From a virus, in IMG/VR virus record IMGVR_UViG_3300025308_000073, positions 1-61,468 of that record: a stretch of 61,468 nt of DNA. One strand, given 5' to 3'. Under the pieces are notes generated by a model. The model saw only the letters and a program-made list of their open reading frames with translations. It did not search any database and was not told where the DNA came from. The position numbers and the translations under genes were made by a program. Shown piece after piece: positions 1 to 61,468 of this stretch (the first letter of the stretch is position 1; the number at the start of each line of letters is the position of its first letter).

Positions 1-143
1 ACATCTGGTAATCGGTAGTTGTGCTGACCGAGTTGGCTAGAGCAACCACAGCACGTCTGAGGTGCGGGGCTCTGGATGGACTGGCAATAGAACGTTCGTC
101 CTCTACGAAACGACATTGCACCCAGCTCCCAGCTTCAGCCAGC

Positions 144-172
144 TTGATTTGTAGTCGCTTTGTAACTACAAT
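144..172 (+). promoter_or_regulatory. Promoter and operator of the dinJ-yafQ operon
   Basis: TTGATT (144-149), a 17-base spacer and TACAAT (167-172) form a good sigma-70 promoter. GTAGT (151-155) and ACTAC (165-169) make an inverted repeat that overlaps the -10, the expected place for autorepression by an antitoxin or toxin-antitoxin complex. AAGGAG at 194-199 serves the ATG at 207. The rest of bases 1-143 shows no convincing gene. Confidence 0.6.
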
Positions 173-206
173 AAAATCTTACCAACCAGTTTTAAGGAGA
201 GTCACT

Positions 207-473
207 ATGAGTACCGCTGACACTTATGTTCGCGCACGCATTGATACAGCCACCAAGGAACGCGCTGCTGATGCACTGGAAGCGATGGGTCTATCTATCT
301 CGGACGCTATTCGCTTGCTGATGCTGCGTGTAGCGGATGAGCGCCGTTTGCCCTTCGATGTAAAAGTGCCGAACGCGACTACTCGCAAGGCCATTGCCGA
401 ACTCGAATCAGGCAAGGGCAAGCGTTTCGAAAGCGTTGATGCACTGATGGCCGATTTGAATGCGGACGATTGA
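207..473 (+). CDS. dinJ: RelB/DinJ-family antitoxin
   Basis: An 88-residue protein. The N-terminal ribbon-helix-helix (about residues 5-45, YVRARIDTATKERAADALEA then GLSISDAIRLLMLRV) is typical of DinJ/RelB antitoxins, which bind DNA and cap the toxin. The C-terminal tail is acidic (ends LMADLNADD), as in toxin-neutralising tails. ATG 207 is chosen over upstream in-frame starts because AAGGAG lies 7 bases before it and the family begins here. It overlaps the toxin gene by 14 bases, giving translational coupling. It belongs to the element left of integrase A, not to the main prophage. Confidence 0.9.
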   Translation: MSTADTYVRARIDTATKERAADALEAMGLSISDAIRLLMLRVADERRLPFDVKVPNATTRKAIAELESGKGKRFESVDALMADLNADD

Positions 474-744
474 TCGCTCATCAGCCTTCAAACGAGATTA
501 CAGGCGCGTGATGGCAACGCCGCGCCACAGTAAGGATGTGGGTTCGCTGTTGCCTGGGATTTTGAAATTGCTGCTTGTCGATCAACCTTTGCCAGAGAAA
601 AATCGCGATCATGCGTTGAGCGGTGATTGGACTGGGTATCGAGAGTGTCACGTCAAGCCAGACCTGCTGTTGATCTACCGCAAGCCAGATGCAGACACCT
701 TGCGGTTGGCACGGCTTGGTTCGCACAGTGAGTTATTTGGCTGA
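460..744 (+). CDS. yafQ: YafQ-family mRNA interferase toxin
   Basis: A 94-residue RelE-superfamily ribosome-dependent endoribonuclease. It closely follows the YafQ layout: SAFKRDYRR near the start, then HALSGDWTGYRECHVKPDLLLIYR and a C-terminus ending in GSHSELFG, which carries the conserved His/Phe region of YafQ. Length matches E. coli YafQ (about 92). It starts inside the end of the antitoxin gene. The pair is a stabilisation module of the left-hand integrated element. No truncation is visible. Confidence 0.9.
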   Translation: MRTIDRSSAFKRDYRRVMATPRHSKDVGSLLPGILKLLLVDQPLPEKNRDHALSGDWTGYRECHVKPDLLLIYRKPDADTLRLARLGSHSELFG

Positions 745-796
745 CCAATCCTCTGTTGGTGGTCTGTGTCTTATGCATAGCAGCGCAGTACAGTAG

Positions 797-1762
797 CTAA
801 AGCCGGCCAGCCATATCTTCCGCGCTCTCATTGTAATAAACCATAAGCTGCCGCAGGTCTCGGTGCCCAACTGTTCTGGCTAGTGCCAGAACATCAAGCT
901 TTTTGGCCAGCCGGGTGATGGCTTCATGTCGCGAATCATGGAAGTGTAGCTCATCGACTACAGCCTTAGCTTTCACCTTGCGAAACAGCGCATCGATCTG
1001 CGTAGTGCTGATGTTGAACACGCTGCCCGATTCGGTGCCGATCTCTTTGAGTATCTGGATCGCCTTATCCGATAGCGGCACGTCGCGCTTCGCCGCTGCC
1101 GTCTTCCCCTGCGTTTTGCAATAGCGCTGCGCCAGCCTCACATTGTCCCAAGTCAATCCGGCAATTTCACCAGCACGCATCGCTGTTTCAATAGCAAACA
1201 GAAACGCCTTGCCAACTCGCCCTGTGACAGTTCCAACATCATCCCCGAATACCAACATTAGCCGGTCGATCTCATCCTGCGAGATACGCCGATCACGCGC
1301 CTCAGTAGGTGGCGGTCTACGTACTTCACGCATCGGGTTCTCGGCCAGCCACTTCCATTCTTTCATTGCGATGGTGCAGGCATTGCTCAGCAGATTCCAT
1401 TCGCGCCTCACGCTGGCTGGTGATACCTGAGCCAGTCGCCGATCCCGCCATGCCGCCACATCGCGCGCATCGATCACCCGAAGATTGACTTTAGCGATCT
1501 CATCTCGAAGAGTCAGTCCGATGCGTAGCCGCTCCCAGCGTTCTCCTTTTTTTGTTGGGCTGACCTCATCAGCATACTTGCTCAACAGATCCCCAAATGT
1601 CTTGTTTGGAATATCCCCGCGCTTTCCTGCTATTATATTGGCCTCTTCTTTGGCGGCCCATGCAACGGCCTCGGCCTTAGTAGAGAATGTTGCCGAAGTC
1701 GATATACCTTTGCGCCGTATCTCGGCTGTCCAAGTCAAACCACGTTTACGGAAGCTAGCCAT
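797..1762 (-). CDS. Tyrosine integrase A (of the left-hand element)
   Basis: A 321-residue tyrosine recombinase. The N-terminal arm/core-binding part (MASFRKRGLTWTAEIRRKG) is followed by a SAM-like core-binding domain and a catalytic domain with Arg in AMRAGEI, HDSRH, VGHRD and the nucleophile in MVYYNES. ATG 1762 is preferred over a 33-codon upstream extension because integrase B starts at the equivalent MATFQKRG. It lies just left of the att core at 1908, oriented like integrase B relative to its own att core, so it belongs to another element abutting the prophage. The two integrases are clear paralogues, with near-identical stretches around DIPNKTFG and SPTKKGERWERLR. Confidence 0.93.
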   Translation of the reverse strand: MASFRKRGLTWTAEIRRKGISTSATFSTKAEAVAWAAKEEANIIAGKRGDIPNKTFGDLLSKYADEVSPTKKGERWERLRIGLTLRDEIAKVNLRVIDARDVAAWRDRRLAQVSPASVRREWNLLSNACTIAMKEWKWLAENPMREVRRPPPTEARDRRISQDEIDRLMLVFGDDVGTVTGRVGKAFLFAIETAMRAGEIAGLTWDNVRLAQRYCKTQGKTAAAKRDVPLSDKAIQILKEIGTESGSVFNISTTQIDALFRKVKAKAVVDELHFHDSRHEAITRLAKKLDVLALARTVGHRDLRQLMVYYNESAEDMAGRL

Positions 1763-1763
1763 G

Positions 1764-1858
1764 TTGTCGCACTCTTGTCGGAAATTTGTCGCACATGATA
1801 ACGCCAAACCGATACAAACCGCGACAAACCGTGTGTCAATATTGCGACAAGAAGGCAA
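1764..1858. repeat. Possible integrase A arm-type repeats
   Basis: The space between integrase A and its terminator holds five short matches to TTGTCG(C/G), three direct (near 1764, 1774 and 1785) and two inverted as GCGACAA (near 1822 and 1845). Spaced direct and inverted heptamers next to an integrase and att core are what arm-type integrase sites look like. The matching region upstream of integrase B carries a different repeat, TGGTACA. The role is inferred. Confidence 0.4.
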
Positions 1859-1861
1859 CAA

Positions 1862-1895
1862 AAAAGCCCCGATAGCTAGTATCTACGGGGCTTTT
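1862..1895. terminator. Bidirectional intrinsic terminator
   Basis: AAAAGCCCCG (1862-1871) pairs with CGGGGCTTTT (1886-1895), with A and T runs on both sides, between integrase A and the left att core. Confidence 0.75.
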
Positions 1896-1907
1896 AATGA
1901 TTTTTGA

Positions 1908-1928
1908 TGGTGCCCAGAAGAGGACTCG
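1908..1928 (+). repeat. Left att core (junction of the two elements)
   Basis: 21 bases identical, in direct orientation, to 60973-60993, the 3' end of tRNA-Leu including the encoded CCA. The repeat begins TGGTGCCCAG and ends GAGGACTCG. The two copies bound 59 kb of phage genes, which defines the prophage ends. Integrase A lies outside this copy, so the site is at once the left end of the prophage and the right end of a neighbouring element. Confidence 0.85.
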
Positions 1929-1944
1929 CGTTCCACGTGGAACA
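1929..1944. promoter_or_regulatory. parS-like palindrome next to the att core
   Basis: GTTCCACGTGGAAC (1930-1943) is a perfect 14-base palindrome matching the core of chromosomal parS (the Pseudomonas-type TGTTCCACGTGGAACA). Only the first base of the 16-mer differs (C for T at 1929). It begins two bases after the att core, inside the prophage. An exact 14-mer is expected about 0.0002 times in a window this size. Confidence 0.55.
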
Positions 1945-1977
1945 AGGCTTTGCTGAGTGTTTGGTGCAAACTTGGTA

Positions 1978-2196
1978 CTACGCCGCCAACTTGTTCCGCT
2001 CCGCCCAACTCACAATGTCCGCCCGATGCCAGCGTTTAGGCCGCTTATTCCCGACCGCTACCGGCAATAGTACCGGTTTTGGGAAGTCCGGCAAATGCAC
2101 CCAGCGGTCATAGACGTGGCGCGCGGAGATATTGGCAAGCCGGGACAGGAGTTCTGCTACCTCCGCTTGTGTCATCAGTGGTTCAATGTTGGTCAT
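1978..2196 (-). CDS. AlpA/MerR-like DNA-binding protein, possible excisionase
   Basis: A 72-residue protein with an AlpA-type winged helix-turn-helix: MTQAEVAELL, then ISARHVYDRWV, FPKPVLLPV and KRWHRADIVSWAE near the C-terminus. Such proteins act as excisionases or activators in prophages. ATG 2196 follows a purine-rich GAGAGGATAG and lies three bases after the preceding stop, so an upstream start is unlikely. It is the last gene of the left operon. In the excised circle it would sit beside attP and integrase B, which suits an Xis role. The Xis role is inferred. Confidence 0.75.
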   Translation of the reverse strand: MTNIEPLMTQAEVAELLSRLANISARHVYDRWVHLPDFPKPVLLPVAVGNKRPKRWHRADIVSWAERNKLAA

Positions 2197-2198
2197 GG

Positions 2199-2381
2199 CT
2201 ATCCTCTCGGTGTGGTTGCGGCGCATTTCTCATTCGGCACAAAATCCTCGCAGACATCCTGCCCGGCGCGAAATTCGTTGAAGTCTTGGAACGATTGGAT
2301 GGCGCTCGGTTTCGCCGTGAAGCGGTAGCACTCTTCACGGCTTGGGCATTGCGTGTCTTGGCACATGGATATATCAGGCAT
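2199..2381 (-). CDS. Small cysteine-rich phage protein
   Basis: A 60-residue protein with Cys at 7, 12, 18, 44 and 53 and the pattern MCQDTQCPSREECYRF near the N-terminus. This resembles small phage proteins with a possible metal-binding knuckle. It lies between ssb and the AlpA-like gene with only a few bases on either side, so it is part of the operon. Function unknown. Confidence 0.65.
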   Translation of the reverse strand: MPDISMCQDTQCPSREECYRFTAKPSAIQSFQDFNEFRAGQDVCEDFVPNEKCAATTPRG

Positions 2382-2390
2382 AGGTAGTCC

Positions 2391-2867
2391 CTAAAAAGGA
2401 ATGTCATCGTCGAAGTTGTCGAAGCTACCCTTTGCCGCGCTTGAAACTGGCGGCTTATCTGGACGCGCATCTGAACCGCCAGGCCTTCCAGCTGGATTTG
2501 AATCGCGCTCTACTGGTGCAGAATGCTCGCCACCATGAGACTTGCCGCCCAGCATGGTCATTTCGTTGACGACAATCTCTGTGGTGTAACGATCCTGCCC
2601 TTCCTTGGTCTGCCATTTGCGGGTTTGCAGTTTGCCCTCGACGTAAATCTGCGAGCCTTTCTTCAAATACTCTCCGGCAATCTCAGCGAGGCGGCGGTAG
2701 AACACCAGATTATGCCACTCGGTTTTTTCCTGCTTCTCGCCGCTCTTGTCCTTCCAGTTTTCGGAAGTCGCCAGCGTGGCGTTGGTCACCGCTTCGCCAT
2801 TGGTCATATAGCGCGTTTCCGGGTCTTTGCCCAGGCGGCCTATCAGAATCACCTTGTTGACTGACAT
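2391..2867 (-). CDS. ssb: Single-stranded DNA-binding protein
   Basis: A 158-residue SSB. The OB fold covers residues 1-110 ([53 protein letters not shown]), followed by a flexible Gly/Pro-rich linker and the acidic C-terminal tip DDDIPF that recruits replication and repair proteins. ATG 2867 is preferred to the adjacent GTG 2870; GAGGAAGA precedes it and the ATG overlaps the upstream TGA. It presumably coats ssDNA during phage replication and annealing, with the exonuclease and annealing protein of the same operon. Confidence 0.95.
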
Positions 2868-3043
2868 CACTCTTCCTCTTCTTCAAAAATACGTTGTTCA
2901 ATTCCGTGTAGAACCTTTTCTTGTTTTTCAGAAAGGCTGCTGCGCTCCTTGATGCTGGGTAAAAACTCGAACTTCTCCCATGATGAGAGGTCGCTTCCGA
3001 CCGCTTCATCCATGATGCGTTTAACTCGCTCTGCCGTGGTCAT
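2867..3043 (-). CDS. Small acidic hypothetical protein
   Basis: A 58-residue ORF beginning [16 protein letters not shown] and ending in a run of Glu (IFEEEEE). It overlaps its upstream neighbour by ATGA (start 3043) and its stop overlaps the ssb start, so it is tightly coupled in the operon. GGAGG lies upstream. It is predicted largely helical, with no recognised domain. Confidence 0.7.
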
Positions 3044-3990
3044 AATCCAGCCTCCGGGTATCCATCATGCAGAACACCGTCAAGTATTCTGCCGGATTCG
3101 TGCTTCCCCATGCGTATCATCCGATAATCGTGCTCGCCCCATTGCTTAAACAGTAACGGCACACCAGCGGCGGCGCACTGGTCGCGCAACGCTCTTGGCC
3201 ATGACGGGTGCATCGGGCGCGCATTGCTGCCCGATTCTCCACCAACAACAACCCAATCCAGCCCAGTTGCTCGATATGCGATACCTTCTTTTTTAGAGAG
3301 CGCATCAAAAGTGAACTCACCATCGCGAACATGGTGCAGATCAATTGCCCCCAGCATCGGCTCCACACTCACCCAGCGCACAGCGGCCGGCGTTTGCAGC
3401 AACAGCGGCACGCGCTCGTCGGCGGCTTCCTGGTTCTCGGCTGTGACGCCGAGCCACACATTCGGCAGTGGGAATTGTGTGAACACGCTCACCTTATTGC
3501 CCGGCTCGCCGATATGCGATAGGTTGGCATAACGCTGCGGCTCCATCGAGTCGGCGAAAGCATCGCCGGCACACGCCCACTTATCACGGACAGCGCTCGA
3601 CCGTAGATAATCCAGCATCCGCTCCGGCCGCTTCGTCAGCACCTGGAATGTGTGCTGTTTCGCCAGCGCCATCACCGCGAACACCTGATCTATAAACTCG
3701 TCCGGCACGCCCTCATGAAACAGGTCGGACATGGAATTCACAAACACCGTGCGCGGTCGCGACCAGTGCAGCGGGTCGGTCAGCTTCTCATGCACTAGCT
3801 TGATCGTGCCATTCCAGCGCCTCGTATCAGGATTGATCGTGCCTTCGTATGGCTGGCCGACACCAGAGAATCGTCCGGCCATCGCTTCGGCGTAGCAGTT
3901 CCTGCAACCCTCTGACACGCGCGAGCAGCCGCGCAACGGGTTCCACGTCTCTTCCGTCCAAGTAATTCCTCCGTTGCGTTGGTCAGCCAT
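3040..3990 (-). CDS. Phage Gp37/Gp68-family protein (DUF5131)
   Basis: A 316-residue member of the DUF5131 family, remotely related to radical-SAM proteins. Hallmarks are ITWTEETWNPLRGCSRVSEGC followed by NCYAEAMA, with three closely spaced Cys (CxxxxxxCxxC), then VFVNSMSDLFHE, FQVLTKRPERM and WVVVGGESGSNARPM. GGAGAG precedes ATG 3990; an in-frame ATG 8 codons upstream is less well placed. These proteins are common in phage early regions and their reaction is unproven. It overlaps the ASCH gene upstream and the 58-residue ORF downstream. Confidence 0.85.
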   Translation of the reverse strand: MADQRNGGITWTEETWNPLRGCSRVSEGCRNCYAEAMAGRFSGVGQPYEGTINPDTRRWNGTIKLVHEKLTDPLHWSRPRTVFVNSMSDLFHEGVPDEFIDQVFAVMALAKQHTFQVLTKRPERMLDYLRSSAVRDKWACAGDAFADSMEPQRYANLSHIGEPGNKVSVFTQFPLPNVWLGVTAENQEAADERVPLLLQTPAAVRWVSVEPMLGAIDLHHVRDGEFTFDALSKKEGIAYRATGLDWVVVGGESGSNARPMHPSWPRALRDQCAAAGVPLLFKQWGEHDYRMIRMGKHESGRILDGVLHDGYPEAGL

Positions 3991-4357
3991 GATGCTCTCC
4001 ATGCGTGTATTCAAACTCTATCCGCGTCACTACAGTTTCTGGTTTGCAGCCTTTGTGGGACGCACAGAACATTTCAATGAACTCATGCGGTGTCATGTGC
4101 TGGAATCCTTCGCGCCTACATTCCATTGCCCCATAATCGCCAAGCGCCATGTGTTGCAACTGTTCGCGGCGCACACTCACCACCCGGATCGGGTCGCGTA
4201 GAGGATCAATTTTCTCGCCCTGCTTTAACCCCATACACTTGCGCACTGGGCGCACCATATCTCCAGGCTTCAAGTTCAGCCATCCAAGCCGCCGCGTTAC
4301 GGTCTTTAATTCATTCTGAATTTGCGCTGTCGTCAATGCGAAACTCATATTGCGCAT
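3983..4357 (-). CDS. ASCH-domain-like phage protein
   Basis: A 124-residue protein. The start MRNMSFALTTAQIQNELKTVTRR followed by LKPGDMVRPV and IRVVSVRREQL is the usual signature of phage ASCH/PUA-like proteins that pair with DUF5131 genes. GAAAGA precedes ATG 4357, 10 bases after the DGR1 reverse-transcriptase stop. An open extension upstream overlaps the RT gene and is not used. ASCH folds bind RNA or modified nucleosides, but the ligand here is unknown. Confidence 0.75.
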   Translation of the reverse strand: MRNMSFALTTAQIQNELKTVTRRLGWLNLKPGDMVRPVRKCMGLKQGEKIDPLRDPIRVVSVRREQLQHMALGDYGAMECRREGFQHMTPHEFIEMFCASHKGCKPETVVTRIEFEYTHGEHHG

Positions 4358-4367
4358 GTCAGTTCTT

Positions 4368-5381
4368 TCATCGTGTAGCTCCTGTGTGGTTAAGCATTGC
4401 TTGGTAAGAGCGCAGTGCATCTGTTCTGTCGCGCCCGCCTGATTCATGCTGGCGCAAGCGCTGGTGATACCGACCTCGGATGTAGCGCCCAGCAGATATG
4501 TGCTGCGGCCAGACGACGTAGCCGAGGAATGGAATGCCAGCGCTCGCCGGCGCAAGCCGAATCTTGTGCGGGTGGATAGTCAGGCCGTCATTGGCCAGCT
4601 TGACGGTGATCAGTTCTCGCAGGGTTTGCAGTTCTTCGCGCGATTCACCCAGGATGACTATATCGTCCACGTAGCGGATGTACCGGTGGACGCGCAGCGT
4701 TTCTTTGATCCAGTGGTCGAAGTCGTTCAGGAATATGTTGGCGAATAGCTGGCTGGACAAATTGCCGATGGGCATTCCCTTGGCCGCCGTCTGCCGGTAC
4801 AGCGTGCCAGCATCGAACAAGTGATCGTAGCTGCTATCCGTTTGGAACGAGTCGATCAGGTTGACCAGTAGCACGCGCAGTTCGTGATCTCCGATGTAGC
4901 GCAGCACGCGCTCTTTCAGCAGTGCATGGTTGACTGAGTAGAAATACTTGCTGATGTCGAGCTGCAACATCCAAGTGGCTTTATCGCTGCGGGCGAATTG
5001 CGCCAGCCTACGCACGGCGGCATGGGTGCCGCGACCGGGCAGGTTGCCACAGGTGTCATGGATGAACCTCGGCTGCCAGATTGGTAGCATGTACCGGTAC
5101 AGCATCCAGTGAATGATGCGGTCTTTCATTGGAGCATCCACCACGTCGCGCCACTTCTTCTCGCGCACGGTGAATGTCTTGTACGAGCCGAAGGTATATT
5201 TTCGCTCGCGCAGTCTTTTTTGGATTGTAATCAGGTGCCGCAGCGGATCAGTAGAGAAGCGCTGAATGCGCAGGTTATGCGATTTGTTCTTTCGGGTGTT
5301 AAGCCAGCAAGTGAATAGGTTGGGTAGGCTGGTAAGGTGATGGAAGTCACTGCCGCATTCCACTGCGCCGCCCGTAGGCAT
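4368..5381 (-). CDS. DGR1 reverse transcriptase
   Basis: A 337-residue group-II-intron-like RT of the diversity-generating retroelement type. Motifs: LQLDISKYF with the first catalytic Asp (about 142), KGMPIGNLSSQLFANIF (about 201-217, the DGR-specific SQ motif) and YVDD (237-240); no maturase or RNase H domain. It copies TR RNA with errors at adenines. The frame stays open up to 5642, but that part covers the TR, so a start near ATG 5381 (GGAAAC upstream) is chosen. The exact start is uncertain. It lies immediately downstream of TR1 in the order target A, MSL, TR, RT. Confidence 0.92.
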   Translation of the reverse strand: MPTGGAVECGSDFHHLTSLPNLFTCWLNTRKNKSHNLRIQRFSTDPLRHLITIQKRLRERKYTFGSYKTFTVREKKWRDVVDAPMKDRIIHWMLYRYMLPIWQPRFIHDTCGNLPGRGTHAAVRRLAQFARSDKATWMLQLDISKYFYSVNHALLKERVLRYIGDHELRVLLVNLIDSFQTDSSYDHLFDAGTLYRQTAAKGMPIGNLSSQLFANIFLNDFDHWIKETLRVHRYIRYVDDIVILGESREELQTLRELITVKLANDGLTIHPHKIRLAPASAGIPFLGYVVWPQHISAGRYIRGRYHQRLRQHESGGRDRTDALRSYQAMLNHTGATR

Positions 5382-5500
5382 CGCAGCGGTTTCCGGTTGG
5401 GCATGTTGCCGTGCTTTTGGAACTTGCGCTCCTGGAGATTTTCGACCAAGAGTTAACCTTCCGTGGGTATCCCCAGCGTCTAGGCCGTTTTTTCTTGGGT

Positions 5501-5615
5501 CAGCGGAAGCCGATGTTGTCGTTGCGATTGTCGGGGTTGTCGTTGTTGAGATTGAAGACGCCCGCATGCGAGTCGGAATACCAGTAGCTGCCCCGAATGA
5601 GCGCATTGCCAGACC
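5501..5615 (-). repeat. DGR1 template repeat (TR1)
   Basis: 115 bases aligning without gaps to 6559-6673 (VR-A) and 11505-11619 (VR-B). The coding strand has 26 adenines. VR-A differs at 15 and VR-B at 23 of them; the other 89 positions are unchanged in both. The 3' end GGCTTCCGCTG is shared; just beyond it TR reads ACC where both VRs read CAC, a plausible IMH*/IMH difference. It lies between the MSL and RT genes. The translation is lectin-like (SYWYSDSHAGVFNLNN) but it is not itself a gene. Confidence 0.95.
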
Positions 5616-5638
5616 TTTCAGAAAACCCCCATCGTTGT

Positions 5639-6487
5639 TCATGGCTGCGCTCCTTGTGAGCGAATGAGCCCGCCAACGAGACGACCAAGTTCAACGGCTA
5701 GACCCGCTCTATGCTCAAAGTTGAGCGCGAGCATTCCTAGCCTTTGAGCCTGTGCGAGATAGTGCTTGAGCAAGTCAACATCGGCTGAAATTGATTTAAG
5801 CAGGAGCTGTTTATTGTCCTCAAGGCCGTACGCCATGACGCCGCGCATGATTCGACCGATGCAAGTGCGCATGTTTTCACCATAGGTTGCACGAATATCG
5901 CGAGACATTTTGATGATGTCCTGCATGATCTGCGTGTCCAAGTCTTGCGCTTTAGCCTTGAGTTGAAACGATGCAGAATCAGGGCTGGCTAACAACTGGG
6001 TGGCCGCAGCCTTGTTCACCTCGCCGCGTTGCATGAGATCGTCTATCACATCACAGATGACTTTCGTTGAAACGGATTCCAGTACCGAATTGTTTCCTGT
6101 TGGCTGATTTGAAACATAGACCGTGTGTCCATCCGCCTGATTGCCGAGTGCTACAACGTAGGGGATACCGAAATCTTCAACGACAGACCATAACCGACGC
6201 TTGAAATTGCCAACTGGAAAGCCAATGCGAATATGCGGCTCGGTGGACGCTCCAACGAGCTTGAGCTTATATTTTTTCAGTGTGGCCAGCGCGTATGCCG
6301 TGCGGTCGTAGCCATGGAGGAAATTGCCGGATTGCACCAATATCAAGTGGCCGGCGTGTTTTTCTTCCAGCTTCTGCGCGATGGTCGCCACCGGATCAGC
6401 CTGCCCAAGTCCGGCCTCAATGCCCTTGAAGGCGCTGATGCTGAACTCTCTGAGTTCGTCGCTTGTCGGTGTTGGTATTGCTTGCAT
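5639..6487 (-). CDS. DGR accessory protein: MutS-like domain fused to an Avd-like helical bundle
   Basis: A 282-residue protein. Residues about 40-140 resemble MutS domain I (HLILVQSGNFLHGYDRTAYAL, then GFPVGNFKRRLW and GIPYVVA), the MSL accessory type described for DGRs. Residues about 185-280 form a helical bundle ending FEHRAGLAVELGRLVGGLI, which matches the free Avd of DGR2 (GEHRYLALSRLVDELGRMLGG). Avd-type proteins bind TR RNA and RT and are needed for mutagenic cDNA synthesis. Start ATG 6487 follows CAGGAAC. It sits between target A and TR1. Confidence 0.85.
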   Translation of the reverse strand: MQAIPTPTSDELREFSISAFKGIEAGLGQADPVATIAQKLEEKHAGHLILVQSGNFLHGYDRTAYALATLKKYKLKLVGASTEPHIRIGFPVGNFKRRLWSVVEDFGIPYVVALGNQADGHTVYVSNQPTGNNSVLESVSTKVICDVIDDLMQRGEVNKAAATQLLASPDSASFQLKAKAQDLDTQIMQDIIKMSRDIRATYGENMRTCIGRIMRGVMAYGLEDNKQLLLKSISADVDLLKHYLAQAQRLGMLALNFEHRAGLAVELGRLVGGLIRSQGAQP

Positions 6488-6509
6488 GATGTTCCTGGTT
6501 AATTTTCTA

Positions 6510-6537
6510 GGTCACGGCTACGCCGCGACCCGTGACC
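6510..6537 (-). other. Hairpin downstream of VR-A
   Basis: Stem GGTCACGG / CCGTGACC (8 bp) with a 12-base GC-rich loop, five bases after the target A stop. An identical copy lies after target B (11456-11483) and none follows the TR. In Bordetella phage BPP-1 a hairpin or cruciform just downstream of VR is needed for efficient retrohoming; this is the likely counterpart. It could also act as a weak terminator, but no T run follows. Confidence 0.7.
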
Positions 6538-6542
6538 AGCGA

Positions 6543-7226
6543 TCAGAGACTCTTGGTGCAGCGGAAGCCGAAGTAGTCGCCGCGATTGCCGGGGTTGTCG
6601 TAGTTGAGACTGAAGACGCCCGCACGCGAGCCGGAACACCAGGAGCCGCCCCGAACGAGCGCAAAGCCAGACCAGTTCCGCTCTCCGTCAGGACGCCAGC
6701 CCATTCCCTTTTCTTGGGATGGGTAGGGTGCTGTGGTCAGGCTTGGCGAGTCAGCCTTGATGGTGGTGGTCAATCCCTTGTCGTCTCCCTGGATGTCGTC
6801 GAATACCCACGAAAAAACATTGCCGTTCAAGTCGCAAACCTTCTCTCCGTTTGATAGCGTCAACCAGCGGCGTTCTTTGGCATCTGGCGACTGGAAGTTG
6901 CCTGGCTGCGCGCTGGACACATTGCCTTTGCGTAGGCCACGGAATAGCTTGCCTTCACCGACCTTGCCCTTCGTCCAGTTGCAATCCTGCGCCGCGACGT
7001 TGTGCCGGATCGCCAGTTCTTGAGATTCGGTGATGAGTTTGAACCCAGCCTCTTCGCACGCTATCTTTGCTTCCTCGAAGGTGATGCTCACCCATGGCGC
7101 GCCATCGGCGGTGATGACGGCTTTCCCATCAGCGCCCTTGCTGCAATGAAACTGACCTACCTTGAAAGCGGGGACGACAATGCCGTTCGGCAGTGTCATT
7201 TCTGGGACGGTGATAAATTTGTTCAT
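6543..7226 (-). CDS. DGR1 target protein A (FGE-sulfatase/C-type-lectin fold)
   Basis: A 227-residue protein of the formylglycine-generating-enzyme-like lectin fold used by many DGR targets: ISITFEEAK-type helix near residue 50, LSNGEKVCDLNGNVFSWVFDD about 125-145, GMGWRPDGERNWSGFALVRGG about 175-195 and C-terminal GFRCTKSL. VR-A occupies residues about 185-223. AAGGAG precedes ATG 7226. There is no signal peptide, lipobox or membrane segment. It lies between DUF2303 and the MSL gene in the early operon. The last 301 bases of its region match target B except inside the VR. Its ligand is unknown. Confidence 0.9.
   Translation of the reverse strand: MNKFITVPEMTLPNGIVVPAFKVGQFHCSKGADGKAVITADGAPWVSITFEEAKIACEEAGFKLITESQELAIRHNVAAQDCNWTKGKVGEGKLFRGLRKGNVSSAQPGNFQSPDAKERRWLTLSNGEKVCDLNGNVFSWVFDDIQGDDKGLTTTIKADSPSLTTAPYPSQEKGMGWRPDGERNWSGFALVRGGSWCSGSRAGVFSLNYDNPGNRGDYFGFRCTKSL
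6559..6673 (-). repeat. DGR1 variable repeat A (VR-A)
   Basis: Ungapped 115-base match to TR1 with 15 substitutions, all at template adenines (T on the plus strand). It encodes the surface-loop part of the lectin fold. It ends with the shared GGCTTCCGCTG, followed by CACCAAG, the stop and the hairpin. Confidence 0.95.
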
Positions 7227-7273
7227 ACGTTCTCCTTGATGCCGCCACTAACTCCAAAGTGGCGGCAATTACG

Positions 7274-8110
7274 TTACGCCGCAAATGGCTTGCCATGAAA
7301 CATTGGGAATCCGGTTGCATCCTTGATATTGGCAGTGAGCGTCTTGGCCGCATCTTCCAGCACCTTGTCAGGGCGGTTCAGCTCGTACCAGAAATCAACC
7401 CTCCCCGCCTTGAGCTGATATTTGAGACGCGCTTCAACCATGTAGGCAGTGCCTCCCCAGAATACCGGCACGCCGATCGCGAACTTACTGAATACTTCCA
7501 TGCTTTTTACCGTCTCGGCGTTGCTGTCCTCGACGTATTCCATGCGCACGCCCCCTGATTGAAGGCGAATCGCGCTCTTGATGGTGGAGTCCTGCGCGAT
7601 TTCCAGATTGGTCGCCATCGTGAGCATCGCCGTGCCGGATGGGAAGCCGTCAACTGTTGCTATGTCGCCCATGTTGTCCTCGATCCAGCAGGCGAATTCA
7701 GCTTGGCTAAATCTCTGGCGATCTTTGTTTGTCCAGCGTTGCCACTCTACCGACTTGGCCGGAGCCAGTTTGGCGATGTGATCGCGCCATTGCTGTCCAT
7801 TCACCTCTTCGCTGTGGTCATTGATGATGCCGGTGTATGCAACAAGCCCTTTTTGGTAGTCGGCCTCACACCAAATTGTTGCGCTGGCAAGCGAGCCGTG
7901 GCGCTTGAGGTAGGAAATAAAGCCTTCTGCGTCGGCCAGCGAGACGGACGCCTTCTTGCGGCGCGGCGTTGGTTGCATGTGCCCGGTGTCTTCCAGCTTC
8001 CAGCCTTCCGGCACGGCATTCATGTCGGCGCTGAGCGCGAACGGCTTGCGCGCCTCGCGCGCCACGGTGGCGGCGATGTTTTCTGCTTCTTGCTTGATAG
8101 GGTCGGCCAT
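7274..8110 (-). CDS. DUF2303 (YfdQ-like) phage protein
   Basis: A 278-residue protein of the DUF2303/YfdQ family, found in phage early operons near recombination genes. Recognisable segments are SLADAEGFISYLKRHGS, AYTGIINDH and SQAEFACWIEDNMGDI. Start ATG 8110 follows GGGAGCG and comes one codon after the upstream stop. No enzymatic motif is evident and the role is unknown; co-occurrence with YqaJ-type exonucleases suggests a link to phage DNA metabolism. Confidence 0.85.
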   Translation of the reverse strand: MADPIKQEAENIAATVAREARKPFALSADMNAVPEGWKLEDTGHMQPTPRRKKASVSLADAEGFISYLKRHGSLASATIWCEADYQKGLVAYTGIINDHSEEVNGQQWRDHIAKLAPAKSVEWQRWTNKDRQRFSQAEFACWIEDNMGDIATVDGFPSGTAMLTMATNLEIAQDSTIKSAIRLQSGGVRMEYVEDSNAETVKSMEVFSKFAIGVPVFWGGTAYMVEARLKYQLKAGRVDFWYELNRPDKVLEDAAKTLTANIKDATGFPMFHGKPFAA

Positions 8111-8112
8111 GA

Positions 8113-8451
8113 TTATTTCGCTCCCACTTGTTTGAGTTCTGACGGGGTTTGTGCAGCAACGGCCTTAAGTTCCAGCTTTTGCTGCCTTGGATCTTCGGTC
8201 AGAAGATTGCCTTCCGGTGTGGCGAACATCAGCGTTGCGTCAGGTGCCTCCATCGGTTTGCTCATCTTGATGTCGCCAACTACGGCCATAGCCGCTTTGG
8301 TGGATTTCTTGATGGCGATGGTCAGGGTGATCTTCCCGGCCTTGCCGGTGGAATCAACAGCTGCGACGAGTTCTGCCAGTTTTTCGCCTGCTTCGTCGAG
8401 AAACGTGCCGCCCATCAGGTGCCGAAGTGTTTCGTGGATTGGTTTTGCCAT
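8113..8451 (-). CDS. Conserved phage hypothetical protein
   Basis: A 112-residue protein (MAKPIHETLRHLMGGTFLDEAGEKL at the start, then a beta-rich part with KITLTIAIKKSTKAAM). This gene type commonly precedes DUF2303 in phages. AAGGAG precedes ATG 8451. No recognised domain, no signal peptide. Confidence 0.75.
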   Translation of the reverse strand: MAKPIHETLRHLMGGTFLDEAGEKLAELVAAVDSTGKAGKITLTIAIKKSTKAAMAVVGDIKMSKPMEAPDATLMFATPEGNLLTEDPRQQKLELKAVAAQTPSELKQVGAK

Positions 8452-8486
8452 GATGCTTTGCTCCTTTTGTGAGTTGAAAAAAATTA

Positions 8487-8729
8487 CTATGCGTCCAGCT
8501 TGGTAAATTTGTGCGCGCCCTTGATATGCTTACCCAGGTGAGAGCCAGCCGATTCAGCGTCACGCATGGCGTTAAACTTTTCTTGAGGCACGTCGTGGTA
8601 GTGGTACACGCCGCCACTGTGAAATTTCACTGCCATTGTCTTGCTGGTTGGGTCGTATCCGATCGAGTGAACCTGACTCGACGTCTTGACCGGGTTCAGG
8701 GTTATTTTGATTGGGCTTTGTTTTTTCAT
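8487..8729 (-). CDS. KTSC-domain protein
   Basis: An 80-residue small protein of the KTSC family: VKTSSQVHSIGYDPTSKTM, then VKFHSGGVYHYHDVP and AESAGSHLGKHIKG. The family is named after a KTSC motif (here KTSS) and is frequent in phages next to recombination genes; it may bind nucleic acid. Start ATG 8729 overlaps the exonuclease stop and has GGAAGG upstream. Confidence 0.85.
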   Translation of the reverse strand: MKKQSPIKITLNPVKTSSQVHSIGYDPTSKTMAVKFHSGGVYHYHDVPQEKFNAMRDAESAGSHLGKHIKGAHKFTKLDA

Positions 8730-10354
8730 GCTGCCTTCCTTTCTTCGTGCTGAATGTCGCCACGGAACTCTTGCAGAATCCAGTCGAGCATCATTTCTTC
8801 CGGCAGCCCGAAGTTCTCTGAAAGCACTTCGAGTATTTCTGCGCGGCTGGCGCGTGTGCGAGTTGCCGGACTGAATCCCGCGACAACGGTTTTCGCGCCA
8901 GACAGTTTTACCGGCTGCGCCTGTGCGGCCAATTGCGCTTGCTTGCGGCGTTCTTCGACGGCGGCGGCTTCCGATTCGGCGCGCGCCTTGGCCTCTTCCT
9001 CGGCTTGCATTGCCGCGCGCTGTGCTTCGAGCCGTGCTGATTCATCCGCTTTTTGCTTCTCGATGCGGCTGGTGATGGTCAAGGTGAAGTCTTCCATCGG
9101 CTTCACCATCAAAGCCTGCAAATCCGGGAATAGCGCACCGTAACCGACTGCGTTTTCCTTGCACCAGGCCAGCTTGGCGCAAACGTCCTTGGTTTGCGTA
9201 TCGGCGGCAATCTTCACCCCAGCAAGCATGGTTTGGATAGCATCGTGCATGCTGGCGTAGTTGCGCTTGCCCTTGATCGCCTCGGCAAAGTTGGGCGGAG
9301 CCAGCGTTATGCGGATCGGCTTGATTTCCGCTTCCAGCGCGGTGATGTGGTCGGCGTAGGCTTGCCTGCCTTCGAGCACCATTACTTCCTTCTTGGCCTT
9401 ATCCTCGCGCTCCACATCCTTTTCGAGCTGCAGGGCGGTGCCGTTCAGGTCTTTCACCCATGCGTCCATCTTGCGCGCGGCCTCACCGATGGTTTCGGTT
9501 TGCGCCAGCATTGCTTCCTTGGATAGCGCAATGGCCTTGGCCGTCTCGCGGAACTTTTTGGCCGCTTCCTTGGCGTTGGAAAAATCCTGATCCGTCACAA
9601 GCGCGATGGCGCGCACTTCGGCGAGTTTGGCGGTCAGCGCCACACCGAAGGCTTCCATGTTGTGTTCGGTTATCTCGCCCCTGGCGTGAACAAAGAGGGC
9701 GGGCAGTTCGATGCACACTTCGGCCTTGGGCTTTTCGGTGTGCTCGATGTGAACGTAGTTCTCGCGGTCTTTGTTGAACTGTACCCAGCCAGACAGAATG
9801 CGCTCGAACCAAACCGGATCAGGCATCACTTCCATGCTGACCATGTTTTCCTCTGTGCCGTCCGATACCGTGAAAATCCACTTTTCCGCGCCAGTGACAA
9901 GCAAAGCCTGTTGAACCTGCGGCATGTGGGTATCAGGCAATTCATAGCGAGCCACTGCGGAAGCAAGCTCCTTATTCCATTGCTTGTGCTCCCAGCCGAT
10001 AGTTCCGTCCATCGTAATCCCATCGCAGGACGCAGACGGGCGACCGCGCGAACAGATAAGCGGGAACAGTCGAATTCCGAATTGCTTTGCGACTATAGGC
10101 CGCGCCAGAGCTTCAACTTCGTGGCCGTAGTCCAGAATGTTCTTTTGCACCCAATCGCAGAATTCCTTGGCGATGCCGGACGATTTCATGCGCAGCAGTT
10201 CTGTGCGTGTCGTGGTTTTTGACAGGCCGAGCATTGCAGCGGCTTCGCTTGATCCGTCATGCTCAAGACGGAAATCCAGCCATTCCTGAGTACCCTGAAT
10301 AAGCTCATGCTCGACAAGTGGGTTTTCTTGGAGCCATTGCTGTACGTCGCTCAT
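8726..10354 (-). CDS. YqaJ-family (lambda-exonuclease-like) recombination nuclease with C-terminal extension
   Basis: A 542-residue protein. Residues 1-210 form the YqaJ/lambda-Exo fold: GTQEWLDFRLEHDGSSEAAAMLG, the helix with GHEVEALARPIV, then the catalytic CDG...GWEHKQW (Asp, Glu-x-Lys) and HMPQVQQALLVTGAEKW. It would resect dsDNA 5'-3' for single-strand annealing. The remainder is long, charged and coiled-coil-like with an Ala/Glu-rich stretch near 440-480. ATG 10354 follows the stop of the upstream gene within one base. It acts with the upstream protein and SSB. Confidence 0.88.
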   Translation of the reverse strand: MSDVQQWLQENPLVEHELIQGTQEWLDFRLEHDGSSEAAAMLGLSKTTTRTELLRMKSSGIAKEFCDWVQKNILDYGHEVEALARPIVAKQFGIRLFPLICSRGRPSASCDGITMDGTIGWEHKQWNKELASAVARYELPDTHMPQVQQALLVTGAEKWIFTVSDGTEENMVSMEVMPDPVWFERILSGWVQFNKDRENYVHIEHTEKPKAEVCIELPALFVHARGEITEHNMEAFGVALTAKLAEVRAIALVTDQDFSNAKEAAKKFRETAKAIALSKEAMLAQTETIGEAARKMDAWVKDLNGTALQLEKDVEREDKAKKEVMVLEGRQAYADHITALEAEIKPIRITLAPPNFAEAIKGKRNYASMHDAIQTMLAGVKIAADTQTKDVCAKLAWCKENAVGYGALFPDLQALMVKPMEDFTLTITSRIEKQKADESARLEAQRAAMQAEEEAKARAESEAAAVEERRKQAQLAAQAQPVKLSGAKTVVAGFSPATRTRASRAEILEVLSENFGLPEEMMLDWILQEFRGDIQHEERKAA

Positions 10355-10355
10355 G

Positions 10356-11423
10356 TTATTCACCGTTCCCTTCCTGCTGCCATGAGTCGATGGTCAGCTT
10401 TTGATCTTCAGTAAGGATCATCGCGCTGGACAACGTGGTGATGACCTTCTTGGCCTTGAGTTTGCCGCTGCGTACTTGGCTTTCGTATTCCTTCGCCAGT
10501 TCGGCGAATTGGTCGGCGGTGCATTCCTTGATTCCAGGCTTGCTGGATGGCGGCTTGCCCGCGTCTCCGTTCACGCCGTTATCAGTCTTGTTCTGCATCG
10601 CAGTCGCCCAGGTTGCCTCACCATCCTTGATCGCGCCATAGATGCCGCGCAGCGTGACGATCTGCGCCGGAGAGCACTTCTCAAGTCCGTGCCCGAGATA
10701 GCCAGTCAGATCGGTGGCGCTCACGCCTATGGCCGCGAAAGCGTCCACGATCTTCTTGCGCTCTGCATCTGGGTCTTTCGCGGCATCGTCCAAGCGAATT
10801 TTCTTGATGATCTCTTCCGCTTCATCGCACAGATCGCCAGGGATGATGCGCAGGCCAAGCGAGCGCATTGCCTTTGAGATTAGGGCCCCGCGCTTATTGA
10901 GCAGGTCATCGTCAGTACCGAGTACGGTGTAAACGTCCTTGTTGTAGCTGTTTTTGCGCACGCTGATGTAGGAGCCGTCGCTATTTGGCTTGCTGCGTTC
11001 AACGGTTTTTGACACGCGTACGTCAAGCGGGTAGGTGATATTTGCTTCCAGGTCGGTGACTGATACGCGGTGAACTTCCTTTTGCTCATCCTCGAAGATC
11101 ATGGTGGTTTCTACCAGCACGTTCTTCATGCAGCGCAGGGCGACTTCCACAAAGCGGATGCCCAAACCTTCAACACCTTGGCCGATAGGCTTGATGTAAT
11201 AGGCGCTCTTGTTATTTGCGAAGCTCGGGCGGCGGCATTCTTTGAGCAGTTCTTGGCGTACCGAATCCATGTTGCGCGGATTGCGCATTGCCATGATGTA
11301 GCGCGATTCGACCATTGCTTTTGACTGTGCCGCGATTGCCGTTGATGCGGTTTCGACAACCGCCATAGTCCTGCCTGTTCCGCCAAAATCTTCTTGTGTT
11401 ACCAGTGCTGTTCTGTCGTTCAT
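10356..11423 (-). CDS. Putative phage single-strand annealing / recombination protein
   Basis: A 355-residue protein directly upstream of the YqaJ-type nuclease. It contains ESRYIMAMRNPRNMD, KSAYYIKPIGQGVEGLGIRFVE and ALISKAMRSLGLRIIPGD, the style of phage proteins that take the RecT/Bet/Erf place in recombination cassettes. The C-terminal 60 residues are charged. CAGGAG precedes ATG 11423. The annealing role is inferred from position and general resemblance; no catalytic motif is expected in such proteins. Confidence 0.65.
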   Translation of the reverse strand: MNDRTALVTQEDFGGTGRTMAVVETASTAIAAQSKAMVESRYIMAMRNPRNMDSVRQELLKECRRPSFANNKSAYYIKPIGQGVEGLGIRFVEVALRCMKNVLVETTMIFEDEQKEVHRVSVTDLEANITYPLDVRVSKTVERSKPNSDGSYISVRKNSYNKDVYTVLGTDDDLLNKRGALISKAMRSLGLRIIPGDLCDEAEEIIKKIRLDDAAKDPDAERKKIVDAFAAIGVSATDLTGYLGHGLEKCSPAQIVTLRGIYGAIKDGEATWATAMQNKTDNGVNGDAGKPPSSKPGIKECTADQFAELAKEYESQVRSGKLKAKKVITTLSSAMILTEDQKLTIDSWQQEGNGE

Positions 11424-11455
11424 GGTGTGCTCCTGTTGTGTTTATATTTAGCGAA

Positions 11456-11483
11456 GGTCACGGCTACGCCGCGACCCGTGACC
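11456..11483 (-). other. Hairpin downstream of VR-B
   Basis: Identical to the 28-base hairpin after VR-A (8-bp stem GGTCACGG / CCGTGACC, 12-base loop), five bases after the target B stop. Perfect conservation in two places 4.9 kb apart, and absence after the TR, point to a role in target recognition by DGR1. Confidence 0.7.
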
Positions 11484-11488
11484 AGCGA

Positions 11489-12397
11489 TCAGAGACTCTT
11501 GGTGCAGCGGAAGCCGATGCTGACGCCGCGACGGTCGGGGCCGCCGCCGCCGAGACCGAAGACGCCCGCACGCGAGCCGGAACACCAGCAGCCGCCCCGA
11601 ACGAGCGCACCGCCAGACCAGTTCCGCTCTCCGTCAGGACGCCAGCCCATTCCCTTTTCTTGGGATGGGTAGGGTGCTGTGGTCAGGCTTGGCGAGTCAG
11701 CCTTGATGGTGGTGGTCAATCCCTTGTCGTCTCCCTGGATGTCGTCGAATACCCATGTGTAGCAATTACCGGCGAAGTCATAGATGCGCTCACCGTTGGA
11801 GAGCTGGTGCCAGCGGCGCTCTTCTGCATCGTCGGATTCGTAGGTTCCTTCCTGCGCTTCACTGACGTTTTCTTTGTGGATTCCTTGGAAAATCTTGCCT
11901 TCGCCGACCTTTCCGCCAGTCCAGTTGATGTCTTGCTGGCTGATGTCGTATGCAATCGCCAGCGCGCGGGTTTCAGCGAGAAGGTCGTAACCAGCAACGG
12001 CGCACGCCTTACGCGCCTCGTCGTAGTTGATCTCAACCCAAGGCATTGCGTCAGCGACCGACTGTGGAATTCCTGCTAGGCCGCGTGATGCGATGTACTG
12101 AGCAACTTGGAAGGACGGAACCACTTTGCCGCTGGGCAGCGTTACTTCCGGCACTGTGATGAAAACGCTGCTTGCCTTAACCGTTGCAGCCACTTTTGCG
12201 CGCAGCTCGGAAGCCAGCAGAGGGTATTCAGCCGTGCACGATTCTGCGTATGCCGCAATGGCTGGCATGGTGTGCTTGTCAGTAGTGAGATTGAGTACGA
12301 AGTATTCATCGCCAAAGTGCTTACCGCCTGGCGCATCTGTTCCGTCGGTGCGCGTGACATTGAATTTGTTGTAGATGCCTTGTTCGCGTTGGTTCAT
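11489..12397 (-). CDS. DGR1 target protein B (phage N-terminal domain plus FGE/C-type-lectin domain)
   Basis: A 302-residue protein. Residues 1-70 (YNKFNVTRTDGTDAPGGKHFG, YFVLNLTTDKHTMPAIAAYAE) resemble a small stand-alone phage early protein. Residues about 78-302 are a lectin/FGE domain homologous to target A, with LSNGERIYDFAGNCYTWVFDD and C-terminal GFRCTKSL. VR-B is at about 260-298; its template adenines are so heavily substituted that the loop reads GLGGGGPDRRG. AGGAG precedes ATG 12397. No signal peptide or membrane anchor. It lies upstream of the annealing-protein gene, 5 kb from TR1. Confidence 0.9.
   Translation of the reverse strand: MNQREQGIYNKFNVTRTDGTDAPGGKHFGDEYFVLNLTTDKHTMPAIAAYAESCTAEYPLLASELRAKVAATVKASSVFITVPEVTLPSGKVVPSFQVAQYIASRGLAGIPQSVADAMPWVEINYDEARKACAVAGYDLLAETRALAIAYDISQQDINWTGGKVGEGKIFQGIHKENVSEAQEGTYESDDAEERRWHQLSNGERIYDFAGNCYTWVFDDIQGDDKGLTTTIKADSPSLTTAPYPSQEKGMGWRPDGERNWSGGALVRGGCWCSGSRAGVFGLGGGGPDRRGVSIGFRCTKSL
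11505..11619 (-). repeat. DGR1 variable repeat B (VR-B)
   Basis: Ungapped 115-base match to TR1 with 23 substitutions, all at the 26 template adenines; 89 non-adenine positions are unchanged. It is more diverged than VR-A, consistent with more rounds or an independent retrohoming event. Confidence 0.95.
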
Positions 12398-12460
12398 TTC
12401 TTTATCTCCTGTTGGTTAAATTTCGCTACGTTGCGATGCCGTCTGATTTGCGCTCGGCAC

Positions 12461-12598
12461 TCATCGCCGCCCCGCAGGAATGACCATCCGCGCCATACGG
12501 ATTGCATCACCAAGCCGGTGTCCGCGTTGCAGGTAATACAGGACGTTGTTGGCGAGTTCGTAGGCGCGCAGAATGCGCTGCTCGAGTCGGCGGATCAT
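12461..12598 (-). CDS. Small basic hypothetical protein
   Basis: A 45-residue ORF (MIRRLEQRILRAYELANNVL at the start) that starts within the stop of its upstream neighbour (ATGA overlap), suggesting translational coupling. It is helical and Arg-rich, with no recognised domain. It was found by reading the minus strand between the two larger genes. Confidence 0.5.
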   Translation of the reverse strand: MIRRLEQRILRAYELANNVLYYLQRGHRLGDAIRMARMVIPAGRR

Positions 12599-12921
12599 TT
12601 CAGTCCCTTCATCAATTTCAATCTGGTACATTGCGACATCACATCGTCAAACGGCACGATCTCCTGCCTGGCACAGCGCGCCATCAGTGCGCTTTCCTTC
12701 CGGGCTGATTCAACCGCAACAAACGTGTCCATGCGATGCTGCGCGACATCACGATAATCTGCCGTGACCATCCATAACACCACCGCTGCCGCAACCCCTA
12801 TAACTGCGTAGAACAGCGGCGTGGCGTGTTTCTCAATTTCATCCATGCGCTGATTCTCGCGTGCGATTTCAGCGCGGCGGTTGAGTCTGTTTGCGATGTG
12901 CTGATGAGCGAGTGTTGTCAT
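12595..12921 (-). CDS. Small single-span membrane protein
   Basis: A 108-residue protein. ATG 12921 follows GAGGAG, so a 26-codon in-frame extension upstream is not used. A charged helical N-terminus (RLNRRAEIARENQRMDEIEK) is followed by one membrane segment (YAVIGVAAAVVLWMV, about residues 38-52) and a helical tail. It overlaps its upstream gene by 4 bases. Function unknown; it lies near the head of the early operon. Confidence 0.7.
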   Translation of the reverse strand: MTTLAHQHIANRLNRRAEIARENQRMDEIEKHATPLFYAVIGVAAAVVLWMVTADYRDVAQHRMDTFVAVESARKESALMARCARQEIVPFDDVMSQCTRLKLMKGLK

Positions 12922-13274
12922 GCCGCTCTCCTCATCATTTCGCCGTCGCGCTTGCGGTCGTGGTGTTCGTCGCTTCGTGCGGCAGCGCATTCGTCGCATG
13001 GGCGTTTGGCTGGACGCGCTTCATAGTTGATTTCCTTCATGAGCGCGTCTGAGGCATCCTCCAATTCGCTGGCGCTGCCAACCAGCGACGACACCCGGTC
13101 TGCCAAGCTGTTTATGATGTGCTTGCATTCCAACAGGCTCGCGCCCTCGATGAAGCGCGCCACATCAACCAGATCATCCAAACGGCTCATTTTGACCGCC
13201 CTAGCCTGAGCCGATTCCATCATCGCCTGAATGTCCGGCAGCTCCATCAGATTGTTGAAAGTGTTGTGAGTCAT
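12918..13274 (-). CDS. First gene of the early left operon, hypothetical
   Basis: A 118-residue helical protein (FNNLMELPDIQAMMESAQARA, then ARFIEGASLLECKHIINSLADRVSSL) ending in a charged tail with two close Cys (PCDECAAARS). GGAGG precedes ATG 13274; an upstream in-frame start lies in the untranslated leader. It is the promoter-proximal gene of the left operon, a place where phages often encode antiterminators or host-takeover proteins. No family is recognised. Confidence 0.65.
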   Translation of the reverse strand: MTHNTFNNLMELPDIQAMMESAQARAVKMSRLDDLVDVARFIEGASLLECKHIINSLADRVSSLVGSASELEDASDALMKEINYEARPAKRPCDECAAARSDEHHDRKRDGEMMRRAA

Positions 13275-13471
13275 ATTGCCTCCACAAAAGTTGTTTGTTG
13301 CCGCATCCTTGTTGCTCAATCAGCAGAGAGAAACCGGTAGCCGATGATGCTGCTCCAAGTGAGCCTAGCGACCGTATGCGAAGCTCCTGCGGGGTTAACC
13401 CGGTGATGCCTCACTACCGATTTCTCGCTACCGGCTTGCTGGTATCCCGCGTTGATCTGTGGGATGGGCGA
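13275..13471 (-). other. Leader of the early left operon
   Basis: About 190 transcribed but non-coding bases. It contains GAGAAACCGGTAG (13328-13340) and a near-exact reverse complement (13414-13426, one mismatch), followed by GCTACCGG (13427-13434), which can pair with the same segment, and a palindrome GGGTTAACCC. The two pairings are mutually exclusive, so a regulatory or antitermination RNA is possible. No recognised nut or riboswitch motif. Confidence 0.35.
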
Positions 13472-13500
13472 ACTATAGCAATGCTGCATATTGAAGTCAA
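13472..13500 (-). promoter_or_regulatory. Early left promoter (PL)
   Basis: On the minus strand, TTGACT (13500-13495), a 17-base spacer and TATAGT (13477-13472) form a near-consensus sigma-70 promoter. It drives the long operon running down to 1978, including DGR1. Two copies of AGCAATGCT, shared with the repressor/Cro intergenic region, flank and overlap it. Confidence 0.8.
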
Positions 13501-13510
13501 TAGCAATGCT
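13477..13510. promoter_or_regulatory. Left operators (two sites)
   Basis: AGCAATGCT occurs at 13477-13485 (overlapping the -10 edge and spacer of PL) and at 13502-13510 (just upstream of the -35), 25 bases apart and each preceded by AT. The same sequence appears twice between the repressor and Cro genes, making it the likely repressor operator. Confidence 0.7.
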
Positions 13511-13552
13511 GCATTTTTGCTGTACTGCGAGCCGCCGGGGAAATTTGGGCGA

Positions 13553-13575
13553 TAAAAAACCCGCCGAAGCGGGTT
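13553..13575 (-). terminator. Intrinsic terminator of the 13594-14710 operon
   Basis: On the minus strand AACCCGC (13575-13569), tetraloop TTCG, GCGGGTT (13564-13558) and a T run. It stops leftward transcription of the membrane/secreted cluster just before PL. Confidence 0.88.
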
Positions 13576-13593
13576 GGTGTGTGGTTTGGTAAG

Positions 13594-13896
13594 TTATTCC
13601 CAGCGATCCTTTTCCTTCGCGGCCTCTTTAGTCTGCCATTGAAGATTTGCAGGATTATCAGCGCCGCCGCGTTTGAGGGCTTGAATATGATCCACAACAT
13701 AGCCAGAGCAGCGGCCAGTTGATTTGCCAGTGGCCGGGCATGGGTTGGTGCGCTTGAAGTCTTTTATCGCGCTGGCGCTGCGCTGGATGCGGCCATTGCT
13801 GTCACGCGGGCAGGTGTCGCAGCGCGGGGATGCGAATGCCAGCGTTGATACCGTAAGGAATGCGGAAATAACAAGGTGGACGAGAATTCGCGGCAT
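13594..13896 (-). CDS. Secreted HNH-nuclease-like protein
   Basis: A 100-residue protein with an N-terminal signal peptide (PRILVHLVISAFLTVSTLAFAS, cleavage near residue 23), then CDTCPRDSNGRI and an HNH-type core, VDHIQALKRGGADNPANLQWQ, with the conserved D-H, N and downstream W-Q. This resembles small HNH-domain proteins of phages and proteobacteria. ATG 13896 comes one base after the upstream stop. A nuclease exported to the periplasm could act against incoming DNA, but that is inference. Confidence 0.75.
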   Translation of the reverse strand: MPRILVHLVISAFLTVSTLAFASPRCDTCPRDSNGRIQRSASAIKDFKRTNPCPATGKSTGRCSGYVVDHIQALKRGGADNPANLQWQTKEAAKEKDRWE

Positions 13897-13897
13897 G

Positions 13898-14152
13898 TTA
13901 TTTTTGTTGATCAGCGGCAATCCATAGTGCAAACGCGATCAGTGATGCCACAACAATCTGGATGGCCAGAAGCCCCGTGTTGACGGCAGCGCGGTCATCG
14001 TCCTGGTCTCCGGTAAATATGAAGTGGTAACCGTGCCCGTTAATACCGCCACCAGGATAATGAAGCCCGAACGGCGGGAACAGCATCATTAAAAATATGA
14101 TTGCAGCAGCGGCAATAAGAATAATTTGTCTGGTACTAAATTTGGTTAGCAT
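13898..14152 (-). CDS. Small two-span membrane protein
   Basis: An 84-residue protein with membrane segments at about 9-28 (IILIAAAAIIFLMMLFP) and 62-80 (LLAIQIVVASLIAFALWIA), separated by a Gly/His-rich loop (PGGGINGHGYHFIF). It overlaps the upstream membrane gene by a few bases. Unrecognised family; its location beside the repressor suits a lysogenic-conversion or exclusion gene. Confidence 0.65.
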   Translation of the reverse strand: MLTKFSTRQIILIAAAAIIFLMMLFPPFGLHYPGGGINGHGYHFIFTGDQDDDRAAVNTGLLAIQIVVASLIAFALWIAADQQK

Positions 14153-14436
14153 CCGTAAATCCCGGGGTGGCGTTCGCAGTCGTCGCGGGTGTCGCCGTCA
14201 TTTGAATATGCCGCAGACCTATCTCTTGGCTGCTGCGCATCCGAGATAAACCAATACCCGACAGACGAAGCTAGGGAAAATACCGCGACATAGATAAACG
14301 GCATTCCAAAACGGCCAAATTTTGATGCAGCAGACTTGATCCATAGCAGATTTGCGGCAACCGTAATTATCAACAGCGGTGGCACCAGGATGATGTCAAA
14401 TACCAGCACGGCGAAGATGATTTTTATGGTGCTCAT
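14146..14436 (-). CDS. Small membrane protein
   Basis: A 96-residue protein with hydrophobic segments at about 4-30 and 45-65, and a polar C-terminal tail (RDRSAAYSNDGDTRDD) containing two Cys. It is part of the 14710-13594 minus-strand cluster. No recognised domain. Confidence 0.65.
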   Translation of the reverse strand: MSTIKIIFAVLVFDIILVPPLLIITVAANLLWIKSAASKFGRFGMPFIYVAVFSLASSVGYWFISDAQQPRDRSAAYSNDGDTRDDCERHPGIYGC

Positions 14437-14446
14437 GCTGCGTCAT

Positions 14447-14710
14447 TTAAGATTTTGGCGTTTCTGATTCTGGTGGCCTGAAATCCTTATTATCATCTGC
14501 GTGGCACCCACATGATGGGCTTAACGATCCATCGCAGCATGTTACTCGCTCGCCAGAGCACCCACACACACCGCCATGCCAAGAGCAGCATCCGCTTCGC
14601 GCCAGTTGTTCTTGCGTCGCTCCATCAGCCTTGAGTTTGTCGCATTGCTGTTGATCTGCGGAGTATGCGTTGAAAGAAAATAACAACAGAGTAACGAGTA
14701 GCCATTTCAT
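14447..14710 (-). CDS. Secreted cysteine-rich small protein
   Basis: An 87-residue protein with a clear signal peptide (MKWLLVTLLLFSFNAYSA, cleavage near 18) and a mature part rich in Cys pairs (GCCSWHGGVCGCSG, TCCDGSLSPSCGC), probably disulphide-bonded in the periplasm. Similar short secreted proteins occur widely in proteobacteria; the role is unknown. GGAGAA precedes ATG 14710. Between here and the repressor end (14711-14884) only a C-rich stretch is seen. Confidence 0.7.
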   Translation of the reverse strand: MKWLLVTLLLFSFNAYSADQQQCDKLKADGATQEQLARSGCCSWHGGVCGCSGERVTCCDGSLSPSCGCHADDNKDFRPPESETPKS

Positions 14711-14884
14711 GGTAATTCTCCTTGTGGTTAAGTTGAAAGCCTCCTGGTGAAATGGCGCTTCGCGCTCTCGGTAAATCAGGTTATCAGTCTACCCCCCCCG
14801 CAGCATAAAGCTGTAGCGGGAGTTGAACCGCTTCGTCGTTGCCTCTAAAAACATTCAGGCGCACCCCATGCGAGGCAACCAATA

Positions 14885-15301
14885 TCAAGCGGTGTGCCGG
14901 CGCTCTAATGGCGGATCAGTGGACCTCGCGGCCCGCTCCTGATCTCGCTCCTGTTTTTCCTTGCGCGCCTTGATTGCAGCACGTCTTATCTCAGCTCTCC
15001 ATACATCTGCATCCTCTGGCTCAAGCGCGGCCAAGTCGGCCAGCACCGTGTCGATGGGCGTGGCTTCGCGGGTGACCGGTTTTTGTTTGAGTTGAGAGGC
15101 TTTCCCATCCATCCATCCATTACCAAGATCAAGCACCATTTCAATGTGCCGCGCTACCCCATCGCCAACCGATCTATAACCAGTCAACCATTGATTAACC
15201 TGCCCGGGAGATTTACCAATAGCCCTCCCAAACGCTGCTTGATTGCCACCAAAGCTAGTGTTTATCAGCGTTTCTATTAGAGATTTCCTATTGTAATTCA
15301 T
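14885..15301 (-). CDS. Phage repressor-like HTH protein
   Basis: A 138-residue protein with an XRE-type helix-turn-helix at about 18-42 (NQAAFGRAIGKSPGQVNQWLTGYRSVG) and a helical, charged C-terminus (RRAAIKARKEKQERDQE); there is no LexA/CI-type protease domain. It diverges from the Cro-like gene across a 66-base region with two AGCAATGCT/AGCATTGCT sites. By position it is the prophage repressor controlling PL and the rightward promoter. Lack of a peptidase domain implies non-RecA-type or indirect induction. Confidence 0.75.
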   Translation of the reverse strand: MNYNRKSLIETLINTSFGGNQAAFGRAIGKSPGQVNQWLTGYRSVGDGVARHIEMVLDLGNGWMDGKASQLKQKPVTREATPIDTVLADLAALEPEDADVWRAEIRRAAIKARKEKQERDQERAARSTDPPLERRHTA

Positions 15302-15312
15302 GAGTTAACGAT

Positions 15313-15366
15313 AGCATTGCTTGCCTGTCGCATGGCTATTGACCGATTCTGTAGCAATGCTATAGA
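15313..15366 (+). promoter_or_regulatory. Right promoter and operators between repressor and Cro
   Basis: TTGACC (15339-15344), a 16-base spacer and TATAGA (15361-15366) form the rightward promoter. AGCAATGCT at 15353-15361 covers the spacer and -10; its reverse complement AGCATTGCT lies at 15313-15321, next to the repressor start. The arrangement mirrors a lambdoid OR switch with two sites. Confidence 0.75.
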
Positions 15367-15375
15367 ATGCGCCGC

Positions 15376-15603
15376 ATGAACCTTCGCACATATTTAGATA
15401 AAAACCCGAATGCAGAATTTGCGCGTGCAATAAATTGCCCGCCAGCATTTGTTAGCCAATGGAAAAACGGGCATCGCCCTGTCCCGCTTGAATACATGGC
15501 CGCCATCGAGCAAGCCACCAACGGCCAAGTCACCCGCAAAGACCTGCGCCCGGATGATTGGGAAAGCATCTGGCCTGAGCTTGCCGACAAGAAAGCCGCC
15601 TAA
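15376..15603 (+). CDS. Cro-like HTH regulator
   Basis: A 75-residue Cro/YdaS-like protein: MNLRTYLDKNPNAEFARAI, CPPAFVSQWKNGHRPVP (recognition helix), EYMAAIEQATNGQVTRKDLRP and DDWESIWPEL. An ATG at 15367 is in frame but touches the -10 hexamer, so it cannot be in the mRNA; ATG 15376 lies about where transcription should begin, implying a leaderless or nearly leaderless message. First gene of the rightward early operon. Confidence 0.85.
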   Translation: MNLRTYLDKNPNAEFARAINCPPAFVSQWKNGHRPVPLEYMAAIEQATNGQVTRKDLRPDDWESIWPELADKKAA

Positions 15604-15647
15604 TGACTTCTGCCGGCCACAATGCAACACCTCCCTTGGTCGGCTTT

Positions 15648-15676
15648 GCCCGCGCAGAAATGCTGCGGGCTTTTTT
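15648..15676 (+). terminator. Intrinsic terminator/attenuator after cro
   Basis: GCCCG(CG)CAG pairs with CTGCGGGC around an AAATG loop and is followed by six Ts. Partial termination here would limit rightward transcription before the replication genes, as tR1 does in lambdoid phages. Confidence 0.6.
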
Positions 15677-15691
15677 ACAACAAGGTGCCTC

Positions 15692-15955
15692 ATGAGAGAA
15701 CCGCAAGACGACGCGCCGCTGGCATCACGATCCGGCACGTCAAACCCGTTCGGGAAATGCACAGAAGATGTCCGGGCAAAGGTTCCGTATGCCATCAAAG
15801 AAGGTCTTTCCCGCCTCGTTAATGAAAGCGGGATGAGTGAGGCTGAATATGTGCGTGATGTGCTCATGGTTCATGTTCTCGGTGTTGATGCGGTTATCAA
15901 GATACACGAGGAACGGATCAAGAGGTTTGCTGGAATAGGGCAAGAAAAGGCATGA
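15692..15955 (+). CDS. Small phage regulatory-like protein
   Basis: An 87-residue protein with a C-terminal helical half (VPYAIKEGLSRLVNESGMSE then YVRDVLMVHVLGVD) resembling small ribbon/helix DNA-binding proteins. ATG 15692 is taken because an open extension upstream overlaps cro in another frame. It overlaps the replication gene start by 4 bases. Function uncertain. Confidence 0.65.
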   Translation: MREPQDDAPLASRSGTSNPFGKCTEDVRAKVPYAIKEGLSRLVNESGMSEAEYVRDVLMVHVLGVDAVIKIHEERIKRFAGIGQEKA

Positions 15956-16704
15956 CCAAGACGGATGCATGGATGCCTCTGTGGATCGGCGCATATCTCG
16001 CTGACACACTTCACTTGGCGCGCGATGAGCATGGCGGCTATCTCCTGTTGATTATGGCGTACTGGCGTACTCGCTCACCACTTCCAGATGACGACAAACA
16101 CCTTGCGGCTATCTCAAAAGCCACTCCAAAGGAGTGGAAATCACTTCGCCCAGTTCTTTCGGGATTCTTTCAAATCGAAGATGGTTTGTGGAGACACAAG
16201 CGTATCGACCAAGAGCTTGAGGACGCCGGACAGAAAAAAGCCAAAGCAACAAGCAAAGCTCAAGCAGCAGCTCAAGCACGCTGGAAAGATGCCCCAAGGA
16301 ATGCTCCAAGCATAAATCAGGGCGATGCTCCAAGCACTCATCAAGCATTGCATAAGGAATGCCCTACACCATCACCTATAAAACCTACCAGTCAACCAGT
16401 CAACGCGCGCGACCCCGAAAAATTCGCCATGCGCATCGGCTGGGAGCCATCCGCCCATGTTGCCGACCTTGCCAGGCAATCCGGGGCTCCGCTGGCTGAC
16501 GGCGATTTGCCGGAGTTCATGGCGCACTGGCTTACCGAGCCGGCCACCAAGCGCACGCAGGCCGAGTGGGATAAGGCGCTGCTGCAATGCGCCAAACACC
16601 GAAAGCTGCGCGCCGCGTCGCCTCTACCGGTAACCGGAAAACAACCACGCAAAACCGAGGATTTTTCGCAGAAAAACTACGGAACGGAGATCAGGCCGCT
16701 ATGA
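15952..16704 (+). CDS. DUF1376 replication protein
   Basis: A 250-residue protein. Residues 1-95 are DUF1376 (WMPLWIGAYLADTLHLARDEHGGYLLLIMAYWRT...PLPDDDKHLA), a winged-helix-like domain of phage replication initiators. A variable linker follows, then a DnaT-like C-terminal module (about 155-215: WEPSAHVADLARQSGAPL, EFMAHWL, TQAEWDKALLQ). It directly precedes the DnaC-like loader, the usual initiator-loader pair. It presumably binds the phage origin; no iterons were identified within the gene. Confidence 0.88.
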   Translation: MTKTDAWMPLWIGAYLADTLHLARDEHGGYLLLIMAYWRTRSPLPDDDKHLAAISKATPKEWKSLRPVLSGFFQIEDGLWRHKRIDQELEDAGQKKAKATSKAQAAAQARWKDAPRNAPSINQGDAPSTHQALHKECPTPSPIKPTSQPVNARDPEKFAMRIGWEPSAHVADLARQSGAPLADGDLPEFMAHWLTEPATKRTQAEWDKALLQCAKHRKLRAASPLPVTGKQPRKTEDFSQKNYGTEIRPL

Positions 16705-17468
16705 ACCAGCTCAGTGCAATTCTCACCCAGCAATCCCGCGTCGATTCGTGCGATACACACGGTGAATTTGAAAGCCGAAATCTGTTCAACCAGGTCTGGT
16801 CGAAATGCCCTCAGTGTGCCGCCGATAAGCAGGCGACAGACCAGCGCGAGGCTGAGGAAAAAGCGGCAGCACTCAGGCACCAGGAGTGGCAGAAGAAGCT
16901 TGGCGAGGCGGTGATACCGGATCGGTTTAGGACTCGGACGCTGGGCAGCTATGTTGCCGCGAACGATGGCCAGCGGCGTGCCCTGGCGTTTGCCAAGGAT
17001 TACGCTGAGCGGTTCGATGAGGTGCTGGCAAAGGGGCGCGGTGCGATATTTTGCGGAAAACCCGGAACCGGCAAGACCCACCTTGCGGTCGGGATCGGTC
17101 TGCACATCATGCAGCGCAACCGGCTGGTGCTGTTCGTCACCGCGCAGCGCATGTTCTGCCGCATCAAGGATTCGTGGCGCAAAGATTCGCACGAATCTCA
17201 AGGCGATGTGATTCGCTTACTCAGCCAGCCTGATTTATTGATTCTGGACGAGATCGGCGTGCAGTTCGGCTCTAAGTTCGAGGAAGAAGCCTTGTTCGAT
17301 GTGATGAACGAGCGGTACGAAAAGCGCAAGCCAACGCTGCTGTTGTCGAACAAGGACGAGTCCGAGGTGCGCGCGCTGATCGGCGAGCGCGTCTATGACC
17401 GGCTGCGCGAGGATGGCGGTGTATGCGTGCCGTTTGGCTGGGAATCGCACAGAGGGAGGATGGCTTGA
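16701..17468 (+). CDS. DnaC-like helicase loader
   Basis: A 255-residue AAA+ ATPase. N-terminal Cys residues (C17, C36, C39) may form a zinc knuckle; Walker A GKPGTGKTH is at 119-127 and Walker B LLILDEIG at 179-186, followed by sensor 1 LLLSNKD and an Arg-finger region (RVYDRLRED). It loads the host replicative helicase at the phage origin. ATG 16701 overlaps the end of the DUF1376 gene by ATGA; longer in-frame starts lie inside that gene. Confidence 0.92.
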   Translation: MNQLSAILTQQSRVDSCDTHGEFESRNLFNQVWSKCPQCAADKQATDQREAEEKAAALRHQEWQKKLGEAVIPDRFRTRTLGSYVAANDGQRRALAFAKDYAERFDEVLAKGRGAIFCGKPGTGKTHLAVGIGLHIMQRNRLVLFVTAQRMFCRIKDSWRKDSHESQGDVIRLLSQPDLLILDEIGVQFGSKFEEEALFDVMNERYEKRKPTLLLSNKDESEVRALIGERVYDRLREDGGVCVPFGWESHRGRMA

Positions 17469-18202
17469 ATGAGCTGGCATTATTTGCGGGGGGGGGCGGT
17501 AGTGTGCTGGCCGGAAAGCTCATTGGATGGCGCACCGTCTGCGCTGTTGAGCTTGATGCCGGAGCACGGCAGATCATGCTCAACCGGCAACGAGACGGAG
17601 TGCTTGAACAATTCCCAATATGGGATGACGTGCGCACCTTCGACGGAATGCTGTGGCGCGGAAGTGTTGATGTCATCACGGGTGGATTCCCTTGCCAGGA
17701 CATCAGCCAATGCGGAGCCGGTGCAGGTATTGCGGGAACAAGATCAGGATTGTGGGTGGAAATGGCAAGGATCATTCGCCAAATACAACCCAGGCTTGTC
17801 GTTGTGGAAAACAGCCCAATGCTCACTTCTCGTGGACTTGGAACAGTCCTTGGAGATTTGGCCTCAATGGGGATGGATGCGCGATGGGGAGTGTTCAGAG
17901 CTTCAACCATTGGAGCGGCTCACCATAGAGCGAGGATTTTCATGGTTGCTTACTCCGACAGCTCAATCTTGGAAAGCATGGACATTCCGAAACCCGCTTG
18001 CATTGATACGAAAAAATCACGCAGACGGCAATTTGCAAGAGCAATTGATGCGGCTTTACCAGCGGATGACTACGCCTCGATGCCAAGAAATCCTGATGAT
18101 GTGGCCCGAGGGATGGACGGACTCAAAGCCACTGGAAACGGATGGGTTCCTGCAATGGCAGCAGGAGCAATTTATAAGCTGTGCAAGGGCGTGATGGCAT
18201 GA
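17465..18202 (+). CDS. DNA cytosine-5 methyltransferase
   Basis: A 245-residue m5C methyltransferase. Motif I LALFAGGGGS (4-13), motif IV GGFPCQDIS with the catalytic Cys 77, motif VI VVVENSP (about 112-118), motif VIII HHRARIF (153-159) and motif X GNGWVP near the C-terminus are present. The target-recognition region between VIII and X is very short. TTG 17465 is the likely start (GGGAGGA upstream, overlapping the dnaC-like stop). Motif I is encoded through nine consecutive Gs (about 17488-17496), a possible slippage site. A second frame is open over the whole gene. Confidence 0.88.
   Translation: MNELALFAGGGGSVLAGKLIGWRTVCAVELDAGARQIMLNRQRDGVLEQFPIWDDVRTFDGMLWRGSVDVITGGFPCQDISQCGAGAGIAGTRSGLWVEMARIIRQIQPRLVVVENSPMLTSRGLGTVLGDLASMGMDARWGVFRASTIGAAHHRARIFMVAYSDSSILESMDIPKPACIDTKKSRRRQFARAIDAALPADDYASMPRNPDDVARGMDGLKATGNGWVPAMAAGAIYKLCKGVMA
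17469..18194 (+). CDS. Possible overprinted protein inside the methyltransferase gene
   Basis: An uninterrupted 241-codon frame, shifted by +1 against the methyltransferase and covering almost all of it, with its own ATG (17469) behind the same GGGAGGA. The product is Trp/Ser/Cys-rich, with DCGWKWQGSFAKYNPGLSLW, TAQCSL, WPQWGWMRDGE and SWLLTPTAQ. I associate this pattern with hypothetical proteins that accompany phage Dcm genes, but cannot confirm it here. It could be real dual coding or a by-product of codon bias in the first frame. Confidence 0.4.
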   Translation: MSWHYLRGGAVVCWPESSLDGAPSALLSLMPEHGRSCSTGNETECLNNSQYGMTCAPSTECCGAEVLMSSRVDSLARTSANAEPVQVLREQDQDCGWKWQGSFAKYNPGLSLWKTAQCSLLVDLEQSLEIWPQWGWMRDGECSELQPLERLTIERGFSWLLTPTAQSWKAWTFRNPLALIRKNHADGNLQEQLMRLYQRMTTPRCQEILMMWPEGWTDSKPLETDGFLQWQQEQFISCARA

Positions 18203-18477
18203 CCGATCTGAAATCCAAACTCCTGCCGTTGCTGGCCAAGGCCACATCCCAAGCGCCGGTAAGCACCGACACGCTGGCGCAGGGGCATCGTAGGCGCGAT
18301 GTTGAGGCTGCACTGACGGGCATGTATCAGGCGCGCATTGTCGGGTGCTGCAAGCTCATTAAAGGCGGCAATGAAAGCGTTCTCTGGTGGCTGGTCGGGC
18401 ATACGGAAAAAACTCCGACGTACCTGCTTGCCAAAAATGCCAAGGCCAGGCGAGCGTCTGCGGAAGCGGAGATATGA
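18199..18477 (+). CDS. Hypothetical protein with possible winged-helix
   Basis: A 92-residue protein: KLLPLLAKATSQAPVSTDTLA, RRRDVEAALTGMYQARIV and a beta segment ending WWLVG suggest a small winged-helix. The start ATG 18199 overlaps the methyltransferase stop and its own stop overlaps the next start. Part of the rightward early operon. Function unknown. Confidence 0.65.
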   Translation: MTDLKSKLLPLLAKATSQAPVSTDTLAQGHRRRDVEAALTGMYQARIVGCCKLIKGGNESVLWWLVGHTEKTPTYLLAKNAKARRASAEAEI

Positions 18478-18995
18478 GCAAGCTCACCATCGCGCGCACC
18501 GACGCAGCCATGCCGTCCGGCACGGCCTTGGATGGCGTTCGCTCGTTCCTGTTCGGCGTTCTGGACGGCTTCGGACAGGACGATAAAAAGGCGTGGCGGC
18601 GATTCTGGAAGCGTGTCACGCAGGCGGAGCCGGGGGAAATGTTCAACGTCGAGGTGGTTTCGCCGCGCTCCGGTAAATTCCACCGTTTCCACATGGCGAT
18701 GGAGCAAAGCCTGTTTGATTCTCAGGATCGGTTCGATGATTTCGAGATGTTGCGGTCGTGGCTGAAGATCGGGTCTGGCTGGGTCAAGTGGGTTCCGGGC
18801 GCAAAAGGCGGAATTGTGCCGCTGCCGAAGTCGATCAGCTACGCGAAGGCTGACGAAGATGAATTTCAAAAATACCACGCGGGCGTTGTGCGGTTCCTGC
18901 GCGGCGGGCACGCGGCAAAGTACCTGTGGCCGCACCTTGATCAGCAGGCGCGCGATGAAATGATGGAGTGCATCTTGCAGGTGTTTGAGCAATGA
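18474..18995 (+). CDS. DUF1367 (NinB-region) phage protein
   Basis: A 173-residue protein matching DUF1367: GEMFNVEVVSPRSGKFHRFHMAMEQSLFDSQDRF, then LRSWLKIGSGWVKWVPG and PKSISYAKADEDEFQKYH. The family is common in the nin-like region of phages, next to DUF1364 genes, and lacks a proven reaction. ATG 18474 overlaps the upstream stop by four bases. Confidence 0.85.
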   Translation: MSKLTIARTDAAMPSGTALDGVRSFLFGVLDGFGQDDKKAWRRFWKRVTQAEPGEMFNVEVVSPRSGKFHRFHMAMEQSLFDSQDRFDDFEMLRSWLKIGSGWVKWVPGAKGGIVPLPKSISYAKADEDEFQKYHAGVVRFLRGGHAAKYLWPHLDQQARDEMMECILQVFEQ

Positions 18996-19315
18996 GCCTG
19001 CTTAAACAACGCCGCCACGAATCACGCTACCTGCGCGACAGCGCGCGCGGCCAGCCGTGTTTGGTTCGCATTCCCGGCGTATGCAACCACGATCCCGCTA
19101 CAACAATACTGGCGCATTTGAATGGCGGCGGTATGGGCACGAAGAAATCAGATTTATTTGGCGCATTCTGTTGTTCCTCTTGCCATGACGTGCTTGATGG
19201 ACGCGCTCGTGTTTCGCCACCGTATACAGTAATGCAAATTGAGCTGATGCACCATGAGGGCGTTGAGCGCACGCAACAGCACTGGCTTGACGTTGGCTTG
19301 GTGGTGTTGAAGTGA
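18992..19315 (+). CDS. DUF1364 phage protein
   Basis: A 107-residue DUF1364 protein: GQPCLVRIPGVCNHDPATTILAHLNGGGMGTK, then FCCSSCHDVLDGR. Conserved Cys and His residues suggest a zinc-bound HNH-like core; the family is suspected to be nuclease-related. It follows DUF1367 with a four-base overlap, the usual pairing. Confidence 0.88.
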   Translation: MSLLKQRRHESRYLRDSARGQPCLVRIPGVCNHDPATTILAHLNGGGMGTKKSDLFGAFCCSSCHDVLDGRARVSPPYTVMQIELMHHEGVERTQQHWLDVGLVVLK

Positions 19316-19467
19316 GCCTGTGCCACACATGCGACAACCGCGCCTTGCGCCAGATTGGTGGTTTTGCGATTTGGGGATGCCTCAAGCGCAAGATCAGGTT
19401 CGGGAATGAAACAGACTGGAAGGCCGGAAAGAATCAGCCCAAATCGTGTGTGGATTACGCGAAATGA
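19312..19467 (+). CDS. Small four-cysteine protein
   Basis: A 51-residue ORF starting with GTG inside the DUF1364 stop. Cys at 4, 7, 23 and 46 (SLCHTCDNR, WGCLKRK, KSCVDYAK) suggest a small zinc ribbon. Its stop overlaps the following ATG, so it sits in an unbroken chain of coupled genes. Family not recognised. Confidence 0.6.
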   Translation: MSLCHTCDNRALRQIGGFAIWGCLKRKIRFGNETDWKAGKNQPKSCVDYAK

Positions 19468-19817
19468 AGCAATCCGCGCCAGAAGCTGCATTTGCCCTGC
19501 ACTGCCGGGCGCACAAGCTGAATCCTGTGCCTGAATTCAAGTTTCATCCGGTGCGGAAGTGGCGCGCTGACTTCGCTTTCCCTGCGCACATGATCCTGGT
19601 GGAGATCGAGGGTGGCGTGTGGGTGAATGGTAGGCATAACCGGGGCGCAGGGTATTCGGCGGATTGTGAGAAGTATTCGCACGCGGCATTGCTTGGGTAT
19701 CGGGTATTTAGGTTCACACCAGACATGGTGAAGAGTGGGGAGGCGGTGCAGATGATTAAAGCGGCTTTGGATAACGAAAGGGTGCGGCGTGAATATCTTT
19801 GCAAAGTGGTTTGGTGA
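19464..19817 (+). CDS. PD-(D/E)XK-like phage nuclease
   Basis: A 117-residue protein with the core RKWRADFAFPAHMILVEIEGGVW (Asp, then Glu-x-Glu as possible metal ligands) followed by GRHNRGAGYSADCEKYSHAALLGYRVFRFT, the layout of small VSR/DUF559-like restriction-fold nucleases. In nin-like regions such genes take the place of Holliday-junction resolvases such as RusA. ATG 19464 overlaps the preceding stop. Resolvase activity is inferred only. Confidence 0.7.
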   Translation: MKQSAPEAAFALHCRAHKLNPVPEFKFHPVRKWRADFAFPAHMILVEIEGGVWVNGRHNRGAGYSADCEKYSHAALLGYRVFRFTPDMVKSGEAVQMIKAALDNERVRREYLCKVVW

Positions 19818-19971
19818 TTTGGCGGCGGCGCGCAGGCTGAAAAAGTTGAAGTCAGCATTTAAGGTGGTGGAGGATGCCGGGTTCTGCGTTTGCAACATCC
19901 AGCAGCGCGGTGGCGTCAACTACTTGGTGGGTGGCAAGGGAGGCTGGTACAAGATTGGAAAGCGGACATGA
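19789..19971 (+). CDS. Small basic hypothetical protein
   Basis: A 60-residue ORF with a GTG start inside the end of the nuclease gene: IFAKWFGDLAAARRLKKLKSAF, then VCNIQQRGGVNYLVGG. It is basic and amphipathic and ends by overlapping the next ATG. No known family. Confidence 0.55.
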   Translation: MNIFAKWFGDLAAARRLKKLKSAFKVVEDAGFCVCNIQQRGGVNYLVGGKGGWYKIGKRT

Positions 19972-20150
19972 GTAGTAATGCACTTCCAGCCTTTATGTAC
20001 CGCGACCCAATGGAAGCCGCCATGCGCGCCGAGGCGACGCGCTGCGATGGTTGTAGGCATCTGACCAAGCTGCTCGACCGGGAGTTCTGTGGTGCCGGCC
20101 GCCGCACGTTGACGCGGTGTAAAAAATTCGACGATAAAAAAAGGGGGTAG
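19968..20150 (+). CDS. Small CxxC zinc-binding-like protein
   Basis: A 60-residue protein with Cys at 26, 29, 41 and 51 (CDGC, FCGAG, RCKKF), a probable zinc knuckle, and a basic tail. ATG 19968 overlaps the stop of the upstream ORF. Typical of late nin-region small genes; function unknown. Confidence 0.6.
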   Translation: MSSNALPAFMYRDPMEAAMRAEATRCDGCRHLTKLLDREFCGAGRRTLTRCKKFDDKKRG

Positions 20151-20154
20151 ACGC

Positions 20155-20667
20155 ATGTTCAAGTCCGCGCATCATGCTTTGCAATTCGCCTTCAGGACAC
20201 TTGGCATGCCCATCGTCAAAATGTCGTCGGTCAATTCGATGCGCGGCGCCAGCGGTAACGGCGATATGACGCCTCACGACCGGCATGCCCAGGCGGCGAT
20301 GATCCTGGCTCTTGTTGAGCGTGTGGTAGATGTAAATGGGCAGGCATACGTGAGGGCGCATTACGGCAGGGAGCTTGCTGGCGGGGAGCATGAGCGCGCA
20401 CTGGTAAATCATCTGGTGCGCGTGGTGATCGGGACGCTCCCGACCGGCACCCACTACCCGCGTGGTGTTGAGAAGTTGGTGCGCAATTATTTCGGCCAGA
20501 ATATAGGCATGAGCGCGGTGCGGTGCGATATGCGCTGCGGAATCAAGAAGGCGAACGAGTACCGGGATTGGGTGCATCAGGCATTGGACGCAATCGGGAG
20601 GCGCGCCGAATATGAGGTTGACGTGGCATTGCGCGGTGCCGGGCTAATACTGGAAGAGGCCGCATAA
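20155..20667 (+). CDS. Hypothetical protein, candidate late-gene regulator
   Basis: A 170-residue protein rich in His and Arg (HDRHAQAAMILALVERVVD, YVRAHYGRELAGG, then NIGMSAVRCDMRCGIKKANEYRDWV, which resembles a helix-turn-helix near 122-150). It is the last gene of the rightward early operon and is followed by a promoter-like sequence, a terminator and the lysis genes, the place where Q-type antiterminators are encoded. The regulatory role is inferred from position only. Confidence 0.55.
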   Translation: MFKSAHHALQFAFRTLGMPIVKMSSVNSMRGASGNGDMTPHDRHAQAAMILALVERVVDVNGQAYVRAHYGRELAGGEHERALVNHLVRVVIGTLPTGTHYPRGVEKLVRNYFGQNIGMSAVRCDMRCGIKKANEYRDWVHQALDAIGRRAEYEVDVALRGAGLILEEAA

Positions 20668-20674
20668 AAACCAC

Positions 20675-20703
20675 TTGATTTTTTTTTGATCTACCAGTAG
20701 AAG
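20675..20703 (+). promoter_or_regulatory. Candidate late promoter
   Basis: TTGATT (20675-20680), a 17-base spacer rich in T, and TAGAAG (20698-20703), just after the last early gene. The same elements (TTGATTTT ... TAGAAGTAA) recur before 42284. The shared -10-like TAGAAGTAA is unusual for sigma-70 and may be recognised with phage help. Confidence 0.4.
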
Positions 20704-20744
20704 TAAAAACCGTAGTGTGGGGTTTCTGCCCACTAAATAATTTC

Positions 20745-20768
20745 AAGCCCGCCCTGTGCGGGCTTTTT
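20745..20768 (+). terminator. Intrinsic terminator before the lysis genes
   Basis: AAGCCCGC (20745-20752), a 5-base loop, GCGGGCTT (20758-20765) and a T run. It separates the early operon from the lysis and structural genes and would need antitermination or a leaky stem for late expression. Confidence 0.85.
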
Positions 20769-20781
20769 ATTTGAGGTCGCA

Positions 20782-21315
20782 ATGCAACTGACTGAGCACT
20801 TTTCACTGGAAGAACTTCTCGCGTCGGATACGGCAACTCGTCTTGGTATCGACAACACGCCGCCGGAGAGCGTGATCGACAACCTGTTAAAGACGGCAAC
20901 ACTGGCCGAAGCGATCCGTGCGGCGTTGACAGAAGAGGCGATGCGTACAGTATTCATCGTTGTGACATCCGGCTATCGCTGCGAGGCGCTTGAGCGCGTG
21001 CTGACCAAGAACGACTTCGCGGAGTGGTGCCGGAAGCGCGATATTCAGACCGATGATGTCGCATGGCGCATGTACTTCCGCGACAAGGCGCATCCGAAAG
21101 GCAAGAGCTTGGACTTCAAGGCTCCGTGCTTCGGCACGCCGTACCAGATTGTTCAATTCATAGCCTCGCGCCCGGACATTATGGCGCAGATCGACAAGAT
21201 CATCATGGAAGGCAATTGGGTGCATGTGTGCTGGAGTGATAAGCCTCGGCATGAGGTTTGGACGGCATCGTTCGACAAAACCGGTAGGCCGACCTACACG
21301 AAAGGACTGGCATGA
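20782..21315 (+). CDS. Peptidase M15 endolysin
   Basis: A 177-residue M15A-like L,D- or D,D-peptidase. It begins with the typical FSLEELLASDTATRLGIDN, has VTSGYRCEALERVL near residue 60, then the zinc-ligand region HPKGKSLDF (His and Asp) and WVHVCW (His). There is no signal peptide, so it depends on the downstream holin to reach the cell wall. RBS GAGG lies before ATG 20782. First gene of the lysis cassette. Confidence 0.88.
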   Translation: MQLTEHFSLEELLASDTATRLGIDNTPPESVIDNLLKTATLAEAIRAALTEEAMRTVFIVVTSGYRCEALERVLTKNDFAEWCRKRDIQTDDVAWRMYFRDKAHPKGKSLDFKAPCFGTPYQIVQFIASRPDIMAQIDKIIMEGNWVHVCWSDKPRHEVWTASFDKTGRPTYTKGLA

Positions 21316-21734
21316 TTGATCCGATTACACTGGGAGGGGTATTTAATATCGGCGGGAAGCTGATCGATAAATTATTCCCCAACCCGGAAGAGAAGGCGAG
21401 GGCGCAACTCGAATTACTGCGCCTGCAGCAGGCCGGCGAGCTGGACGAGATGAAAACCCAGTTATCCGCCATCATTGCTGAAGCACAAAGCGCCGATCCG
21501 TGGACAAGCCGGGCGCGCCCCTCGTTCCTGTATGTGGTTTATATTCTCCTGTTGTGGTCTATCCCGATGGGGGTTTTGACTATATTCAACCCCGAGGCTG
21601 CCGCCGCGTTTACCGCAGGATTCAAAGCCTGGATGCAGTCCATACCGGAGCCGGTGCTGACATTGTTTGGTTCGGTCATGCTCGGATACGTAGCTGGGCG
21701 TAGTTGGGAGAAGGTCAAGGGGGCTGCGAAATGA
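21312..21734 (+). CDS. Holin (3TM-type)
   Basis: A 140-residue protein: N-terminal GKLIDKLFPNPEEKARAQLELL, an amphipathic helix, then DPWTSRARPSFLYVVYILLLWSIPMGVL and a second hydrophobic stretch near 112-130 (PVLTLFGSVMLGYVAGRSWEK). This is the pattern of 3TM holins found next to M15 lysins. It overlaps the lysin gene by four bases. Confidence 0.82.
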   Translation: MIDPITLGGVFNIGGKLIDKLFPNPEEKARAQLELLRLQQAGELDEMKTQLSAIIAEAQSADPWTSRARPSFLYVVYILLLWSIPMGVLTIFNPEAAAAFTAGFKAWMQSIPEPVLTLFGSVMLGYVAGRSWEKVKGAAK

Positions 21735-22042
21735 TCGATCAAGCCCATGCCGTGCTGGATGTGCGCGTCACCAATCTGGAAAAAGTGGTCGAGCGCGTAT
21801 CAACAGCAGTCGAGTCAATCGATGGATCTCTCAAGATGCTTACCCGACTGGATGTCAAGCACGAAGAAGCCAGCAAGGGGTTGGATCGCGCCTTTGTCAA
21901 CATCAAGGATCACGAAACGCGCATCCACGGGCTTGAATTGGAAATGCCTACTATGAAACTGGTGCGCGGCTGGGTGATAACCGGAGCCATTGCATTGGTT
22001 GGACTGATGGGCGTGTCGATTGCCAATCTGGTGTTGAAATGA
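21731..22042 (+). CDS. Coiled-coil membrane-anchored lysis-cassette protein
   Basis: A 103-residue protein. Residues 5-75 form a coiled coil (VLDVRVTNLEKVVERVSTAVESI, HETRIHGLELEM), with one C-terminal membrane span (GWVITGAIALVGLMGVSIANLV). The position after the holin suggests a spanin-like or holin-accessory role; no second spanin component is visible. ATG 21731 overlaps the holin stop. Confidence 0.65.
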   Translation: MIDQAHAVLDVRVTNLEKVVERVSTAVESIDGSLKMLTRLDVKHEEASKGLDRAFVNIKDHETRIHGLELEMPTMKLVRGWVITGAIALVGLMGVSIANLVLK

Positions 22043-22773
22043 GCAACCCCCCAAAGCATTCCAAAGCCGCCGAGAAGGCACATCCGGCACCGAAGCGGGA
22101 GAGCTTTAAGACCGCAAAGGCTTACGCCGAGGCTTGCCGGTTGGTGTGCGAGGCAAGGATAGAGTTCGATAAAGCTGCCAAATCCGTCAAGGCTAAGGTA
22201 TCAGCCAAGTCAAAGCAATCGACTGTAGCGCGTCCTGGCGGCTCAAAAAACAAGCAAAAGTCTGAAACGGCAGCAAAACCGCTGACCACGGCGCAGAAGC
22301 TGGATGCGATCGGCATTGATGCGGTATGCGAGAAGGTCGCTGATTGCATGACGCTGCAAGTTATAGCCAACGAGGTTGGGGTTTCCAAGGGGTCGTTGAT
22401 TGCGTGGCTGGCTAATTATTCTGACCAATACACGCGCGCGCGCGAGGCGCAGGCAGACAAGATGGCCGAGGACATCCTTGCGATTGCTGATGAAGGCGGG
22501 CTTGAGCCGGTGATGATTGATGACGCTCCGCTGATGTTTGACGGGAAGCCTGTAATGACCGTTTCAAATGCAGCCGTTCAACAGGCGAAGCTGCGGGTTG
22601 ATGCCCGGAAATGGCTGGCAGGCAAGATGGCACCAAAGAAATACGGCGACCGCTTAAACCTTGATGCTGATGTGAGGGTTGTCGATCTTACTGACGAACA
22701 GGTAAATGCAAAGCTGGCAGAGCTGGCCGCGAAAGCGCGCAGCCGCCAGGACTGCAATGGAACTGACGCTTGA
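22039..22773 (+). CDS. Terminase small subunit
   Basis: A 244-residue protein with a Lys-rich N-terminal region and an HTH-containing terminase-small core at about 90-200: CMTLQVIANEVGVSKGSLIAWLANYSDQYTRAREAQADKMAEDILAIADE, then VQQAKLRVDARKWLAGKMAPKKYGDR, typical of P22/Pseudomonas-phage small terminases that bind pac sites. It overlaps the large-subunit start. Confidence 0.88.
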   Translation: MSNPPKHSKAAEKAHPAPKRESFKTAKAYAEACRLVCEARIEFDKAAKSVKAKVSAKSKQSTVARPGGSKNKQKSETAAKPLTTAQKLDAIGIDAVCEKVADCMTLQVIANEVGVSKGSLIAWLANYSDQYTRAREAQADKMAEDILAIADEGGLEPVMIDDAPLMFDGKPVMTVSNAAVQQAKLRVDARKWLAGKMAPKKYGDRLNLDADVRVVDLTDEQVNAKLAELAAKARSRQDCNGTDA

Positions 22774-23500
22774 AGAGCTGAACCGGCTTAATCCGGTAGA
22801 GCGCAGGCAGTACCTTGAGCTTATTCTCGACCTGGAAAGGCGCAAGAGCCGGAATAAGATCGATGAGTATTACCCTGACACCGGCCCGCTGCGCAGGGAA
22901 CTATACGCCAAACACCTGGAGTTTTTCGAGGCTGGCGCGACATACCGCGAACGCTGCGCGATGTGTGCCAACCGGATCGGCAAGACCGAGGGGATGGGCG
23001 GGTATGAAACGGCGACACATCTGACCGGCACCTATCCTGACTGGTGGACTGGGCGCAGATTCAAGAAGCCGGTGGAGTTTTGGGCGGCCGGCAAAACCTA
23101 TGAAACCACGCGCGACATCGTGCAAGCCAAGCTGTTTGGCAAGGTGGATGATTGTGGTAACCGCAAAACCGTGACAGGCACCGGCTTGGTGCGCGGATCA
23201 ACTGTTGGCGACATAACTTGGAAGCAGGGCGTGCAAGACCTGATCGACACCGTGCAGATACGGCATTCATCGGGGGGGTGGTCAACGCTTGGCATTAAGT
23301 GTTACCAGCAAGGGCGCGGAGCCTTTGAGGGTACAGAGAAGGACGGCATCTGGCTGGATGAAGAGCCGCCGATCGACATCTATGGCGAGTGTTTGATCCG
23401 TACAGCGACGACAAATGGGCTGGTTTACATCACATTCACACCTCTGGAAGGTGTGACGGAAACGGTGATGCAGTTTTTGCCGGAGGGGGTTGATGCCTAA
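22757..23500 (+). CDS. Terminase large subunit, ATPase part
   Basis: A 247-residue polypeptide carrying only the packaging ATPase: Walker A ANRIGKTE (71-78), Walker B GIWLDEEPP (about 197-205) and the coupling motif VYITFTPLEG. It stops at 23500, while the nuclease domain continues in the +1 frame from 23493. Normal family members are single chains of about 480-500 residues. The break lies in GGAGGGGG, either a frameshift site, a natural split or a sequencing indel. Confidence 0.88.
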   Translation: MELTLEELNRLNPVERRQYLELILDLERRKSRNKIDEYYPDTGPLRRELYAKHLEFFEAGATYRERCAMCANRIGKTEGMGGYETATHLTGTYPDWWTGRRFKKPVEFWAAGKTYETTRDIVQAKLFGKVDDCGNRKTVTGTGLVRGSTVGDITWKQGVQDLIDTVQIRHSSGGWSTLGIKCYQQGRGAFEGTEKDGIWLDEEPPIDIYGECLIRTATTNGLVYITFTPLEGVTETVMQFLPEGVDA

Positions 23501-24281
23501 GGTTTCCGGATCAGAATCAAAGTATCTGGTGACGGCAGGCTGGGATGATGTGCCACACCTGGACGAAAAGACCAAGAAGGAGCTGCTGAACGCCACGCCG
23601 ATACACCTGCGCGATGCGCGCTCAAAGGGTGTCCCGGCGATGGGTTCCGGACGGATATTCCAGATCGACGAGGAATTGATACGGGTGGAGCCGTTCGCGA
23701 TACCGAGCCACTGGCCGCGGCTGGCGGCAATCGATTTTGGATGGGATCACCCTGCCGGCATGGTCTGGATCGCGTGGGACAGGGATGCCGATGTGGTGTA
23801 CGTCTACGACTGCGACCGGATGTCGGAAGCGCTACTGCCTGTCCAGGCTGCGGCAATTACTGGTCGCGGAAAGTGGATACCGTGTTCATGGCCACACGAC
23901 GGCTATCAGGTCAAGGATGCCAATACCGGTGAGCAGCATGCGGTGCAGTTCCGCAATGCCGGGGTGAATATGCGGCCGGAACATGCTCAATTTGCCGAAT
24001 CTCAGACGATTGGCGAGACAAAGAAAAGCCGGATATCGACTGAGGCAGGGATTCAGGAAATGCTCACACGTATGAGCACTGGCAAGCTCAAGGTGTTCTC
24101 GCACCTGAGTAAATGGTTTGAAGAGTTCCGGCTGTATCACCGCAAGAGCGGATTGATTGTAAAGCTGCGCGATGACATTTTATCTGCCACGCGCCTGACT
24201 ATTATGGATTTGCGGTTCGCCATTACGGAACCGCGTGCAGACAAGGGAATGGACTATGGCGCAAAGGCAGACTGGTTCTGA
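23493..24281 (+). CDS. Terminase large subunit, nuclease part
   Basis: A 262-residue polypeptide with the RNase H-like headful nuclease: LAAIDFGWDHPAGMVWIAWD (first acidic residue), a central CSWPHDGYQ region and DDILSATRLTIMD (last acidic pair). It begins with the linker that normally follows the ATPase (KYLVTAGWDDVPHLDEKTKKELL). GGAGG six bases before ATG 23493 is an excellent ribosome-binding site inside the end of the ATPase frame, so separate expression by re-initiation is plausible. Confidence 0.85.
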   Translation: MPKVSGSESKYLVTAGWDDVPHLDEKTKKELLNATPIHLRDARSKGVPAMGSGRIFQIDEELIRVEPFAIPSHWPRLAAIDFGWDHPAGMVWIAWDRDADVVYVYDCDRMSEALLPVQAAAITGRGKWIPCSWPHDGYQVKDANTGEQHAVQFRNAGVNMRPEHAQFAESQTIGETKKSRISTEAGIQEMLTRMSTGKLKVFSHLSKWFEEFRLYHRKSGLIVKLRDDILSATRLTIMDLRFAITEPRADKGMDYGAKADWF

Positions 24282-26499
24282 CGGTTTAATCGTCATGTCT
24301 GGGCAGGGCGAAGGACTGTCTTTACAGCAGCTTGAGGATATGCTGTCCGACATTCGATTCCAGCCGTTGTGGCGGGAAGAGGCCGCCAAGTGTGCCGACT
24401 ATTACGACGGCCATCAACTGACGCAGGATCGTCTTGACCGAATGGATAGGCTCGGGATACCGCCGCTCATCACCAACCTGATCGCACCAGCAATCAACGC
24501 CGTGCTTGGTATGGAAGCCAAGACCAGAACCGATTGGCGCGTTACACAAGAAAATGAAGTTCAGGATGTTCCAGAAGATATGCTGGATGCCATGAACGCG
24601 AAGCTGAATGAGGCTGAACGCGAAAGCCGTGCCGATCGAGCCATATCCGATGCGTATGCGCCGCAGGTTAAGGCGGGTTTGGGCTGGGTTGAAGTCGGCC
24701 GCTCAACAGATGCGCTTGCCTACCCGTATCGCGTATCTGCCGTTCATCGCGACGAAATATGGTGGGATTGGCGAGCCAGGCAGCCTGATTTATATGATGG
24801 ACGATACTTGATCCGCAAGCGCGTGTTCGATCAGGACGTTCTAATGACAATGATGCCGGAACACAAAGACCTGATTCGCTGGTCTATCGAAGACAAATTT
24901 CGCACCTGGCAGTGGGATACCAAGCAGAACATCAATACCGACCTGGCTTATGCTGCTCACCTGGAGCGCATTACTAATATTGATTCGCTGGAATGGCGTA
25001 ATGCCGACCGCCGCCGCGCCACGCTGTACGAGGCTTGGTATCGTGTCTGGCAGGTTGGCGAGGTGTTCCGTGTGCCCGGGGGGCGCACTGTCATTTTCAA
25101 CAAGAAGAATCCGCGCCACCTTGAGGCTGTCAGAGCAGGTGTTGTTCATCTTGAGAAAAAACCGTATTCGCATGTCAGGGTGGCGTTCTATATGGGCTGC
25201 CACAGGCTGTACGATATGCCGTCACCGTATGCGCATCGTCATTTCCCGTATGTTCCGTTCTGGGGTTATCGGGAAGATACAAGCGGCGTTCCTTATGGCC
25301 TGATCCGCTCCATGATTTCACCGCAAGATGTTGTGAACAGCTCAGATTCGAAGATGCACTGGATGCTGAATAGTCGCCGCCTGCGCGCCGACTCGGACGC
25401 GCTAGACCAGAAACACAACACATGGTCGAACGTGCGCGAGAACCTGGCGCGCGCCGACTCCATCGTGCTCCTTGATCCGTCCAAACCGAATGCGCGATTC
25501 AAGGAGGAGAATGATAACGAGCTTAACGCGCAGCAGTTCCAGCGCCGCATGCAGGCTGCTGCGAACGTAGAGCAGGCGGGCGGCATCTATCGCGCCATGC
25601 TTGGCAATGATAGCAATGCAACATCAGGCATCGCTATCAGCAGCCTGGTCGAGCAGGGAAATATCACGCTGGCCGAGATCAACGACAACTATCAGTACGC
25701 GCGGCGACAGGTAGGCGAGCTGCTGTTCTCGCTTGTGCGCGAGGACATGATGACCGACGAGGTGCCGGTGGCGGTCAAGAAGGAAGGTAAGCGCAGAGTG
25801 ATTGTGCTCAATCAGCGCCTGCCGGACGGCGGTATCGATAACGAGGTTGCAGCGGTTCCGTCCAAAGTGGTTCTGGAGGATGTGCCAAGTACGCCAGCGT
25901 TCCGTCAACAGCAACTTCAGATGCTGAGCCAGTACACCAAAGGGCTGCCGCCGCAAATACAGCTCGCGCTTGCCGATATTGTGATTGGGCTGACCGATGT
26001 ACCCCAAAAAGATAAGGTAATGTCACGCATCAAGAAGATTGCCGGCATCCAAGATGACTTATCGCCGGAAGAAGAAGAGGTAATGCAGCAGGCCGCGGAA
26101 CAGGCGCGAGTCGCGCAGCAGGAAGCGATGATGAAGCGCGAGAACGCGCAGACTGCGCTGCTTGAGGCAAAGGTGACGCAGCTTGAGTCGATGGTCGCGA
26201 AGGGCGAGTCCGAGCGGTTGGTGAAGATGGTGGAAGCCATGTATGCCGCTATGCAGGCTGCTCAGATTGTGGCCAGCGTGCCCGGTGTTGCGCCGGTCGC
26301 CGACGAGATTTTGAAGGGCGCAGGGTATCAGCCGCAGTCAGGCGGACAAGACCCGAACATACCCGACGTGGTGCAAAACCAGCAGCCCGCTTCACCCATG
26401 ATGCCGGGAGGTCAGGTTATGCCCGACGCCCCGGCGCAGGAAGCGGGAATGATGCGCGGCATCGAGACGCCGGGCAACGACGGGGTAATCCCTGCATAG
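24256..26499 (+). CDS. P22-type portal protein
   Basis: A 747-residue portal: DIRFQPLWREEAAKCADYYDGHQLT, GIPPLITNLIAPAINAVLGMEAKTRTDW, EIWWDWRARQPDLYDGRYL, FPYVPFWGYREDTSGVPYG and NSSDSKMHWML are typical of the P22 gp1-like family. The last 130 residues form a coiled coil (EEEVMQQAAEQARVAQQEAMM) and a Pro/Gln-rich tail, as in portals with a barrel. ATG 24256 overlaps the terminase nuclease end. It forms the dodecameric DNA gate. Confidence 0.9.
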   Translation: MAQRQTGSDGLIVMSGQGEGLSLQQLEDMLSDIRFQPLWREEAAKCADYYDGHQLTQDRLDRMDRLGIPPLITNLIAPAINAVLGMEAKTRTDWRVTQENEVQDVPEDMLDAMNAKLNEAERESRADRAISDAYAPQVKAGLGWVEVGRSTDALAYPYRVSAVHRDEIWWDWRARQPDLYDGRYLIRKRVFDQDVLMTMMPEHKDLIRWSIEDKFRTWQWDTKQNINTDLAYAAHLERITNIDSLEWRNADRRRATLYEAWYRVWQVGEVFRVPGGRTVIFNKKNPRHLEAVRAGVVHLEKKPYSHVRVAFYMGCHRLYDMPSPYAHRHFPYVPFWGYREDTSGVPYGLIRSMISPQDVVNSSDSKMHWMLNSRRLRADSDALDQKHNTWSNVRENLARADSIVLLDPSKPNARFKEENDNELNAQQFQRRMQAAANVEQAGGIYRAMLGNDSNATSGIAISSLVEQGNITLAEINDNYQYARRQVGELLFSLVREDMMTDEVPVAVKKEGKRRVIVLNQRLPDGGIDNEVAAVPSKVVLEDVPSTPAFRQQQLQMLSQYTKGLPPQIQLALADIVIGLTDVPQKDKVMSRIKKIAGIQDDLSPEEEEVMQQAAEQARVAQQEAMMKRENAQTALLEAKVTQLESMVAKGESERLVKMVEAMYAAMQAAQIVASVPGVAPVADEILKGAGYQPQSGGQDPNIPDVVQNQQPASPMMPGGQVMPDAPAQEAGMMRGIETPGNDGVIPA

Positions 26500-26539
26500 A
26501 ACACCGATTTTCGACTGATTGCCGTAAGCAATCGAACCG

Positions 26540-26562
26540 ACCCGCCTGGTGCGGGTTTTTTT
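26540..26562 (+). terminator. Intrinsic terminator after the portal gene
   Basis: ACCCGC (26540-26545), loop, GCGGGT (26551-26556) and seven Ts. It probably adjusts the ratio of packaging to capsid transcripts. Confidence 0.8.
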
Positions 26563-26617
26563 ATGCCCTTAAAACGGCGTGTCGCAACTCTGCGTAACGA
26601 GTAAATGGAGGTGTCAA

Positions 26618-27607
26618 ATGAGTGGGAACGTAGCGCAAGTCAATCAAACTCTCGCTGATGCGAGCATCGAGCAGATCACAGCAATGGCGTTGGAAAGTGC
26701 CAATGCGGAGCAGCCCGGTGCGGCAGAAGTAGAAGGCAAACAGGACGTATCGGCCTCGTCCGGCCAGACCGAAGAGCAGATAGCAGCAGAAGCAACAAAA
26801 GCAACAAAAGAAGCCGAGGCGAAAGCAACGGCTGTCGAGACTGACAAAGAGGTGAATTTTGCAAAGCTGCGCACCAAGTTGGATGCGCAAGAGCGTGAAG
26901 TTTTACGCTTGGCCGAGGAAAACAAAAGGCTCTCCGAGCGTCAGTATGTTGCAGAACTGCCAGCGGACTACGTGCAAAAGGTGGCTGAAGTTAATGCGCG
27001 GATCGCAGAAATCGATGTGAAGTTCCATGATGGCAGGATGGGTCCAGAAGAGCGGCAAGAGCAGATGCGAACGGCAAATGCCGAACGCGATGCTTTGTTG
27101 GCCGCATCTATCAAGGCGCAAATTGCCAAGGAAATGCAGGATCAAAGCGAGAGAGATGCGGCCGCGCGCGCCGAAGCAGAGTTGGAAGCATCCAAAAAAA
27201 CATGGGATCAGACCGTTGATGGCTTTATCTCCGGGAAGCCTGATTCTGTGGACTATGCAGCCGACGAAGCAAAGCGTAACAGCCTCAACACCTACGTCAA
27301 GGCATTGGCAGCAGACCCTGATAACGAAGGCAAACCGATGGTTTGGTACTTGCAAGAAGCGCATGCGCTGGTGAAAGCCAAGCATGGCGTTGCAACTATC
27401 AGTCAAGCGCCAGCCGATGTGAAACAGGCCGACCCAGCAGCCAAGCCTACCTCACCCATCAACACCTTGAGCGATTTACCGGGCGGCTTAACCCCAGCAA
27501 AGAATGAGATCGAAGCACTGGAGCAGGTGAGCGGAGCGGCTTTAACCAACCGCTTCCAAAACATGACCGCTGCCCAGATCGATGCTGAACTGGCAAAGCT
27601 CGGATAG
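26618..27607 (+). CDS. Capsid scaffolding-like protein
   Basis: A 329-residue, highly charged, mostly coiled-coil protein (long Ala/Glu/Lys helices, e.g. DAQEREVLRLAEENKRLSER, then AEVNARIAEIDVKFHDG) with a low-complexity N-terminal third. Position directly before the major capsid gene and composition are those of scaffolding proteins. GGAGG precedes ATG 26618. No maturation-protease motif was seen in this or neighbouring genes. Confidence 0.75.
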   Translation: MSGNVAQVNQTLADASIEQITAMALESANAEQPGAAEVEGKQDVSASSGQTEEQIAAEATKATKEAEAKATAVETDKEVNFAKLRTKLDAQEREVLRLAEENKRLSERQYVAELPADYVQKVAEVNARIAEIDVKFHDGRMGPEERQEQMRTANAERDALLAASIKAQIAKEMQDQSERDAAARAEAELEASKKTWDQTVDGFISGKPDSVDYAADEAKRNSLNTYVKALAADPDNEGKPMVWYLQEAHALVKAKHGVATISQAPADVKQADPAAKPTSPINTLSDLPGGLTPAKNEIEALEQVSGAALTNRFQNMTAAQIDAELAKLG

Positions 27608-27641
27608 TCACACAGGCTTCCAGGCAATCTGGAATTTATTG

Positions 27642-27664
27642 AACCGCCCTAGAGGCGGTTTTTT
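27642..27664 (+). terminator. Intrinsic terminator before the capsid gene
   Basis: AACCGCC (27642-27648), 5-base loop, GGCGGTT (27654-27660) and six Ts, only 19 bases before the capsid start. It could protect the capsid mRNA 5' end or attenuate. Confidence 0.75.
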
Positions 27665-27682
27665 CGTTTAAGGAGAAGCAAC

Positions 27683-28957
27683 ATGCAAACTCAAGTCCCA
27701 GCAGGGTCGGCGCTAGCCCGCAAGGTATTCGGCGCCGCCCTTTTTGCAAAAACCGTGGCATTCGCAGGTATGGTCAAAAACCTTACCGGCGATGCTCCCA
27801 AGCAGTCCGATGCAGAGGCCAAACTGAAAGGCCAAACCGTACCAGACATGCCTATCGTGCGCGTGACCGACCTTCAAAAGTCGGCAGGCGATTCGGTGAG
27901 TGTGGATGCGTTCGACACCATCAGCGGCAAGCCGATCATGGGCGACAAAAATGCGGAAGGGCGCGGCGAATCGTTGTCCAGCTCTTCGATGGACATCAAG
28001 ATCGACAACACCACGAAATCCGTGGATGCCGGTGGAAAGATGAGCCAACAGCGCACCCTGCACAGCCTGCGCGGCATCGCCATGTCGCAATTGGTTGGCT
28101 ACTTTGGCCGTCTCGATAACCAGAAGGCATTGGTTCATCTGGCCGGCGCGCGCGGCACTCTGACTGGTAAGGATTGGATCGTGCCGAAGCAGACCGATGC
28201 AGACTTTGCCGACATCATGGTGAACGCCGTCAAGGCTCCAACGTACAACCGTCACTTGGTTGTCAACGGCACCAGCTTTACCAAAGGCGGCGCGCAACTG
28301 GCATCTATCGCCAGCACCGATCTTTGGACGTTGGCGCTCATAGACGAGCTGTCTGTACTGCTGTCCGATCATGACTTCGGCCTGCAGCCAGTGCGCCTGA
28401 ACGACGATCCCGCGGCTGATGATGATCCAATCAAGGGCGTGCTGTACCTCACAGAGCGCCAATGGGCACAGATCAGCACCAGCGATGCCTACCGCACTGC
28501 GCTGCAAAACGCCTGGGCGCGCAAGAGCCATGGCACGAAGCATCCGCTGTTTTCGGGCGAGCCCATCATGAAGAACGGCATCTTGATTCGCAAGCAACCG
28601 AAATTCGGCATCCGTTTCGTGCAAAGCGATACCACCAAGATCGTGACCGTGGCAAATCGTTACACGGCAACAGAGTCTGATGTGACCGTGAACGCAGGCT
28701 TGACCGCTGGTTACGCAGTCGAGCGCGCTATTTTGGTGGGTGCGCAGGCGCTTGGCTATGTGTTTGGCCGCAATCAAGGCTCCGACACTGGCTTCAACTG
28801 GCTGGAAAACAAGTACAACTTCGAGCGCAATCTTGAAGTGGCCGGTGAATCCATGGGCGGCATGTCGAAACTGCGCTTTACCTTCGATGACGGCGCCGGC
28901 AACAAGGAGCCGACTGATAACGGCGTGTTCGTGATCGATTCTGCGGTGAAGCTGTAG
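27683..28957 (+). CDS. Major capsid protein (N4-gp56 family)
   Basis: A 424-residue protein with the family's marks: an early hydrophobic helix (ALARKVFGAALFAKTV), VRVTDLQKSAGDSVSVDAFDTISGKP, an R-rich segment (KMSQQRTLHSLRGIAMSQLVGYFGRLD), the GVLYLTERQWAQIS block and C-terminal AVERAILVGAQALGYVFG. AAGGAG precedes ATG 27683. It builds the icosahedral shell with the scaffold-like protein encoded upstream. Confidence 0.92.
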   Translation: MQTQVPAGSALARKVFGAALFAKTVAFAGMVKNLTGDAPKQSDAEAKLKGQTVPDMPIVRVTDLQKSAGDSVSVDAFDTISGKPIMGDKNAEGRGESLSSSSMDIKIDNTTKSVDAGGKMSQQRTLHSLRGIAMSQLVGYFGRLDNQKALVHLAGARGTLTGKDWIVPKQTDADFADIMVNAVKAPTYNRHLVVNGTSFTKGGAQLASIASTDLWTLALIDELSVLLSDHDFGLQPVRLNDDPAADDDPIKGVLYLTERQWAQISTSDAYRTALQNAWARKSHGTKHPLFSGEPIMKNGILIRKQPKFGIRFVQSDTTKIVTVANRYTATESDVTVNAGLTAGYAVERAILVGAQALGYVFGRNQGSDTGFNWLENKYNFERNLEVAGESMGGMSKLRFTFDDGAGNKEPTDNGVFVIDSAVKL

Positions 28958-29021
28958 CCGCTGGCAATTGAGTTAGGCCGGCATCTTCCGGCCTGACTTT
29001 CTATTTTTCAAGGAGAGCAAC

Positions 29022-29453
29022 ATGGCAAACGCAAATTATCAACCGCAATCGAACAACGCCCCATATTCGGGCGACTGCGGCAACCGAGTTGTGCATCAAG
29101 ACAGCGCGGTTATCGCCGCCAATCTGGCAACGACCGACAAGGTGCGCCTCTGCAAAATACCAGCAGGCACCCGCGTTGATCGCGTCGTTATCAATAACCC
29201 AGACTTGGATTCTGGCGCCACCCTGGCCGTGAACATAGGCTTTGCACATATCGATGGTTCAAGTGGCGCTTCCGCTACCGCTGTCGCATCTGCTGCAACA
29301 ACATGGCAGGCCGCCGCAACGACCACATACGAGTTGTTCCCGCCTGTCACGCTGGAACGTGATTCGTATCTGGAAGCCGTGCCGACCGTGGCCGGCGTCG
29401 GAACTGGCTCCGTGTACGGCAAGGTTGAAGGCGAAGGGCTCGGCGCGAAGTAA
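29022..29453 (+). CDS. Virion structural protein, possible capsid decoration
   Basis: A 143-residue beta-rich protein (KVRLCKIPAGTRVDRVVINNPDLDSGATLAVNIGF, TTTYELFPPVTLERDSYLEAVPT). Small proteins of this type directly follow N4-gp56 capsid genes and may decorate the head. AAGGAG precedes ATG 29022. Assignment is by position and fold style. Confidence 0.65.
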   Translation: MANANYQPQSNNAPYSGDCGNRVVHQDSAVIAANLATTDKVRLCKIPAGTRVDRVVINNPDLDSGATLAVNIGFAHIDGSSGASATAVASAATTWQAAATTTYELFPPVTLERDSYLEAVPTVAGVGTGSVYGKVEGEGLGAK

Positions 29454-29510
29454 GCGTCAAATCGTTGGGCGGGCTTCGGCTCGCCCACATCAATTTCCAA
29501 GAGGTGTCCC

Positions 29511-30272
29511 ATGAAAAAAATATACATCGCCAGCATCGCGCATCTTGCGCTGGCCGCATTGAGTGATTTTGCAGGTGAGCAGAATGTGATTCACGAATTC
29601 GATCAGCTGCCAGATGCGCAAAAGGATGGCTTGATTGCTGGCGTGGATATGCTGATCGCCAATAAAGACGCTGGCGCAGATGCGCGGCACAACGCATGGA
29701 TGGAAAATATGCTGGCTGATGGCTGGAAGTTTTCCAAGAAGCGCAGCGACGAGGCCAAAACGCATCCGCGTCTGGTGCCGTTCGATCAACTGCCAAAAAA
29801 GGAGATTGCCAAAGAGAAGCTGCTGCATGCAATCGTGCGCGCCATGGAATCAAGCGACATTCCGAGCGTATCAGTTGCCTCTGTACCAAAGCCTGCTAGC
29901 GCTGCTGGAACCGTGCCTATCAAGTACATCGGCAAGAAGAGCGAGCACAAAGACAATTTGTACGGAACCGGGTTGGAATGGAAGCCCGGAGAAGTGCATA
30001 AAGTACCTGCCGCAGCGGCGGCCAAGATGCTGGCGCATACCGATACCTACGAACAGGATGGCAATGCTGTTGCCGGTGGTGTAGCTGTGGTAGAACAAAA
30101 GAGCGATGGGCAGGATGATATGCAGGCCCCTCTTCCGCAACTGTCTGTAATGGACAAGAACGAACTGATCAACTTCGCCCAGCAGCACTTCGGGGAGAAC
30201 TTGGCTCCAGATATGCCGGAAGCTGATATGCGTAGCACGGTATTTAGTCTGGTGCAGGCAAGGGGTCTGTAA
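29511..30272 (+). CDS. RyR-domain virion-region protein
   Basis: A 253-residue protein. Residues about 25-110 include a RyR-type repeat (HNAWMENMLADGWKFSKKRSDEAKTHPRLVPFDQL, then KLLHAIVRAM), a domain shared between ryanodine receptors and phage or bacterial proteins, thought to bind nucleotides or ligands. The middle has a beta segment (IKYIGKKSEHKDNLYGTGLEWKPGEVHKVP) like head-tail or capsid accessory proteins, and the C-terminus is helical. AAGAGGTG precedes ATG 29511. Role in the virion unknown. Confidence 0.75.
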   Translation: MKKIYIASIAHLALAALSDFAGEQNVIHEFDQLPDAQKDGLIAGVDMLIANKDAGADARHNAWMENMLADGWKFSKKRSDEAKTHPRLVPFDQLPKKEIAKEKLLHAIVRAMESSDIPSVSVASVPKPASAAGTVPIKYIGKKSEHKDNLYGTGLEWKPGEVHKVPAAAAAKMLAHTDTYEQDGNAVAGGVAVVEQKSDGQDDMQAPLPQLSVMDKNELINFAQQHFGENLAPDMPEADMRSTVFSLVQARGL

Positions 30273-30904
30273 TGACCGCTTTTTCCGATATGGTGACAGA
30301 AGCCTTAGTCAACCTGCCGGAGTGTCCACAGCCTTCCGTTGAAGCGTATCTGCGACTTTCAGCTATCGAACTCTGCCGCCGTTCTTATGTGTGGCGAGAG
30401 GAACAGGCCGCTGTAAGCAAGGTTTCAACCGATTTCCCGTTGGCGCTGGTTCCTGTTGCTGGCGCGAACATCCTGCAAGTGATGTCCGTGGTAATTGACG
30501 AGAAAAGCCCGGCACTTGATCGCAGCGATGTTCATTACGAAGAAGCTGGAACGACAGATTGGCGCACGGCCACAGGCATTCCAGCGCGCTATATCGAGCT
30601 GCCGCGCGGCACGATCACGCTGATCCCGTTGCCCGCTGTTGCCGTTTCCGTGAAGCCGACCGTGGCATACGAGCCAACCATGACCGCAACATCCATTCCA
30701 GATGCAATTTATGCCGAGCATGGCAGCACGATCATATCGGGCGCAATTGCCAAGCTCGCGTTGATCCCGGGCAGGCCATGGACGAGCGGCGATCTGGCAT
30801 CCGCTCACCGGGGGATATTTGAGTCAGGCATCAGGAGCGCAAGCCGCGAATTCCATCAGCACTACATACAGCAACCAATGAGCGTGGCGACTTCACCAAT
30901 CTAA
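30272..30904 (+). CDS. Head-to-tail adaptor-like protein
   Basis: A 210-residue protein: MVTEALVNLPECPQPSVEAYLRLSAIELCRRSYVWREEQ helical start, then a beta barrel region (RYIELPRGTITLIPLP) and a helical end (ISGAIAKLALIPGRPWTSGDLASAHRGIFESGIRSA). This matches gp6/adaptor-style proteins in the capsid-tail region. It starts in the stop of the RyR gene. Assignment by order and fold pattern. Confidence 0.65.
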   Translation: MTAFSDMVTEALVNLPECPQPSVEAYLRLSAIELCRRSYVWREEQAAVSKVSTDFPLALVPVAGANILQVMSVVIDEKSPALDRSDVHYEEAGTTDWRTATGIPARYIELPRGTITLIPLPAVAVSVKPTVAYEPTMTATSIPDAIYAEHGSTIISGAIAKLALIPGRPWTSGDLASAHRGIFESGIRSASREFHQHYIQQPMSVATSPI

Positions 30905-30914
30905 GGAGAAAACA

Positions 30915-31631
30915 ATGGCAACAACCAAGGTAATCGACATCATTCGGCGTGCTGAAAAGATATTGAACGACGAAGGAGCGGTGCGCTGGACAAGGCTGGA
31001 GTTGCAGGATTGGATCAACGATGCCTACAAGGAAGTTGTTTTGTTGCGGCCAGACGCCAATTCGCAAACCGCCACCGTCACGCTTGCCGTCGGAACGCGG
31101 CAGAAATTGAGCGACGCAGGCACGATCAACTTGCCTACCGCGCTGCGCGTGCTGGACGTGATCCGCAACATGGCGGCGACATCAAACAAGCGCGCGGTGC
31201 GTTTTGTGGATCGACGGGTGCTGGACGATCAGTTGCCTGGGTGGCATGCGGAAGAGCAGTCGGTAAATGTCGTTCACTGGATGTTTGACATCCGCACCCC
31301 AAAAGAATTCTTAGTTTATCCGCCTGCTACAGCGCTTGCACAGATCGAACTGGCTTATTCGAGCGTGCCAACATCTCATGCGCTTAGCGCTGGTGCGCTT
31401 GATCCTGACGGAGCGGATACGACTGTCATCAGCCTGGATGACATCTACGCGAATGTCATTTTGGATTATCTGCTGTATCGAGCCTACTCGAAAGACGCAG
31501 AGTACGCCGCCAATGGCCAAAGAGCGATCAACCATATCAATTCTTTCAACGCATCGCTTGGCGCAAAAACAACCACAGACATTGCGACAGCTCCGGCAAG
31601 CGTTACCCCAATGACCCAGCGCGGCGCGTAA
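30915..31631 (+). CDS. DUF6682-like virion protein
   Basis: A 238-residue protein: IIRRAEKILNDEGAVRWTRLELQDWINDAYKEVVLLRPDA, then LPTALRVLDVIRNM and LDDIYANVILDYLLYRAYSKDAEYAANGQRA. This arrangement is that of phage proteins filed as DUF6682, always in the head-tail connection region and partnered with adaptor genes. AAGGAG precedes ATG 30915. Confidence 0.72.
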   Translation: MATTKVIDIIRRAEKILNDEGAVRWTRLELQDWINDAYKEVVLLRPDANSQTATVTLAVGTRQKLSDAGTINLPTALRVLDVIRNMAATSNKRAVRFVDRRVLDDQLPGWHAEEQSVNVVHWMFDIRTPKEFLVYPPATALAQIELAYSSVPTSHALSAGALDPDGADTTVISLDDIYANVILDYLLYRAYSKDAEYAANGQRAINHINSFNASLGAKTTTDIATAPASVTPMTQRGA

Positions 31632-31644
31632 GGAGAAAGCAATC

Positions 31645-33870
31645 ATGTCATGGTACAAGTCGGGCACGGTATCGGTAACGAATGGCTCTGCCTCGGTAGT
31701 TGGTGTCGATACGCTGTGGGCAACCCAGGCGGCGGCGGGCGACATGTTCACGTTGGACGGTTCAATATTCTACGAGGTGCTGTCCGTCACCGATAACACG
31801 CACCTGGCGCTTGCCAGCATTTATGCCGGGACAACGCTTTCCGCGCAGGCATACGCGATCATCCGTAATTTCACCAGCACGACCAATGCGCAGTTGGCAT
31901 TGAATCTGGCCGACATGATTAACAAGTGGCACCTGTCGCTGGACGAGCTGCTGACATGGCTGACATCGCTTGGTTCTGTAACTTTGACTAATCCGGCAAC
32001 CGGATCGGCTGTTTCTGTTAAAACGCCATCGCAGATTCAGGCTGAGTGGATCGGAGCACTATCAAAGGCAATCACCACGGCGGATGTGGCGCTGACTACG
32101 ACTGAAGCCAGCAATGCTTTCATCAAAGCGACCGGTGCGCTGACCGGCAACCGATCAATGACAGTGCCTGCAGCACAAGGGCATCTGATCGCATTCGAGA
32201 ATGCCACGAGCGGCGCTTACACGCTGACGGTCAAAACCCCGGCTGGTACTGGCGTGGTGGTAGGGCAAAACGAACGGGCGTTGCTGTTTTGCGATGGCAC
32301 GAATGTAGTTAATGCGTTTACCTCTGCTCCAGGCATAAATGCTGCTGATGTGGCGAATACTCCATCAGGGAATGTTACAGCAACTAACATGCAGGCGGCT
32401 GTAAACGAGTTGGATGCAGAAAAGGCAAAATTGGCTGGCGATGCCGCACAGGATTTCTCTGCAAAGAACCTGACTTCCACTGGAAATGCCACTCTCGGCG
32501 ATTCTGCCGCCGACATGCACATTGTCAACGGGCCGATGGTATTCAATCATGGGTTTGTTATTGGGAGTCAGTCTGTAACGGTGAGCAATATCGGCACTCC
32601 CGGCGCAGCCGGATTCGGCGTTGGCATCTGCCCGTCCGCGCCTGCCGGGATGTATCCGTTGAGCAACGGCACATTCAGCCCGTTCGACGACGACTACGGC
32701 AATTACATCTACTCCGATGGCAGCATCATGGTGTGGATTCCGGCGTTTTATTACAAATATGGAACAGGCGCGAATGGGCTGGCGGTGAACGTCGTGGACA
32801 TCAAGCCGCTCGGGTATTTCGTGACGGCCGCGAATTCGCCGTTCAAGAGCGCAGCATTATTTGCGGACGAGGTGACCGCCGCGAACGCCGCTGGCTATGC
32901 GCTGCATCGCGCATTCTATGACGGCGGTGCGCTGCAATATGGCGTGTTCGTGGATAAATACAAATGCTCGAATAATGGCGGCACGGCGTCCAGTATCAGG
33001 ATCGGCAATCCACTCTCCAGCGCCGCCGCCAACAATCCATTCAGCGGGCTGACCGGAGCGCCCGCCAATGCTTACTACGGCGCAATCGCTGCCGCCAAGA
33101 CGCGGGGGGCGAGCTTCTTCCCTTCCAGCCTGTTCATCCGCTCCGCGCTGGCGCTGCTGGCGCTGGCACACGCACAAGCCTCAACCGCAGCGACCTGGTG
33201 CGCCTGGTACAACGCGACCTACAACTTCCCCAAGGGCTGCAACAACAACGCGCTGGGCGACGCGCAGGATAGCGCGCTGACATTCACCTCCGCCGGCAAT
33301 GCGACCTACCCGACGGCGAACAAGACCGGCAGCGCCAATGTGCTGGCGAAAACTACGCACAACGGGCAGGCCTGCGGGGTGGCGGACGTGAACGGCACGA
33401 TATGGGAAGTTTGCCTCGGGCTGACCTCGAACGGCACAAATATCTACATCCTGAAAACGTCCGCCGCGATGAAGGATATTACGTCCGGAAACACACTGGC
33501 GACAGACGCTTGGGGTGCGACCGGCATCGCCGCGCTCTATGACGATCTCGGCACGACGCATGGCGCGCTATGGGCGACAGGCGCAAGTCGTGTTGTCTAT
33601 TTTGGCGCGGCCACTCAGGTGTTCGATGCGGCAACCAGCGGCAACGCATGGAACGCGGCGGGCGCTGGCGTGCCGCTGGCAGGTGGGGTCGGCGGAACCA
33701 ATGCATTCGGTAATGACGGCCTGTGGGACTACAAGCCCAATGAGATGTGCCCGCTCGCCGCCGGCGCCTGGAGCAACTCGTCGAATGCCGGGGTGTGGGC
33801 GTTGAATCTCTGCAATGCGCGGGGCGGCTCGTACAGCGACGTGGGGTTGCGCGCGGCCTTGTATCTCTGA
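31645..33870 (+). CDS. DGR2 target: tail fibre / receptor-binding protein
   Basis: A 741-residue protein. The N-terminal 120 residues look like a virion-attachment module (GTVSVTNGSASVVGVDTLWATQAAAGDMFTLDG), the centre is beta-rich with a GALTGNRSMTVPAAQG stretch, and residues about 300-741 form a lectin/FGE-like C-terminal domain (WCAWYNATYNFPKGCNNNALGD, CGVADVNGTIWEVCLGL). The extreme C-terminus is VR-C (about 701-737, WSNSSNAGVWALNLC...). AAGGAG precedes ATG 31645. Diversification here would change host-receptor binding, as Mtd does in BPP-1. Confidence 0.9.
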   Translation: MSWYKSGTVSVTNGSASVVGVDTLWATQAAAGDMFTLDGSIFYEVLSVTDNTHLALASIYAGTTLSAQAYAIIRNFTSTTNAQLALNLADMINKWHLSLDELLTWLTSLGSVTLTNPATGSAVSVKTPSQIQAEWIGALSKAITTADVALTTTEASNAFIKATGALTGNRSMTVPAAQGHLIAFENATSGAYTLTVKTPAGTGVVVGQNERALLFCDGTNVVNAFTSAPGINAADVANTPSGNVTATNMQAAVNELDAEKAKLAGDAAQDFSAKNLTSTGNATLGDSAADMHIVNGPMVFNHGFVIGSQSVTVSNIGTPGAAGFGVGICPSAPAGMYPLSNGTFSPFDDDYGNYIYSDGSIMVWIPAFYYKYGTGANGLAVNVVDIKPLGYFVTAANSPFKSAALFADEVTAANAAGYALHRAFYDGGALQYGVFVDKYKCSNNGGTASSIRIGNPLSSAAANNPFSGLTGAPANAYYGAIAAAKTRGASFFPSSLFIRSALALLALAHAQASTAATWCAWYNATYNFPKGCNNNALGDAQDSALTFTSAGNATYPTANKTGSANVLAKTTHNGQACGVADVNGTIWEVCLGLTSNGTNIYILKTSAAMKDITSGNTLATDAWGATGIAALYDDLGTTHGALWATGASRVVYFGAATQVFDAATSGNAWNAAGAGVPLAGGVGGTNAFGNDGLWDYKPNEMCPLAAGAWSNSSNAGVWALNLCNARGGSYSDVGLRAALYL
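33745..33856 (+). repeat. DGR2 variable repeat (VR-C)
   Basis: 112 bases ungapped to TR2 (34300-34411) with 11 substitutions, all at TR2 adenines (24 available); the other 88 positions are unchanged. The 3' end GTGGGGTTGCGCGCGG is identical in both and then diverges, marking the start of mutagenic homology. Confidence 0.95.
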
Positions 33871-33887
33871 TGGCCTGAGCGATAGCG

Positions 33888-34298
33888 ATGGGCCTACACG
33901 ATGAAGCGAAGCTGGATCAAAAGTTCACGGAGTTTGCAAAGCTGATGAATATCCACCTCAATCACTTTCCGCGCCACGAGAAGTATGGCCTCGCCCTGGA
34001 GATCAGGCGCGCGGCCTATGAGGTCTATGGCTATATCGTCGAGGCGCAAAAGCGCTATCACAAGAAAACCACGCTTACCAACCTTGATGTACGCCACGAG
34101 CAGCTGCGCATGCTGATCCGACTGGCGCACTCGCTCGGCTATTTTGAGTTCAAGGATGGTAAGCGCGCAGATAAATCACCCGCCGCACTGGGAGAGCATC
34201 GCTATCTCGCCCTGTCCCGGTTGGTGGATGAATTGGGCAGGATGCTGGGCGGCTGGATAGTCGCCGATCGCCTGCTCGATAAACGGGAGGCGCCTTAA
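33888..34298 (+). CDS. avd: DGR2 accessory variability determinant (Avd)
   Basis: A 136-residue four-helix-bundle protein: KFTEFAKLMNIHLNHFPRHEKYGLALEIRRAAYEVYGYIVEAQ, TLTNLDVRHEQLRMLIRLAHSLGYF and GEHRYLALSRLVDELGRMLGGWIVADRL. Avd forms a basic pentameric barrel that binds the RT and TR RNA and is essential for retrohoming in BPP-1. It lies between target and TR, the classic order. No strong Shine-Dalgarno is seen before ATG 33888. Confidence 0.92.
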   Translation: MGLHDEAKLDQKFTEFAKLMNIHLNHFPRHEKYGLALEIRRAAYEVYGYIVEAQKRYHKKTTLTNLDVRHEQLRMLIRLAHSLGYFEFKDGKRADKSPAALGEHRYLALSRLVDELGRMLGGWIVADRLLDKREAP

Positions 34299-34299
34299 C

Positions 34300-34411
34300 A
34301 TGTGCCCGATCGCCGCCGGCAACTGGAACAACTCGTCGAATGCCGGGGTGTGGGCGTTGAATCTCAACAATGCGCGGGGCAACTCGAACAACAACGTGGG
34401 GTTGCGCGCGG
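34300..34411 (+). repeat. DGR2 template repeat (TR2)
   Basis: 112 bases with 24 adenines, beginning just after the avd stop. The translation (AGNWNNSSNAGVWALNLNN) is full of AAC codons, the codon type that adenine mutagenesis diversifies without creating stops. About 140 bases separate it from the RT start, comparable with the spacer RNA that BPP-1 needs for cDNA priming. Confidence 0.95.
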
Positions 34412-34550
34412 ACTCGAAGCCTCAAAGACCGCAGCTTGGTCAAAGTGGAATCAAGGGAGGCGCTTTCCGGCGCGTGGCGCAAGCCACGGCGAAATCGGCC
34501 GGCTTCCGCCTTTCTGGTAGGGCGGCATGCCGTCTCGAAGGTCGGGCGAT

Positions 34551-35573
34551 ATGAAGCGCATCGGACATCTATACGAGCAGGCTTTTACCCGCGAGGCGTT
34601 GCTGATCGCATTTCACGCGGCAGCGCGCCATAAGCATGGAAAGCGCGCTTGCTTCAACTTCGAAAAGAGCTTGGCCAGCAACCTCGACGCATTACATCGC
34701 GAGCTGACTGACGGAAGTTACCAGCCGCGCCCGTATTACAGCTTCATGGTGCATGAGCCAAAGCCGCGCCGCATCTATGCGCCAGCATTCCGAGACCTGG
34801 TGGTGCAGCACGCCATCTATCGCGTGATCTCGCCTATTTTTGAACCCGGTTTTATCGCACAATCATTCGCCTGTCGCGTCGGCTATGGGACACACAAGGC
34901 GGCAGACTACGCGCAAAGCGCGCTACAGCGCATCCCGCGCGACAGCTACACACTCAAGCTGGATATTCGCAAATTCTTCTATCGCATCGACAGGTCGATT
35001 CTGCGCCAACAGATCGAGCGCAAGATCAAGGATGCGCGCTTTATCGAGATGATGATGCAATTCGCCGACCACGGCGAACCGCAAGGCATCCCCATCGGAA
35101 ATCTGCTGAGCCAGCTCTATGCGCTGATCTATCTAAACCCGCTGGATCACTATATCAAGCGCGAGCTGGGCATCAAGCACTACTGCCGCTACGTCGATGA
35201 CTTCGTGCTGTTCGGCATCAGCCGCGAACGCGCTGTCGAGTGCCAGCGCTTGATCGTTGATTTTATCCGGCGCGAGCTGAGCCTTGAGCTATCCAAGTCA
35301 ACCATCGCACCTATGGCGCGCGGCATCAACTTCGTCGGGTATCGCACCTGGGCGAGCCGCCGCTTCATTCGCCGTCATAGCCTTGGCAACTACCGCATAG
35401 CCATGTGCCGCGGCGAGATTGAATCCGCCGCATCTATTCTCGGCCATGCGCGCCGCACTCATTCTTTGCAGCACATGCTGCGCTTTTCAAGGGAGCACCA
35501 CCATGACCACCATCGTTGCCTACCAAAAATATATCGACTCGCTAATTACGCGCGAACTGCTGCTGCCGGTTGA
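34551..35573 (+). CDS. DGR2 reverse transcriptase
   Basis: A 340-residue DGR RT: MKRIGHLYEQAF start, EPKPRRIYAPAFRDLVVQHAIYR, LKLDIRKFFYRID with the first catalytic Asp (about 138), GIPIGNLLSQLYALIYL (motif 4 with SQ, about 179-195), YVDD (214-217) and GINFVGYRTW. It is distinct in sequence from RT1 (different motif context and accessory protein), so the two DGRs are not recent duplicates. ATG 34551 is chosen for the family-typical MKRIGxLxE start. Confidence 0.94.
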   Translation: MKRIGHLYEQAFTREALLIAFHAAARHKHGKRACFNFEKSLASNLDALHRELTDGSYQPRPYYSFMVHEPKPRRIYAPAFRDLVVQHAIYRVISPIFEPGFIAQSFACRVGYGTHKAADYAQSALQRIPRDSYTLKLDIRKFFYRIDRSILRQQIERKIKDARFIEMMMQFADHGEPQGIPIGNLLSQLYALIYLNPLDHYIKRELGIKHYCRYVDDFVLFGISRERAVECQRLIVDFIRRELSLELSKSTIAPMARGINFVGYRTWASRRFIRRHSLGNYRIAMCRGEIESAASILGHARRTHSLQHMLRFSREHHHDHHRCLPKIYRLANYARTAAAG

Positions 35574-35922
35574 CGCGGAAAACAACCGCCTCGGCACCGA
35601 GCTGGCGACAGTGGACGGCATCACCTACGTCTGCCTGCCAGCTGGCGCAGCGCTGCCACCCGACCAGCCGGACGAGATACTGGCAAGCATCGCAGAAAAC
35701 ATGACGCTCACCGCCGTGCAGATCGCCGTCATCAAGGATGCCAGCCCGCATGTGCGCCTGATTAACCAGCGCGTCGCCGCGATGATCGCAGCCGAATACA
35801 GTCTGGAGGACGAGATCAAGCTGCTGCGTACCGCGCCGTCGGCAGAATTCGACACCTACAACGCCCACGTCGAGGCGTGCCGGGCATGGGGTAGGGAAGA
35901 GAAGGCAAAGCTGGGGCTGTGA
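35503..35922 (+). CDS. Hypothetical protein downstream of DGR2
   Basis: A 139-residue protein overlapping the RT 3' end by 71 bases in another frame, with GGGAG before ATG 35503. It contains VAYQKYIDSLITRELLLPVDAENNRLGTELATVDGITYVCLPAGA and a helical half (HVRLINQRVAAMIAAEYSLEDEIKLL). It could be a tail-fibre assembly protein or chaperone by position, but shows no known family. Confidence 0.65.
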   Translation: MTTIVAYQKYIDSLITRELLLPVDAENNRLGTELATVDGITYVCLPAGAALPPDQPDEILASIAENMTLTAVQIAVIKDASPHVRLINQRVAAMIAAEYSLEDEIKLLRTAPSAEFDTYNAHVEACRAWGREEKAKLGL

Positions 35923-36362
35923 TGAGATACCCCCTAACCTTCTACGTAGACTCCCTCCCACCTGACGTCGGAGGTTGCGCCAACGGCCCGGTGATACGCA
36001 TCCTGAAAAAGTACCGCGACCGCAAGGACGAGGGCATTTATCAGCACGAACTACTGCACGTCAAACAGTGGTTTGCTGTCTCTGTATTCAGCGGGCTTGC
36101 GCTATTTTTCCTCGGCATGGTACTCACCGGCATCTTTGAAATAGATATGTTCGCCATGGCGCTGCTTGGGCTTGGAGTGCATTCGATCCTATCAAAGTTC
36201 GTGCCGGAGTACCGGCTTGCAATTGAAGTTGAGGCATACAAGAAGCAGTTGTGTTTTTACAACGACGACCGCTCAGAATTGTTCGCTGGATTTATCGCCA
36301 CCAGATACAACCTGAACATCACAAAAGAGAATGCACTGAAACTACTTAAGGGTGAGTTATGA
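35922..36362 (+). CDS. Membrane protein with HELLH metalloprotease-like motif
   Basis: A 146-residue protein. YQHELLHVKQWF (about residues 40-51) is an HExxH zinc-protease signature, followed by two membrane segments (VSVFSGLALFFLGMVLTGIF and MFAMALLGLGVHSILS) and a helix with EYRLAIEVEAYKKQ that could supply the third ligand. ATG 35922 overlaps the previous stop. An active enzyme is possible but unproven. Confidence 0.6.
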   Translation: MRYPLTFYVDSLPPDVGGCANGPVIRILKKYRDRKDEGIYQHELLHVKQWFAVSVFSGLALFFLGMVLTGIFEIDMFAMALLGLGVHSILSKFVPEYRLAIEVEAYKKQLCFYNDDRSELFAGFIATRYNLNITKENALKLLKGEL

Positions 36363-37978
36363 CCGGCTATGCAGTGCGGCAATTCAAGGGTATAGCGCCA
36401 AGAGCGGAGCCGCGCCTGCTACAAGAGAACCAGGCGCAGGTCGCGCTGAATTGCAAGCTGTGGCACGGATCATTGCGTCCATTACAGGCAAATCTATTTG
36501 TTGGCAATTTGAGTAAACCTGGAGTGATCCAGACTATTCACCGCTTCGGTCACGCTACGCCCTCCGACACGCAATACTGGTTTCATTGGGCTTCCGATGT
36601 CGATGTTTGCCGCGGGCAGGTATTTGGCGATGTTCAGGAGCGAACCTATTACACCGACGGGACGCTTCCAAAAGTGACCGATGGTACGCTGGCGCTGTCG
36701 GGCGGCGGCACAAATTACCCGAACGCCAGCTACACGCTTGGAATTCCACAGCCCGCCGCCGCTGCGACAGTGGCGCTCAATGGCGCAGGATCGGGTATCG
36801 CCGAGACGCGCGTTTACACCTACACCTATGTTTCAGCGTGGGGCGAAGAGGGGAAGCCTGCAGCCGCATCAGTTCCTATAGACGTACTGCCAGGACAGAC
36901 GGTTGACCTGTCAGCATTGAGTGGTGCGCCTACCGGGGCACACAACATCGTTACCAAGCGCATCTACCGCTCAGTATCGGGTAGTTTCGGCACGGCGTAC
37001 CTATTTGTCGCGGAAATCGCTGTGGCAACCACTTCATATAACGACGCTGTGGCGGCAGATAATCTCGGCGAGCAGTTGCCAAGCCTCGCTTATTCAATGC
37101 CGCCAGCCACACTGAAAGGATTGATCTCGCTACCGAACGGCATGATGGCCGGTTTCGACGGCAAGGATGTGTATTTTTGCGAGCCATATAAGCCGCACGC
37201 TTGGCCGTTGGCGTATGTGATGACCGTGGATTATGACGTGGTTGCATTGGGTGTAACCGATACCACGCTAGTGGTGTTGACGAAAGGCTTTCCGTACCTG
37301 ATGCAAGGAACGCACCCTGACAATATGAGCATGGTCAAGGCAGAAATCCCGCAGGCGTGCGTCTCGAAGCGATCTGTGGCGTTTCTTGGCGGTGCCGTGG
37401 TGTACGCCTCGCCGGATGGGATGTTCGCCATTGGCAACGGCACGATCAATCTCACCGAGCAGATTTTTACCAACAACGAGTGGCGCGCATTCTTCAAGCC
37501 GGATTCGATTCATGGCTACGTCTACGACGATAAGTACATCGGTTTCTACGATACTGGATCGGTACAAGGCGGGTTTATCATCGATCCGAAGCGCGGCGAC
37601 TTTACCATGCTGGACTGGTACGCCACGGCTGGCTACTACGACCCGCAGCGCGACGCGCTTTTCCTGGTGGTCAGCGGGTTGCTGGTCAAATTTGACGAAG
37701 GCGTTACCTACCTGACTGCATTGTGGCGCTCCAAAGTGTTCTACTCGCCACGCCCGGTCAATCTGGGCGCGATCCGCGTGGAGGCGGCGACCTACCCGGT
37801 GAGTGTGCAGGTATTTGCCGATGGGGTTTCAAAGGGAACATTTTCGATTACCAGCGGAATGGCGCAGCGGCTTCCTTCCGGATACACCGCAAAGACGTTT
37901 GAGTTTCTCGTATCATCTGCGGTCGAGGTGTACTCAGTCGCATTCGCCGAATCCATGGCGGAGCTGGCAAATGTCTAA
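36359..37978 (+). CDS. Tail/virion structural protein
   Basis: A 539-residue protein: QFKGIAPRAEPRLLQENQAQVALNCKLWHGSLRPLQ start, then beta-strand repeats with a fibronectin-like segment (TRVYTYTYVSAWGEEGKPAAAS, then VTKRIYRSVSGSFG) and LISLPNGMMAGFDGKDVYFCEPYKPHAWP, a pattern seen in phage tail-hub or tailspike-base proteins. It is linked by ATGA overlap to its upstream gene and overlaps the next start. Confidence 0.7.
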   Translation: MTGYAVRQFKGIAPRAEPRLLQENQAQVALNCKLWHGSLRPLQANLFVGNLSKPGVIQTIHRFGHATPSDTQYWFHWASDVDVCRGQVFGDVQERTYYTDGTLPKVTDGTLALSGGGTNYPNASYTLGIPQPAAAATVALNGAGSGIAETRVYTYTYVSAWGEEGKPAAASVPIDVLPGQTVDLSALSGAPTGAHNIVTKRIYRSVSGSFGTAYLFVAEIAVATTSYNDAVAADNLGEQLPSLAYSMPPATLKGLISLPNGMMAGFDGKDVYFCEPYKPHAWPLAYVMTVDYDVVALGVTDTTLVVLTKGFPYLMQGTHPDNMSMVKAEIPQACVSKRSVAFLGGAVVYASPDGMFAIGNGTINLTEQIFTNNEWRAFFKPDSIHGYVYDDKYIGFYDTGSVQGGFIIDPKRGDFTMLDWYATAGYYDPQRDALFLVVSGLLVKFDEGVTYLTALWRSKVFYSPRPVNLGAIRVEAATYPVSVQVFADGVSKGTFSITSGMAQRLPSGYTAKTFEFLVSSAVEVYSVAFAESMAELANV

Positions 37979-40900
37979 TTGGGGCGGCCTGCCATCCATC
38001 GTCTCGGCGCTGCCGAACGATCTGCGCAACTTCTTGCAGCGCGTCAAGGAAACGCTCGACGGCGCGATGACCGGAAACAGCCGGTTTGTCACGGTCAATG
38101 ACCTGGTGAACGGAAACGTCGCCACGATTGACCAGTACGGTAACGTCACCAACGGCAATCTGTCGTTCGATTACACCCAGCCGCCGGCACCGACCAACCT
38201 GGTAGCGGCTGGCGCGCTTACCACGATCATGCTGCAATGGGATGATCCGCTGTATGCGAATCTTGCTCATGCGGAGATATGGCGCGCCAGCGTGGACAAT
38301 CAAGGCGTGGCGGTGTTGATAGGCACTTCGTCAGGTGTACTGTACGCCGATTCAGTGGATGCGCAGTCGTCCTACTATTATTGGGTGAGGTTTGTTTCCA
38401 AGGCGAACATAACCGGGGCATTCAACGCGATCAATGGGGTGCTTGGCACGACCAGCGCCGACCCATCGGCAATGCTGGAGATTCTGGGTGGGCAGATCAC
38501 GGCGAGCCAGCTTCATGCCGCATTAAACAGCCGCATCGACCTGATCGACACCCCGGCCACCGGGCTGATTGCGCAGGTCGGCACAATCAATTCGCTGACC
38601 GTCCCGACGCTCAACGAGCAAGCAGATAAGCTGGCGTTTGCCATCAACGAGCTTTCCTTGCAGGCAAGCGCCGCGCAGCAAAAGCTGTTGTTCAGCAAGG
38701 CCATTACCGACGCGACGATCACCGTCGATCCTGCAACCGGAACGATCACGCTGAATGCAGTTGAAGCATTAAAAAATGGCTCGGACATTACGCTGAACAC
38801 CGTGGAAACCACGCTGAACGCGCATGATGCCAGCATCATTTCCAATGCCAGCTCGATAAGTTCCGTATCTGGCCGCATGACAAGTGCGGAATCCACTATC
38901 GCGCAGCATTCGTCAGACATCGCACTACGCGCCACAAAGACTGAGCTGAACGACGCAGCCGCTGCAATTCTGGCCGGGTTTACGCCAGCCTATACCTGGG
39001 CATTCAACGGTACGACTGAAAGCTGGACGGCAAATTCTGCCACATTGACCGCATACAGCTACGATATTGAAGTTGCTGAAACAGGTGCTGGTGCATACAT
39101 TGACAGCCCGGTCATTTCGGTTGATGGTTCCATGTACTCGCTGGTCTACCTCAAAATGGACAAGAAGGCCGGAACGGGTTGGACTGGAAAGATTCAATAC
39201 CAGACCGCCGGGCACGGATATTCTGACGCGCACCACAAGGTATTTGCAGAGCCAGCATGGGATGCAACCTACAAGGTGCTGGCGCTGGATATGTCCACGC
39301 TAACGGCTGGAGGCAATGACTGGGAAACCAGCACGATCACCGGCATACGGATTTTCTTGGGCGCAGGTAGTGGCGATACAACAGACATTGACACCATCGA
39401 GATCGGCAAGAGCCAGATTGACCAGATACTGACCGCAGACATCAACGCCCGACTGGGCGCGGCGGAAATCACTATCGACGCCAATACGGCGGCAATCGCA
39501 CTAAAGGCCAGCGAGACGACGGTGGCAGGCCATACGGTGCGGCTCGGAACGGCAGAAGCCACCATTGATGCCCATACGGCAAGTATCAACCTGAAAGCGA
39601 ACAGCACAACAGTCACCGCCATAGATGCCCGCCTCGGCGTGGCTGAGGTCGATATTGACGCGAACACGGCCAGCATCGCCTTGAAGGCATCACAGACCAC
39701 AGTTACCGCGCTGGATACAAGAGTCTCAACGGCAGAAGCGAATATTGACGCGAACACGGGCAGCATTTCGCTCACAACCTCGCAGGCGCAGGACGCGACA
39801 AGCAACGTCAATGCCGTCGGAGATTCGCTGCTGTCCGCGCTGCTCGGGTTGGACAACACGCTTGGGCGGGATCGCGCTTCTTCGTATGGCGTGGCTACGG
39901 CGATGCTGGAAATTTCCTCTGCCGTTGACGCGCTCGGAGCTGAGGCAGCAGCACGGCTATTGCTGGAGGCGGCCTACCAGAGCACGGCGGCGGCATTATC
40001 CAACAACTACTACACCAAAGCGGCGGCGGATGCAGCGGTAGCCAGTTACACCGCCAGCATGTCGGCGGCAGCATTCAAGCAGCGCATTTACCGGCAGCCT
40101 GCCGCGCCGACCAGCGTAACGCTGTTCACTGGGGATGTGTGGATCGACACGGCCAATAATTGCCGGATCAGTTATTGGGACGGAACGGCGTGGCAGCTTT
40201 CGCAAGATACGCGCATTGCGGCCAATGCTGCGGCGATTATATTGGAGCAAACGGCCAGGGCTGACGGGGACAGCGCGAACGCAAGCAGCATCAGCCAAGT
40301 GCAGGCACGGCTCGATGCCGGCGACTATGCCGCAGTAAAAATAGAGTCGTCAGCCAATGCCTCGGCGATTGCCGGGCTTTCTGTCGAGTACAGCCTGAAG
40401 CTGGACGTGAACGGCTTTGTTTCCGGCTACGGCACGGTGAACGATGGGACGAGCAGCGAATTCCTGATCGCCGCCAACAAGTTCGGCATCGTCGCGCCGA
40501 CGCTGAATTCCGATACTGAACCGGTCACGAAGTATCACGGCCTGATCTGGAAGAACATCAGCGCCGGAACGGTGGCCGGGGTTCCACCAGGAGCAAGCCG
40601 CCGCTGGGTGGTTGTGAGTGCGGTCGGTAGCTGGCAACTGGTCGGCTTCGGCGCGCTGCCGTTCGCGGTACTGACGACAGCCACAACGATCAACGGCACC
40701 GAGTTTCAGCCCGGCGTGTATATCGATGGCGCGAGTATCGTTGAAGCGACCATCGGGAATGCGCAGATCGGCACCGAGGCGGTGGATAACTCGAAGATCG
40801 CCGATGTCAGCGCGGCCAAGATCACCTTCGGCGAAATGAGCGGCGACCGGATCGCGGCAAACAGCCTGGACGCAGACCGGATTAAGGCTGGCACTCTGAT

Positions 40901-42218
40901 GGCTGGCTCATGGATTAAGGTGCAAGCGCCTGGCGCATCCTACGGCACGACCATTCACGCGGATGGGTATATTGAAACGGAAGGGGCGCTTGATAAAACA
41001 AGGATGACGGATGGGAACGTCATCACTTATCGCAAGGTTGGCGGCGTCGATTACCAGTACCAATCCCTTTCAAGGGTTGAAACCGGGGTTGCGGTCAACG
41101 ATACGGTTGTCACGATACCCGGATATTTCCCGACTCAACCCAAGGTGCTTGTGAGTCCTGCGGCGTTGACGCTGTATAAAACGAGCTATTCCAATCAGGA
41201 TCAGTTGGTCAGGTGCGAGGTATTGAACCTGCAAGAAACCAGTGCGGGATCTATGCAGTGGCAGTTCACGCCGCGCGCTCAACTGGAGCTGGCGGCCAAT
41301 ACCGGCATGACGGTGCTGAATGCAACGTATGGCCCGATTTCAACCGATGATCCGTATGTATCCGCTGCGCAAACAACGGTGGCAAACTGCATCAGCATAA
41401 TGGTGAACATAAGCTTGCTGTCGGTGCGCGGCAACGGCGCTAGCCAGTATTACCAACGCAAGGTTTCGTGGCGGGTTGGATACCGCACATCAGGAAGCGC
41501 AGAAGCGTACACCTACACCACAGCCCAGGTGAAAGCGATCGGTGAAATCACATCAGGGACGGTGACGGACAACAAGGAGGTAACATTCCCAAGCGCAGGA
41601 ACATGGCAATTCATTGTCGAGTACACAGCATCAGACGTAACCCCTCAGGTGCTGTTCGGTTCAGTAACCTATGACTACACTACCGACACGCGCTCATCCG
41701 CAGGCGAAGTGACAAACCAGATAAGCGCACAGGGATCGAATTCAACCACAATAAATCTTGGTTCTTATACGCCGCCTTCTGGTTACACGGTTTACCAAGT
41801 AGATTACTCGGTTCAATATGCGTACTACGTCTATGCCACAGCTTCGCAGACACTAAGCTCATCCGCGTATGTTCAAAATAGCACTGCGGGGGTTTATAAA
41901 TACGTACAGCCAAGTTGGCCTTTGTACACATCTCTAAGTGATGGGTCATCAACACTTGGCAATTACGCAACCAAGACATTCAGCACGGGATCATATTCGC
42001 CGTCAATTTCATTAACCAATACGGTATACAGCAATGGAGCGGCAGCGATAGCCAAGTCTGGATTGAAAAACGCTACAGCAACGATCTACAGCAGAAGGCC
42101 GACACCAAACACAACAACTCCGTCCAACACCTACAAATTAGATAGCTACAACTTTAACCTTTCTTCTGCTCAAGTGCTGGCATCTGGCACTCTGAACTGG
42201 ATGGCGATCGGCGCGTAA
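37971..42218 (+). CDS. Central tail-fibre / host-specificity protein (gpJ C-terminal, DUF1983-like)
   Basis: A 1,415-residue protein. After an N-terminal anchoring part, a fibronectin-III-like domain (PPAPTNLVAAGALTTIMLQWDDPLYANLAHAEIWR) is followed by many coiled-coil repeats of the DUF1983 type (VRLGTAEATIDAHTASINLKA and variants near 500-620) and beta-rich C-terminal domains (about 980-1415, Ser/Thr/Tyr-rich). ATG 37971 overlaps the upstream stop; a longer in-frame ORF upstream runs inside that gene. A likely fixed adhesin beside the variable one. Confidence 0.82.
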   Translation: MSNWGGLPSIVSALPNDLRNFLQRVKETLDGAMTGNSRFVTVNDLVNGNVATIDQYGNVTNGNLSFDYTQPPAPTNLVAAGALTTIMLQWDDPLYANLAHAEIWRASVDNQGVAVLIGTSSGVLYADSVDAQSSYYYWVRFVSKANITGAFNAINGVLGTTSADPSAMLEILGGQITASQLHAALNSRIDLIDTPATGLIAQVGTINSLTVPTLNEQADKLAFAINELSLQASAAQQKLLFSKAITDATITVDPATGTITLNAVEALKNGSDITLNTVETTLNAHDASIISNASSISSVSGRMTSAESTIAQHSSDIALRATKTELNDAAAAILAGFTPAYTWAFNGTTESWTANSATLTAYSYDIEVAETGAGAYIDSPVISVDGSMYSLVYLKMDKKAGTGWTGKIQYQTAGHGYSDAHHKVFAEPAWDATYKVLALDMSTLTAGGNDWETSTITGIRIFLGAGSGDTTDIDTIEIGKSQIDQILTADINARLGAAEITIDANTAAIALKASETTVAGHTVRLGTAEATIDAHTASINLKANSTTVTAIDARLGVAEVDIDANTASIALKASQTTVTALDTRVSTAEANIDANTGSISLTTSQAQDATSNVNAVGDSLLSALLGLDNTLGRDRASSYGVATAMLEISSAVDALGAEAAARLLLEAAYQSTAAALSNNYYTKAAADAAVASYTASMSAAAFKQRIYRQPAAPTSVTLFTGDVWIDTANNCRISYWDGTAWQLSQDTRIAANAAAIILEQTARADGDSANASSISQVQARLDAGDYAAVKIESSANASAIAGLSVEYSLKLDVNGFVSGYGTVNDGTSSEFLIAANKFGIVAPTLNSDTEPVTKYHGLIWKNISAGTVAGVPPGASRRWVVVSAVGSWQLVGFGALPFAVLTTATTINGTEFQPGVYIDGASIVEATIGNAQIGTEAVDNSKIADVSAAKITFGEMSGDRIAANSLDADRIKAGTLMAGSWIKVQAPGASYGTTIHADGYIETEGALDKTRMTDGNVITYRKVGGVDYQYQSLSRVETGVAVNDTVVTIPGYFPTQPKVLVSPAALTLYKTSYSNQDQLVRCEVLNLQETSAGSMQWQFTPRAQLELAANTGMTVLNATYGPISTDDPYVSAAQTTVANCISIMVNISLLSVRGNGASQYYQRKVSWRVGYRTSGSAEAYTYTTAQVKAIGEITSGTVTDNKEVTFPSAGTWQFIVEYTASDVTPQVLFGSVTYDYTTDTRSSAGEVTNQISAQGSNSTTINLGSYTPPSGYTVYQVDYSVQYAYYVYATASQTLSSSAYVQNSTAGVYKYVQPSWPLYTSLSDGSSTLGNYATKTFSTGSYSPSISLTNTVYSNGAAAIAKSGLKNATATIYSRRPTPNTTTPSNTYKLDSYNFNLSSAQVLASGTLNWMAIGA

Positions 42219-42225
42219 TCAACGC

Positions 42226-42253
42226 TTGATTTTCCCAAAAAATCAGGTAGAAG
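42226..42253 (+). promoter_or_regulatory. Candidate promoter sharing the 20675 motif
   Basis: TTGATT (42226-42231), 16 bases, TAGAAG (42248-42253). The downstream TAGAAGTAA also occurs in the 20675 candidate. Located in the only gap of the tail region, ahead of the ejection/polyvalent block. Confidence 0.35.
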
Positions 42254-42283
42254 TAACAGGCAAGCTCTCCAATTGAGGTTGCC

Positions 42284-42748
42284 ATGTCAGATGACCGCGA
42301 ATACCTGCTGTACGCTTACCAAGGCAACGTCGATGCGGTGTCGCTGGTGCTGGCAATCGCTGAAATATCCCATATCTGGGATGACATGATCGATAAAGAC
42401 AAGCCAGTGACAGATGCGCAGATCAACCGCGCTTTCTCAATCGCGCTGTTGGAACTCCCAAAGAACCCGTTTTATCAGGTGCACTGCCTGGACTTGCTGC
42501 CGGTGATGACGACCGGCACGCTCAATTGGCTCACGGCCAACGAATACGAAAAGACTCAAAACAAAGAAGCACACGCGCTGGCGCATGTGATGCGCTACGG
42601 CATCGCCGATCTGGTGCTGTTCGTCGCCTACCTGATTGGCGGACAGGAGTGGGCGCAGCAGGTCGCGCCTGAGTTACGCCGCATCAGCCAGAAGGACACG
42701 CTGGAAAACTATCTTTCCGAAGTAAGGAGCAAGCACCATGAAACTTAA
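42284..42748 (+). CDS. Conserved phage hypothetical protein
   Basis: A 154-residue helical protein: YAYQGNVDAVSLVLAIAEISHIWDDMIDKDKPVT, then MTTGTLNWLTANEYEKTQ and RYGIADLVLFVAYLIGGQEWAQQVAP with one hydrophobic helix. It resembles proteins often found beside tail-fibre and S74 genes. AGGTT lies before ATG 42284. Function unknown. Confidence 0.65.
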   Translation: MSDDREYLLYAYQGNVDAVSLVLAIAEISHIWDDMIDKDKPVTDAQINRAFSIALLELPKNPFYQVHCLDLLPVMTTGTLNWLTANEYEKTQNKEAHALAHVMRYGIADLVLFVAYLIGGQEWAQQVAPELRRISQKDTLENYLSEVRSKHHET

Positions 42749-43928
42749 ATCATCCCGCAAGTTCGATGCCGCACTGGAAAATCCGTTTACATGCTATCTC
42801 GATCTTGGCGGTGGCGGTTCTGCGCCGGCCCCTGACCCGGCTATCGGTGCAGCTGCGCAGCAAAACGCCGAAGTGGCGAGGGAAGCGCTGACCTTCAACA
42901 AGCAGGTCTATGCCGACAACCAGCCACGCCAGGCAGCCTCTGATGCGCTGGCAACGCGAGTTGTCAACGACCAGCTCGCCATAAGCCAGCAGAACCAGAC
43001 GCAGGCCGCCGATCAGTGGAATCGCTTTCAGACGATATTTGCACCAGTCGAAGAACAAACGGTCGCAGATGCCACCAACATCGATTCTGCAGGTGAGTTG
43101 GCACGCGCATCAGGCGAGGCTGCCACCGGTGTGCAGACGCAGTTCGACAATGCCGCCGGTCAGCGGGCGCGCAGTCAGGCGGCGATGGGGATCAACCCGA
43201 ATTCAGGACGCGCCATGGCGATGGATAGCGAGGCGCAGCTCGGGCTTGCCGCATCCAAGGCTGGCGCATCCAACAACGCCCGGCTGGTAGCGCGGGATCG
43301 TGGGATTGCGCTGCGCGCCGGTGTGGCCAACTTCGGGCGCAACATGCCGAACACTGCCGCTAACGCCTACTCCACGGCGATCACTGGCGGCAACAGCGCG
43401 ATGAATAACCAGAACTCGACGATGGCAACCGCCAACTCCAATGCGGGGCAGATGAATCAAGGTTTCAACACCTCGATCAACGGCACCAATTCTGCGATGC
43501 AGGGGCTGAATCAACAGTACAGCAACCAATTGTCTGCGTTCAACAGCCAAGTTGCACAGGACAACAATAATTTCAATAACTCAATGCGAACGGTAGGGAC
43601 TGTGGCTGCCTTATTCGCATCATCTAAAAAAATCAAGACAAACAAGCAGCCCATCGAGGACGCGAAAATACTCAGTGAGGTCAAGACGCTGCCGGTGGAA
43701 AAGTGGGACTACAAGGGCGGCGAAGGTGATAGCGGCGAGCATGTCGGGCCGTATGCCGAGGATGTGCAGGCCAAGTTCGGCGACAAGGCAGCCCCTGGTG
43801 GTAAGGCTATCGACATTATCTCGATGAACGGTATCACGCTATCGGCAGTGAAGGGCTTATCCAAGCAGGTGGACAAGCTGGAAAAGAAAGTCGCAAACAT
43901 CGCCGCGCGCGGCATCAGGAGGGCGTAA
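42738..43928 (+). CDS. Virion protein with C-terminal S74-type intramolecular chaperone
   Basis: A 396-residue protein. A Gly/Ala/Asn/Gln-rich helical body (residues 25-295, rich in NNQNSTMATANSNAGQMN-like sequence) is followed by an S74 peptidase/chaperone domain beginning at FASSKKIKTNKQPIEDAK (Ser and Lys of the self-cleaving dyad) with VEKWDYKGGEG, HVGPYAEDVQAKFGD and the terminal coiled coil LSKQVDKLEKKV. Such domains trimerise fibres, then cut themselves off. Confidence 0.82.
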   Translation: MKLKSSRKFDAALENPFTCYLDLGGGGSAPAPDPAIGAAAQQNAEVAREALTFNKQVYADNQPRQAASDALATRVVNDQLAISQQNQTQAADQWNRFQTIFAPVEEQTVADATNIDSAGELARASGEAATGVQTQFDNAAGQRARSQAAMGINPNSGRAMAMDSEAQLGLAASKAGASNNARLVARDRGIALRAGVANFGRNMPNTAANAYSTAITGGNSAMNNQNSTMATANSNAGQMNQGFNTSINGTNSAMQGLNQQYSNQLSAFNSQVAQDNNNFNNSMRTVGTVAALFASSKKIKTNKQPIEDAKILSEVKTLPVEKWDYKGGEGDSGEHVGPYAEDVQAKFGDKAAPGGKAIDIISMNGITLSAVKGLSKQVDKLEKKVANIAARGIRRA

Positions 43929-43930
43929 TC

Positions 43931-45148
43931 ATGGAACTTGATTGGGGTGCATTTGGTGCAGCAGCGCGCGGTGAGAATGTTGGCGAATTCAAGCGCGGCC
44001 GGTCTGAGGAAGAGCGCAGGAAGAAGGAAGAGGAACGTCAAGATACAGAGCGCAAGCAGTACGAAGAGATCATTAAGTCTACGCATGGAGAATTTAAGGA
44101 GGGATTGAAAGCCGCCGGCGGCGCGGCTATGCCGATGCAGGATGCGTATGGAGCCGAGCCAGCTACGCCAGCGTCGGCGAACTCCATTGTCGCGCAAGGT
44201 ATTGTGCGCCCCGCTGCCGCGACAAAAGAGCCGACCTACCGCGAGCCGGACATCAATGACAAGTTTAACTACTCGGACAAGCTGTACGGAAGGCTCATAG
44301 AGGCCGGGCTGTTCGACAAGGCAAAGGAGGTCGGTCAATTCCGTTCCGGGCTGCTGGGCGAGAAGTTGCAGGCTGAGACAAAAGCACGGGAAGATGCTGT
44401 CCGTGGCGGCGTGGCCGCAATCAAATCAAGGAACCCTAAAGCAATTCTTGCTGCACTTCAAAGTGTTTCGCAGTTTGTCCCTGACGGCAATGATGTGACT
44501 GATGTGCAGATGTCAGGCGACGGCAAATATCAAATCACTTACGGCGACAACCCGCCGATAGCAATGGACGAGGGGCAGCTTACCTCATCGATTTTGGGTG
44601 CCGGTAAGGTGGAGACTATTCTGGACTACGATCACCGTCTGCAACAAACCGCATTTCAAAAAGCGCAGGAAGAGCGGCAAACGAAAAAGGATGAACGCGA
44701 CGCGACGCATCAAACCGACACGCTTGCCGAAACCAAGCGCAACCACATCGCCACCGAGGGTATCGCGCGAACCAAGGCGGTAGAAGGATCGGAAGCCACG
44801 ACCGCCGAGATTAAGAACGCGCGAGTATTTTTCCCGGAACTGTATGCAAAGAAACCGGCGGATGCTCTTTCTGCATTCAAGGATTTAACGAATGGGGAAA
44901 AGGACGCATCTGCCGTTCGCATGAAGCTGAACGCAATCTACTCTGACAGCATGAAGGGCGGATGGCCGAAAGAGGCTGGTAAATCTCAACAAGAGCGAGA
45001 TGTCTTCCTTGAAAAGCGGGTGAATTATTTTATGGGGAAAGCTGATGCGCAATCCTTTCCGCCACCAGAAAAACGCGAGATCGGCAAAGCATACCAAACC
45101 CCGAAAGGAATGATGATCTGGCGCGGCAATGGATGGAGCGCTAACTAA
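43931..45148 (+). CDS. Putative internal virion (ejection) protein
   Basis: A 405-residue charged helical protein (EEERRKKEEERQDTERKQYEE coiled coil near the start, QERDVFLEKRVNYFMGKA near the end, terminating in PKGMMIWRGNGWSAN). It directly precedes and abuts the giant polyvalent gene by one base, a pairing typical of proteins ejected with DNA in podovirus-like phages. Assignment is positional. Confidence 0.65.
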   Translation: MELDWGAFGAAARGENVGEFKRGRSEEERRKKEEERQDTERKQYEEIIKSTHGEFKEGLKAAGGAAMPMQDAYGAEPATPASANSIVAQGIVRPAAATKEPTYREPDINDKFNYSDKLYGRLIEAGLFDKAKEVGQFRSGLLGEKLQAETKAREDAVRGGVAAIKSRNPKAILAALQSVSQFVPDGNDVTDVQMSGDGKYQITYGDNPPIAMDEGQLTSSILGAGKVETILDYDHRLQQTAFQKAQEERQTKKDERDATHQTDTLAETKRNHIATEGIARTKAVEGSEATTAEIKNARVFFPELYAKKPADALSAFKDLTNGEKDASAVRMKLNAIYSDSMKGGWPKEAGKSQQERDVFLEKRVNYFMGKADAQSFPPPEKREIGKAYQTPKGMMIWRGNGWSAN

Positions 45149-48100
45149 TGGGTAAGCTGCTATCAGATGATGAGGTGTTTGGCACAGGCGCCGCACCGGC
45201 GCTAATGTCGGATGAGGAGGTGTTTGGCGGTGCTGTTGCAAACGAATCCGAACCACCCAAGCGCGGCTTCATAGGCAGCATGGCATCGCTTGCCAAAGAT
45301 GGCATTGATTCAGCAATCACTTCTGCGCGGCTTTCCGGCGATGTCGCAACCGGCAACTTTGATGAGAACGCGCCAAAGCTGATAGCTGGCTCATTGAACG
45401 TCGATCAATCTGGCAAGCCGCAAGAATTCAAGGAAGTTGCCGAATCATTCGCCCCGGCGCAGCAAGCCAAGGTGGCCGCAGGCGATTGGAGTGAACCGCT
45501 GGATAACGTGGGCGCTGTCGGGCAGATGTTATGGAACGTCGGCAAGCAGGCCGTCACCAACCCGAAAGGCTTGGCATACCTCACCGCTTCGCAGATCGCC
45601 AATATGGCTCCGTCCATTGCCGGAATGATGGCTGGCGCAAAGGGTGGTGCTGCCCTAGGCGCTGTTGCCGCACCGGTTACTGGGGGAGCCTCTATTCCGG
45701 TTGGCGCTCTGGTCGGCGGGTTGGCGGGTGGGTTTTCTGGTGAATGGCCGATGGAAGCCGGATCGGAATTTATCGGGATAATCGGCAAGGAATTGTCCAC
45801 GCGCAACCTTGCGCCAAACGAGCAGAATGTGGCGGCATTGCTGGCCGACAAGGGCTTCATGGAGACTGCGGTATCGCAGGCTAGAACCAAGGCGACCGTC
45901 ACATCTGGCATTGATTCTGCCATGACGTTGGGCGCTGGCCGTTTGGTTGGTGCGCCAGGGCGTGCCGCAGAGAGGGCTGCGCGCGTAGAGTTGGGCGCCG
46001 CCGCTACCGGCGCAGAGATAGCCAAGCGGGCTGGCGAGATCGTAGCGTCTCGCTCCATGCTGCAAAAGACCGGGAACGTCTCAAGGGCTGTTGGTCTTGA
46101 TGTCGCTGGCGGCGGACTATCGGAAGCTGGTGGGCAAGTGGCCGCTTATGGCGAGGCCGATTATGCCGACGTTGGCATGGAAATGCTGGGTGAGCTTGGT
46201 GGCGCAGGAATAGAATTGCCGAGTGCGGCATGGGCGGCTGGCAAGGGTATTGTCAGGCCAGCACCCACTCCTGACGCCAAGCAACCACCACCGCCAGCCC
46301 GACCCGGCTCGCTCACCAGCGCTGCGAACATCGCCGCACAGCAAGGCATCACGCCCACGCCCGTTCCCACGGAAGCAATCGACGCAGCCGAACTACTCGG
46401 AACACCAGACGATACCGCACCGCCACTAGCCGAGGCCGCTCAAGCTCCATTGGCGGAACCCGCTTCAATGAGCATTCTCGATGAAGTAACGAATGGCGCA
46501 ACTTCTCGACCTATCTCCACCACGCTGGATACTGGAAGCGCGACAGGCGCAAGCGATAACACCGCAGGAAGCGATACAAATGGCGTTCTTCAACATGATG
46601 CTGCAACGGGAGCCGGAAGGCTTGGAATGCCCGGAACCGCTGTGGAGGATAATGGAGCGGGTGGAGTTCAGTCGAATGGAAGTAACCAGCCGCGTCATGT
46701 AGGGCATCCGTCCGAAGTTGTGCTGCCGGACAACAGCGCATTGCCTGCGCAGTGGGAGGTGGTTGACGCAGATCAAGTCACGGCCACGCTCAAGGAAGGC
46801 AAGAACCAGCCGCGCGATCGGAGCCGTGCCGCAGCGAATGCCCAGGTGCAGGGTATCGCCAATATGCCGGACTATCGCCGCCTGGCCGATTCTCCCGTCA
46901 TGGACGTTGGCGCCCCGACACTTTCGCAAGATGGCGCAATCGTCGGCGGAAATGGCCGCTTTGAGGGCGTGAGCCGGGCATACGACCAAGGCACTGCCGC
47001 CGAGTACCGCGCGCACCTGGAGGCCGATGCAGCCGCAAAGGGGATCGACCCTGCGACATTCTCCGGCATGAACAAGCCGGTGCTGGTGCGCCGCATCACC
47101 CAGCCGTTTGACACCCGCGCGCTGGCCGTAGCATCCAATTCCGGCGGCAGCTTGCAGTATTCGGCGCTGGAACAAGCTAAGATCGACGGCGAGCGCATGA
47201 ATAGCCTGGGCGACATCGAGGTGAACGACACCGGCGACGTGGTGATGAGCGGCGGCAACATGGCGAACGTGCGCCGCGCGCTGACCGGCTACAACGCCGC
47301 CGAGATGGGCTCGATGACCGATAAGGACGGCTTGCTGTCGCAAGAGGGCATCCGGCGCATCAAGAACGCGCTGCTCTATAAAGCCTACGGCAACAGCTCC
47401 GTGCTGTCGCGCCTGGTGGAGTCTGCCGATCCAGACCTTAAATCAGTGATGGGCGCATTGGTGCGCTCCGCCGGATCGGTGGCCAGCGTGCGCGCCGACA
47501 TGAAGGATGGCAACAAGCCGGCAGATGCCGACATCGCCGAAGACCTGCTTTCAGGCGTCGAGCTTCTTAGCAAGATCAAGGCGCAAGGCTCGTCTGTCGA
47601 GCAGTACATGGCGCAAGATGCGATGTTCGGCAAGGAATACACCAAAGAAGCCGCGGCGATTACACGCTACCTGAGCGATAATATCCGCTCGCAGAAACGC
47701 ATGGCGGAATACATCAAGTCGTACTATGATGGTATCGCCAATGAGGATCATTTAACCGGCAGCATGTTCGAGACTGCGCCGGCATCGAAGAAAGAGAGGC
47801 TTGACCATGCCGCACGACAAGCAGCCGCCGGATCAGCAACAGAGCAAAGACCCACTGAGCGAGGAAGAGAAACAACAACTCCTGTCGTTCATGCACAAGA
47901 TCAACACCAATCCGAAAATGCGCAACGCGCTACTGTACGCGATGGAGCAGTCCAGCAAGATACCGGAGTAACCGGAGACGGCACCAAGGCCGCGCCCATC
48001 AAGGTCGAGCATCACGACCATATCAAGCAGGCCGAACAGCGCGTCAACACCAACCCGACAGACGCACAAAAGAAAAATGGCAATTACGCCATGGGGCATG

Positions 48101-51100
48101 TTGTCTGGAACGGCCTAGACATCACCATCGAGAACCCGCAGGGCAGCGAACGCTCCGGCACCGACGCGAACGGCAAGGCGTGGAGCGTCACCATGCCAGC
48201 TTCGTATGGATATTTGAAGCGTACCGAGGGAGCCGACGGCGATCACATCGACGTTTACTTGGGTAAACACCTGCAAAGCGACAAGGTATTCATCATCGAC
48301 CAGAAACACCTTGGAGGTGGCGAATTCGACGAGCATAAGGTCATGCTGGGCTTCCCGACATTGCGCGAGGCTGAGCGCATCTACAAGCGCGGATTCTCTG
48401 ATGGCAAGGGAGTGGAGAGGCTTGGCGCAATTACGCCAATATCTATTGGAGAGTTCAAGGAGTGGATCAAGACCGAAGATACAACCAAGCCGGTCGCTGA
48501 ATCGCTGCTGACCAGCTACACCCAAGCGGACATCGCAAAGCGCGAGCAGCAAGACACCACCGCCGAAGATCAAGCCGCCGTAGATCGCGCGGTCGAGCAT
48601 TCGCGCAACCAGCCGCTTTCGCTGTCCGCGCAAACCCAAGAGCGCTCCGAGGGCAAAACAGCGCAAGCTGGCATGTTCACGCCCGACGGGCGGGCGACGG
48701 TTGCAGCGGAACAATCTGCCAAAGCCAAGGCAGACGCCGACATTCAGGACGCGCTCAACGACTTGGGCGCAATCATGCGCGACCTGGTTGGCGTGCAGCG
48801 CATCATGCCGGAGGATCAACAAAAGCTATTGCCGGTGCTGGTGCGCCTGTTCGATGCCGCCTTCCGCAAGGGGTATTACGACATCCGCGAAGCCACCCGC
48901 TTTGTGCGCAACTTGCTGGCGGAAAGCGACGCAACTAAGGCTGCCGCCAAATTCCTGCCGGTATCACTGATGGATCAAGCGGCCAAGGAAGCGGCGGCCA
49001 AGATGCCGGAAGGGTTCTTCGAGAACCAGGGCTTGTTCAATCAGGCTGCGCCAAAGCAGGAAGCCGAGCATGTGCAGGATCGCATGACGAACGCGGACAA
49101 GAAGTCGGATAGCCGCAACTTCAAGCTGCCCGCGCTGCATGAGTTCGTGCCTGCCGATGTGCTGCAGCGCGCGCACTACCTGATTGTCAAGACTCCGAAG
49201 GCCAAAGAGCCCACCATCAGCGCCGAGGATCGTGCGGCGGCAGAAGTTGCGCTCAAGCCGCTGATCAAGAAGGCTGAGAAAGCCAAGCCGGAGTTCGACC
49301 GGATTGTGGTCGAGATCGCCAAGGATGTTGGCATCGGTCAGATGCTTGCGGATGTTAAGGGGGTAGGGCGAGCGGCGGAGAAGATGGTATTGGAAAAAGG
49401 TTACTCATACCGCGATTTGATTGGAGCGAGGCAATTTGATGCAAGTAAAATGCGCGACCTGCTGCGCGCTACAGTCGTGGTTGAATCCTATAGTGATGTT
49501 GATGTGGTTGTCGCCGCGATCAAGGCGCGCTTCGCAATCGAGATTGATAAAAAGAACGGCGAGGAACGCTACAAAGATAGGGTTGCCAACCCCACATCAG
49601 AAGGCTACCGCGATGTCATGCTGAATGTGGTATTGAAGGATGGAACGATTGCCGAGATTCAAATAAACATCCCCGCCATGTTGGCCGCGAAGGACTTAGG
49701 GCATGATCTTCATGAGCGCGCTAGGGTGCTTCGTAATGACGATCCGCTCAAGGCTGAATTGGATGATGCTCAGAAGGCGCTTTACGCCCCCGCCTATCAA
49801 GCCTCAACCAGGTCAACCCCGCACTCTTTGGAGAATTCGGCCTCGGTTTTGGGAAACAAGTATCCGCGTGTTCCAATCTCAGAGCCTTCAGAAACAAAGT
49901 CATCCTTGAATGGCGCAAACACCCTGCCATCTGGAACAACACAAAGCGGATCACCGCTTTCTGTCTCCCAAAACTTTGTTCCTTCTGGAAACTTGGCTCC
50001 TGCAATCGGGAATCTATCTGGTAATTTCATTTCTGGTTCCTCCAAGCACACTATAGCAAAAAACGCAAGCGAAGTCCATAATGCCGATACAGGCAGTGGC
50101 GAAAATACAACACAAGGAGCGCAACATGAGAACCGATCAGCTGGTGCTGGCAGCAATGAAGGAAAAAGCGCCACAACTGCTGGCGCAGCTCAAGGAAAGC
50201 CAAAGTCTGGATCAGTACATCCAGACTTTAGCGGAAGACATATCGTCCGAAATAACCACCCTGTCATTGCAGATAGCGATCAAGCACGGGTACAACGACC
50301 CGGACAAGACGCTGCCGGAGCGGGTGGCGATACACAACGGGGCGATACCGCTGGCGCGGGAGATCGTGCTGGCGGAGCTGCTGGACTTCCCGCGGGACAG
50401 CCCGGAACAGGAGCCGTCGGAGTCGTGGACGGGCGTGCCGGACGAGCTGTTCCCGCAGGACGGGACATCCCCGCCAAGACGGGTGGCAATTACCACTTCA
50501 CGGAAGCCGACCTAGACTACAAAGGCAGTTGGTTCACCAAGGCCAAACAGAACGTCGAGGCCGTCGAGCTAGTCAAGAAGCTGGACAAGGAAGGCCGCAA
50601 GGCTACCCGCGCAGAACAAGCCATTCTCGCCAAGTTCATCGGCTGGGGTGCATCTGAAATCCGCAACAACATCTTTGATACCAAGCTGGATGCGCAACTC
50701 GAAACGCTGGCCAAGTACGACGAGGCTATTGCCAGCCTGGGCAACAAGCCCTATCTGACCAACTCCAACTACCGGGAATATCATCCCGCCTTCCTGGTAT
50801 TGCAGGCCAAGAACCCCGCGCTGAGCTGGTACACGGCTGGCAACATCACCAAGGCGATGCTGGATGCGGCCAAGCCTGACAAGTCGGTGAGCGACTGGGG
50901 CAAGCTGCGCGACCGCCTCCAAGCTGTCATGTCGGATGAGGACTGGAAAACCGCCGAGCGCTCTACCCAGTACGCGCACTACACCGGCAAAGAGGTCGTC
51001 ACCGAGATATTGCGCGCCGCCGATCTACTTGGGTTCAAGGGTGGCTCTATGCTTGAACCTGGCGCCGGTATCGGGGTGTTCCCCGGCCTGATGAATTCTG

Positions 51101-54100
51101 CCATGGCAAACAACTCCATCTACACCGGCATCGAATTCGACGCGCTGACCGGCGCGATCCTGCAACACCTGCAACCGGACGAGCGCATCCTAGTCGAGTC
51201 GTTCATCGACTCCGCCTTGCCGGACAACTTCTACGATGTAGCCATCGGCAACCCACCGTTTTCTGATTCCAAGGTGCTGTCCGACCCACGCTACAAGAAG
51301 CACGCCTTCGCGCTGCATGACTACTTCTTCGCCAAGACCATGGATAAGGTCAAGCCGGGCGGGCTGGTGATGTTTGTGACCAGCCGCCACACCATGGACA
51401 AGCAGGGCGATAAGGCGCGGCAATACCTCGCCGAGCGCGCCGACCTGCTGGGCGCGATCCGCCTGCCGCAGACGGCATTCCAAAAGAACGCCGGAACAGA
51501 AGTGGTGACGGACATCCTGTTCCTGCGCAAGAAGGTGCCCGGCGAGACGTTTGAAGGCCACGGCTGGATGGGGTTGGAAAAGATCAAGATCAAGGGCGGC
51601 GATCACCTCATCAATGAGTATTTCGCCAAGCATCCAGAGATGGTGCTGGGAGAAGGCGCACTTGAAAGCGGACAGTTCGGCAAGCAATATACCGTCCTGC
51701 CCAACAAGGATGTGCCGACAACCGAATTGTTGGCGAAGGCGGTTGATAGATTGCCGCGTGATGTGTTCCGCCCGGCAGAAGAATCTGCCGCCAAGGCCGC
51801 GCAAGTGCGCCAGCTCGACTTCAACCCGAAGGCGAAGAAGGAAGGCAACTACTATGTGAGCGATGACGGGAAACTCATGCAGGTAGAGAACCGCCTGGGC
51901 GTGCCGGCAGACAAAGTGAAGGGGATAGATGCGCCTTTGGTCAGGAGCTTCGTGCGACTGCGCGACGCGCTGAACCAGACGCAGTACGACCAATTGAACG
52001 ATGGCGACTGGGAAGCGTCGCTTAAGGCGCTGCAAAAGGAATACAAGGCATTCGTCAGGGTGCATGGCAACCTGCTGCAAAATACCGTTGTTGAGCGCAA
52101 GGCGGTAGTCGAGGACGAAGATGGCAACGAGGTGGAGGATATTATTTCCTCGCGCCGTTTCAAGCTGATCCCCAAGTTGAACGACGATCCCGAATACTCC
52201 AAGGTGCTGGCGCTGGAGACAATCAATGACGACACCGGCGAGATCAAGGAAAGCGACTTCCTCACGAAGCGCACGCTGGATCAGCGCAAGGAATCCAAGA
52301 TCAGCACACCGCACGATGCTTTGCTGTCATCGCTGAACGACCTCGGGCGGGTGGATATTCCGCTGATCGCGCAGCGCATCGGCTTGAGCGAGATCGAGAC
52401 AATCAACTCGCTGGGGTCGGCAATCTATGAATCGCCCTCCAATGGCTGGCAAATGGCGGATGAATACCTGTCCGGCAACGTGAAGGCAAAGCTGAAAGAG
52501 GCAGAAGCTGCCGCGAAAACAGACCGCGGATTCGCGCGCAACGTCGAGGCGCTGATGAACGCCCAGCCGTCGCCGGTTTCGCCATCCGACATCACCACCT
52601 CGCTCGGCATGAACTGGATACCCGGCGAGGTGTACGCGCAGTTCCTGCACGAAAAGACCGGCGTTAAGGCCAATATTTCTTACAACGAGCACACCGGCAA
52701 CTGGAATGTGTCCGTCATATCTGGCAACAAGACCAACCGGGCAACGGTTGACTGGGGGACAGCGGATCGTGATGCGGCCGACATCATGGAAGCCGGGCTA
52801 ACTGGGCGGACAATCCGCATCACCGCCAAAGACCCGGACACGAAGGCGACAGTATTTCAGCCTGCCGCCACCGAGGCCGCCATCCAGAAACTGAAGGAGA
52901 TGCGCCAGGCGTTTGCCGATTGGATGTGGCAAGACAACGAGCGCACAGAGAAGCTGGTCACGCTCTACAACGACAAGTTCAACACCACGGTATCGCGCAA
53001 GTTCGACGGGCGCCACCTGACTTTGCCGGGCACGACGACAACGATCAGCGTGTTCGATCACGTCAAGCGCGGCGCATGGCGCATCATCCAGTCCGGCAAC
53101 ACCTATCTGGCGCACGCGGTCGGGAGCGGCAAGACATGGGAAATGGTGATCTCGGCCATGGAGCAAAAGCGCCTGGGCATGATCAGCAAGCCGATGATGG
53201 TGGTGCCGAACCACATGCTGCAACAGTTCGCGCAGGAATGGCTGCAACTGTACCCTTCCGCCAGGTTGATGGTGGCCGACGAGAAGCAATTCCACACCGA
53301 CAACCGCCGCCGCTTCATCGCGCGCGTGGGCATGTCAGACCTGGATGGCGTCATTATTACGCACTCCGCGTTCAAGCTGCTCGATCTTGATCCCGAGTTC
53401 AAGGACAAGATGATGAACGAGCAGCTGGACTATTACCGCGCCGCGCTGGAAGAGGTGCAGGATGCCGAAGGCGATACCGGCGACGCGAAAAAGAGCCGCA
53501 GCCCGAAAGTTCGCGACATCCAGAACCGCATTGAGAAGCTGGAAGAAAAACTCAAGTCGGCAATGTCAGGCGAAGGGAAGGACAAGAACGTGCGCTTCGA
53601 TGAGATGGGCGTGGATATGCTCTACGTTGACGAGGCGCACGAGTACCGCAAGCTGGAGTTTTCGACGGTGCGCCAGGTGAAGGGGATCAGCTCGACCGGT
53701 TCTGATCGCGCCTTTGACCTGTACATGAAAACGCGCTGGCTCGAAGAGAAGAAGCCGGGGCGCTCGCTGGTGCTGGCATCCGGCACACCGGTGACCAACA
53801 CGATGGCGGAGATGTATTCCGTGCAGCGCTTCATGCAACCCAAGGTGCTTGAAGAGAAGGGGCTGCAAACCTTCGACGCATGGGCTTCGATGTTCGGCGA
53901 AGAGAGCACCGAGATCGAGGCCGACGCCTCCGGCAAGTATGCGCCGGTGACGCGCTTCGCCAATATCGTGAACGTGCCTGAGCTGACGCAGATGTTCCGA
54001 GAATTTGCCGACGTGCTGACCTCCGAACACCTCGCCGAAATGCTGGGTGACAAGCGGCCAAGCGTGAAGTATGGCGCGCGCAAGCTGGTCATCACGCCGC

Positions 54101-57100
54101 AGGTTGACGACTATCTGGACTACAAGAAAGAACTCGCTGCCAGACTTGAGAAGTCGCGGAAGTGGAAGCCGTCGCGCGACGAGCCGAACAATCCAGACCC
54201 GGTAATCCGCATCATCGGCGATGGCCGCCTGGCCGCTATCGACATGCGCTTCATCGACCCGTCACTGCCATCTGATCCGGCCTCCAAGCTGAATGTGATG
54301 GCCGACGGCGTGATTAAATCCTACAAAAAAGGCGCGGACTATACGTTCAAGAACAAAGCGGGCAAGGAAGAAGAGACAAATGGCACTACGCAGATGGTGT
54401 TCTCCGATATCGGATTTGGCGCAGGAGTGGCGGCAAATCGCGGGTTTAATGCGCGCGCGTGGTTCGAGAAGCGCCTGCGCGACGCCGGAATACCGCCGAA
54501 TCAGGTTGTCTTTATGTCCGACCTGAAAAAATCCGACGCCAAGCAAAAGGCGTTCAAGGATATGAACTCCGGGCGTGTGCGCATTCTGGTGGGTAGCAGC
54601 AAGAACATGGGTACCGGCGTCAATGCGCAGCAACGCCTGAGAGCGCTGCATCACCTGGACACTCCGTGGTACCCGGCAGACCTGGAGCAGCGCGAGGGGC
54701 GCATCGTGCGCCAGGGCAACAAGAATCGAAATGTGCGGATATTCGCCTACTCCACCAAGGGGAGCTACGACACGAATATGTGGCAGTTGCTCGCGCGCAA
54801 GCAGCGTTTCATCGACCAGGCGCTATCCGGCGATTCGTCGGTGCGCAGGCTTGAGGATATATCCGAGACAAGCCAATTCCAGATGGCAACCGCCATGACC
54901 GCCGGGGACGAGCGCGCCATCCGGCTGGCCGGGTTGAAGTCGGATATTGACCGCTACCAGCGCCTGTACCGCTCGCATGAAGAGACGCGCATGCGGCTGG
55001 CGCAGGAGATTGTCAGGGCGAAGTATGCAATCGAAGTGGCGGAGCGCAAGCTGCCGGGCGCCGAGAAAATGGCCGGCAAGGTGCAAGACCTGTCCGGCGA
55101 CAAGTTCGCCGCCAAGGCTGGCAAGACGACATACTCCAAGCGCAAGGAATGGGGAGAAGCCTTGTTGGCCAAGCTCAAGGCCTATGCTGATACCGCCAAG
55201 GAAGGTGTCGAGGTTGTCGGCGAAGTGTCGGGCATGCCCATCGAGATCATCGGCAAGATCGACCGCAACAACGACGGCAAGGTGCTCGGCTATTACGTCC
55301 GGCTGGAAATGAAGCTGGGTGAGGATGGCGCAATCATTGGCCGCGATCCGAATGATGATGCGGTGGGATTGTCCATGCGCGCCACGAATGCGCTGGCCGG
55401 CGTGGAGCGCAAGCCGGAAGAGCTGCGCAAAACTGTCTTGGATGCAAAGGCGCAGATCAGCGCGAACGAAAGCCGCACCGGCGCAAAGTTTCAATTCGCT
55501 CAGGAAATGGCCGACAAGATCAAGGAAGCTAAAGAGCTTGAAGCGGAAATGGAGCGCGACGGAAAAGACCATTCCAACTCGGAGCTGGTGCAGAAAGCCA
55601 AGGCTTTCGCCGAGAAGTACCACAGCGAGATTGATCAGCGCCGCAAGTTCACCAACGAGCCGTACATCATGCACCCACAAGGCGTGGTGGACATCCTGCG
55701 CACAGTGCCGCACACCGAGGAAATGCTGGCCGCCGCCTGGGCGCATGACACGGTAGAGGATACCAAGGTAATGCTGGATGACGTGCGCGCGGAACTGGGC
55801 GACAAGGTTGCCGATCTGGTCGAGCAGCTCACCAAGCCATACGACATCAGCAAGATGACGCCGGATGCGCAGACAATCAAGCTGGCCGACATTACGCACA
55901 ACGCACTTGCCGCAAAGGATGCTCCAGCCGACTTTACGCGGCGCTACCTGCCAAAAAAGACTGCCGAGCTTGAGTTGCTGAAAGGCGGCAATCAGGAATT
56001 GTGGGGCAAGGCAAAGCAGGCCATCGAGGGCGATGATGTGCCGCTTGCAAGCGTAGCAAATAAAGCGCAGAGTGACAGCTATGAAGTACAACCAGACACC
56101 GCTCGCAACCTGCCTATCGACGGAGCCACGCTCGTTGAACTACGTCGTGCTGCGGCTGGTATCGAATCGGCAGAACGGGGGGTTACCTTCACCGTCAGCG
56201 CCGACGGCAAAGCCATCGTCACCGGCCCCGCTCGCGTCAAGGTTCCTGCTCGATTCCAGCGATTCGCCAACGAACACGGATTGACGCTGGTCGTTCAGCG
56301 CGCAAGCGCAGCTGGCGGATTCAGCAACGCCAACACAGCCATGCCGACAGCCAACCGCGAAGCTGGCGCGCTTTACTTTGGCGAGATGGGTACAAGTCAT
56401 ATTGACCGCACCGGAAGGACGCGGTTCAGCAAAGCCGAGCAGGCAAACCCAACGCCGCAAACCGTCGAATCCATCAAGCAAGCCACCGCCAAGCTGCGCG
56501 CAAGCTGGCATGGCTTCAAGCGTGTCATCATCGTGCAGTCGGTCAAGGAAATCCCTACCGAACTCTACTTGCGCGCGCTGCGCGCGGCCAAGCCGATAGA
56601 CCAGCATTCTGAGGGTATCTACGATCCCAAGACTTACACCGTCTATCTGGTGGCCGACAACATCGCATCGCCGGAGCGCGCTGTGTGGGTGGCAATCCAT
56701 GAAGTAGTAGGCCATGGCGGGATCCGGATGCTGGGTAGCCCGGTAGTGGATGCGCTGATCCATGCCGCCAAGAACGGCTTTGTGACCAAGCTCGCCCAAG
56801 CCATTGCAACGGATCGCGGCGAAATATTCGACGCTAGGACACACACCGACGAGGCCATCGCCGAGCTGGCGGCGGCCACCATCACCGGCAATGTTGATGC
56901 CATCCTTGAGCGCTACGGCGTGAAGGTGCCTATCGGGATGCGCAGCAACCTGCTGGGCATGATTAGGCGCGTGGTGGACGCGGTGCGCCAGTTCATTGGC
57001 CGCGTGACCGGCAAGCCGATCGAAGAGGTTAGCGACGGCGAGGTACTCGGGCTAATCCGGCAGATGAAGAATGCGGTCGAGGGTAAGGCGCAGGGATATG

Positions 57101-59829
57101 ACACGGCGGGCGTGTCACAAGGTGTTATGGCATCACGCGCGCCCCAAGAAAAACAACCAAGCATCCTGCGCACGGCTAAGGCCGCCAGCATGGAGTCTGA
57201 CGTTTCGCTGATCGACAAGGTGGTTTCCGCTCCGTTCAAGCTGGTCGGATGGAATCGCATCGTTGAGCCTGCGATAGATCTGCTGATGGAACGCGCCGGT
57301 GAGTTCGTGCCGGAGAAGGTTAAGGCCGGGCTGGTATCCGACTACGGATTGGGCGCCGATTATATCGACCGCAAGGCGGAAATGAAGGCGGCAGAAGCGG
57401 CGCTCAACCGTAAATCCGCCGGGCTATCCGAAATGCTGGCCGGGCTGACGCGGGCAGAAAGCCGCATCGCCTACCAGTGGATGCAAGTCAAACCGGACGC
57501 CGCTACCGAAAAGGCGCTGCTGGAGCAACTGCCCGCGGATAGCCGCGACACCCTGGCGACGCTCAAGAAACTGATCTCGGACATGGGTAAGGAGGCGGTA
57601 CGCCTCGGCCAGATGTCGCGCGAAGCCTATGAGCGCAACAATATGTCCTATCTGCACCGCACCTATGCCAAGCACGTTCTGGACAAAGAGGGCGTGATTG
57701 GCAAGATGCTGCGTGCCCGCGCCCTGCGTATCAAGGGCAACCAATACAAGGGGCGGGGGATATTCGACGAAGTGAAGATGGACGCCATCGGCGGGGATCG
57801 TGAATTCTGGCGCAAGCTGCAACAAGGCCGTGCCGATAATTCGCTGGTCGGTGAGAAGGTGATCCGCTTCGAGCGCCGCGATGCCAGCACCGAGGCCATG
57901 GACGCGCTGCCGGGAATGACCAGCAAACCCATGGGCAGGTTGCATGAGGTGATCTACTGGCCGGCCAATCAGGCAGTTCCTGCCAAGTTTGGGGATTGGG
58001 TAAATGCCGGCACATTCGAGGTGCGCGGCACCAAAGGCGACAAGCTGGTGGTGTGGCGCGACTTCACCCCGGAAGAGCGTGAGCGCATGGGAGAACTGGA
58101 CGAAGTGCGCTACGCCGTGGCGCAGACCTTGCAGATGATGACGCACGACATCGAGGTGGGGCGGTTCTTCGAGTGGACGGGCAAGACCTACGGCAAGGTG
58201 AAGCCGGATGGGCGCGAGGTGGTTGCCAGCGAATCCATGCTGCACAGCTACGGCAAGGATGAATGGGTGCAGGTTCCAGCGGCGCTTATTCCAGGGACGC
58301 AAACCAGGAAGTACGGCGCGCTGGCCGGGCTGTATATCCCCGGCGCGGTATGGAACGACATTCGCCAAACAGCCGGAGCGTGGATCGAGCCGTTCGGCCA
58401 CACCCACGAGAAGGTGCTGCAATTCTGGAAAAAGTCGAAAACCGCATGGAGTCCTGCGGTTCACGCGAACAACGTGATGGCGAACTTCGTGATTGCCGAC
58501 TGGCACGACCTGCGCGCGTCCGATCTGGCCGAAGCATTAAAGGTGTGGGCGCTCAACAAAAAGGACGGCTACCGCGAGATTTACCAGCGCTTCGAGGATT
58601 CCGGCGCGCTGGGCGGCATGTTCCTGTCGAACGAAGCCTTGCGCGACGAGATCGCCAAGCAGCTTGAGTCGATGAAGGCCGAGCTGACCGGGGAGCTGGA
58701 AGCCAAGGACGAAATGACGCGCATGGCCAAGGTGATGCACCTGGTCACGATGGCCGGCATGGTTCCAGTGAAGGGTGCCAAGGCGTACACCAGCAACATG
58801 GAGGATGCCTACCAGTTCGAGGATGCGATATTCCGCCTGGCCGCATTTACCAAGGCAATCCGCTACGGTAAGAGCGACATTGAGGCCGGCCGCATCGCGC
58901 GCCACTCATTCCTGAACTACGACATCAACGCGCCATGGATACAGGCCGCGCGCCACACTGCGCTGCCGTTTATCTCGTTCTTCTACCGTGCGCTTCCGAT
59001 GGCTGTGAACACTGCCAAGGCAAAGCCGTGGAAGATACTCAAGCTGCTGGCGTTCTGGCAGATGGTGAACGCCATCGGATATGCAATGTCTGGAGGCGAC
59101 GAGGACGACGAGCGCGATCTGTTGCCGAAGGAAAAGCAGGGCGGGGTGTGGGGTGTCGTGCCGAAGATGGTGCGGATGCCGTGGAATCATGACGACGACG
59201 CGCCTTATTTCCTGGACATTCGCCGCTGGGTTCCGGTCGGCGACGTGGCCGACATGGAAATGGGTTCCGGTATGCTGCCGCCGTGGGCAACACCTGGCGG
59301 CGTGATCCCGTTGCTGGCTGAAGTGCTGTTGATGAACAAGTCGATATTCACCGAGAAGGAGATTGTGCAGGATACCGACACCGCAGGAGAGGCGCTGGAA
59401 AAGCGCATGGATCATCTGTTCAAGGGATTCATGCCGAACGTGCCATTACCGAACCCGCTCAACCTGCAAACACCGATGGGCGAGATCAACCCGCTTGGCT
59501 TGAGCCAAGGCAGCGGACAGTCATACGCATGGTCTGGCATCGAGAGGTCAGCGCTTAAGCGAGAAGGGCAGATAGGCGAGGTGCGAAACACGACAGCGGC
59601 CATTATCAGCGCATTTGGAGTGAAGGCATCTGCCTACCCTGCCGGCAATATGCAGGCTGCCAAGCAGATCGAGATGCGCAAGAATGTTGAAGAAATCAAG
59701 GATGCTATCAAAAAAATTCAGCGTAATTATGGAAACCTTGAAGAACCAACTGAGGCTGAGAATGCAAGATTCGAGCGAGATATTGAGCGGCAGCGTGGGA
59801 AGCTGGAAGAGGCGCAGTTGGAGCGGTAG
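45148..59829 (+). CDS. Giant polyvalent protein: ParB-like, pyrophosphatase-like, RelA/SpoT-like, N6-methylase, SNF2 helicase, HD, metallopeptidase-like, LPD38
   Basis: 4,893 residues. N-terminus has a repeated LLSDDEVFG / LMSDEEVFG motif and an Ala/Gly-rich hydrophobic part (150-400). In order (approximate residues): DdrB/ParB-like 516-850 (QPRDRS, GGNGRFEG); pyrophosphatase-like 978-1110 (GADGDHIDVYLG); RelA/SpoT-like nucleotidyltransferase 1361-1548; low-complexity linker 1549-1780; N6-methylase 1960-2090 (LEPGAGIG, NPPF); SNF2-like helicase 2650-3200 (VGSGKT, DEAHEY, QREGRIVRQGN); HD hydrolase 3482-3591 (AWAHDTVEDT); HEVVGHGG metallopeptidase-like near 3847; LPD38 4430-4720. Polyvalent proteins are thought to enter the cell with phage DNA and shield it. 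Confidence 0.9.
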   Translation: MGKLLSDDEVFGTGAAPALMSDEEVFGGAVANESEPPKRGFIGSMASLAKDGIDSAITSARLSGDVATGNFDENAPKLIAGSLNVDQSGKPQEFKEVAESFAPAQQAKVAAGDWSEPLDNVGAVGQMLWNVGKQAVTNPKGLAYLTASQIANMAPSIAGMMAGAKGGAALGAVAAPVTGGASIPVGALVGGLAGGFSGEWPMEAGSEFIGIIGKELSTRNLAPNEQNVAALLADKGFMETAVSQARTKATVTSGIDSAMTLGAGRLVGAPGRAAERAARVELGAAATGAEIAKRAGEIVASRSMLQKTGNVSRAVGLDVAGGGLSEAGGQVAAYGEADYADVGMEMLGELGGAGIELPSAAWAAGKGIVRPAPTPDAKQPPPPARPGSLTSAANIAAQQGITPTPVPTEAIDAAELLGTPDDTAPPLAEAAQAPLAEPASMSILDEVTNGATSRPISTTLDTGSATGASDNTAGSDTNGVLQHDAATGAGRLGMPGTAVEDNGAGGVQSNGSNQPRHVGHPSEVVLPDNSALPAQWEVVDADQVTATLKEGKNQPRDRSRAAANAQVQGIANMPDYRRLADSPVMDVGAPTLSQDGAIVGGNGRFEGVSRAYDQGTAAEYRAHLEADAAAKGIDPATFSGMNKPVLVRRITQPFDTRALAVASNSGGSLQYSALEQAKIDGERMNSLGDIEVNDTGDVVMSGGNMANVRRALTGYNAAEMGSMTDKDGLLSQEGIRRIKNALLYKAYGNSSVLSRLVESADPDLKSVMGALVRSAGSVASVRADMKDGNKPADADIAEDLLSGVELLSKIKAQGSSVEQYMAQDAMFGKEYTKEAAAITRYLSDNIRSQKRMAEYIKSYYDGIANEDHLTGSMFETAPASKKERLDHAARQAAAGSATEQRPTERGRETTTPVVHAQDQHQSENAQRATVRDGAVQQDTGVTGDGTKAAPIKVEHHDHIKQAEQRVNTNPTDAQKKNGNYAMGHVVWNGLDITIENPQGSERSGTDANGKAWSVTMPASYGYLKRTEGADGDHIDVYLGKHLQSDKVFIIDQKHLGGGEFDEHKVMLGFPTLREAERIYKRGFSDGKGVERLGAITPISIGEFKEWIKTEDTTKPVAESLLTSYTQADIAKREQQDTTAEDQAAVDRAVEHSRNQPLSLSAQTQERSEGKTAQAGMFTPDGRATVAAEQSAKAKADADIQDALNDLGAIMRDLVGVQRIMPEDQQKLLPVLVRLFDAAFRKGYYDIREATRFVRNLLAESDATKAAAKFLPVSLMDQAAKEAAAKMPEGFFENQGLFNQAAPKQEAEHVQDRMTNADKKSDSRNFKLPALHEFVPADVLQRAHYLIVKTPKAKEPTISAEDRAAAEVALKPLIKKAEKAKPEFDRIVVEIAKDVGIGQMLADVKGVGRAAEKMVLEKGYSYRDLIGARQFDASKMRDLLRATVVVESYSDVDVVVAAIKARFAIEIDKKNGEERYKDRVANPTSEGYRDVMLNVVLKDGTIAEIQINIPAMLAAKDLGHDLHERARVLRNDDPLKAELDDAQKALYAPAYQASTRSTPHSLENSASVLGNKYPRVPISEPSETKSSLNGANTLPSGTTQSGSPLSVSQNFVPSGNLAPAIGNLSGNFISGSSKHTIAKNASEVHNADTGSGENTTQGAQHENRSAGAGSNEGKSATTAGAAQGKPKSGSVHPDFSGRHIVRNNHPVIADSDQARVQRPGQDAAGAGGDTQRGDTAGAGDRAGGAAGLPAGQPGTGAVGVVDGRAGRAVPAGRDIPAKTGGNYHFTEADLDYKGSWFTKAKQNVEAVELVKKLDKEGRKATRAEQAILAKFIGWGASEIRNNIFDTKLDAQLETLAKYDEAIASLGNKPYLTNSNYREYHPAFLVLQAKNPALSWYTAGNITKAMLDAAKPDKSVSDWGKLRDRLQAVMSDEDWKTAERSTQYAHYTGKEVVTEILRAADLLGFKGGSMLEPGAGIGVFPGLMNSAMANNSIYTGIEFDALTGAILQHLQPDERILVESFIDSALPDNFYDVAIGNPPFSDSKVLSDPRYKKHAFALHDYFFAKTMDKVKPGGLVMFVTSRHTMDKQGDKARQYLAERADLLGAIRLPQTAFQKNAGTEVVTDILFLRKKVPGETFEGHGWMGLEKIKIKGGDHLINEYFAKHPEMVLGEGALESGQFGKQYTVLPNKDVPTTELLAKAVDRLPRDVFRPAEESAAKAAQVRQLDFNPKAKKEGNYYVSDDGKLMQVENRLGVPADKVKGIDAPLVRSFVRLRDALNQTQYDQLNDGDWEASLKALQKEYKAFVRVHGNLLQNTVVERKAVVEDEDGNEVEDIISSRRFKLIPKLNDDPEYSKVLALETINDDTGEIKESDFLTKRTLDQRKESKISTPHDALLSSLNDLGRVDIPLIAQRIGLSEIETINSLGSAIYESPSNGWQMADEYLSGNVKAKLKEAEAAAKTDRGFARNVEALMNAQPSPVSPSDITTSLGMNWIPGEVYAQFLHEKTGVKANISYNEHTGNWNVSVISGNKTNRATVDWGTADRDAADIMEAGLTGRTIRITAKDPDTKATVFQPAATEAAIQKLKEMRQAFADWMWQDNERTEKLVTLYNDKFNTTVSRKFDGRHLTLPGTTTTISVFDHVKRGAWRIIQSGNTYLAHAVGSGKTWEMVISAMEQKRLGMISKPMMVVPNHMLQQFAQEWLQLYPSARLMVADEKQFHTDNRRRFIARVGMSDLDGVIITHSAFKLLDLDPEFKDKMMNEQLDYYRAALEEVQDAEGDTGDAKKSRSPKVRDIQNRIEKLEEKLKSAMSGEGKDKNVRFDEMGVDMLYVDEAHEYRKLEFSTVRQVKGISSTGSDRAFDLYMKTRWLEEKKPGRSLVLASGTPVTNTMAEMYSVQRFMQPKVLEEKGLQTFDAWASMFGEESTEIEADASGKYAPVTRFANIVNVPELTQMFREFADVLTSEHLAEMLGDKRPSVKYGARKLVITPQVDDYLDYKKELAARLEKSRKWKPSRDEPNNPDPVIRIIGDGRLAAIDMRFIDPSLPSDPASKLNVMADGVIKSYKKGADYTFKNKAGKEEETNGTTQMVFSDIGFGAGVAANRGFNARAWFEKRLRDAGIPPNQVVFMSDLKKSDAKQKAFKDMNSGRVRILVGSSKNMGTGVNAQQRLRALHHLDTPWYPADLEQREGRIVRQGNKNRNVRIFAYSTKGSYDTNMWQLLARKQRFIDQALSGDSSVRRLEDISETSQFQMATAMTAGDERAIRLAGLKSDIDRYQRLYRSHEETRMRLAQEIVRAKYAIEVAERKLPGAEKMAGKVQDLSGDKFAAKAGKTTYSKRKEWGEALLAKLKAYADTAKEGVEVVGEVSGMPIEIIGKIDRNNDGKVLGYYVRLEMKLGEDGAIIGRDPNDDAVGLSMRATNALAGVERKPEELRKTVLDAKAQISANESRTGAKFQFAQEMADKIKEAKELEAEMERDGKDHSNSELVQKAKAFAEKYHSEIDQRRKFTNEPYIMHPQGVVDILRTVPHTEEMLAAAWAHDTVEDTKVMLDDVRAELGDKVADLVEQLTKPYDISKMTPDAQTIKLADITHNALAAKDAPADFTRRYLPKKTAELELLKGGNQELWGKAKQAIEGDDVPLASVANKAQSDSYEVQPDTARNLPIDGATLVELRRAAAGIESAERGVTFTVSADGKAIVTGPARVKVPARFQRFANEHGLTLVVQRASAAGGFSNANTAMPTANREAGALYFGEMGTSHIDRTGRTRFSKAEQANPTPQTVESIKQATAKLRASWHGFKRVIIVQSVKEIPTELYLRALRAAKPIDQHSEGIYDPKTYTVYLVADNIASPERAVWVAIHEVVGHGGIRMLGSPVVDALIHAAKNGFVTKLAQAIATDRGEIFDARTHTDEAIAELAAATITGNVDAILERYGVKVPIGMRSNLLGMIRRVVDAVRQFIGRVTGKPIEEVSDGEVLGLIRQMKNAVEGKAQGYDTAGVSQGVMASRAPQEKQPSILRTAKAASMESDVSLIDKVVSAPFKLVGWNRIVEPAIDLLMERAGEFVPEKVKAGLVSDYGLGADYIDRKAEMKAAEAALNRKSAGLSEMLAGLTRAESRIAYQWMQVKPDAATEKALLEQLPADSRDTLATLKKLISDMGKEAVRLGQMSREAYERNNMSYLHRTYAKHVLDKEGVIGKMLRARALRIKGNQYKGRGIFDEVKMDAIGGDREFWRKLQQGRADNSLVGEKVIRFERRDASTEAMDALPGMTSKPMGRLHEVIYWPANQAVPAKFGDWVNAGTFEVRGTKGDKLVVWRDFTPEERERMGELDEVRYAVAQTLQMMTHDIEVGRFFEWTGKTYGKVKPDGREVVASESMLHSYGKDEWVQVPAALIPGTQTRKYGALAGLYIPGAVWNDIRQTAGAWIEPFGHTHEKVLQFWKKSKTAWSPAVHANNVMANFVIADWHDLRASDLAEALKVWALNKKDGYREIYQRFEDSGALGGMFLSNEALRDEIAKQLESMKAELTGELEAKDEMTRMAKVMHLVTMAGMVPVKGAKAYTSNMEDAYQFEDAIFRLAAFTKAIRYGKSDIEAGRIARHSFLNYDINAPWIQAARHTALPFISFFYRALPMAVNTAKAKPWKILKLLAFWQMVNAIGYAMSGGDEDDERDLLPKEKQGGVWGVVPKMVRMPWNHDDDAPYFLDIRRWVPVGDVADMEMGSGMLPPWATPGGVIPLLAEVLLMNKSIFTEKEIVQDTDTAGEALEKRMDHLFKGFMPNVPLPNPLNLQTPMGEINPLGLSQGSGQSYAWSGIERSALKREGQIGEVRNTTAAIISAFGVKASAYPAGNMQAAKQIEMRKNVEEIKDAIKKIQRNYGNLEEPTEAENARFERDIERQRGKLEEAQLER
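46493..46702 (+). CDS. Possible nested gene 1 in the giant-gene linker
   Basis: A 69-residue frame open inside the low-complexity region before the ParB-like domain: MAQLLDLSPPRWILEARQAQ, then TPQEAIQMAFFNMMLQ and PLWRIMERVEF. The alternate-frame product is compact and helical, while the giant frame reads Gly/Ala/Ser/Thr-rich here, which suggests that the nested frame is the constrained one. RBS is weak. No family recognised. Confidence 0.4.
   Translation: MAQLLDLSPPRWILEARQAQAITPQEAIQMAFFNMMLQREPEGLECPEPLWRIMERVEFSRMEVTSRVM
47807..47971 (+). CDS. Possible nested gene 2 in the giant-gene linker
   Basis: A 54-residue frame with GAGAGG before ATG 47807: MPHDKQPPDQQQSKDPLSEE, then KQQLLSFMHKINTNPKMRNALLYAMEQSSK. 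The giant frame in the same bases is low-complexity (GRETTTPVVHAQDQHQSEN). Again the small frame looks like a folded helical protein and sits between two domains of the giant. Confidence 0.42.
   Translation: MPHDKQPPDQQQSKDPLSEEEKQQLLSFMHKINTNPKMRNALLYAMEQSSKIPE
49797..50030 (-). CDS. Possible nested antisense gene in the giant-gene linker
   Basis: A 77-residue minus-strand frame: KLPDRFPIAGAKFPEGTKFW, PLCVVPDGRVFAPFKDDF, then GTRGYLFPKTEAEFSKEC. GGAGGA is 7 bases before ATG 50030. The product has the balanced composition of a small beta protein, whereas the sense frame is Ser/Asn/Pro-rich and repetitive across exactly this interval. Antisense translation from within a late gene would need its own promoter, which was not identified. 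Confidence 0.45.
   Translation of the reverse strand: MKLPDRFPIAGAKFPEGTKFWETESGDPLCVVPDGRVFAPFKDDFVSEGSEIGTRGYLFPKTEAEFSKECGVDLVEA
50126..50515 (+). CDS. Possible nested gene 3 in the giant-gene linker
   Basis: A 129-residue frame with AAGGAG before ATG 50126: MRTDQLVLAAMKEKAPQLLA, KESQSLDQYIQTLAEDISSEITTL, LQIAIKHGYN, LPERVAIHNGAIPLAREIVLAELLDFPRD. It is a convincing helical protein. The overlapping giant frame reads AGAGGDTQRGDTAGAGDRAG-like low complexity. Together with the antisense ORF it fills the 240-codon linker between the RelA/SpoT-like and methylase parts. Confidence 0.5.
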   Translation: MRTDQLVLAAMKEKAPQLLAQLKESQSLDQYIQTLAEDISSEITTLSLQIAIKHGYNDPDKTLPERVAIHNGAIPLAREIVLAELLDFPRDSPEQEPSESWTGVPDELFPQDGTSPPRRVAITTSRKPT

Positions 59830-60810
59830 TTAATCCAGCCGCCCGGCCATATCCGCAGCGCTCTCGTTGTAATAGACCATGAGCTGCTTTAGATCGCGGT
59901 GGCCGACCATGCGCGCCAGCGCCAGCACGTCCAACTTGCGCGCCAGCCGCGTGATCGCGGCATGCCTCAAGTCGTGGAACGTCAGTCCATCGATCTCTGC
60001 CATCTTCTTCGCCTTACGGAAGTTCGAGTCGATCTGCGCGGTGGACAAATTAAACACCGCGCTTTCGGTTCCCATCTGCCGCAGCAGCCGGATCGCCTCT
60101 GTGGATATCGGGACATCGCGCTCCGCTGCATCAGTCTTGCCGCTCTCAACGTGCAGGTAGCGCTTTTGAATGTGAACATTCTTCCAGTCGAGCGCGGCAA
60201 TTTCCCCGGCGCGCATGGCTGTTTCAATAGCGAACAGCATGGCCGCCCCCACCCTGGCGCCCACCGACTTCGGCATCACATTTGCGTTATATCCAAGCGC
60301 CACGGATAGCAGCTCAATTTCATTCGGCGTTGCGATCCTGTCCCTTGCCTTGCCGTGTGCCGGCACCTTTACGCCGCGCATCGGGTGTTCTTTCAGCCAG
60401 TGCCATTCATTGATGGCAGTGGAGCAGGCAGACGACAGCAGCACCCATTCCCGGCGCACACTGGCCGAAGTCACAGATTCAAGCCGCCTATCCCGCCACG
60501 ATGCGAAATCGGGCTGCTTGAGTTCGGCTAGTTTCACCTTGGCTATCTTGTCCCGCATGATAAGGTTGATGCGCAGGCGCTCCCAGCGCTCTCCCTTCTT
60601 GGTTGGCGATACCTCGTCGCGGTATTTTTCAAGAAGCTGCCCAAAGGTTTTGTTGGGAATGTCACCATGTTTTCCTGCTATGATGTCGGCCTCTACTTGT
60701 GCTGCCCAGGCCTGCGCCGCCGTCTTGGTCGGGTGTGTTTCGGATTGAACAACGCCTAACTTGCGCACGATTGCACGCCACGAGTCGCCGCGTTTTTGGA
60801 AGGTGGCCAT
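59830..60810 (-). CDS. Tyrosine integrase B (of the prophage)
   Basis: A 326-residue tyrosine recombinase paralogous to integrase A: MATFQKRGDSWRAIVRK start, core-binding domain, then AMRAGEI (Arg), FHDLRHAAITRLARK (His-x-x-Arg), MVGHRDLKQL (His) and LMVYYNES (Tyr). It starts 162 bases from the att core in tRNA-Leu and ends directly against the giant gene. ATG 60810 matches the integrase A start; a 68-codon upstream extension would run across the terminator and towards the att core. It integrates and, with an Xis, excises the prophage. Confidence 0.95.
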   Translation of the reverse strand: MATFQKRGDSWRAIVRKLGVVQSETHPTKTAAQAWAAQVEADIIAGKHGDIPNKTFGQLLEKYRDEVSPTKKGERWERLRINLIMRDKIAKVKLAELKQPDFASWRDRRLESVTSASVRREWVLLSSACSTAINEWHWLKEHPMRGVKVPAHGKARDRIATPNEIELLSVALGYNANVMPKSVGARVGAAMLFAIETAMRAGEIAALDWKNVHIQKRYLHVESGKTDAAERDVPISTEAIRLLRQMGTESAVFNLSTAQIDSNFRKAKKMAEIDGLTFHDLRHAAITRLARKLDVLALARMVGHRDLKQLMVYYNESAADMAGRLD

Positions 60811-60915
60811 TTTGAGTTTGGTACAGTTGTGGTGCAAAAATGGTACACCAAAAACCGGCAGTAAGCGAGAAAGCCCGTTAAAACGTGGTTTGATGTGGTA
60901 CAAAAAAGCCAACAA
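60811..60915. repeat. Possible integrase B arm-type repeats
   Basis: Repeats of TGGTACA/TGGTGCA occur near 60819, 60830, 60839 and 60895 between integrase B and the terminator. They differ from the TTGTCGC repeats beside integrase A, so the two integrases may share the core but not the arm specificity. Function inferred. Confidence 0.4.
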
Positions 60916-60917
60916 AA

Positions 60918-60945
60918 AAGCCACTTCAATCGCTTGAAATGGCTT
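60918..60945. terminator. Bidirectional intrinsic terminator beside the right att core
   Basis: AAGCCA(C)TTCAA and TTGAA(A)TGGCTT pair around a TCGC loop, with an A run on the left, insulating integrase B from the tRNA. Confidence 0.65.
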
Positions 60946-60972
60946 GATTACGGGGTTTTTAGACTGTTGTTG

Positions 60973-60993
60973 TGGTGCCCAGAAGAGGACTCG
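60973..60993 (+). repeat. Right att core inside tRNA-Leu
   Basis: The 21-base direct repeat of 1908-1928. It covers the encoded CCA, the acceptor 3' strand and part of the T arm of tRNA-Leu, so integration leaves the tRNA intact. Confidence 0.88.
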
Positions 60994-61057
60994 AACCTCC
61001 ACACCTTGCGGCACACGGACCTGAACCGTGCGCGTCTACCAATTCCGCCATCTGGGC
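60973..61057 (-). tRNA. tRNA-Leu (CAG anticodon)
   Basis: 85 bases including the encoded CCA. Acceptor 5' strand GCCCAGA (61057-61051) pairs with TCTGGGC (60983-60977). The anticodon stem CACGG / CCGTG encloses a loop containing CAG, and a long variable arm (GTGCCGCAAGGTGTG region) marks it as a class II leucine tRNA. The T arm reads GGTTCGAGTCC. It is the integration target for both elements. Confidence 0.95.
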
Positions 61058-61078
61058 TTAGATTTGCTGAAGGCGCGC

Positions 61079-61107
61079 AATTTAATTGTTAAAGGATATA
61101 TTGTCAA
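61079..61107 (-). promoter_or_regulatory. Promoter of tRNA-Leu
   Basis: On the minus strand TTGACA (61107-61102), a 17-base spacer and TAAATT (61084-61079), leading to the tRNA 5' end about 20 bases on. The -35 is a perfect consensus. Confidence 0.75.
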
Positions 61108-61183
61108 TGAATAATAATAAATGTTTTTCACGATTGCCCTTTCTCCCGCTTGCGGGGGAAAGTTGGATAGGGGGCGCGAAGCG

Positions 61184-61468
61184 ATGAAAAAGAAAATTAA
61201 TTTACGCCTGCAAGACCCCTACCTGGAGCGCGAACGCGAGCAATACGAGCACCCGCTGCCAAGCCGCGAATTCATCCTGCAAATTCTTGCCGAGCAGGGT
61301 GTCCCGGTCAGCGATGAGGAATTGCTGCAATTGATACATATTGAAGCGCACGAAGAAGACTTGTTTGCGCGCCGCCTCAGGGCGATGGAACGCGACGGGC
61401 AGATCATGCGCAATCGCAAGCGTGCCATCTGCGTGATGGAAAAGCTTGATTTGCTCAAAGGCAAGGTA
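61184..61468 (+). CDS. rnr: Ribonuclease R, N-terminal part (runs off the window)
   Basis: 95 codons visible, incomplete at the right edge. MKKKINLRLQDPYLEREREQYEHPLPSREF... is followed by a winged-helix (FILQILAEQGVPVSDEELLQLI, then RLRAMERDGQIMRNRKRAICV), the RNase R N-terminal HTH that precedes the cold-shock and RNB domains. AGGGGG precedes ATG 61184; a near-perfect hairpin (CTTTCTCCCGC / GCGGGGGAAAG) lies just upstream. It is chromosomal, the first host gene beyond the prophage, transcribed away from the tRNA. Confidence 0.88.
   Translation, partial: MKKKINLRLQDPYLEREREQYEHPLPSREFILQILAEQGVPVSDEELLQLIHIEAHEEDLFARRLRAMERDGQIMRNRKRAICVMEKLDLLKGKV

Follow-up and report, generated by a model that had tools for sequence, protein, structure and literature searches.

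In phages, diversity-generating retroelements (DGRs) are usually taken to be single switches of host range. The stretch of viral DNA analysed here, 61,468 nucleotides in full length and called the window below, raises the question of whether one phage can carry two such machines of different descent and, if so, what each of them diversifies. The reading favoured here, to which we give a probability of roughly 0.88, is that the prophage in the window holds two complete DGRs of independent descent, both of which would use standard adenine-mutagenic retrohoming, each with its own repeats. Within this reading, DGR2 acts on a tail fibre, and DGR1 acts on two C-type-lectin-fold (CLec) proteins encoded apart from the tail genes.

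The initial annotation credited each DGR with its own reverse transcriptase (RT; YVDD plus the SQ motif), template repeat (TR), target(s), and accessory protein, and all of these parts are present (Table 1). DGR1, on the minus strand, comprises the RT, TR1, a MutS-domain-I/Avd fusion, and two lectin-fold targets; DGR2, on the plus strand, has the order tail-fibre target, free Avd, TR2, RT. Both RTs are of the DGR type (YxDD, [ILVM]GxxxSQ), and 8ub7, the sequence match of RT2, is a solved DGR RT. DGR2 has a recognisable Avd, and the Avd-type accessory of DGR1 (a usual, not universal, component) forms the C-terminal half of the fusion, with a Pfam bAvd score under the curated cut-off. The DGR1 VRs lie at the 3' ends of CLec-fold targets, as is usual, not universal; the top PDB match in a fold search with target A was the DGR variable protein TaqVP, which emerged from that comparison only, a sequence search of the PDB using the target alignment having returned no hits. 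The RT1 open reading frame as called spans 4368-5642. However, its codons 1 to approx. 87 (5382-5642) hold TR1 and a spacer and lack the codon-position bias seen in the RT domain; thus, translation probably starts at ATG 5381, and the upstream approx. 87 codons would be non-coding TR and spacer. An N-terminal extension of RT1 encoded over TR1 was rejected by these codon-position counts.

Table 1. Coordinates of the DGR components and prophage boundaries in the window
Feature	Position	Strand	Basis
Left att core	1908..1928	.	21 bp, TGGTGCCCAGAAGAGGACTCG; prophage edge; identical to tRNA-Leu 3' end at 60973-60993
RT1, DGR1 reverse transcriptase	4368..5381	-	PF00078 6.4e-27, phrog_1423 1e-100, YVDD + MPIGNLSSQ
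DGR1 spacer RNA region, TR1 to RT1	5382..5492	-	few changes, no third-position bias
TR1	5493..5615	-	TR/VR scan and mismatch counts
DGR1 accessory, MutS domain I-like + Avd fusion	5639..6487	-	phrog_3206; bAvd 20.3 bits, below cut-off
Hairpin 3' of VR-B	6510..6530	-	GGTCGCGGC-GTA-GCCGTGACC; covaries in family
DGR1 target B, CLec/FGE-sulfatase domain	6543..7226	-	PF03781 4.8e-7; VR-B 6551-6673
Hairpin 3' of VR-A	11456..11476	-	sequence same as hairpin 3' of VR-B
DGR1 target A, early-phage N-terminal domain + CLec	11489..12397	-	PF03781 7.7e-6, phrog_9572; VR-A 11497-11619
DGR2 target, tail fibre	31645..33870	+	PHROG tail fibre families; VR-C 33745-33859
Hairpin 3' of VR-C	33869..33896	+	GATA loop; overlaps Avd start codon
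DGR2 Avd	33888..34298	+	bAvd 5.3e-20; 72.4 bits vs cut-off 40
TR2	34300..34414	+	TR/VR scan and mismatch counts
RT2, DGR2 reverse transcriptase	34527..35573	+	PF00078 2e-18; 8ub7 1.8e-55; YVDD + IPIGNLLSQ
Prophage's own tyrosine integrase	59830..60810	-	Pfam Phage_integrase 1.7e-22; ORF called from 61014, Met probably at 60810
Right att core	60973..60993	.	3' end of tRNA-Leu(CAG) 60973-61057

Both DGRs lie between two identical copies of a 21-bp att core (1908-1928 and 60973-60993) and thus belong to one prophage, as had been proposed. This prophage is a 59-kb P22-like podovirus inserted in tRNA-Leu. Similarity to a Gallionella genome begins precisely at 60973, and the host is a Gallionella-like bacterium in which the virus is dormant; the host-flank search returned Gallionella-like genomes as well as tRNA gene matches in nearly all genomes, of which the long matches alone are informative, the tRNA matches being discounted. 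The orthologue of the prophage's own integrase (84%) in a circular relative, G002, directly adjoins the SSB gene. Another integrase (797-1762) is situated outside the prophage, in a further element that shares this att site. Such a neighbouring element in tandem, with its integrase by the second att copy, is what would be expected if the two DGRs shared a contig just through joined prophages (tandem integration or an assembly chimera). That explanation is nonetheless very improbable, given that the DGRs are enclosed by the two att copies and that G002, which comes from another metagenome and is circularly closed except for 3 mismatches in the end repeat, carries both of them in the same order (RT identity 92% and 87%). 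In two further contigs, G004 and G023, the end repeats are exact, and each carries two DGRs in other combinations. A chimera is rejected by closed circles of the G002 kind carrying both DGRs.

The double state recurs. Two RTs together with two Avd-type proteins are found in five contigs (G000, G002, G003, G004, and G023). In four of them, a near-identical DGR1 is accompanied by a second DGR, of which there are three different ones, and G002, G004, and G023 resemble closed circles, with end overlaps of 127-129 bp. In G003, no VR was found for the second DGR by the TR/VR scan. Among phage records with DGR-like RTs (161-165), none has two, and no published phage with two DGRs was found in a literature search that covered the subscription literature only in part.

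Could the pair nonetheless be effectively one system, i.e., a single DGR that was duplicated inside the phage and then diverged? Both RTs are of the DGR type with the same catalytic motifs, and both DGRs use Avd-like partners, as a duplication would leave them. However, the RT phylogeny does not unite them in a single tight clade: the RT1 family has support of 100/100 and the RT2 family 98/97, the latter being joined with a Helicobacter phage RT at 100/100, whereas RTs of BPP-1, Vibrio, crAss-like, and other phages fall in neither family. The two families are only approx. 30-34% identical. The template repeats are likewise unrelated, as TR1 resembles VR-C at 44% and TR2 resembles VR-A/B at 37-39%, which equals background, and the TRs and VRs of the two DGRs give no cross-matches. 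The VR hairpins covary in both DGRs and are of two different kinds. In DGR1, a covarying 9-bp stem carries a 3-nt GNA loop, the GRNA tetraloop that is typical of phage DGRs, not defining, being absent; the VR-C hairpin has a covarying stem and a GATA loop that conforms to GRNA. The accessory architecture differs as well, and DGR1 occurs alone or beside other second DGRs. Duplication is rejected by the position of RT1 and RT2 in separate supported clades and appears scarcely credible. Taken with the background likeness of TR1 and VR-C, these clades make two independent machines acting on at least three targets a well-supported reading of the sequences; the strong divergence of RTs and TRs noted in the initial annotation, and its view that this is no recent duplication, hold. 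In principle, each RT could also use the TR RNA of the other DGR, and the pair lends itself naturally to testing the orthogonality of RT/Avd/RNA sets.

The proposed difference in accessory type is borne out: in a Foldseek comparison the DGR1 protein matches MutS domain I and bAvd, and the DGR2 protein is a plain bAvd by its Pfam match. The model of the DGR1 accessory matches MutS (E 1.7e-3, probability 1.00) and also the bAvd of 8ub7 (TMt 0.72-0.79); these Foldseek matches are modest overall (E 2e-3 to 1e-1, probability 1.00), and MutS was seen by fold comparison only, a PDB sequence search with the accessory alignment giving nothing significant. The fusion is rare: the phage collection contains no relative, and among 300 genomes of the order the alignment found matches in 2, one of which covers the Avd half alone. 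The MutS-like half has a GxF motif with a conserved Phe. In the favoured reading, the MutS-like domain would bind the mismatched cDNA/VR heteroduplex. The DGR pair is also a test bed for the role of a mismatch-recognition domain in mutagenic homing.

Adenine specificity is apparent in all three VRs. Over the 115-nt cores, every mismatch between TR and VR falls at a TR adenine, namely 23/23 in VR-A, 15/15 in VR-B, and 12/12 in VR-C (hypergeometric p 3e-21, 3e-12, and 8e-10, respectively), in agreement with the claim that at least three proteins are diversified by two machines. Variation of the VRs in related populations, which had been named as a check, is present for both RT families. Thus, VR-B of the window differs from that of G001 at 14/30 A sites vs. 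4/93 others (TR A sites 0/30), VR-B differs between G003 and G004 at 20/32 vs. 1/91 (TR 0/32 and 1/91), and VR-C of the window differs from that of G002 at 15/25 vs. 12/90 (TR A sites 0/25). Even where RT and TR are 100% identical between contigs, VRs differ: in the RT2 family at as many as 21 A sites with 0-1 changes elsewhere, and in the RT1 family at 8/27 A sites vs. 0/94 others. Moreover, the non-A changes of the G001 TR recur in its own VR-B, which points to TR-to-VR transfer after the split. Judged from relatives with common TR adenines, both machines appear to work in nature. These population data come from relatives rather than from the window phage, which leaves room for just one DGR being active here and the other being a relic; this is unlikely, as every ORF and motif is intact, VRs turn over at fixed TR adenines in both lineages (including VR-B and VR-C of the window against close relatives), and G001 appears to have copied its TR changes into its VR-B. 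Under the reading of two working machines, RT1 and RT2 would both be expressed in this lysogen.

What the two DGRs are for may differ. DGR2 is part of the tail module and would diversify the C-terminus of the tail fibre, presumably the part that binds the receptor. DGR1, in contrast, accompanies the early/recombination module in phages of different morphotypes, and its targets are encoded away from the tail genes; for example, in prophage G008, which has a tail tape measure, it lies beside RdgC, exonuclease, and integrase genes. DGR1 is also present in cultured bacteria, among them Duganella guangzhouensis FT80W and Aromatoleum toluclasticum. From its place in the leftward early/recombination module, DGR1 would diversify two small CLec proteins, and because of this gene position and because they lack a hydrophobic N-terminus, these probably work intracellularly or on the lysogen, not on the virion. 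Alternatively, they might be minor virion or host-adsorption proteins made from the early strand, so that both DGRs serve host range. CLec-fold VR proteins of phages are usually receptor binders, and phrog_2889 matches DGR1 targets and the tail-fibre C-terminus alike. Nevertheless, this alternative is doubtful, since the window phage (podovirus-like), G002, and G008 all encode the targets in the early/recombination operon, and since in Achromobacter phage JWF the domain found at the N-terminus of target A forms a gene of its own, situated among DNA-metabolism genes. A more specific proposal, which we regard as tentative and rather less than even in probability, divides the work between entry and life in the cell: a DGR expressed early, its Avd fusion binding mismatches through MutS-I, would diversify intracellular recognition proteins (in defence, counter-defence, or superinfection immunity), and an exchangeable tail-module DGR would serve adsorption. 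More generally, morphologically distinct phages carry the DGR1 lineage and encode its targets in the early region, an argument that some phage DGR diversification serves something other than adsorption.

One phage genome here carries two DGRs of different descent, and the closest parallels differ in this respect. Quimbyvirus likewise diversifies a protein encoded close to the tail genes together with an opposite-strand product that is apparently non-structural, but both targets share a single RT and cassette (PMC8008677), compared with two unrelated cassettes here. Gut prophage DGRs are similar in having a VR target remote from the RT cassette, and this second, distal VR is close to counter-defence genes; they depend on a single RT, and the available part of that source mentions no second DGR (PMC12629997). 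DGRs with several VRs resemble DGR1 in that a single TR serves two or three targets, but in the accessible portions of those reports no phage has a further, unrelated DGR (PMC6642488, PMC10743442). At least two DGRs per genome occur in Bacteroides sp. 1_1_14, where they are of different clades (PMC3521204), and multiple DGRs occur in Nanoarchaeota (PMC4372165); however, these are cellular genomes, not one phage. DGR2 itself shares the target-avd-TR-RT order of the Bordetella phage BPP-1 DGR (mtd-avd-TR-brt), RT2 is 37.5% identical to Brt, and the GATA loop of the DGR2 VR hairpin conforms to the GRNA rule given by Guo et al. 2011 (PMC3240598). It differs from BPP-1 in that RT2 falls in another clade, with Pseudomonas phage Bise, and in that its target is a 741-aa tail fibre.

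Both DGRs lie between the att copies of one prophage and, as the initial annotation had proposed, each has its own reverse transcriptase (RT), template repeat (TR), target or targets and accessory protein; both elements are of types already known. DGR1 (minus strand) consists of RT1, TR1, a 282-aa accessory protein and two targets, whereas DGR2 (plus strand) consists of a tail-fibre target, Avd, TR2 and RT2. Within the 115-nt cores, every mismatch between TR and variable repeat (VR) falls on a TR adenine (VR-A, 23/23, p = 3e-21; VR-B, 15/15, p = 3e-12; VR-C, 12/12, p = 8e-10). TR1 and VR-C, like TR2 and VR-A or VR-B, are 37-44% alike, i.e., at background, which suggests that homology-based retrohoming should not cross between the two elements.

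The window is a virus contig from IMG/VR. The 3' 21 bp of tRNA-Leu(CAG) recur at the left, and position 60973 is the exact point where a match to a Gallionella genome begins; together these delimit a prophage that occupies the tRNA-Leu gene of a Gallionella-like host. Among its products are a P22-type portal, Phage_capsid_3, a terminase, a helicase loader, SSB and a YqaJ/RecE-type exonuclease. The integrase of a circular relative, G002, is 84% identical to the prophage's own and 63% identical to the integrase outside the left att, which is part of a second, tandem element. In G002 the integrase directly adjoins the SSB gene, which confirms the joining of the prophage ends. The second integrase and its att copy mark an adjoining element inserted in tandem at the same tRNA-Leu. 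Beside the prophage integrase, one 4893-aa ORF carries InPase, ddrB-ParB, Eco57I methylase, SNF2, HD and helicase C domains and is possibly, we presume, a giant injected/antirestriction protein of the DarB kind. Imperfect repeats with 90- and 180-bp spacing occur inside the gene of a 1471-aa tail protein.

Positions of features in the window and in related loci
Feature	Position	Strand
tRNA-Leu(CAG)	60973-61057	minus
Second copy of its 3' 21 bp	1908-1928	
Prophage	1908-60993	
Prophage integrase	59830-60810	
Integrase outside left att	797-1762	
Second integrase with att copy	797-1928	
4893-aa ORF	45148-59829	
Imperfect repeats	39426-39766	
RT1 ORF, opening	5642	minus
RT1, predicted start	near 5381	minus
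RdgC genes, G008 prophage and Duganella	L142:7874-8770; L176:6766-8040	
ORFs with two VRs	L168:7256-8542; L177:5248-6354	
Second DGR of G003 (L136)	G003:C1:68568-71458	
RT genes, Pseudothauera (L170)	G047:C2:10387-11463; 12097-13107	

A phylogeny of 56 DGR RTs, deliberately rooted on RT1, places the RT1 family on a single branch (support 100/100). The RT2 family and Pseudomonas phage Bise form a separate branch (98/97), which is united with a Helicobacter phage RT at 100/100, and the RTs of BPP-1, Vibrio and crAss-like phages are placed elsewhere. The two RTs are thus not recent paralogues and share no tight clade, in line with the earlier claim that they differ strongly and did not arise by recent duplication. 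Cellular-genome relatives of RT1 are found in Betaproteobacteria (Gallionella, Duganella, Solimicrobium, Aromatoleum, Thauera, Methylotenera and others). In eight relatives, the first ~87 codons of the RT1 ORF lack the excess of third-position changes that the RT domain has (locus L003, changes at codon positions 1, 2 and 3: 2, 2 and 2 in the spacer vs. 18, 7 and 92 in RT). This rules out these codons as coding; they are TR and spacer RNA, and RT1 is predicted to begin after them.

The accessory proteins are likewise of different types. In a structural model of the DGR1 protein built from 24 relatives, the N-terminal half matches MutS proteins (best E 1.7e-3, probability 1.00) and the C-terminal half matches the Avd chains of 8ub7, a solved DGR RT-Avd-RNA complex (TM by target 0.72-0.79). 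The model identifies a MutS-like/Avd fusion, whereas DGR2 has a plain Avd. MutS-like DGR accessory proteins are already listed in surveys. The Phe of a GxF motif in the MutS-I half, kept in nearly all alignment rows, is taken by us, partly from the fold match, to be the counterpart of the mismatch-reading Phe of MutS; the MutS-I half may bind mismatched cDNA/VR heteroduplexes. The best PDB match of the target A model is a DGR variable protein of Thermus aquaticus, followed by formylglycine-generating enzymes, with Mtd lower.

Variation in related populations was seen for both RT families. VR changes fall mainly at TR adenines, which are themselves fixed: VR-B differs between the window and contig G001 at 14/30 A sites and 4/93 other positions, with no change at the 30 A sites of TR, and between contigs G003 and G004 at 20/32 vs. 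1/91 (TR, 0/32 and 1/91), and VR-C differs between the window and G002 at 15/25 vs. 12/90 (TR A sites, 0/25). Non-adenine TR changes in G001 are also present in its own VR-B, as expected if TR rewrites VR. The same pattern holds at population scale in relatives of the two machines, as distinct from the window phage itself: where RT and TR are 100% identical, the VRs of RT2-family contigs differ at up to 21 A sites and at 0-1 other positions; RT1-family loci L213 and L214, equally identical, differ at 8/27 vs. 0/94, and L197 and L198 (98.7% RT identity) at 15/32 vs. 0/95.

Hairpins follow the VRs. The DGR2 family has a GAGC-GATA-GCGA core, invariant apart from GGTA in one row, whose loop agrees with the GRNA rule of Guo et al. 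(PMC3240598); its outer stem covaries, with pairing in 90% of cells and a covariation score of 0.34 (0.18 after shuffling). The DGR1-family hairpin has a 9-bp stem and a GNA triloop, with GCGNAGC at the expected place in 44/104 VR ends (0.034 expected per end). Its outer pairs covary; with the loop as anchor, pairing played no part in choosing them.

The leftward early operon, around the exonuclease, holds the DGR1 targets of the window, G002 and G004. Prophage G008, with a tape measure and a different portal, has the same cassette as Solimicrobium silvestre locus L165; there, integrase, RdgC and exonuclease genes again flank DGR1, and past a repressor-like gene lies a third VR target. In Achromobacter phage JWF, the target A N-terminal domain is a stand-alone gene between nucleotidase and DNA ligase. 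By inspection, both DGR1 targets lack a signal-like N-terminus. We infer that the protein diversified by DGR1 serves recognition outside the tail, with defence, counter-defence and superinfection control as candidate roles. In Quimbyvirus, one DGR serves both a tail target and an apparently non-structural one (PMC8008677), and distal VRs near counter-defence genes have also been described (PMC12629997). RdgC genes adjoin DGR1 in G008 and Duganella; none was seen in the window. At two loci, two VRs of one TR are assigned to the same or overlapping ORFs.

Five contigs (the window, G002, G003, G004 and G023) carry two RTs and two Avd-type proteins. G002 has the window's two DGRs in the same order (92% and 87% identity); G003 pairs DGR1 with an RT that clusters with those of Vibrio/Aeromonas phages; G004 pairs it with a sister of the BPP-1 RT with its own Avd and TR/VR; and G023 combines an RT2-family RT with a sister of that of Burkholderia phage Magia, with TR/VR found for both. 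End repeats (exact, 127 bp, in G004 and G023; 129 bp with 3 differences in G002) are what closed circular assemblies would show. In G003, the second DGR has RT and Avd; a search for a VR found none, the C-terminal end usual in such targets is missing from its presumed target, and this DGR is possibly degenerate or mis-assembled. A further 26 RT1 contigs (20-69 kb, some perhaps fragments) have one RT apiece, so DGR1 probably also occurs alone. No phage-collection record had two RT places among the 161 matching RT2 and 165 matching RT1, and no phage with two unrelated DGRs was described in the literature searched, which covers DGR papers in part and is no proof of novelty. All four contigs >50 kb in the window's close clade (RT1 identity of about 89% or higher) carry two DGRs, and the second is of three different kinds, which argues that DGR1 stays with the early module and its partner is swapped. 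A Pseudothauera genome has two DGR-type RT genes on the same strand, <3 kb apart.

Follow-up and report, generated by a model that had tools for sequence, protein, structure and literature searches.

The window analyzed here, a complete IMG/VR virus record of 61,468 bases, almost certainly carries a diversity-generating retroelement (DGR1) in which one template repeat, TR1, serves two target genes, T1 and T2. This reading comes from what is visible in the sequence itself: divergence of the variable repeats (VRs) only at template adenines, the anatomy of the cassette (Table 1), and non-A template changes that have passed into VRs. The record also encodes a P22-like portal, a Phage_capsid_3 head protein, and a terminase.

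In the proposed mechanism, the reverse transcriptase RT1, probably with its Avd-like partner, would reverse transcribe the TR1 transcript, erring opposite adenines. With the shared 3' end (IMH) and the hairpin behind the VR as guides, the TR1 cDNA would then take the place of VR-A in T1 or VR-B in T2, at the 3' end of the gene, and each replacement would rewrite a patch of an FGE-family protein. Transcription, cDNA synthesis, and homing are presumed for DGR1 by analogy with BPP-1 and other DGRs.

Table 1. Coordinates of the two retroelements and their associated features in the window
Feature	Positions	Strand	Evidence or remark
RT1, DGR-type reverse transcriptase	4368-5381	-	Pfam RVT_1 4e-27; PHROG reverse transcriptase 3e-100
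Spacer between TR1 and RT1	5382-5500	-	19-genome alignment
TR1, template repeat	5501-5615	-	Ungapped three-way alignment; repeat extends to 5493
Avd-like accessory protein, 282 aa, extra N-terminal domain	5639-6487	-	PHROG, NCBIfam, and Pfam profile matches
Cassette of T1 in common with T2	6509-6808	-	Copies differ solely at 18 template-A VR sites
Hairpin 3' of VR-A, 9-bp stem, GTA loop	6510-6530	-	Same form in 27 lineage flanks
T1, first target, 227 aa	6543-7226	-	Pfam FGE-sulfatase 5e-7
VR-A, at T1 3' end	6559-6673	-	Ungapped alignment to TR1
Cassette of T2 in common with T1	11455-11754	-	Sequence comparison of T1 and T2
Hairpin 3' of VR-B	11456-11476	-	Same form in 27 lineage flanks
T2, second target, 302 aa	11489-12397	-	Pfam FGE-sulfatase 8e-6; PHROG 9572 1e-42
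VR-B, at T2 3' end	11505-11619	-	Ungapped alignment to TR1
DGR2, complete second DGR	31645-35573	+	12 changes, each at template A
DGR2 tail fiber target	31645-33870	+	
VR2	33745-33859	+	Within tail fiber target
DGR2 Avd	33888-34298	+	
TR2	34300-34414	+	
RT2	34527-35573	+	

Adenine-confined divergence of the repeats

The coding strand of DGR1 is the minus strand, on which a template A corresponds to a T of the plus strand. A preliminary description of this DNA had claimed that both VRs diverge from TR1 exclusively at adenines, and our realignment agrees in full: the 115 bases align without gaps, and 38 of 38 changes (15 in VR-A and 23 in VR-B) fall on the 26 template adenines. A recount by template base gave zero substitutions at template C, G, or T in either VR, and the 89 non-A positions hold the same base in all three repeats. 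The probability that chance placed the changes on adenines is 3e-12 for VR-A and 3e-21 for VR-B (hypergeometric). VR-A alone is changed at 3 template-A sites and VR-B alone at 11; at 8 sites both acquired the identical new base, at 4 they acquired differing bases, and none is intact in both. The 8 identical changes were considered as a sign of common VR descent but are not counted as evidence for it, given that about 7.5 are expected from base makeup alone. The repeat continues for 8 bases past the alignment (to 5493, 6551, and 11497), and within this extension CTGACC in the TR is replaced by CTGCAC in the VRs, an IMH*/IMH-type difference found in every relative holding both. The interpretation originally given to the pattern, mutagenic retrohoming from TR1 to two VRs, is likewise upheld by the combination of A-only changes, an adjoining DGR-type RT and Avd-like gene, an IMH-type 3' end, and a hairpin, and by a like pattern in 18 genomes.

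The proposal that the two targets differ in saturation fared less well. The counts stand (15/26 versus 23/26) but do not establish a systematic difference, as the spread over 32 related VRs is near binomial. The changed fraction across these VRs averages 0.62 (standard deviation, 0.11; range, 0.38 to 0.88), with no significant heterogeneity (P = 0.088). Fisher's test on VR-A and VR-B gives a P value of 0.027 for a pair picked post hoc, and VR-B, the extreme of the 32, has a probability of 0.0027 of at least 23 changes when treated as a single VR, uncorrected for 32. Saturation need not build up, moreover, because each homing event restarts from an intact template, and ratios between VRs are known to vary widely (PMC3521204). 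VR-B does stand out by base makeup: 21 of its 23 changes are A to G (Fisher P = 1.8e-4 versus the pool, a post hoc choice), and these G-rich changes create a glycine run in the encoded protein.

The relatives comprise viral contigs L007 to L012, L028, and L029 and the betaproteobacterial genomes L032 to L044 (Gallionella, Duganella, Thauera, and others). A scan of genome contigs with the RT had led to Betaproteobacteria, and the phage host is probably a betaproteobacterium. Among 32 TR/VR pairs from 18 genomes, 500 of 810 template adenines are changed versus 4 of 2,855 other bases, a low non-A count that is partly built in, as the search for pairs outside the window tolerated no more than 2 non-A mismatches in 70 bases; this bias concerns the pairs of the relatives, not TR1, VR-A, and VR-B. 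Within a genome, non-A polymorphisms of the TR reappear in the VRs (CATT/CATC/CATA; GGTAAT; and TCTGAC in the first VR of L007), and each lineage therefore records a flow of information from TR to VR. Such flow would lend indirect support to RT-dependent mutagenic homing.

Several related loci are incomplete or altered. L030 and L031 have about 1 kb in common, differing at 2 sites outside the VR and at 13 inside it, of which 12 lie at an A of the nearest known template. These near-identical stretches (L030, 2103-3181; L031, 5067-6145) contain T1 and codons 1 to 43 of the Avd-like gene and then run, through the same junction, into a virion-type gene on the opposite strand; TR and RT are missing there. 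Their VRs may have diverged before this loss, been swapped by recombination, or been served in trans. In the first half of the L011 TR (7873-7987), several adenines have given way to G, which VRs of other genomes also carry there, possibly through VR-to-TR transfer or point mutation. L005 (1544-6845) holds a T1-like target with a template-pattern VR and, 4.5 kb away, just the last 27 residues of RT1; it is possibly a decayed or rearranged DGR.

Anatomy of the cassette

In the direction of transcription, the minus strand carries T2 with VR-B, a gene at 10356-11423, a RecE-like gene, a DUF2303 gene, T1 with VR-A, the Avd-like gene, TR1, the spacer, and RT1. RT1, for which the start at 5381 is an inferred one in a reading frame that stays open further upstream, contains IGNLSSQ and YVDD, consistent with the (I/V/L)GxxxSQ and YxDD signature by which RTs of the DGR clade are marked (PMC3521204). 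The spacer contains three blocks conserved in the alignment of 19 genomes, TTGGTCGA, TCTCC.GG, and AAAGCACG, and by analogy with BPP-1 it probably belongs to the template RNA.

The accessory protein was recognized by Avd-family matches over its C-terminal half: PHROG Avd at 1e-7 (residues 173 to 278) and NCBIfam Avd at 8e-7. Pfam bAvd matched at 8e-4; this match and that of NCBIfam fall below the curated family cutoffs. Its N-terminal half is collinear with residues 11 to 62 of E. coli MutS in a weak alignment (hhalign E = 0.086), and this domain is possibly MutS-like; a Pfam search gave no match to MutS domain I (PF01624). A MutS-like (MSL) DGR accessory protein is mentioned in the literature (PMC10053308), and a possible likeness of the N-terminal half to MutS domain I may connect the two; unlike MSL, the candidate MutS-like part in DGR1 is fused to an Avd-like part. 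A PDB profile search with the Avd-like protein returned no useful match, its AlphaFold2 model (mean pLDDT, 48) was too poor for a fold search, and it had zero matches among 50,697 phage records and none in a scan of genome contigs.

Behind each VR lies the hairpin GGTCGCGGC-GTA-GCCGTGACC. In the 27 flanks of the lineage, it starts 28 to 38 bases past the VR, the stem pairs vary, and the loops are GTA, GTAA, and similar. Efficient homing in BPP-1 depends on a comparable hairpin, whose loop is a 4-base GRNA (PMC3240598).

Elsewhere in the record, two integrases with about 58% mutual identity are encoded on the same strand near the record ends (797-1861 and 59830-61014), perhaps reflecting adjacent prophages or a duplicated integrase. 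Adjoining the virion genes on the plus strand is a very long open frame of 4,893 aa (45148-59829).

A second retroelement and its error context

Like DGR1, DGR2 of the same phage is complete and has all of its changes at template A; it differs in having a tail fiber target, a separate short Avd, and a different error context. RT2 is 30% identical to RT1, and the RT of the DGR2 lineage shares 37.5% identity with Brt of BPP-1, versus 32% for RT1. A second RT is also encoded in the records of L007, L010, and L011 (G002, G005, and G006, respectively).

The difference in error context concerns A-to-C changes. In the DGR1 lineage, these occur at 65 of 276 adenines before A and at only 3 of 338 (0.9%) before C, whereas the 62 loci of the DGR2 lineage show them at 163 of 588 adenines before C (27.7%). 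At least one A-to-C change before C is found in 62/62 DGR2-lineage loci versus 3/18 DGR1 genomes (P = 1e-13, uncorrected for relatedness). A shortage of this change unique to DGR1 was considered and rejected, as 54 loci of other DGRs outside the DGR2 lineage are low too (29/752 sites); by this comparison of sequences, the BPP-1-like lineage is the one that deviates.

We lean, with modest confidence, toward the view that the polymerases of DGR1 and DGR2 follow different lineage-specific misincorporation contexts and that the AAC rule of BPP-1 would not be general. A serious contender, which we rate somewhat short of probable, is that selection on target folds and codon positions produced the contrast under the same enzymology. 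Natural VRs are filtered by selection, and in DGR1 nearly every adenine followed by C occupies a second codon position, which leaves context nearly confounded with codon position. With the comparison restricted to first codon positions, however, A-to-C changes still make up 63 of 227 changed sites before A versus 3 of 35 otherwise (P = 0.012), and the 27.7% of the DGR2 lineage is close to the 26.8% for A to C before C in unselected BPP-1 cDNA (PMC12875486), both of which argue for an enzymatic difference.

Target genes, cassette exchange, and known systems

T1 and T2 each carry a VR at the 3' end and match Pfam FGE-sulfatase above the cutoff, which points to the C-type-lectin/FGE-like fold of DGR targets. 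PDB profiles gave a weak match to formylglycine-generating enzymes (E = 0.002), and the AlphaFold2 model of T2 (mean pLDDT, 39) was too poor to confirm the fold. T1 had zero matches among 50,697 phage records. By analogy with BPP-1 and other DGRs, both targets are presumably binding proteins; they sit in a recombination region, outside the tail genes. The N-terminal domain of T2 (residues 5 to 73) also turns up in L042 (12184-12390; 52% identical), at a site away from the targets and perhaps as a separate protein.

T1 and T2 share a 300-base cassette whose copies differ at 18 positions, each a template-A site of the VR, while upstream of it the genes are only about 60% alike. The non-A VR sites and the 185 flanking bases (135 on the 5' side and 50 on the 3' side) show 0 differences, and the VRs have therefore diverged after the last cassette exchange. 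This contrast bears on the notion that DGR1 is dead, with past activity having left the present VR states as relics. The window gives a single genome state only, which would suit that notion, but the RT1 frame is open with both motifs intact, the parts are retained in all relatives, and divergence is limited to the A sites; we consider a dead element quite unlikely.

Both flanks are absent from the TR, and ordinary recombination between the targets is therefore their likely source; such recombination followed by renewed VR diversification appears to be the best account of the identical flanks. The flank shared by these two genes in L011 is a version of its own: over the 60-odd bases that immediately precede the VR, its two copies show 0 differences from each other and about six from the version in the window. 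In L007, sharing between the targets is confined to the 3' side. If DGR homing tracts reached past the VR, no ordinary recombination would be needed, and two observations fit: in the window and in L011, homogenization is located immediately around the VR, and over 45 bases the 3' flanks are more alike within genomes (0.76) than between them (0.40). Yet TR cDNA is unable to carry flanks that are not in the TR, and the 5' flank in L007 is not common to both targets; we regard extended homing tracts as very unlikely. An origin that needs no reverse transcription, either ordinary gene duplication plus point mutations or segmental gene conversion fed by silent copies, is hardly credible: T1 and T2 are paralogous, and their common cassette indicates that recombination between them does occur, but the changes are confined to 26 template-A sites with 0/89 elsewhere, no further silent copies were found within the record, and a DGR-type RT adjoins the TR.

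DGRs as such are already known, and DGR1 is a further member. Among its closest known counterparts is the DGR of Bordetella phage BPP-1 (mtd, avd, and brt), which has the same order of target, Avd, TR, and RT on a single strand, adenine-only changes, an IMH/IMH* difference, and a hairpin behind the VR; BPP-1 also has P22-like head genes, as this phage does. Unlike BPP-1, DGR1 has two targets, placed among recombination genes rather than tail genes, and an Avd-like protein with an extra N-terminal domain. Its lineage has hairpin loops of 3 to 4 nucleotides, mostly GTA or GTAA rather than GRNA, and its A-to-C changes are nearly absent before C; RT1 is 32% identical to Brt. DGRs with multiple VRs make up 28.6% of nonredundant DGRs, most with a single TR (PMC6642488). 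DGR1 resembles these in using one template for several target genes, but its two targets also have exchanged flanks in common, and a second TR/RT set, unrelated to the first, is present in the phage. What is unusual in DGR1 is thus the location of its targets in a recombination region, the extra-domain Avd-like protein, the exchanged cassettes, and a partner DGR with another error signature.

The locus is a clean case of one template serving two nontail targets in a phage with a tail fiber DGR as well, and cassettes can be exchanged between target genes while their VRs remain distinct. If the difference in error context is enzymatic, two polymerases with one genome and one deoxynucleoside triphosphate pool in common would indicate that the RT complex sets the mutational spectrum, and related RTs would amount to differing mutational palettes for protein evolution.
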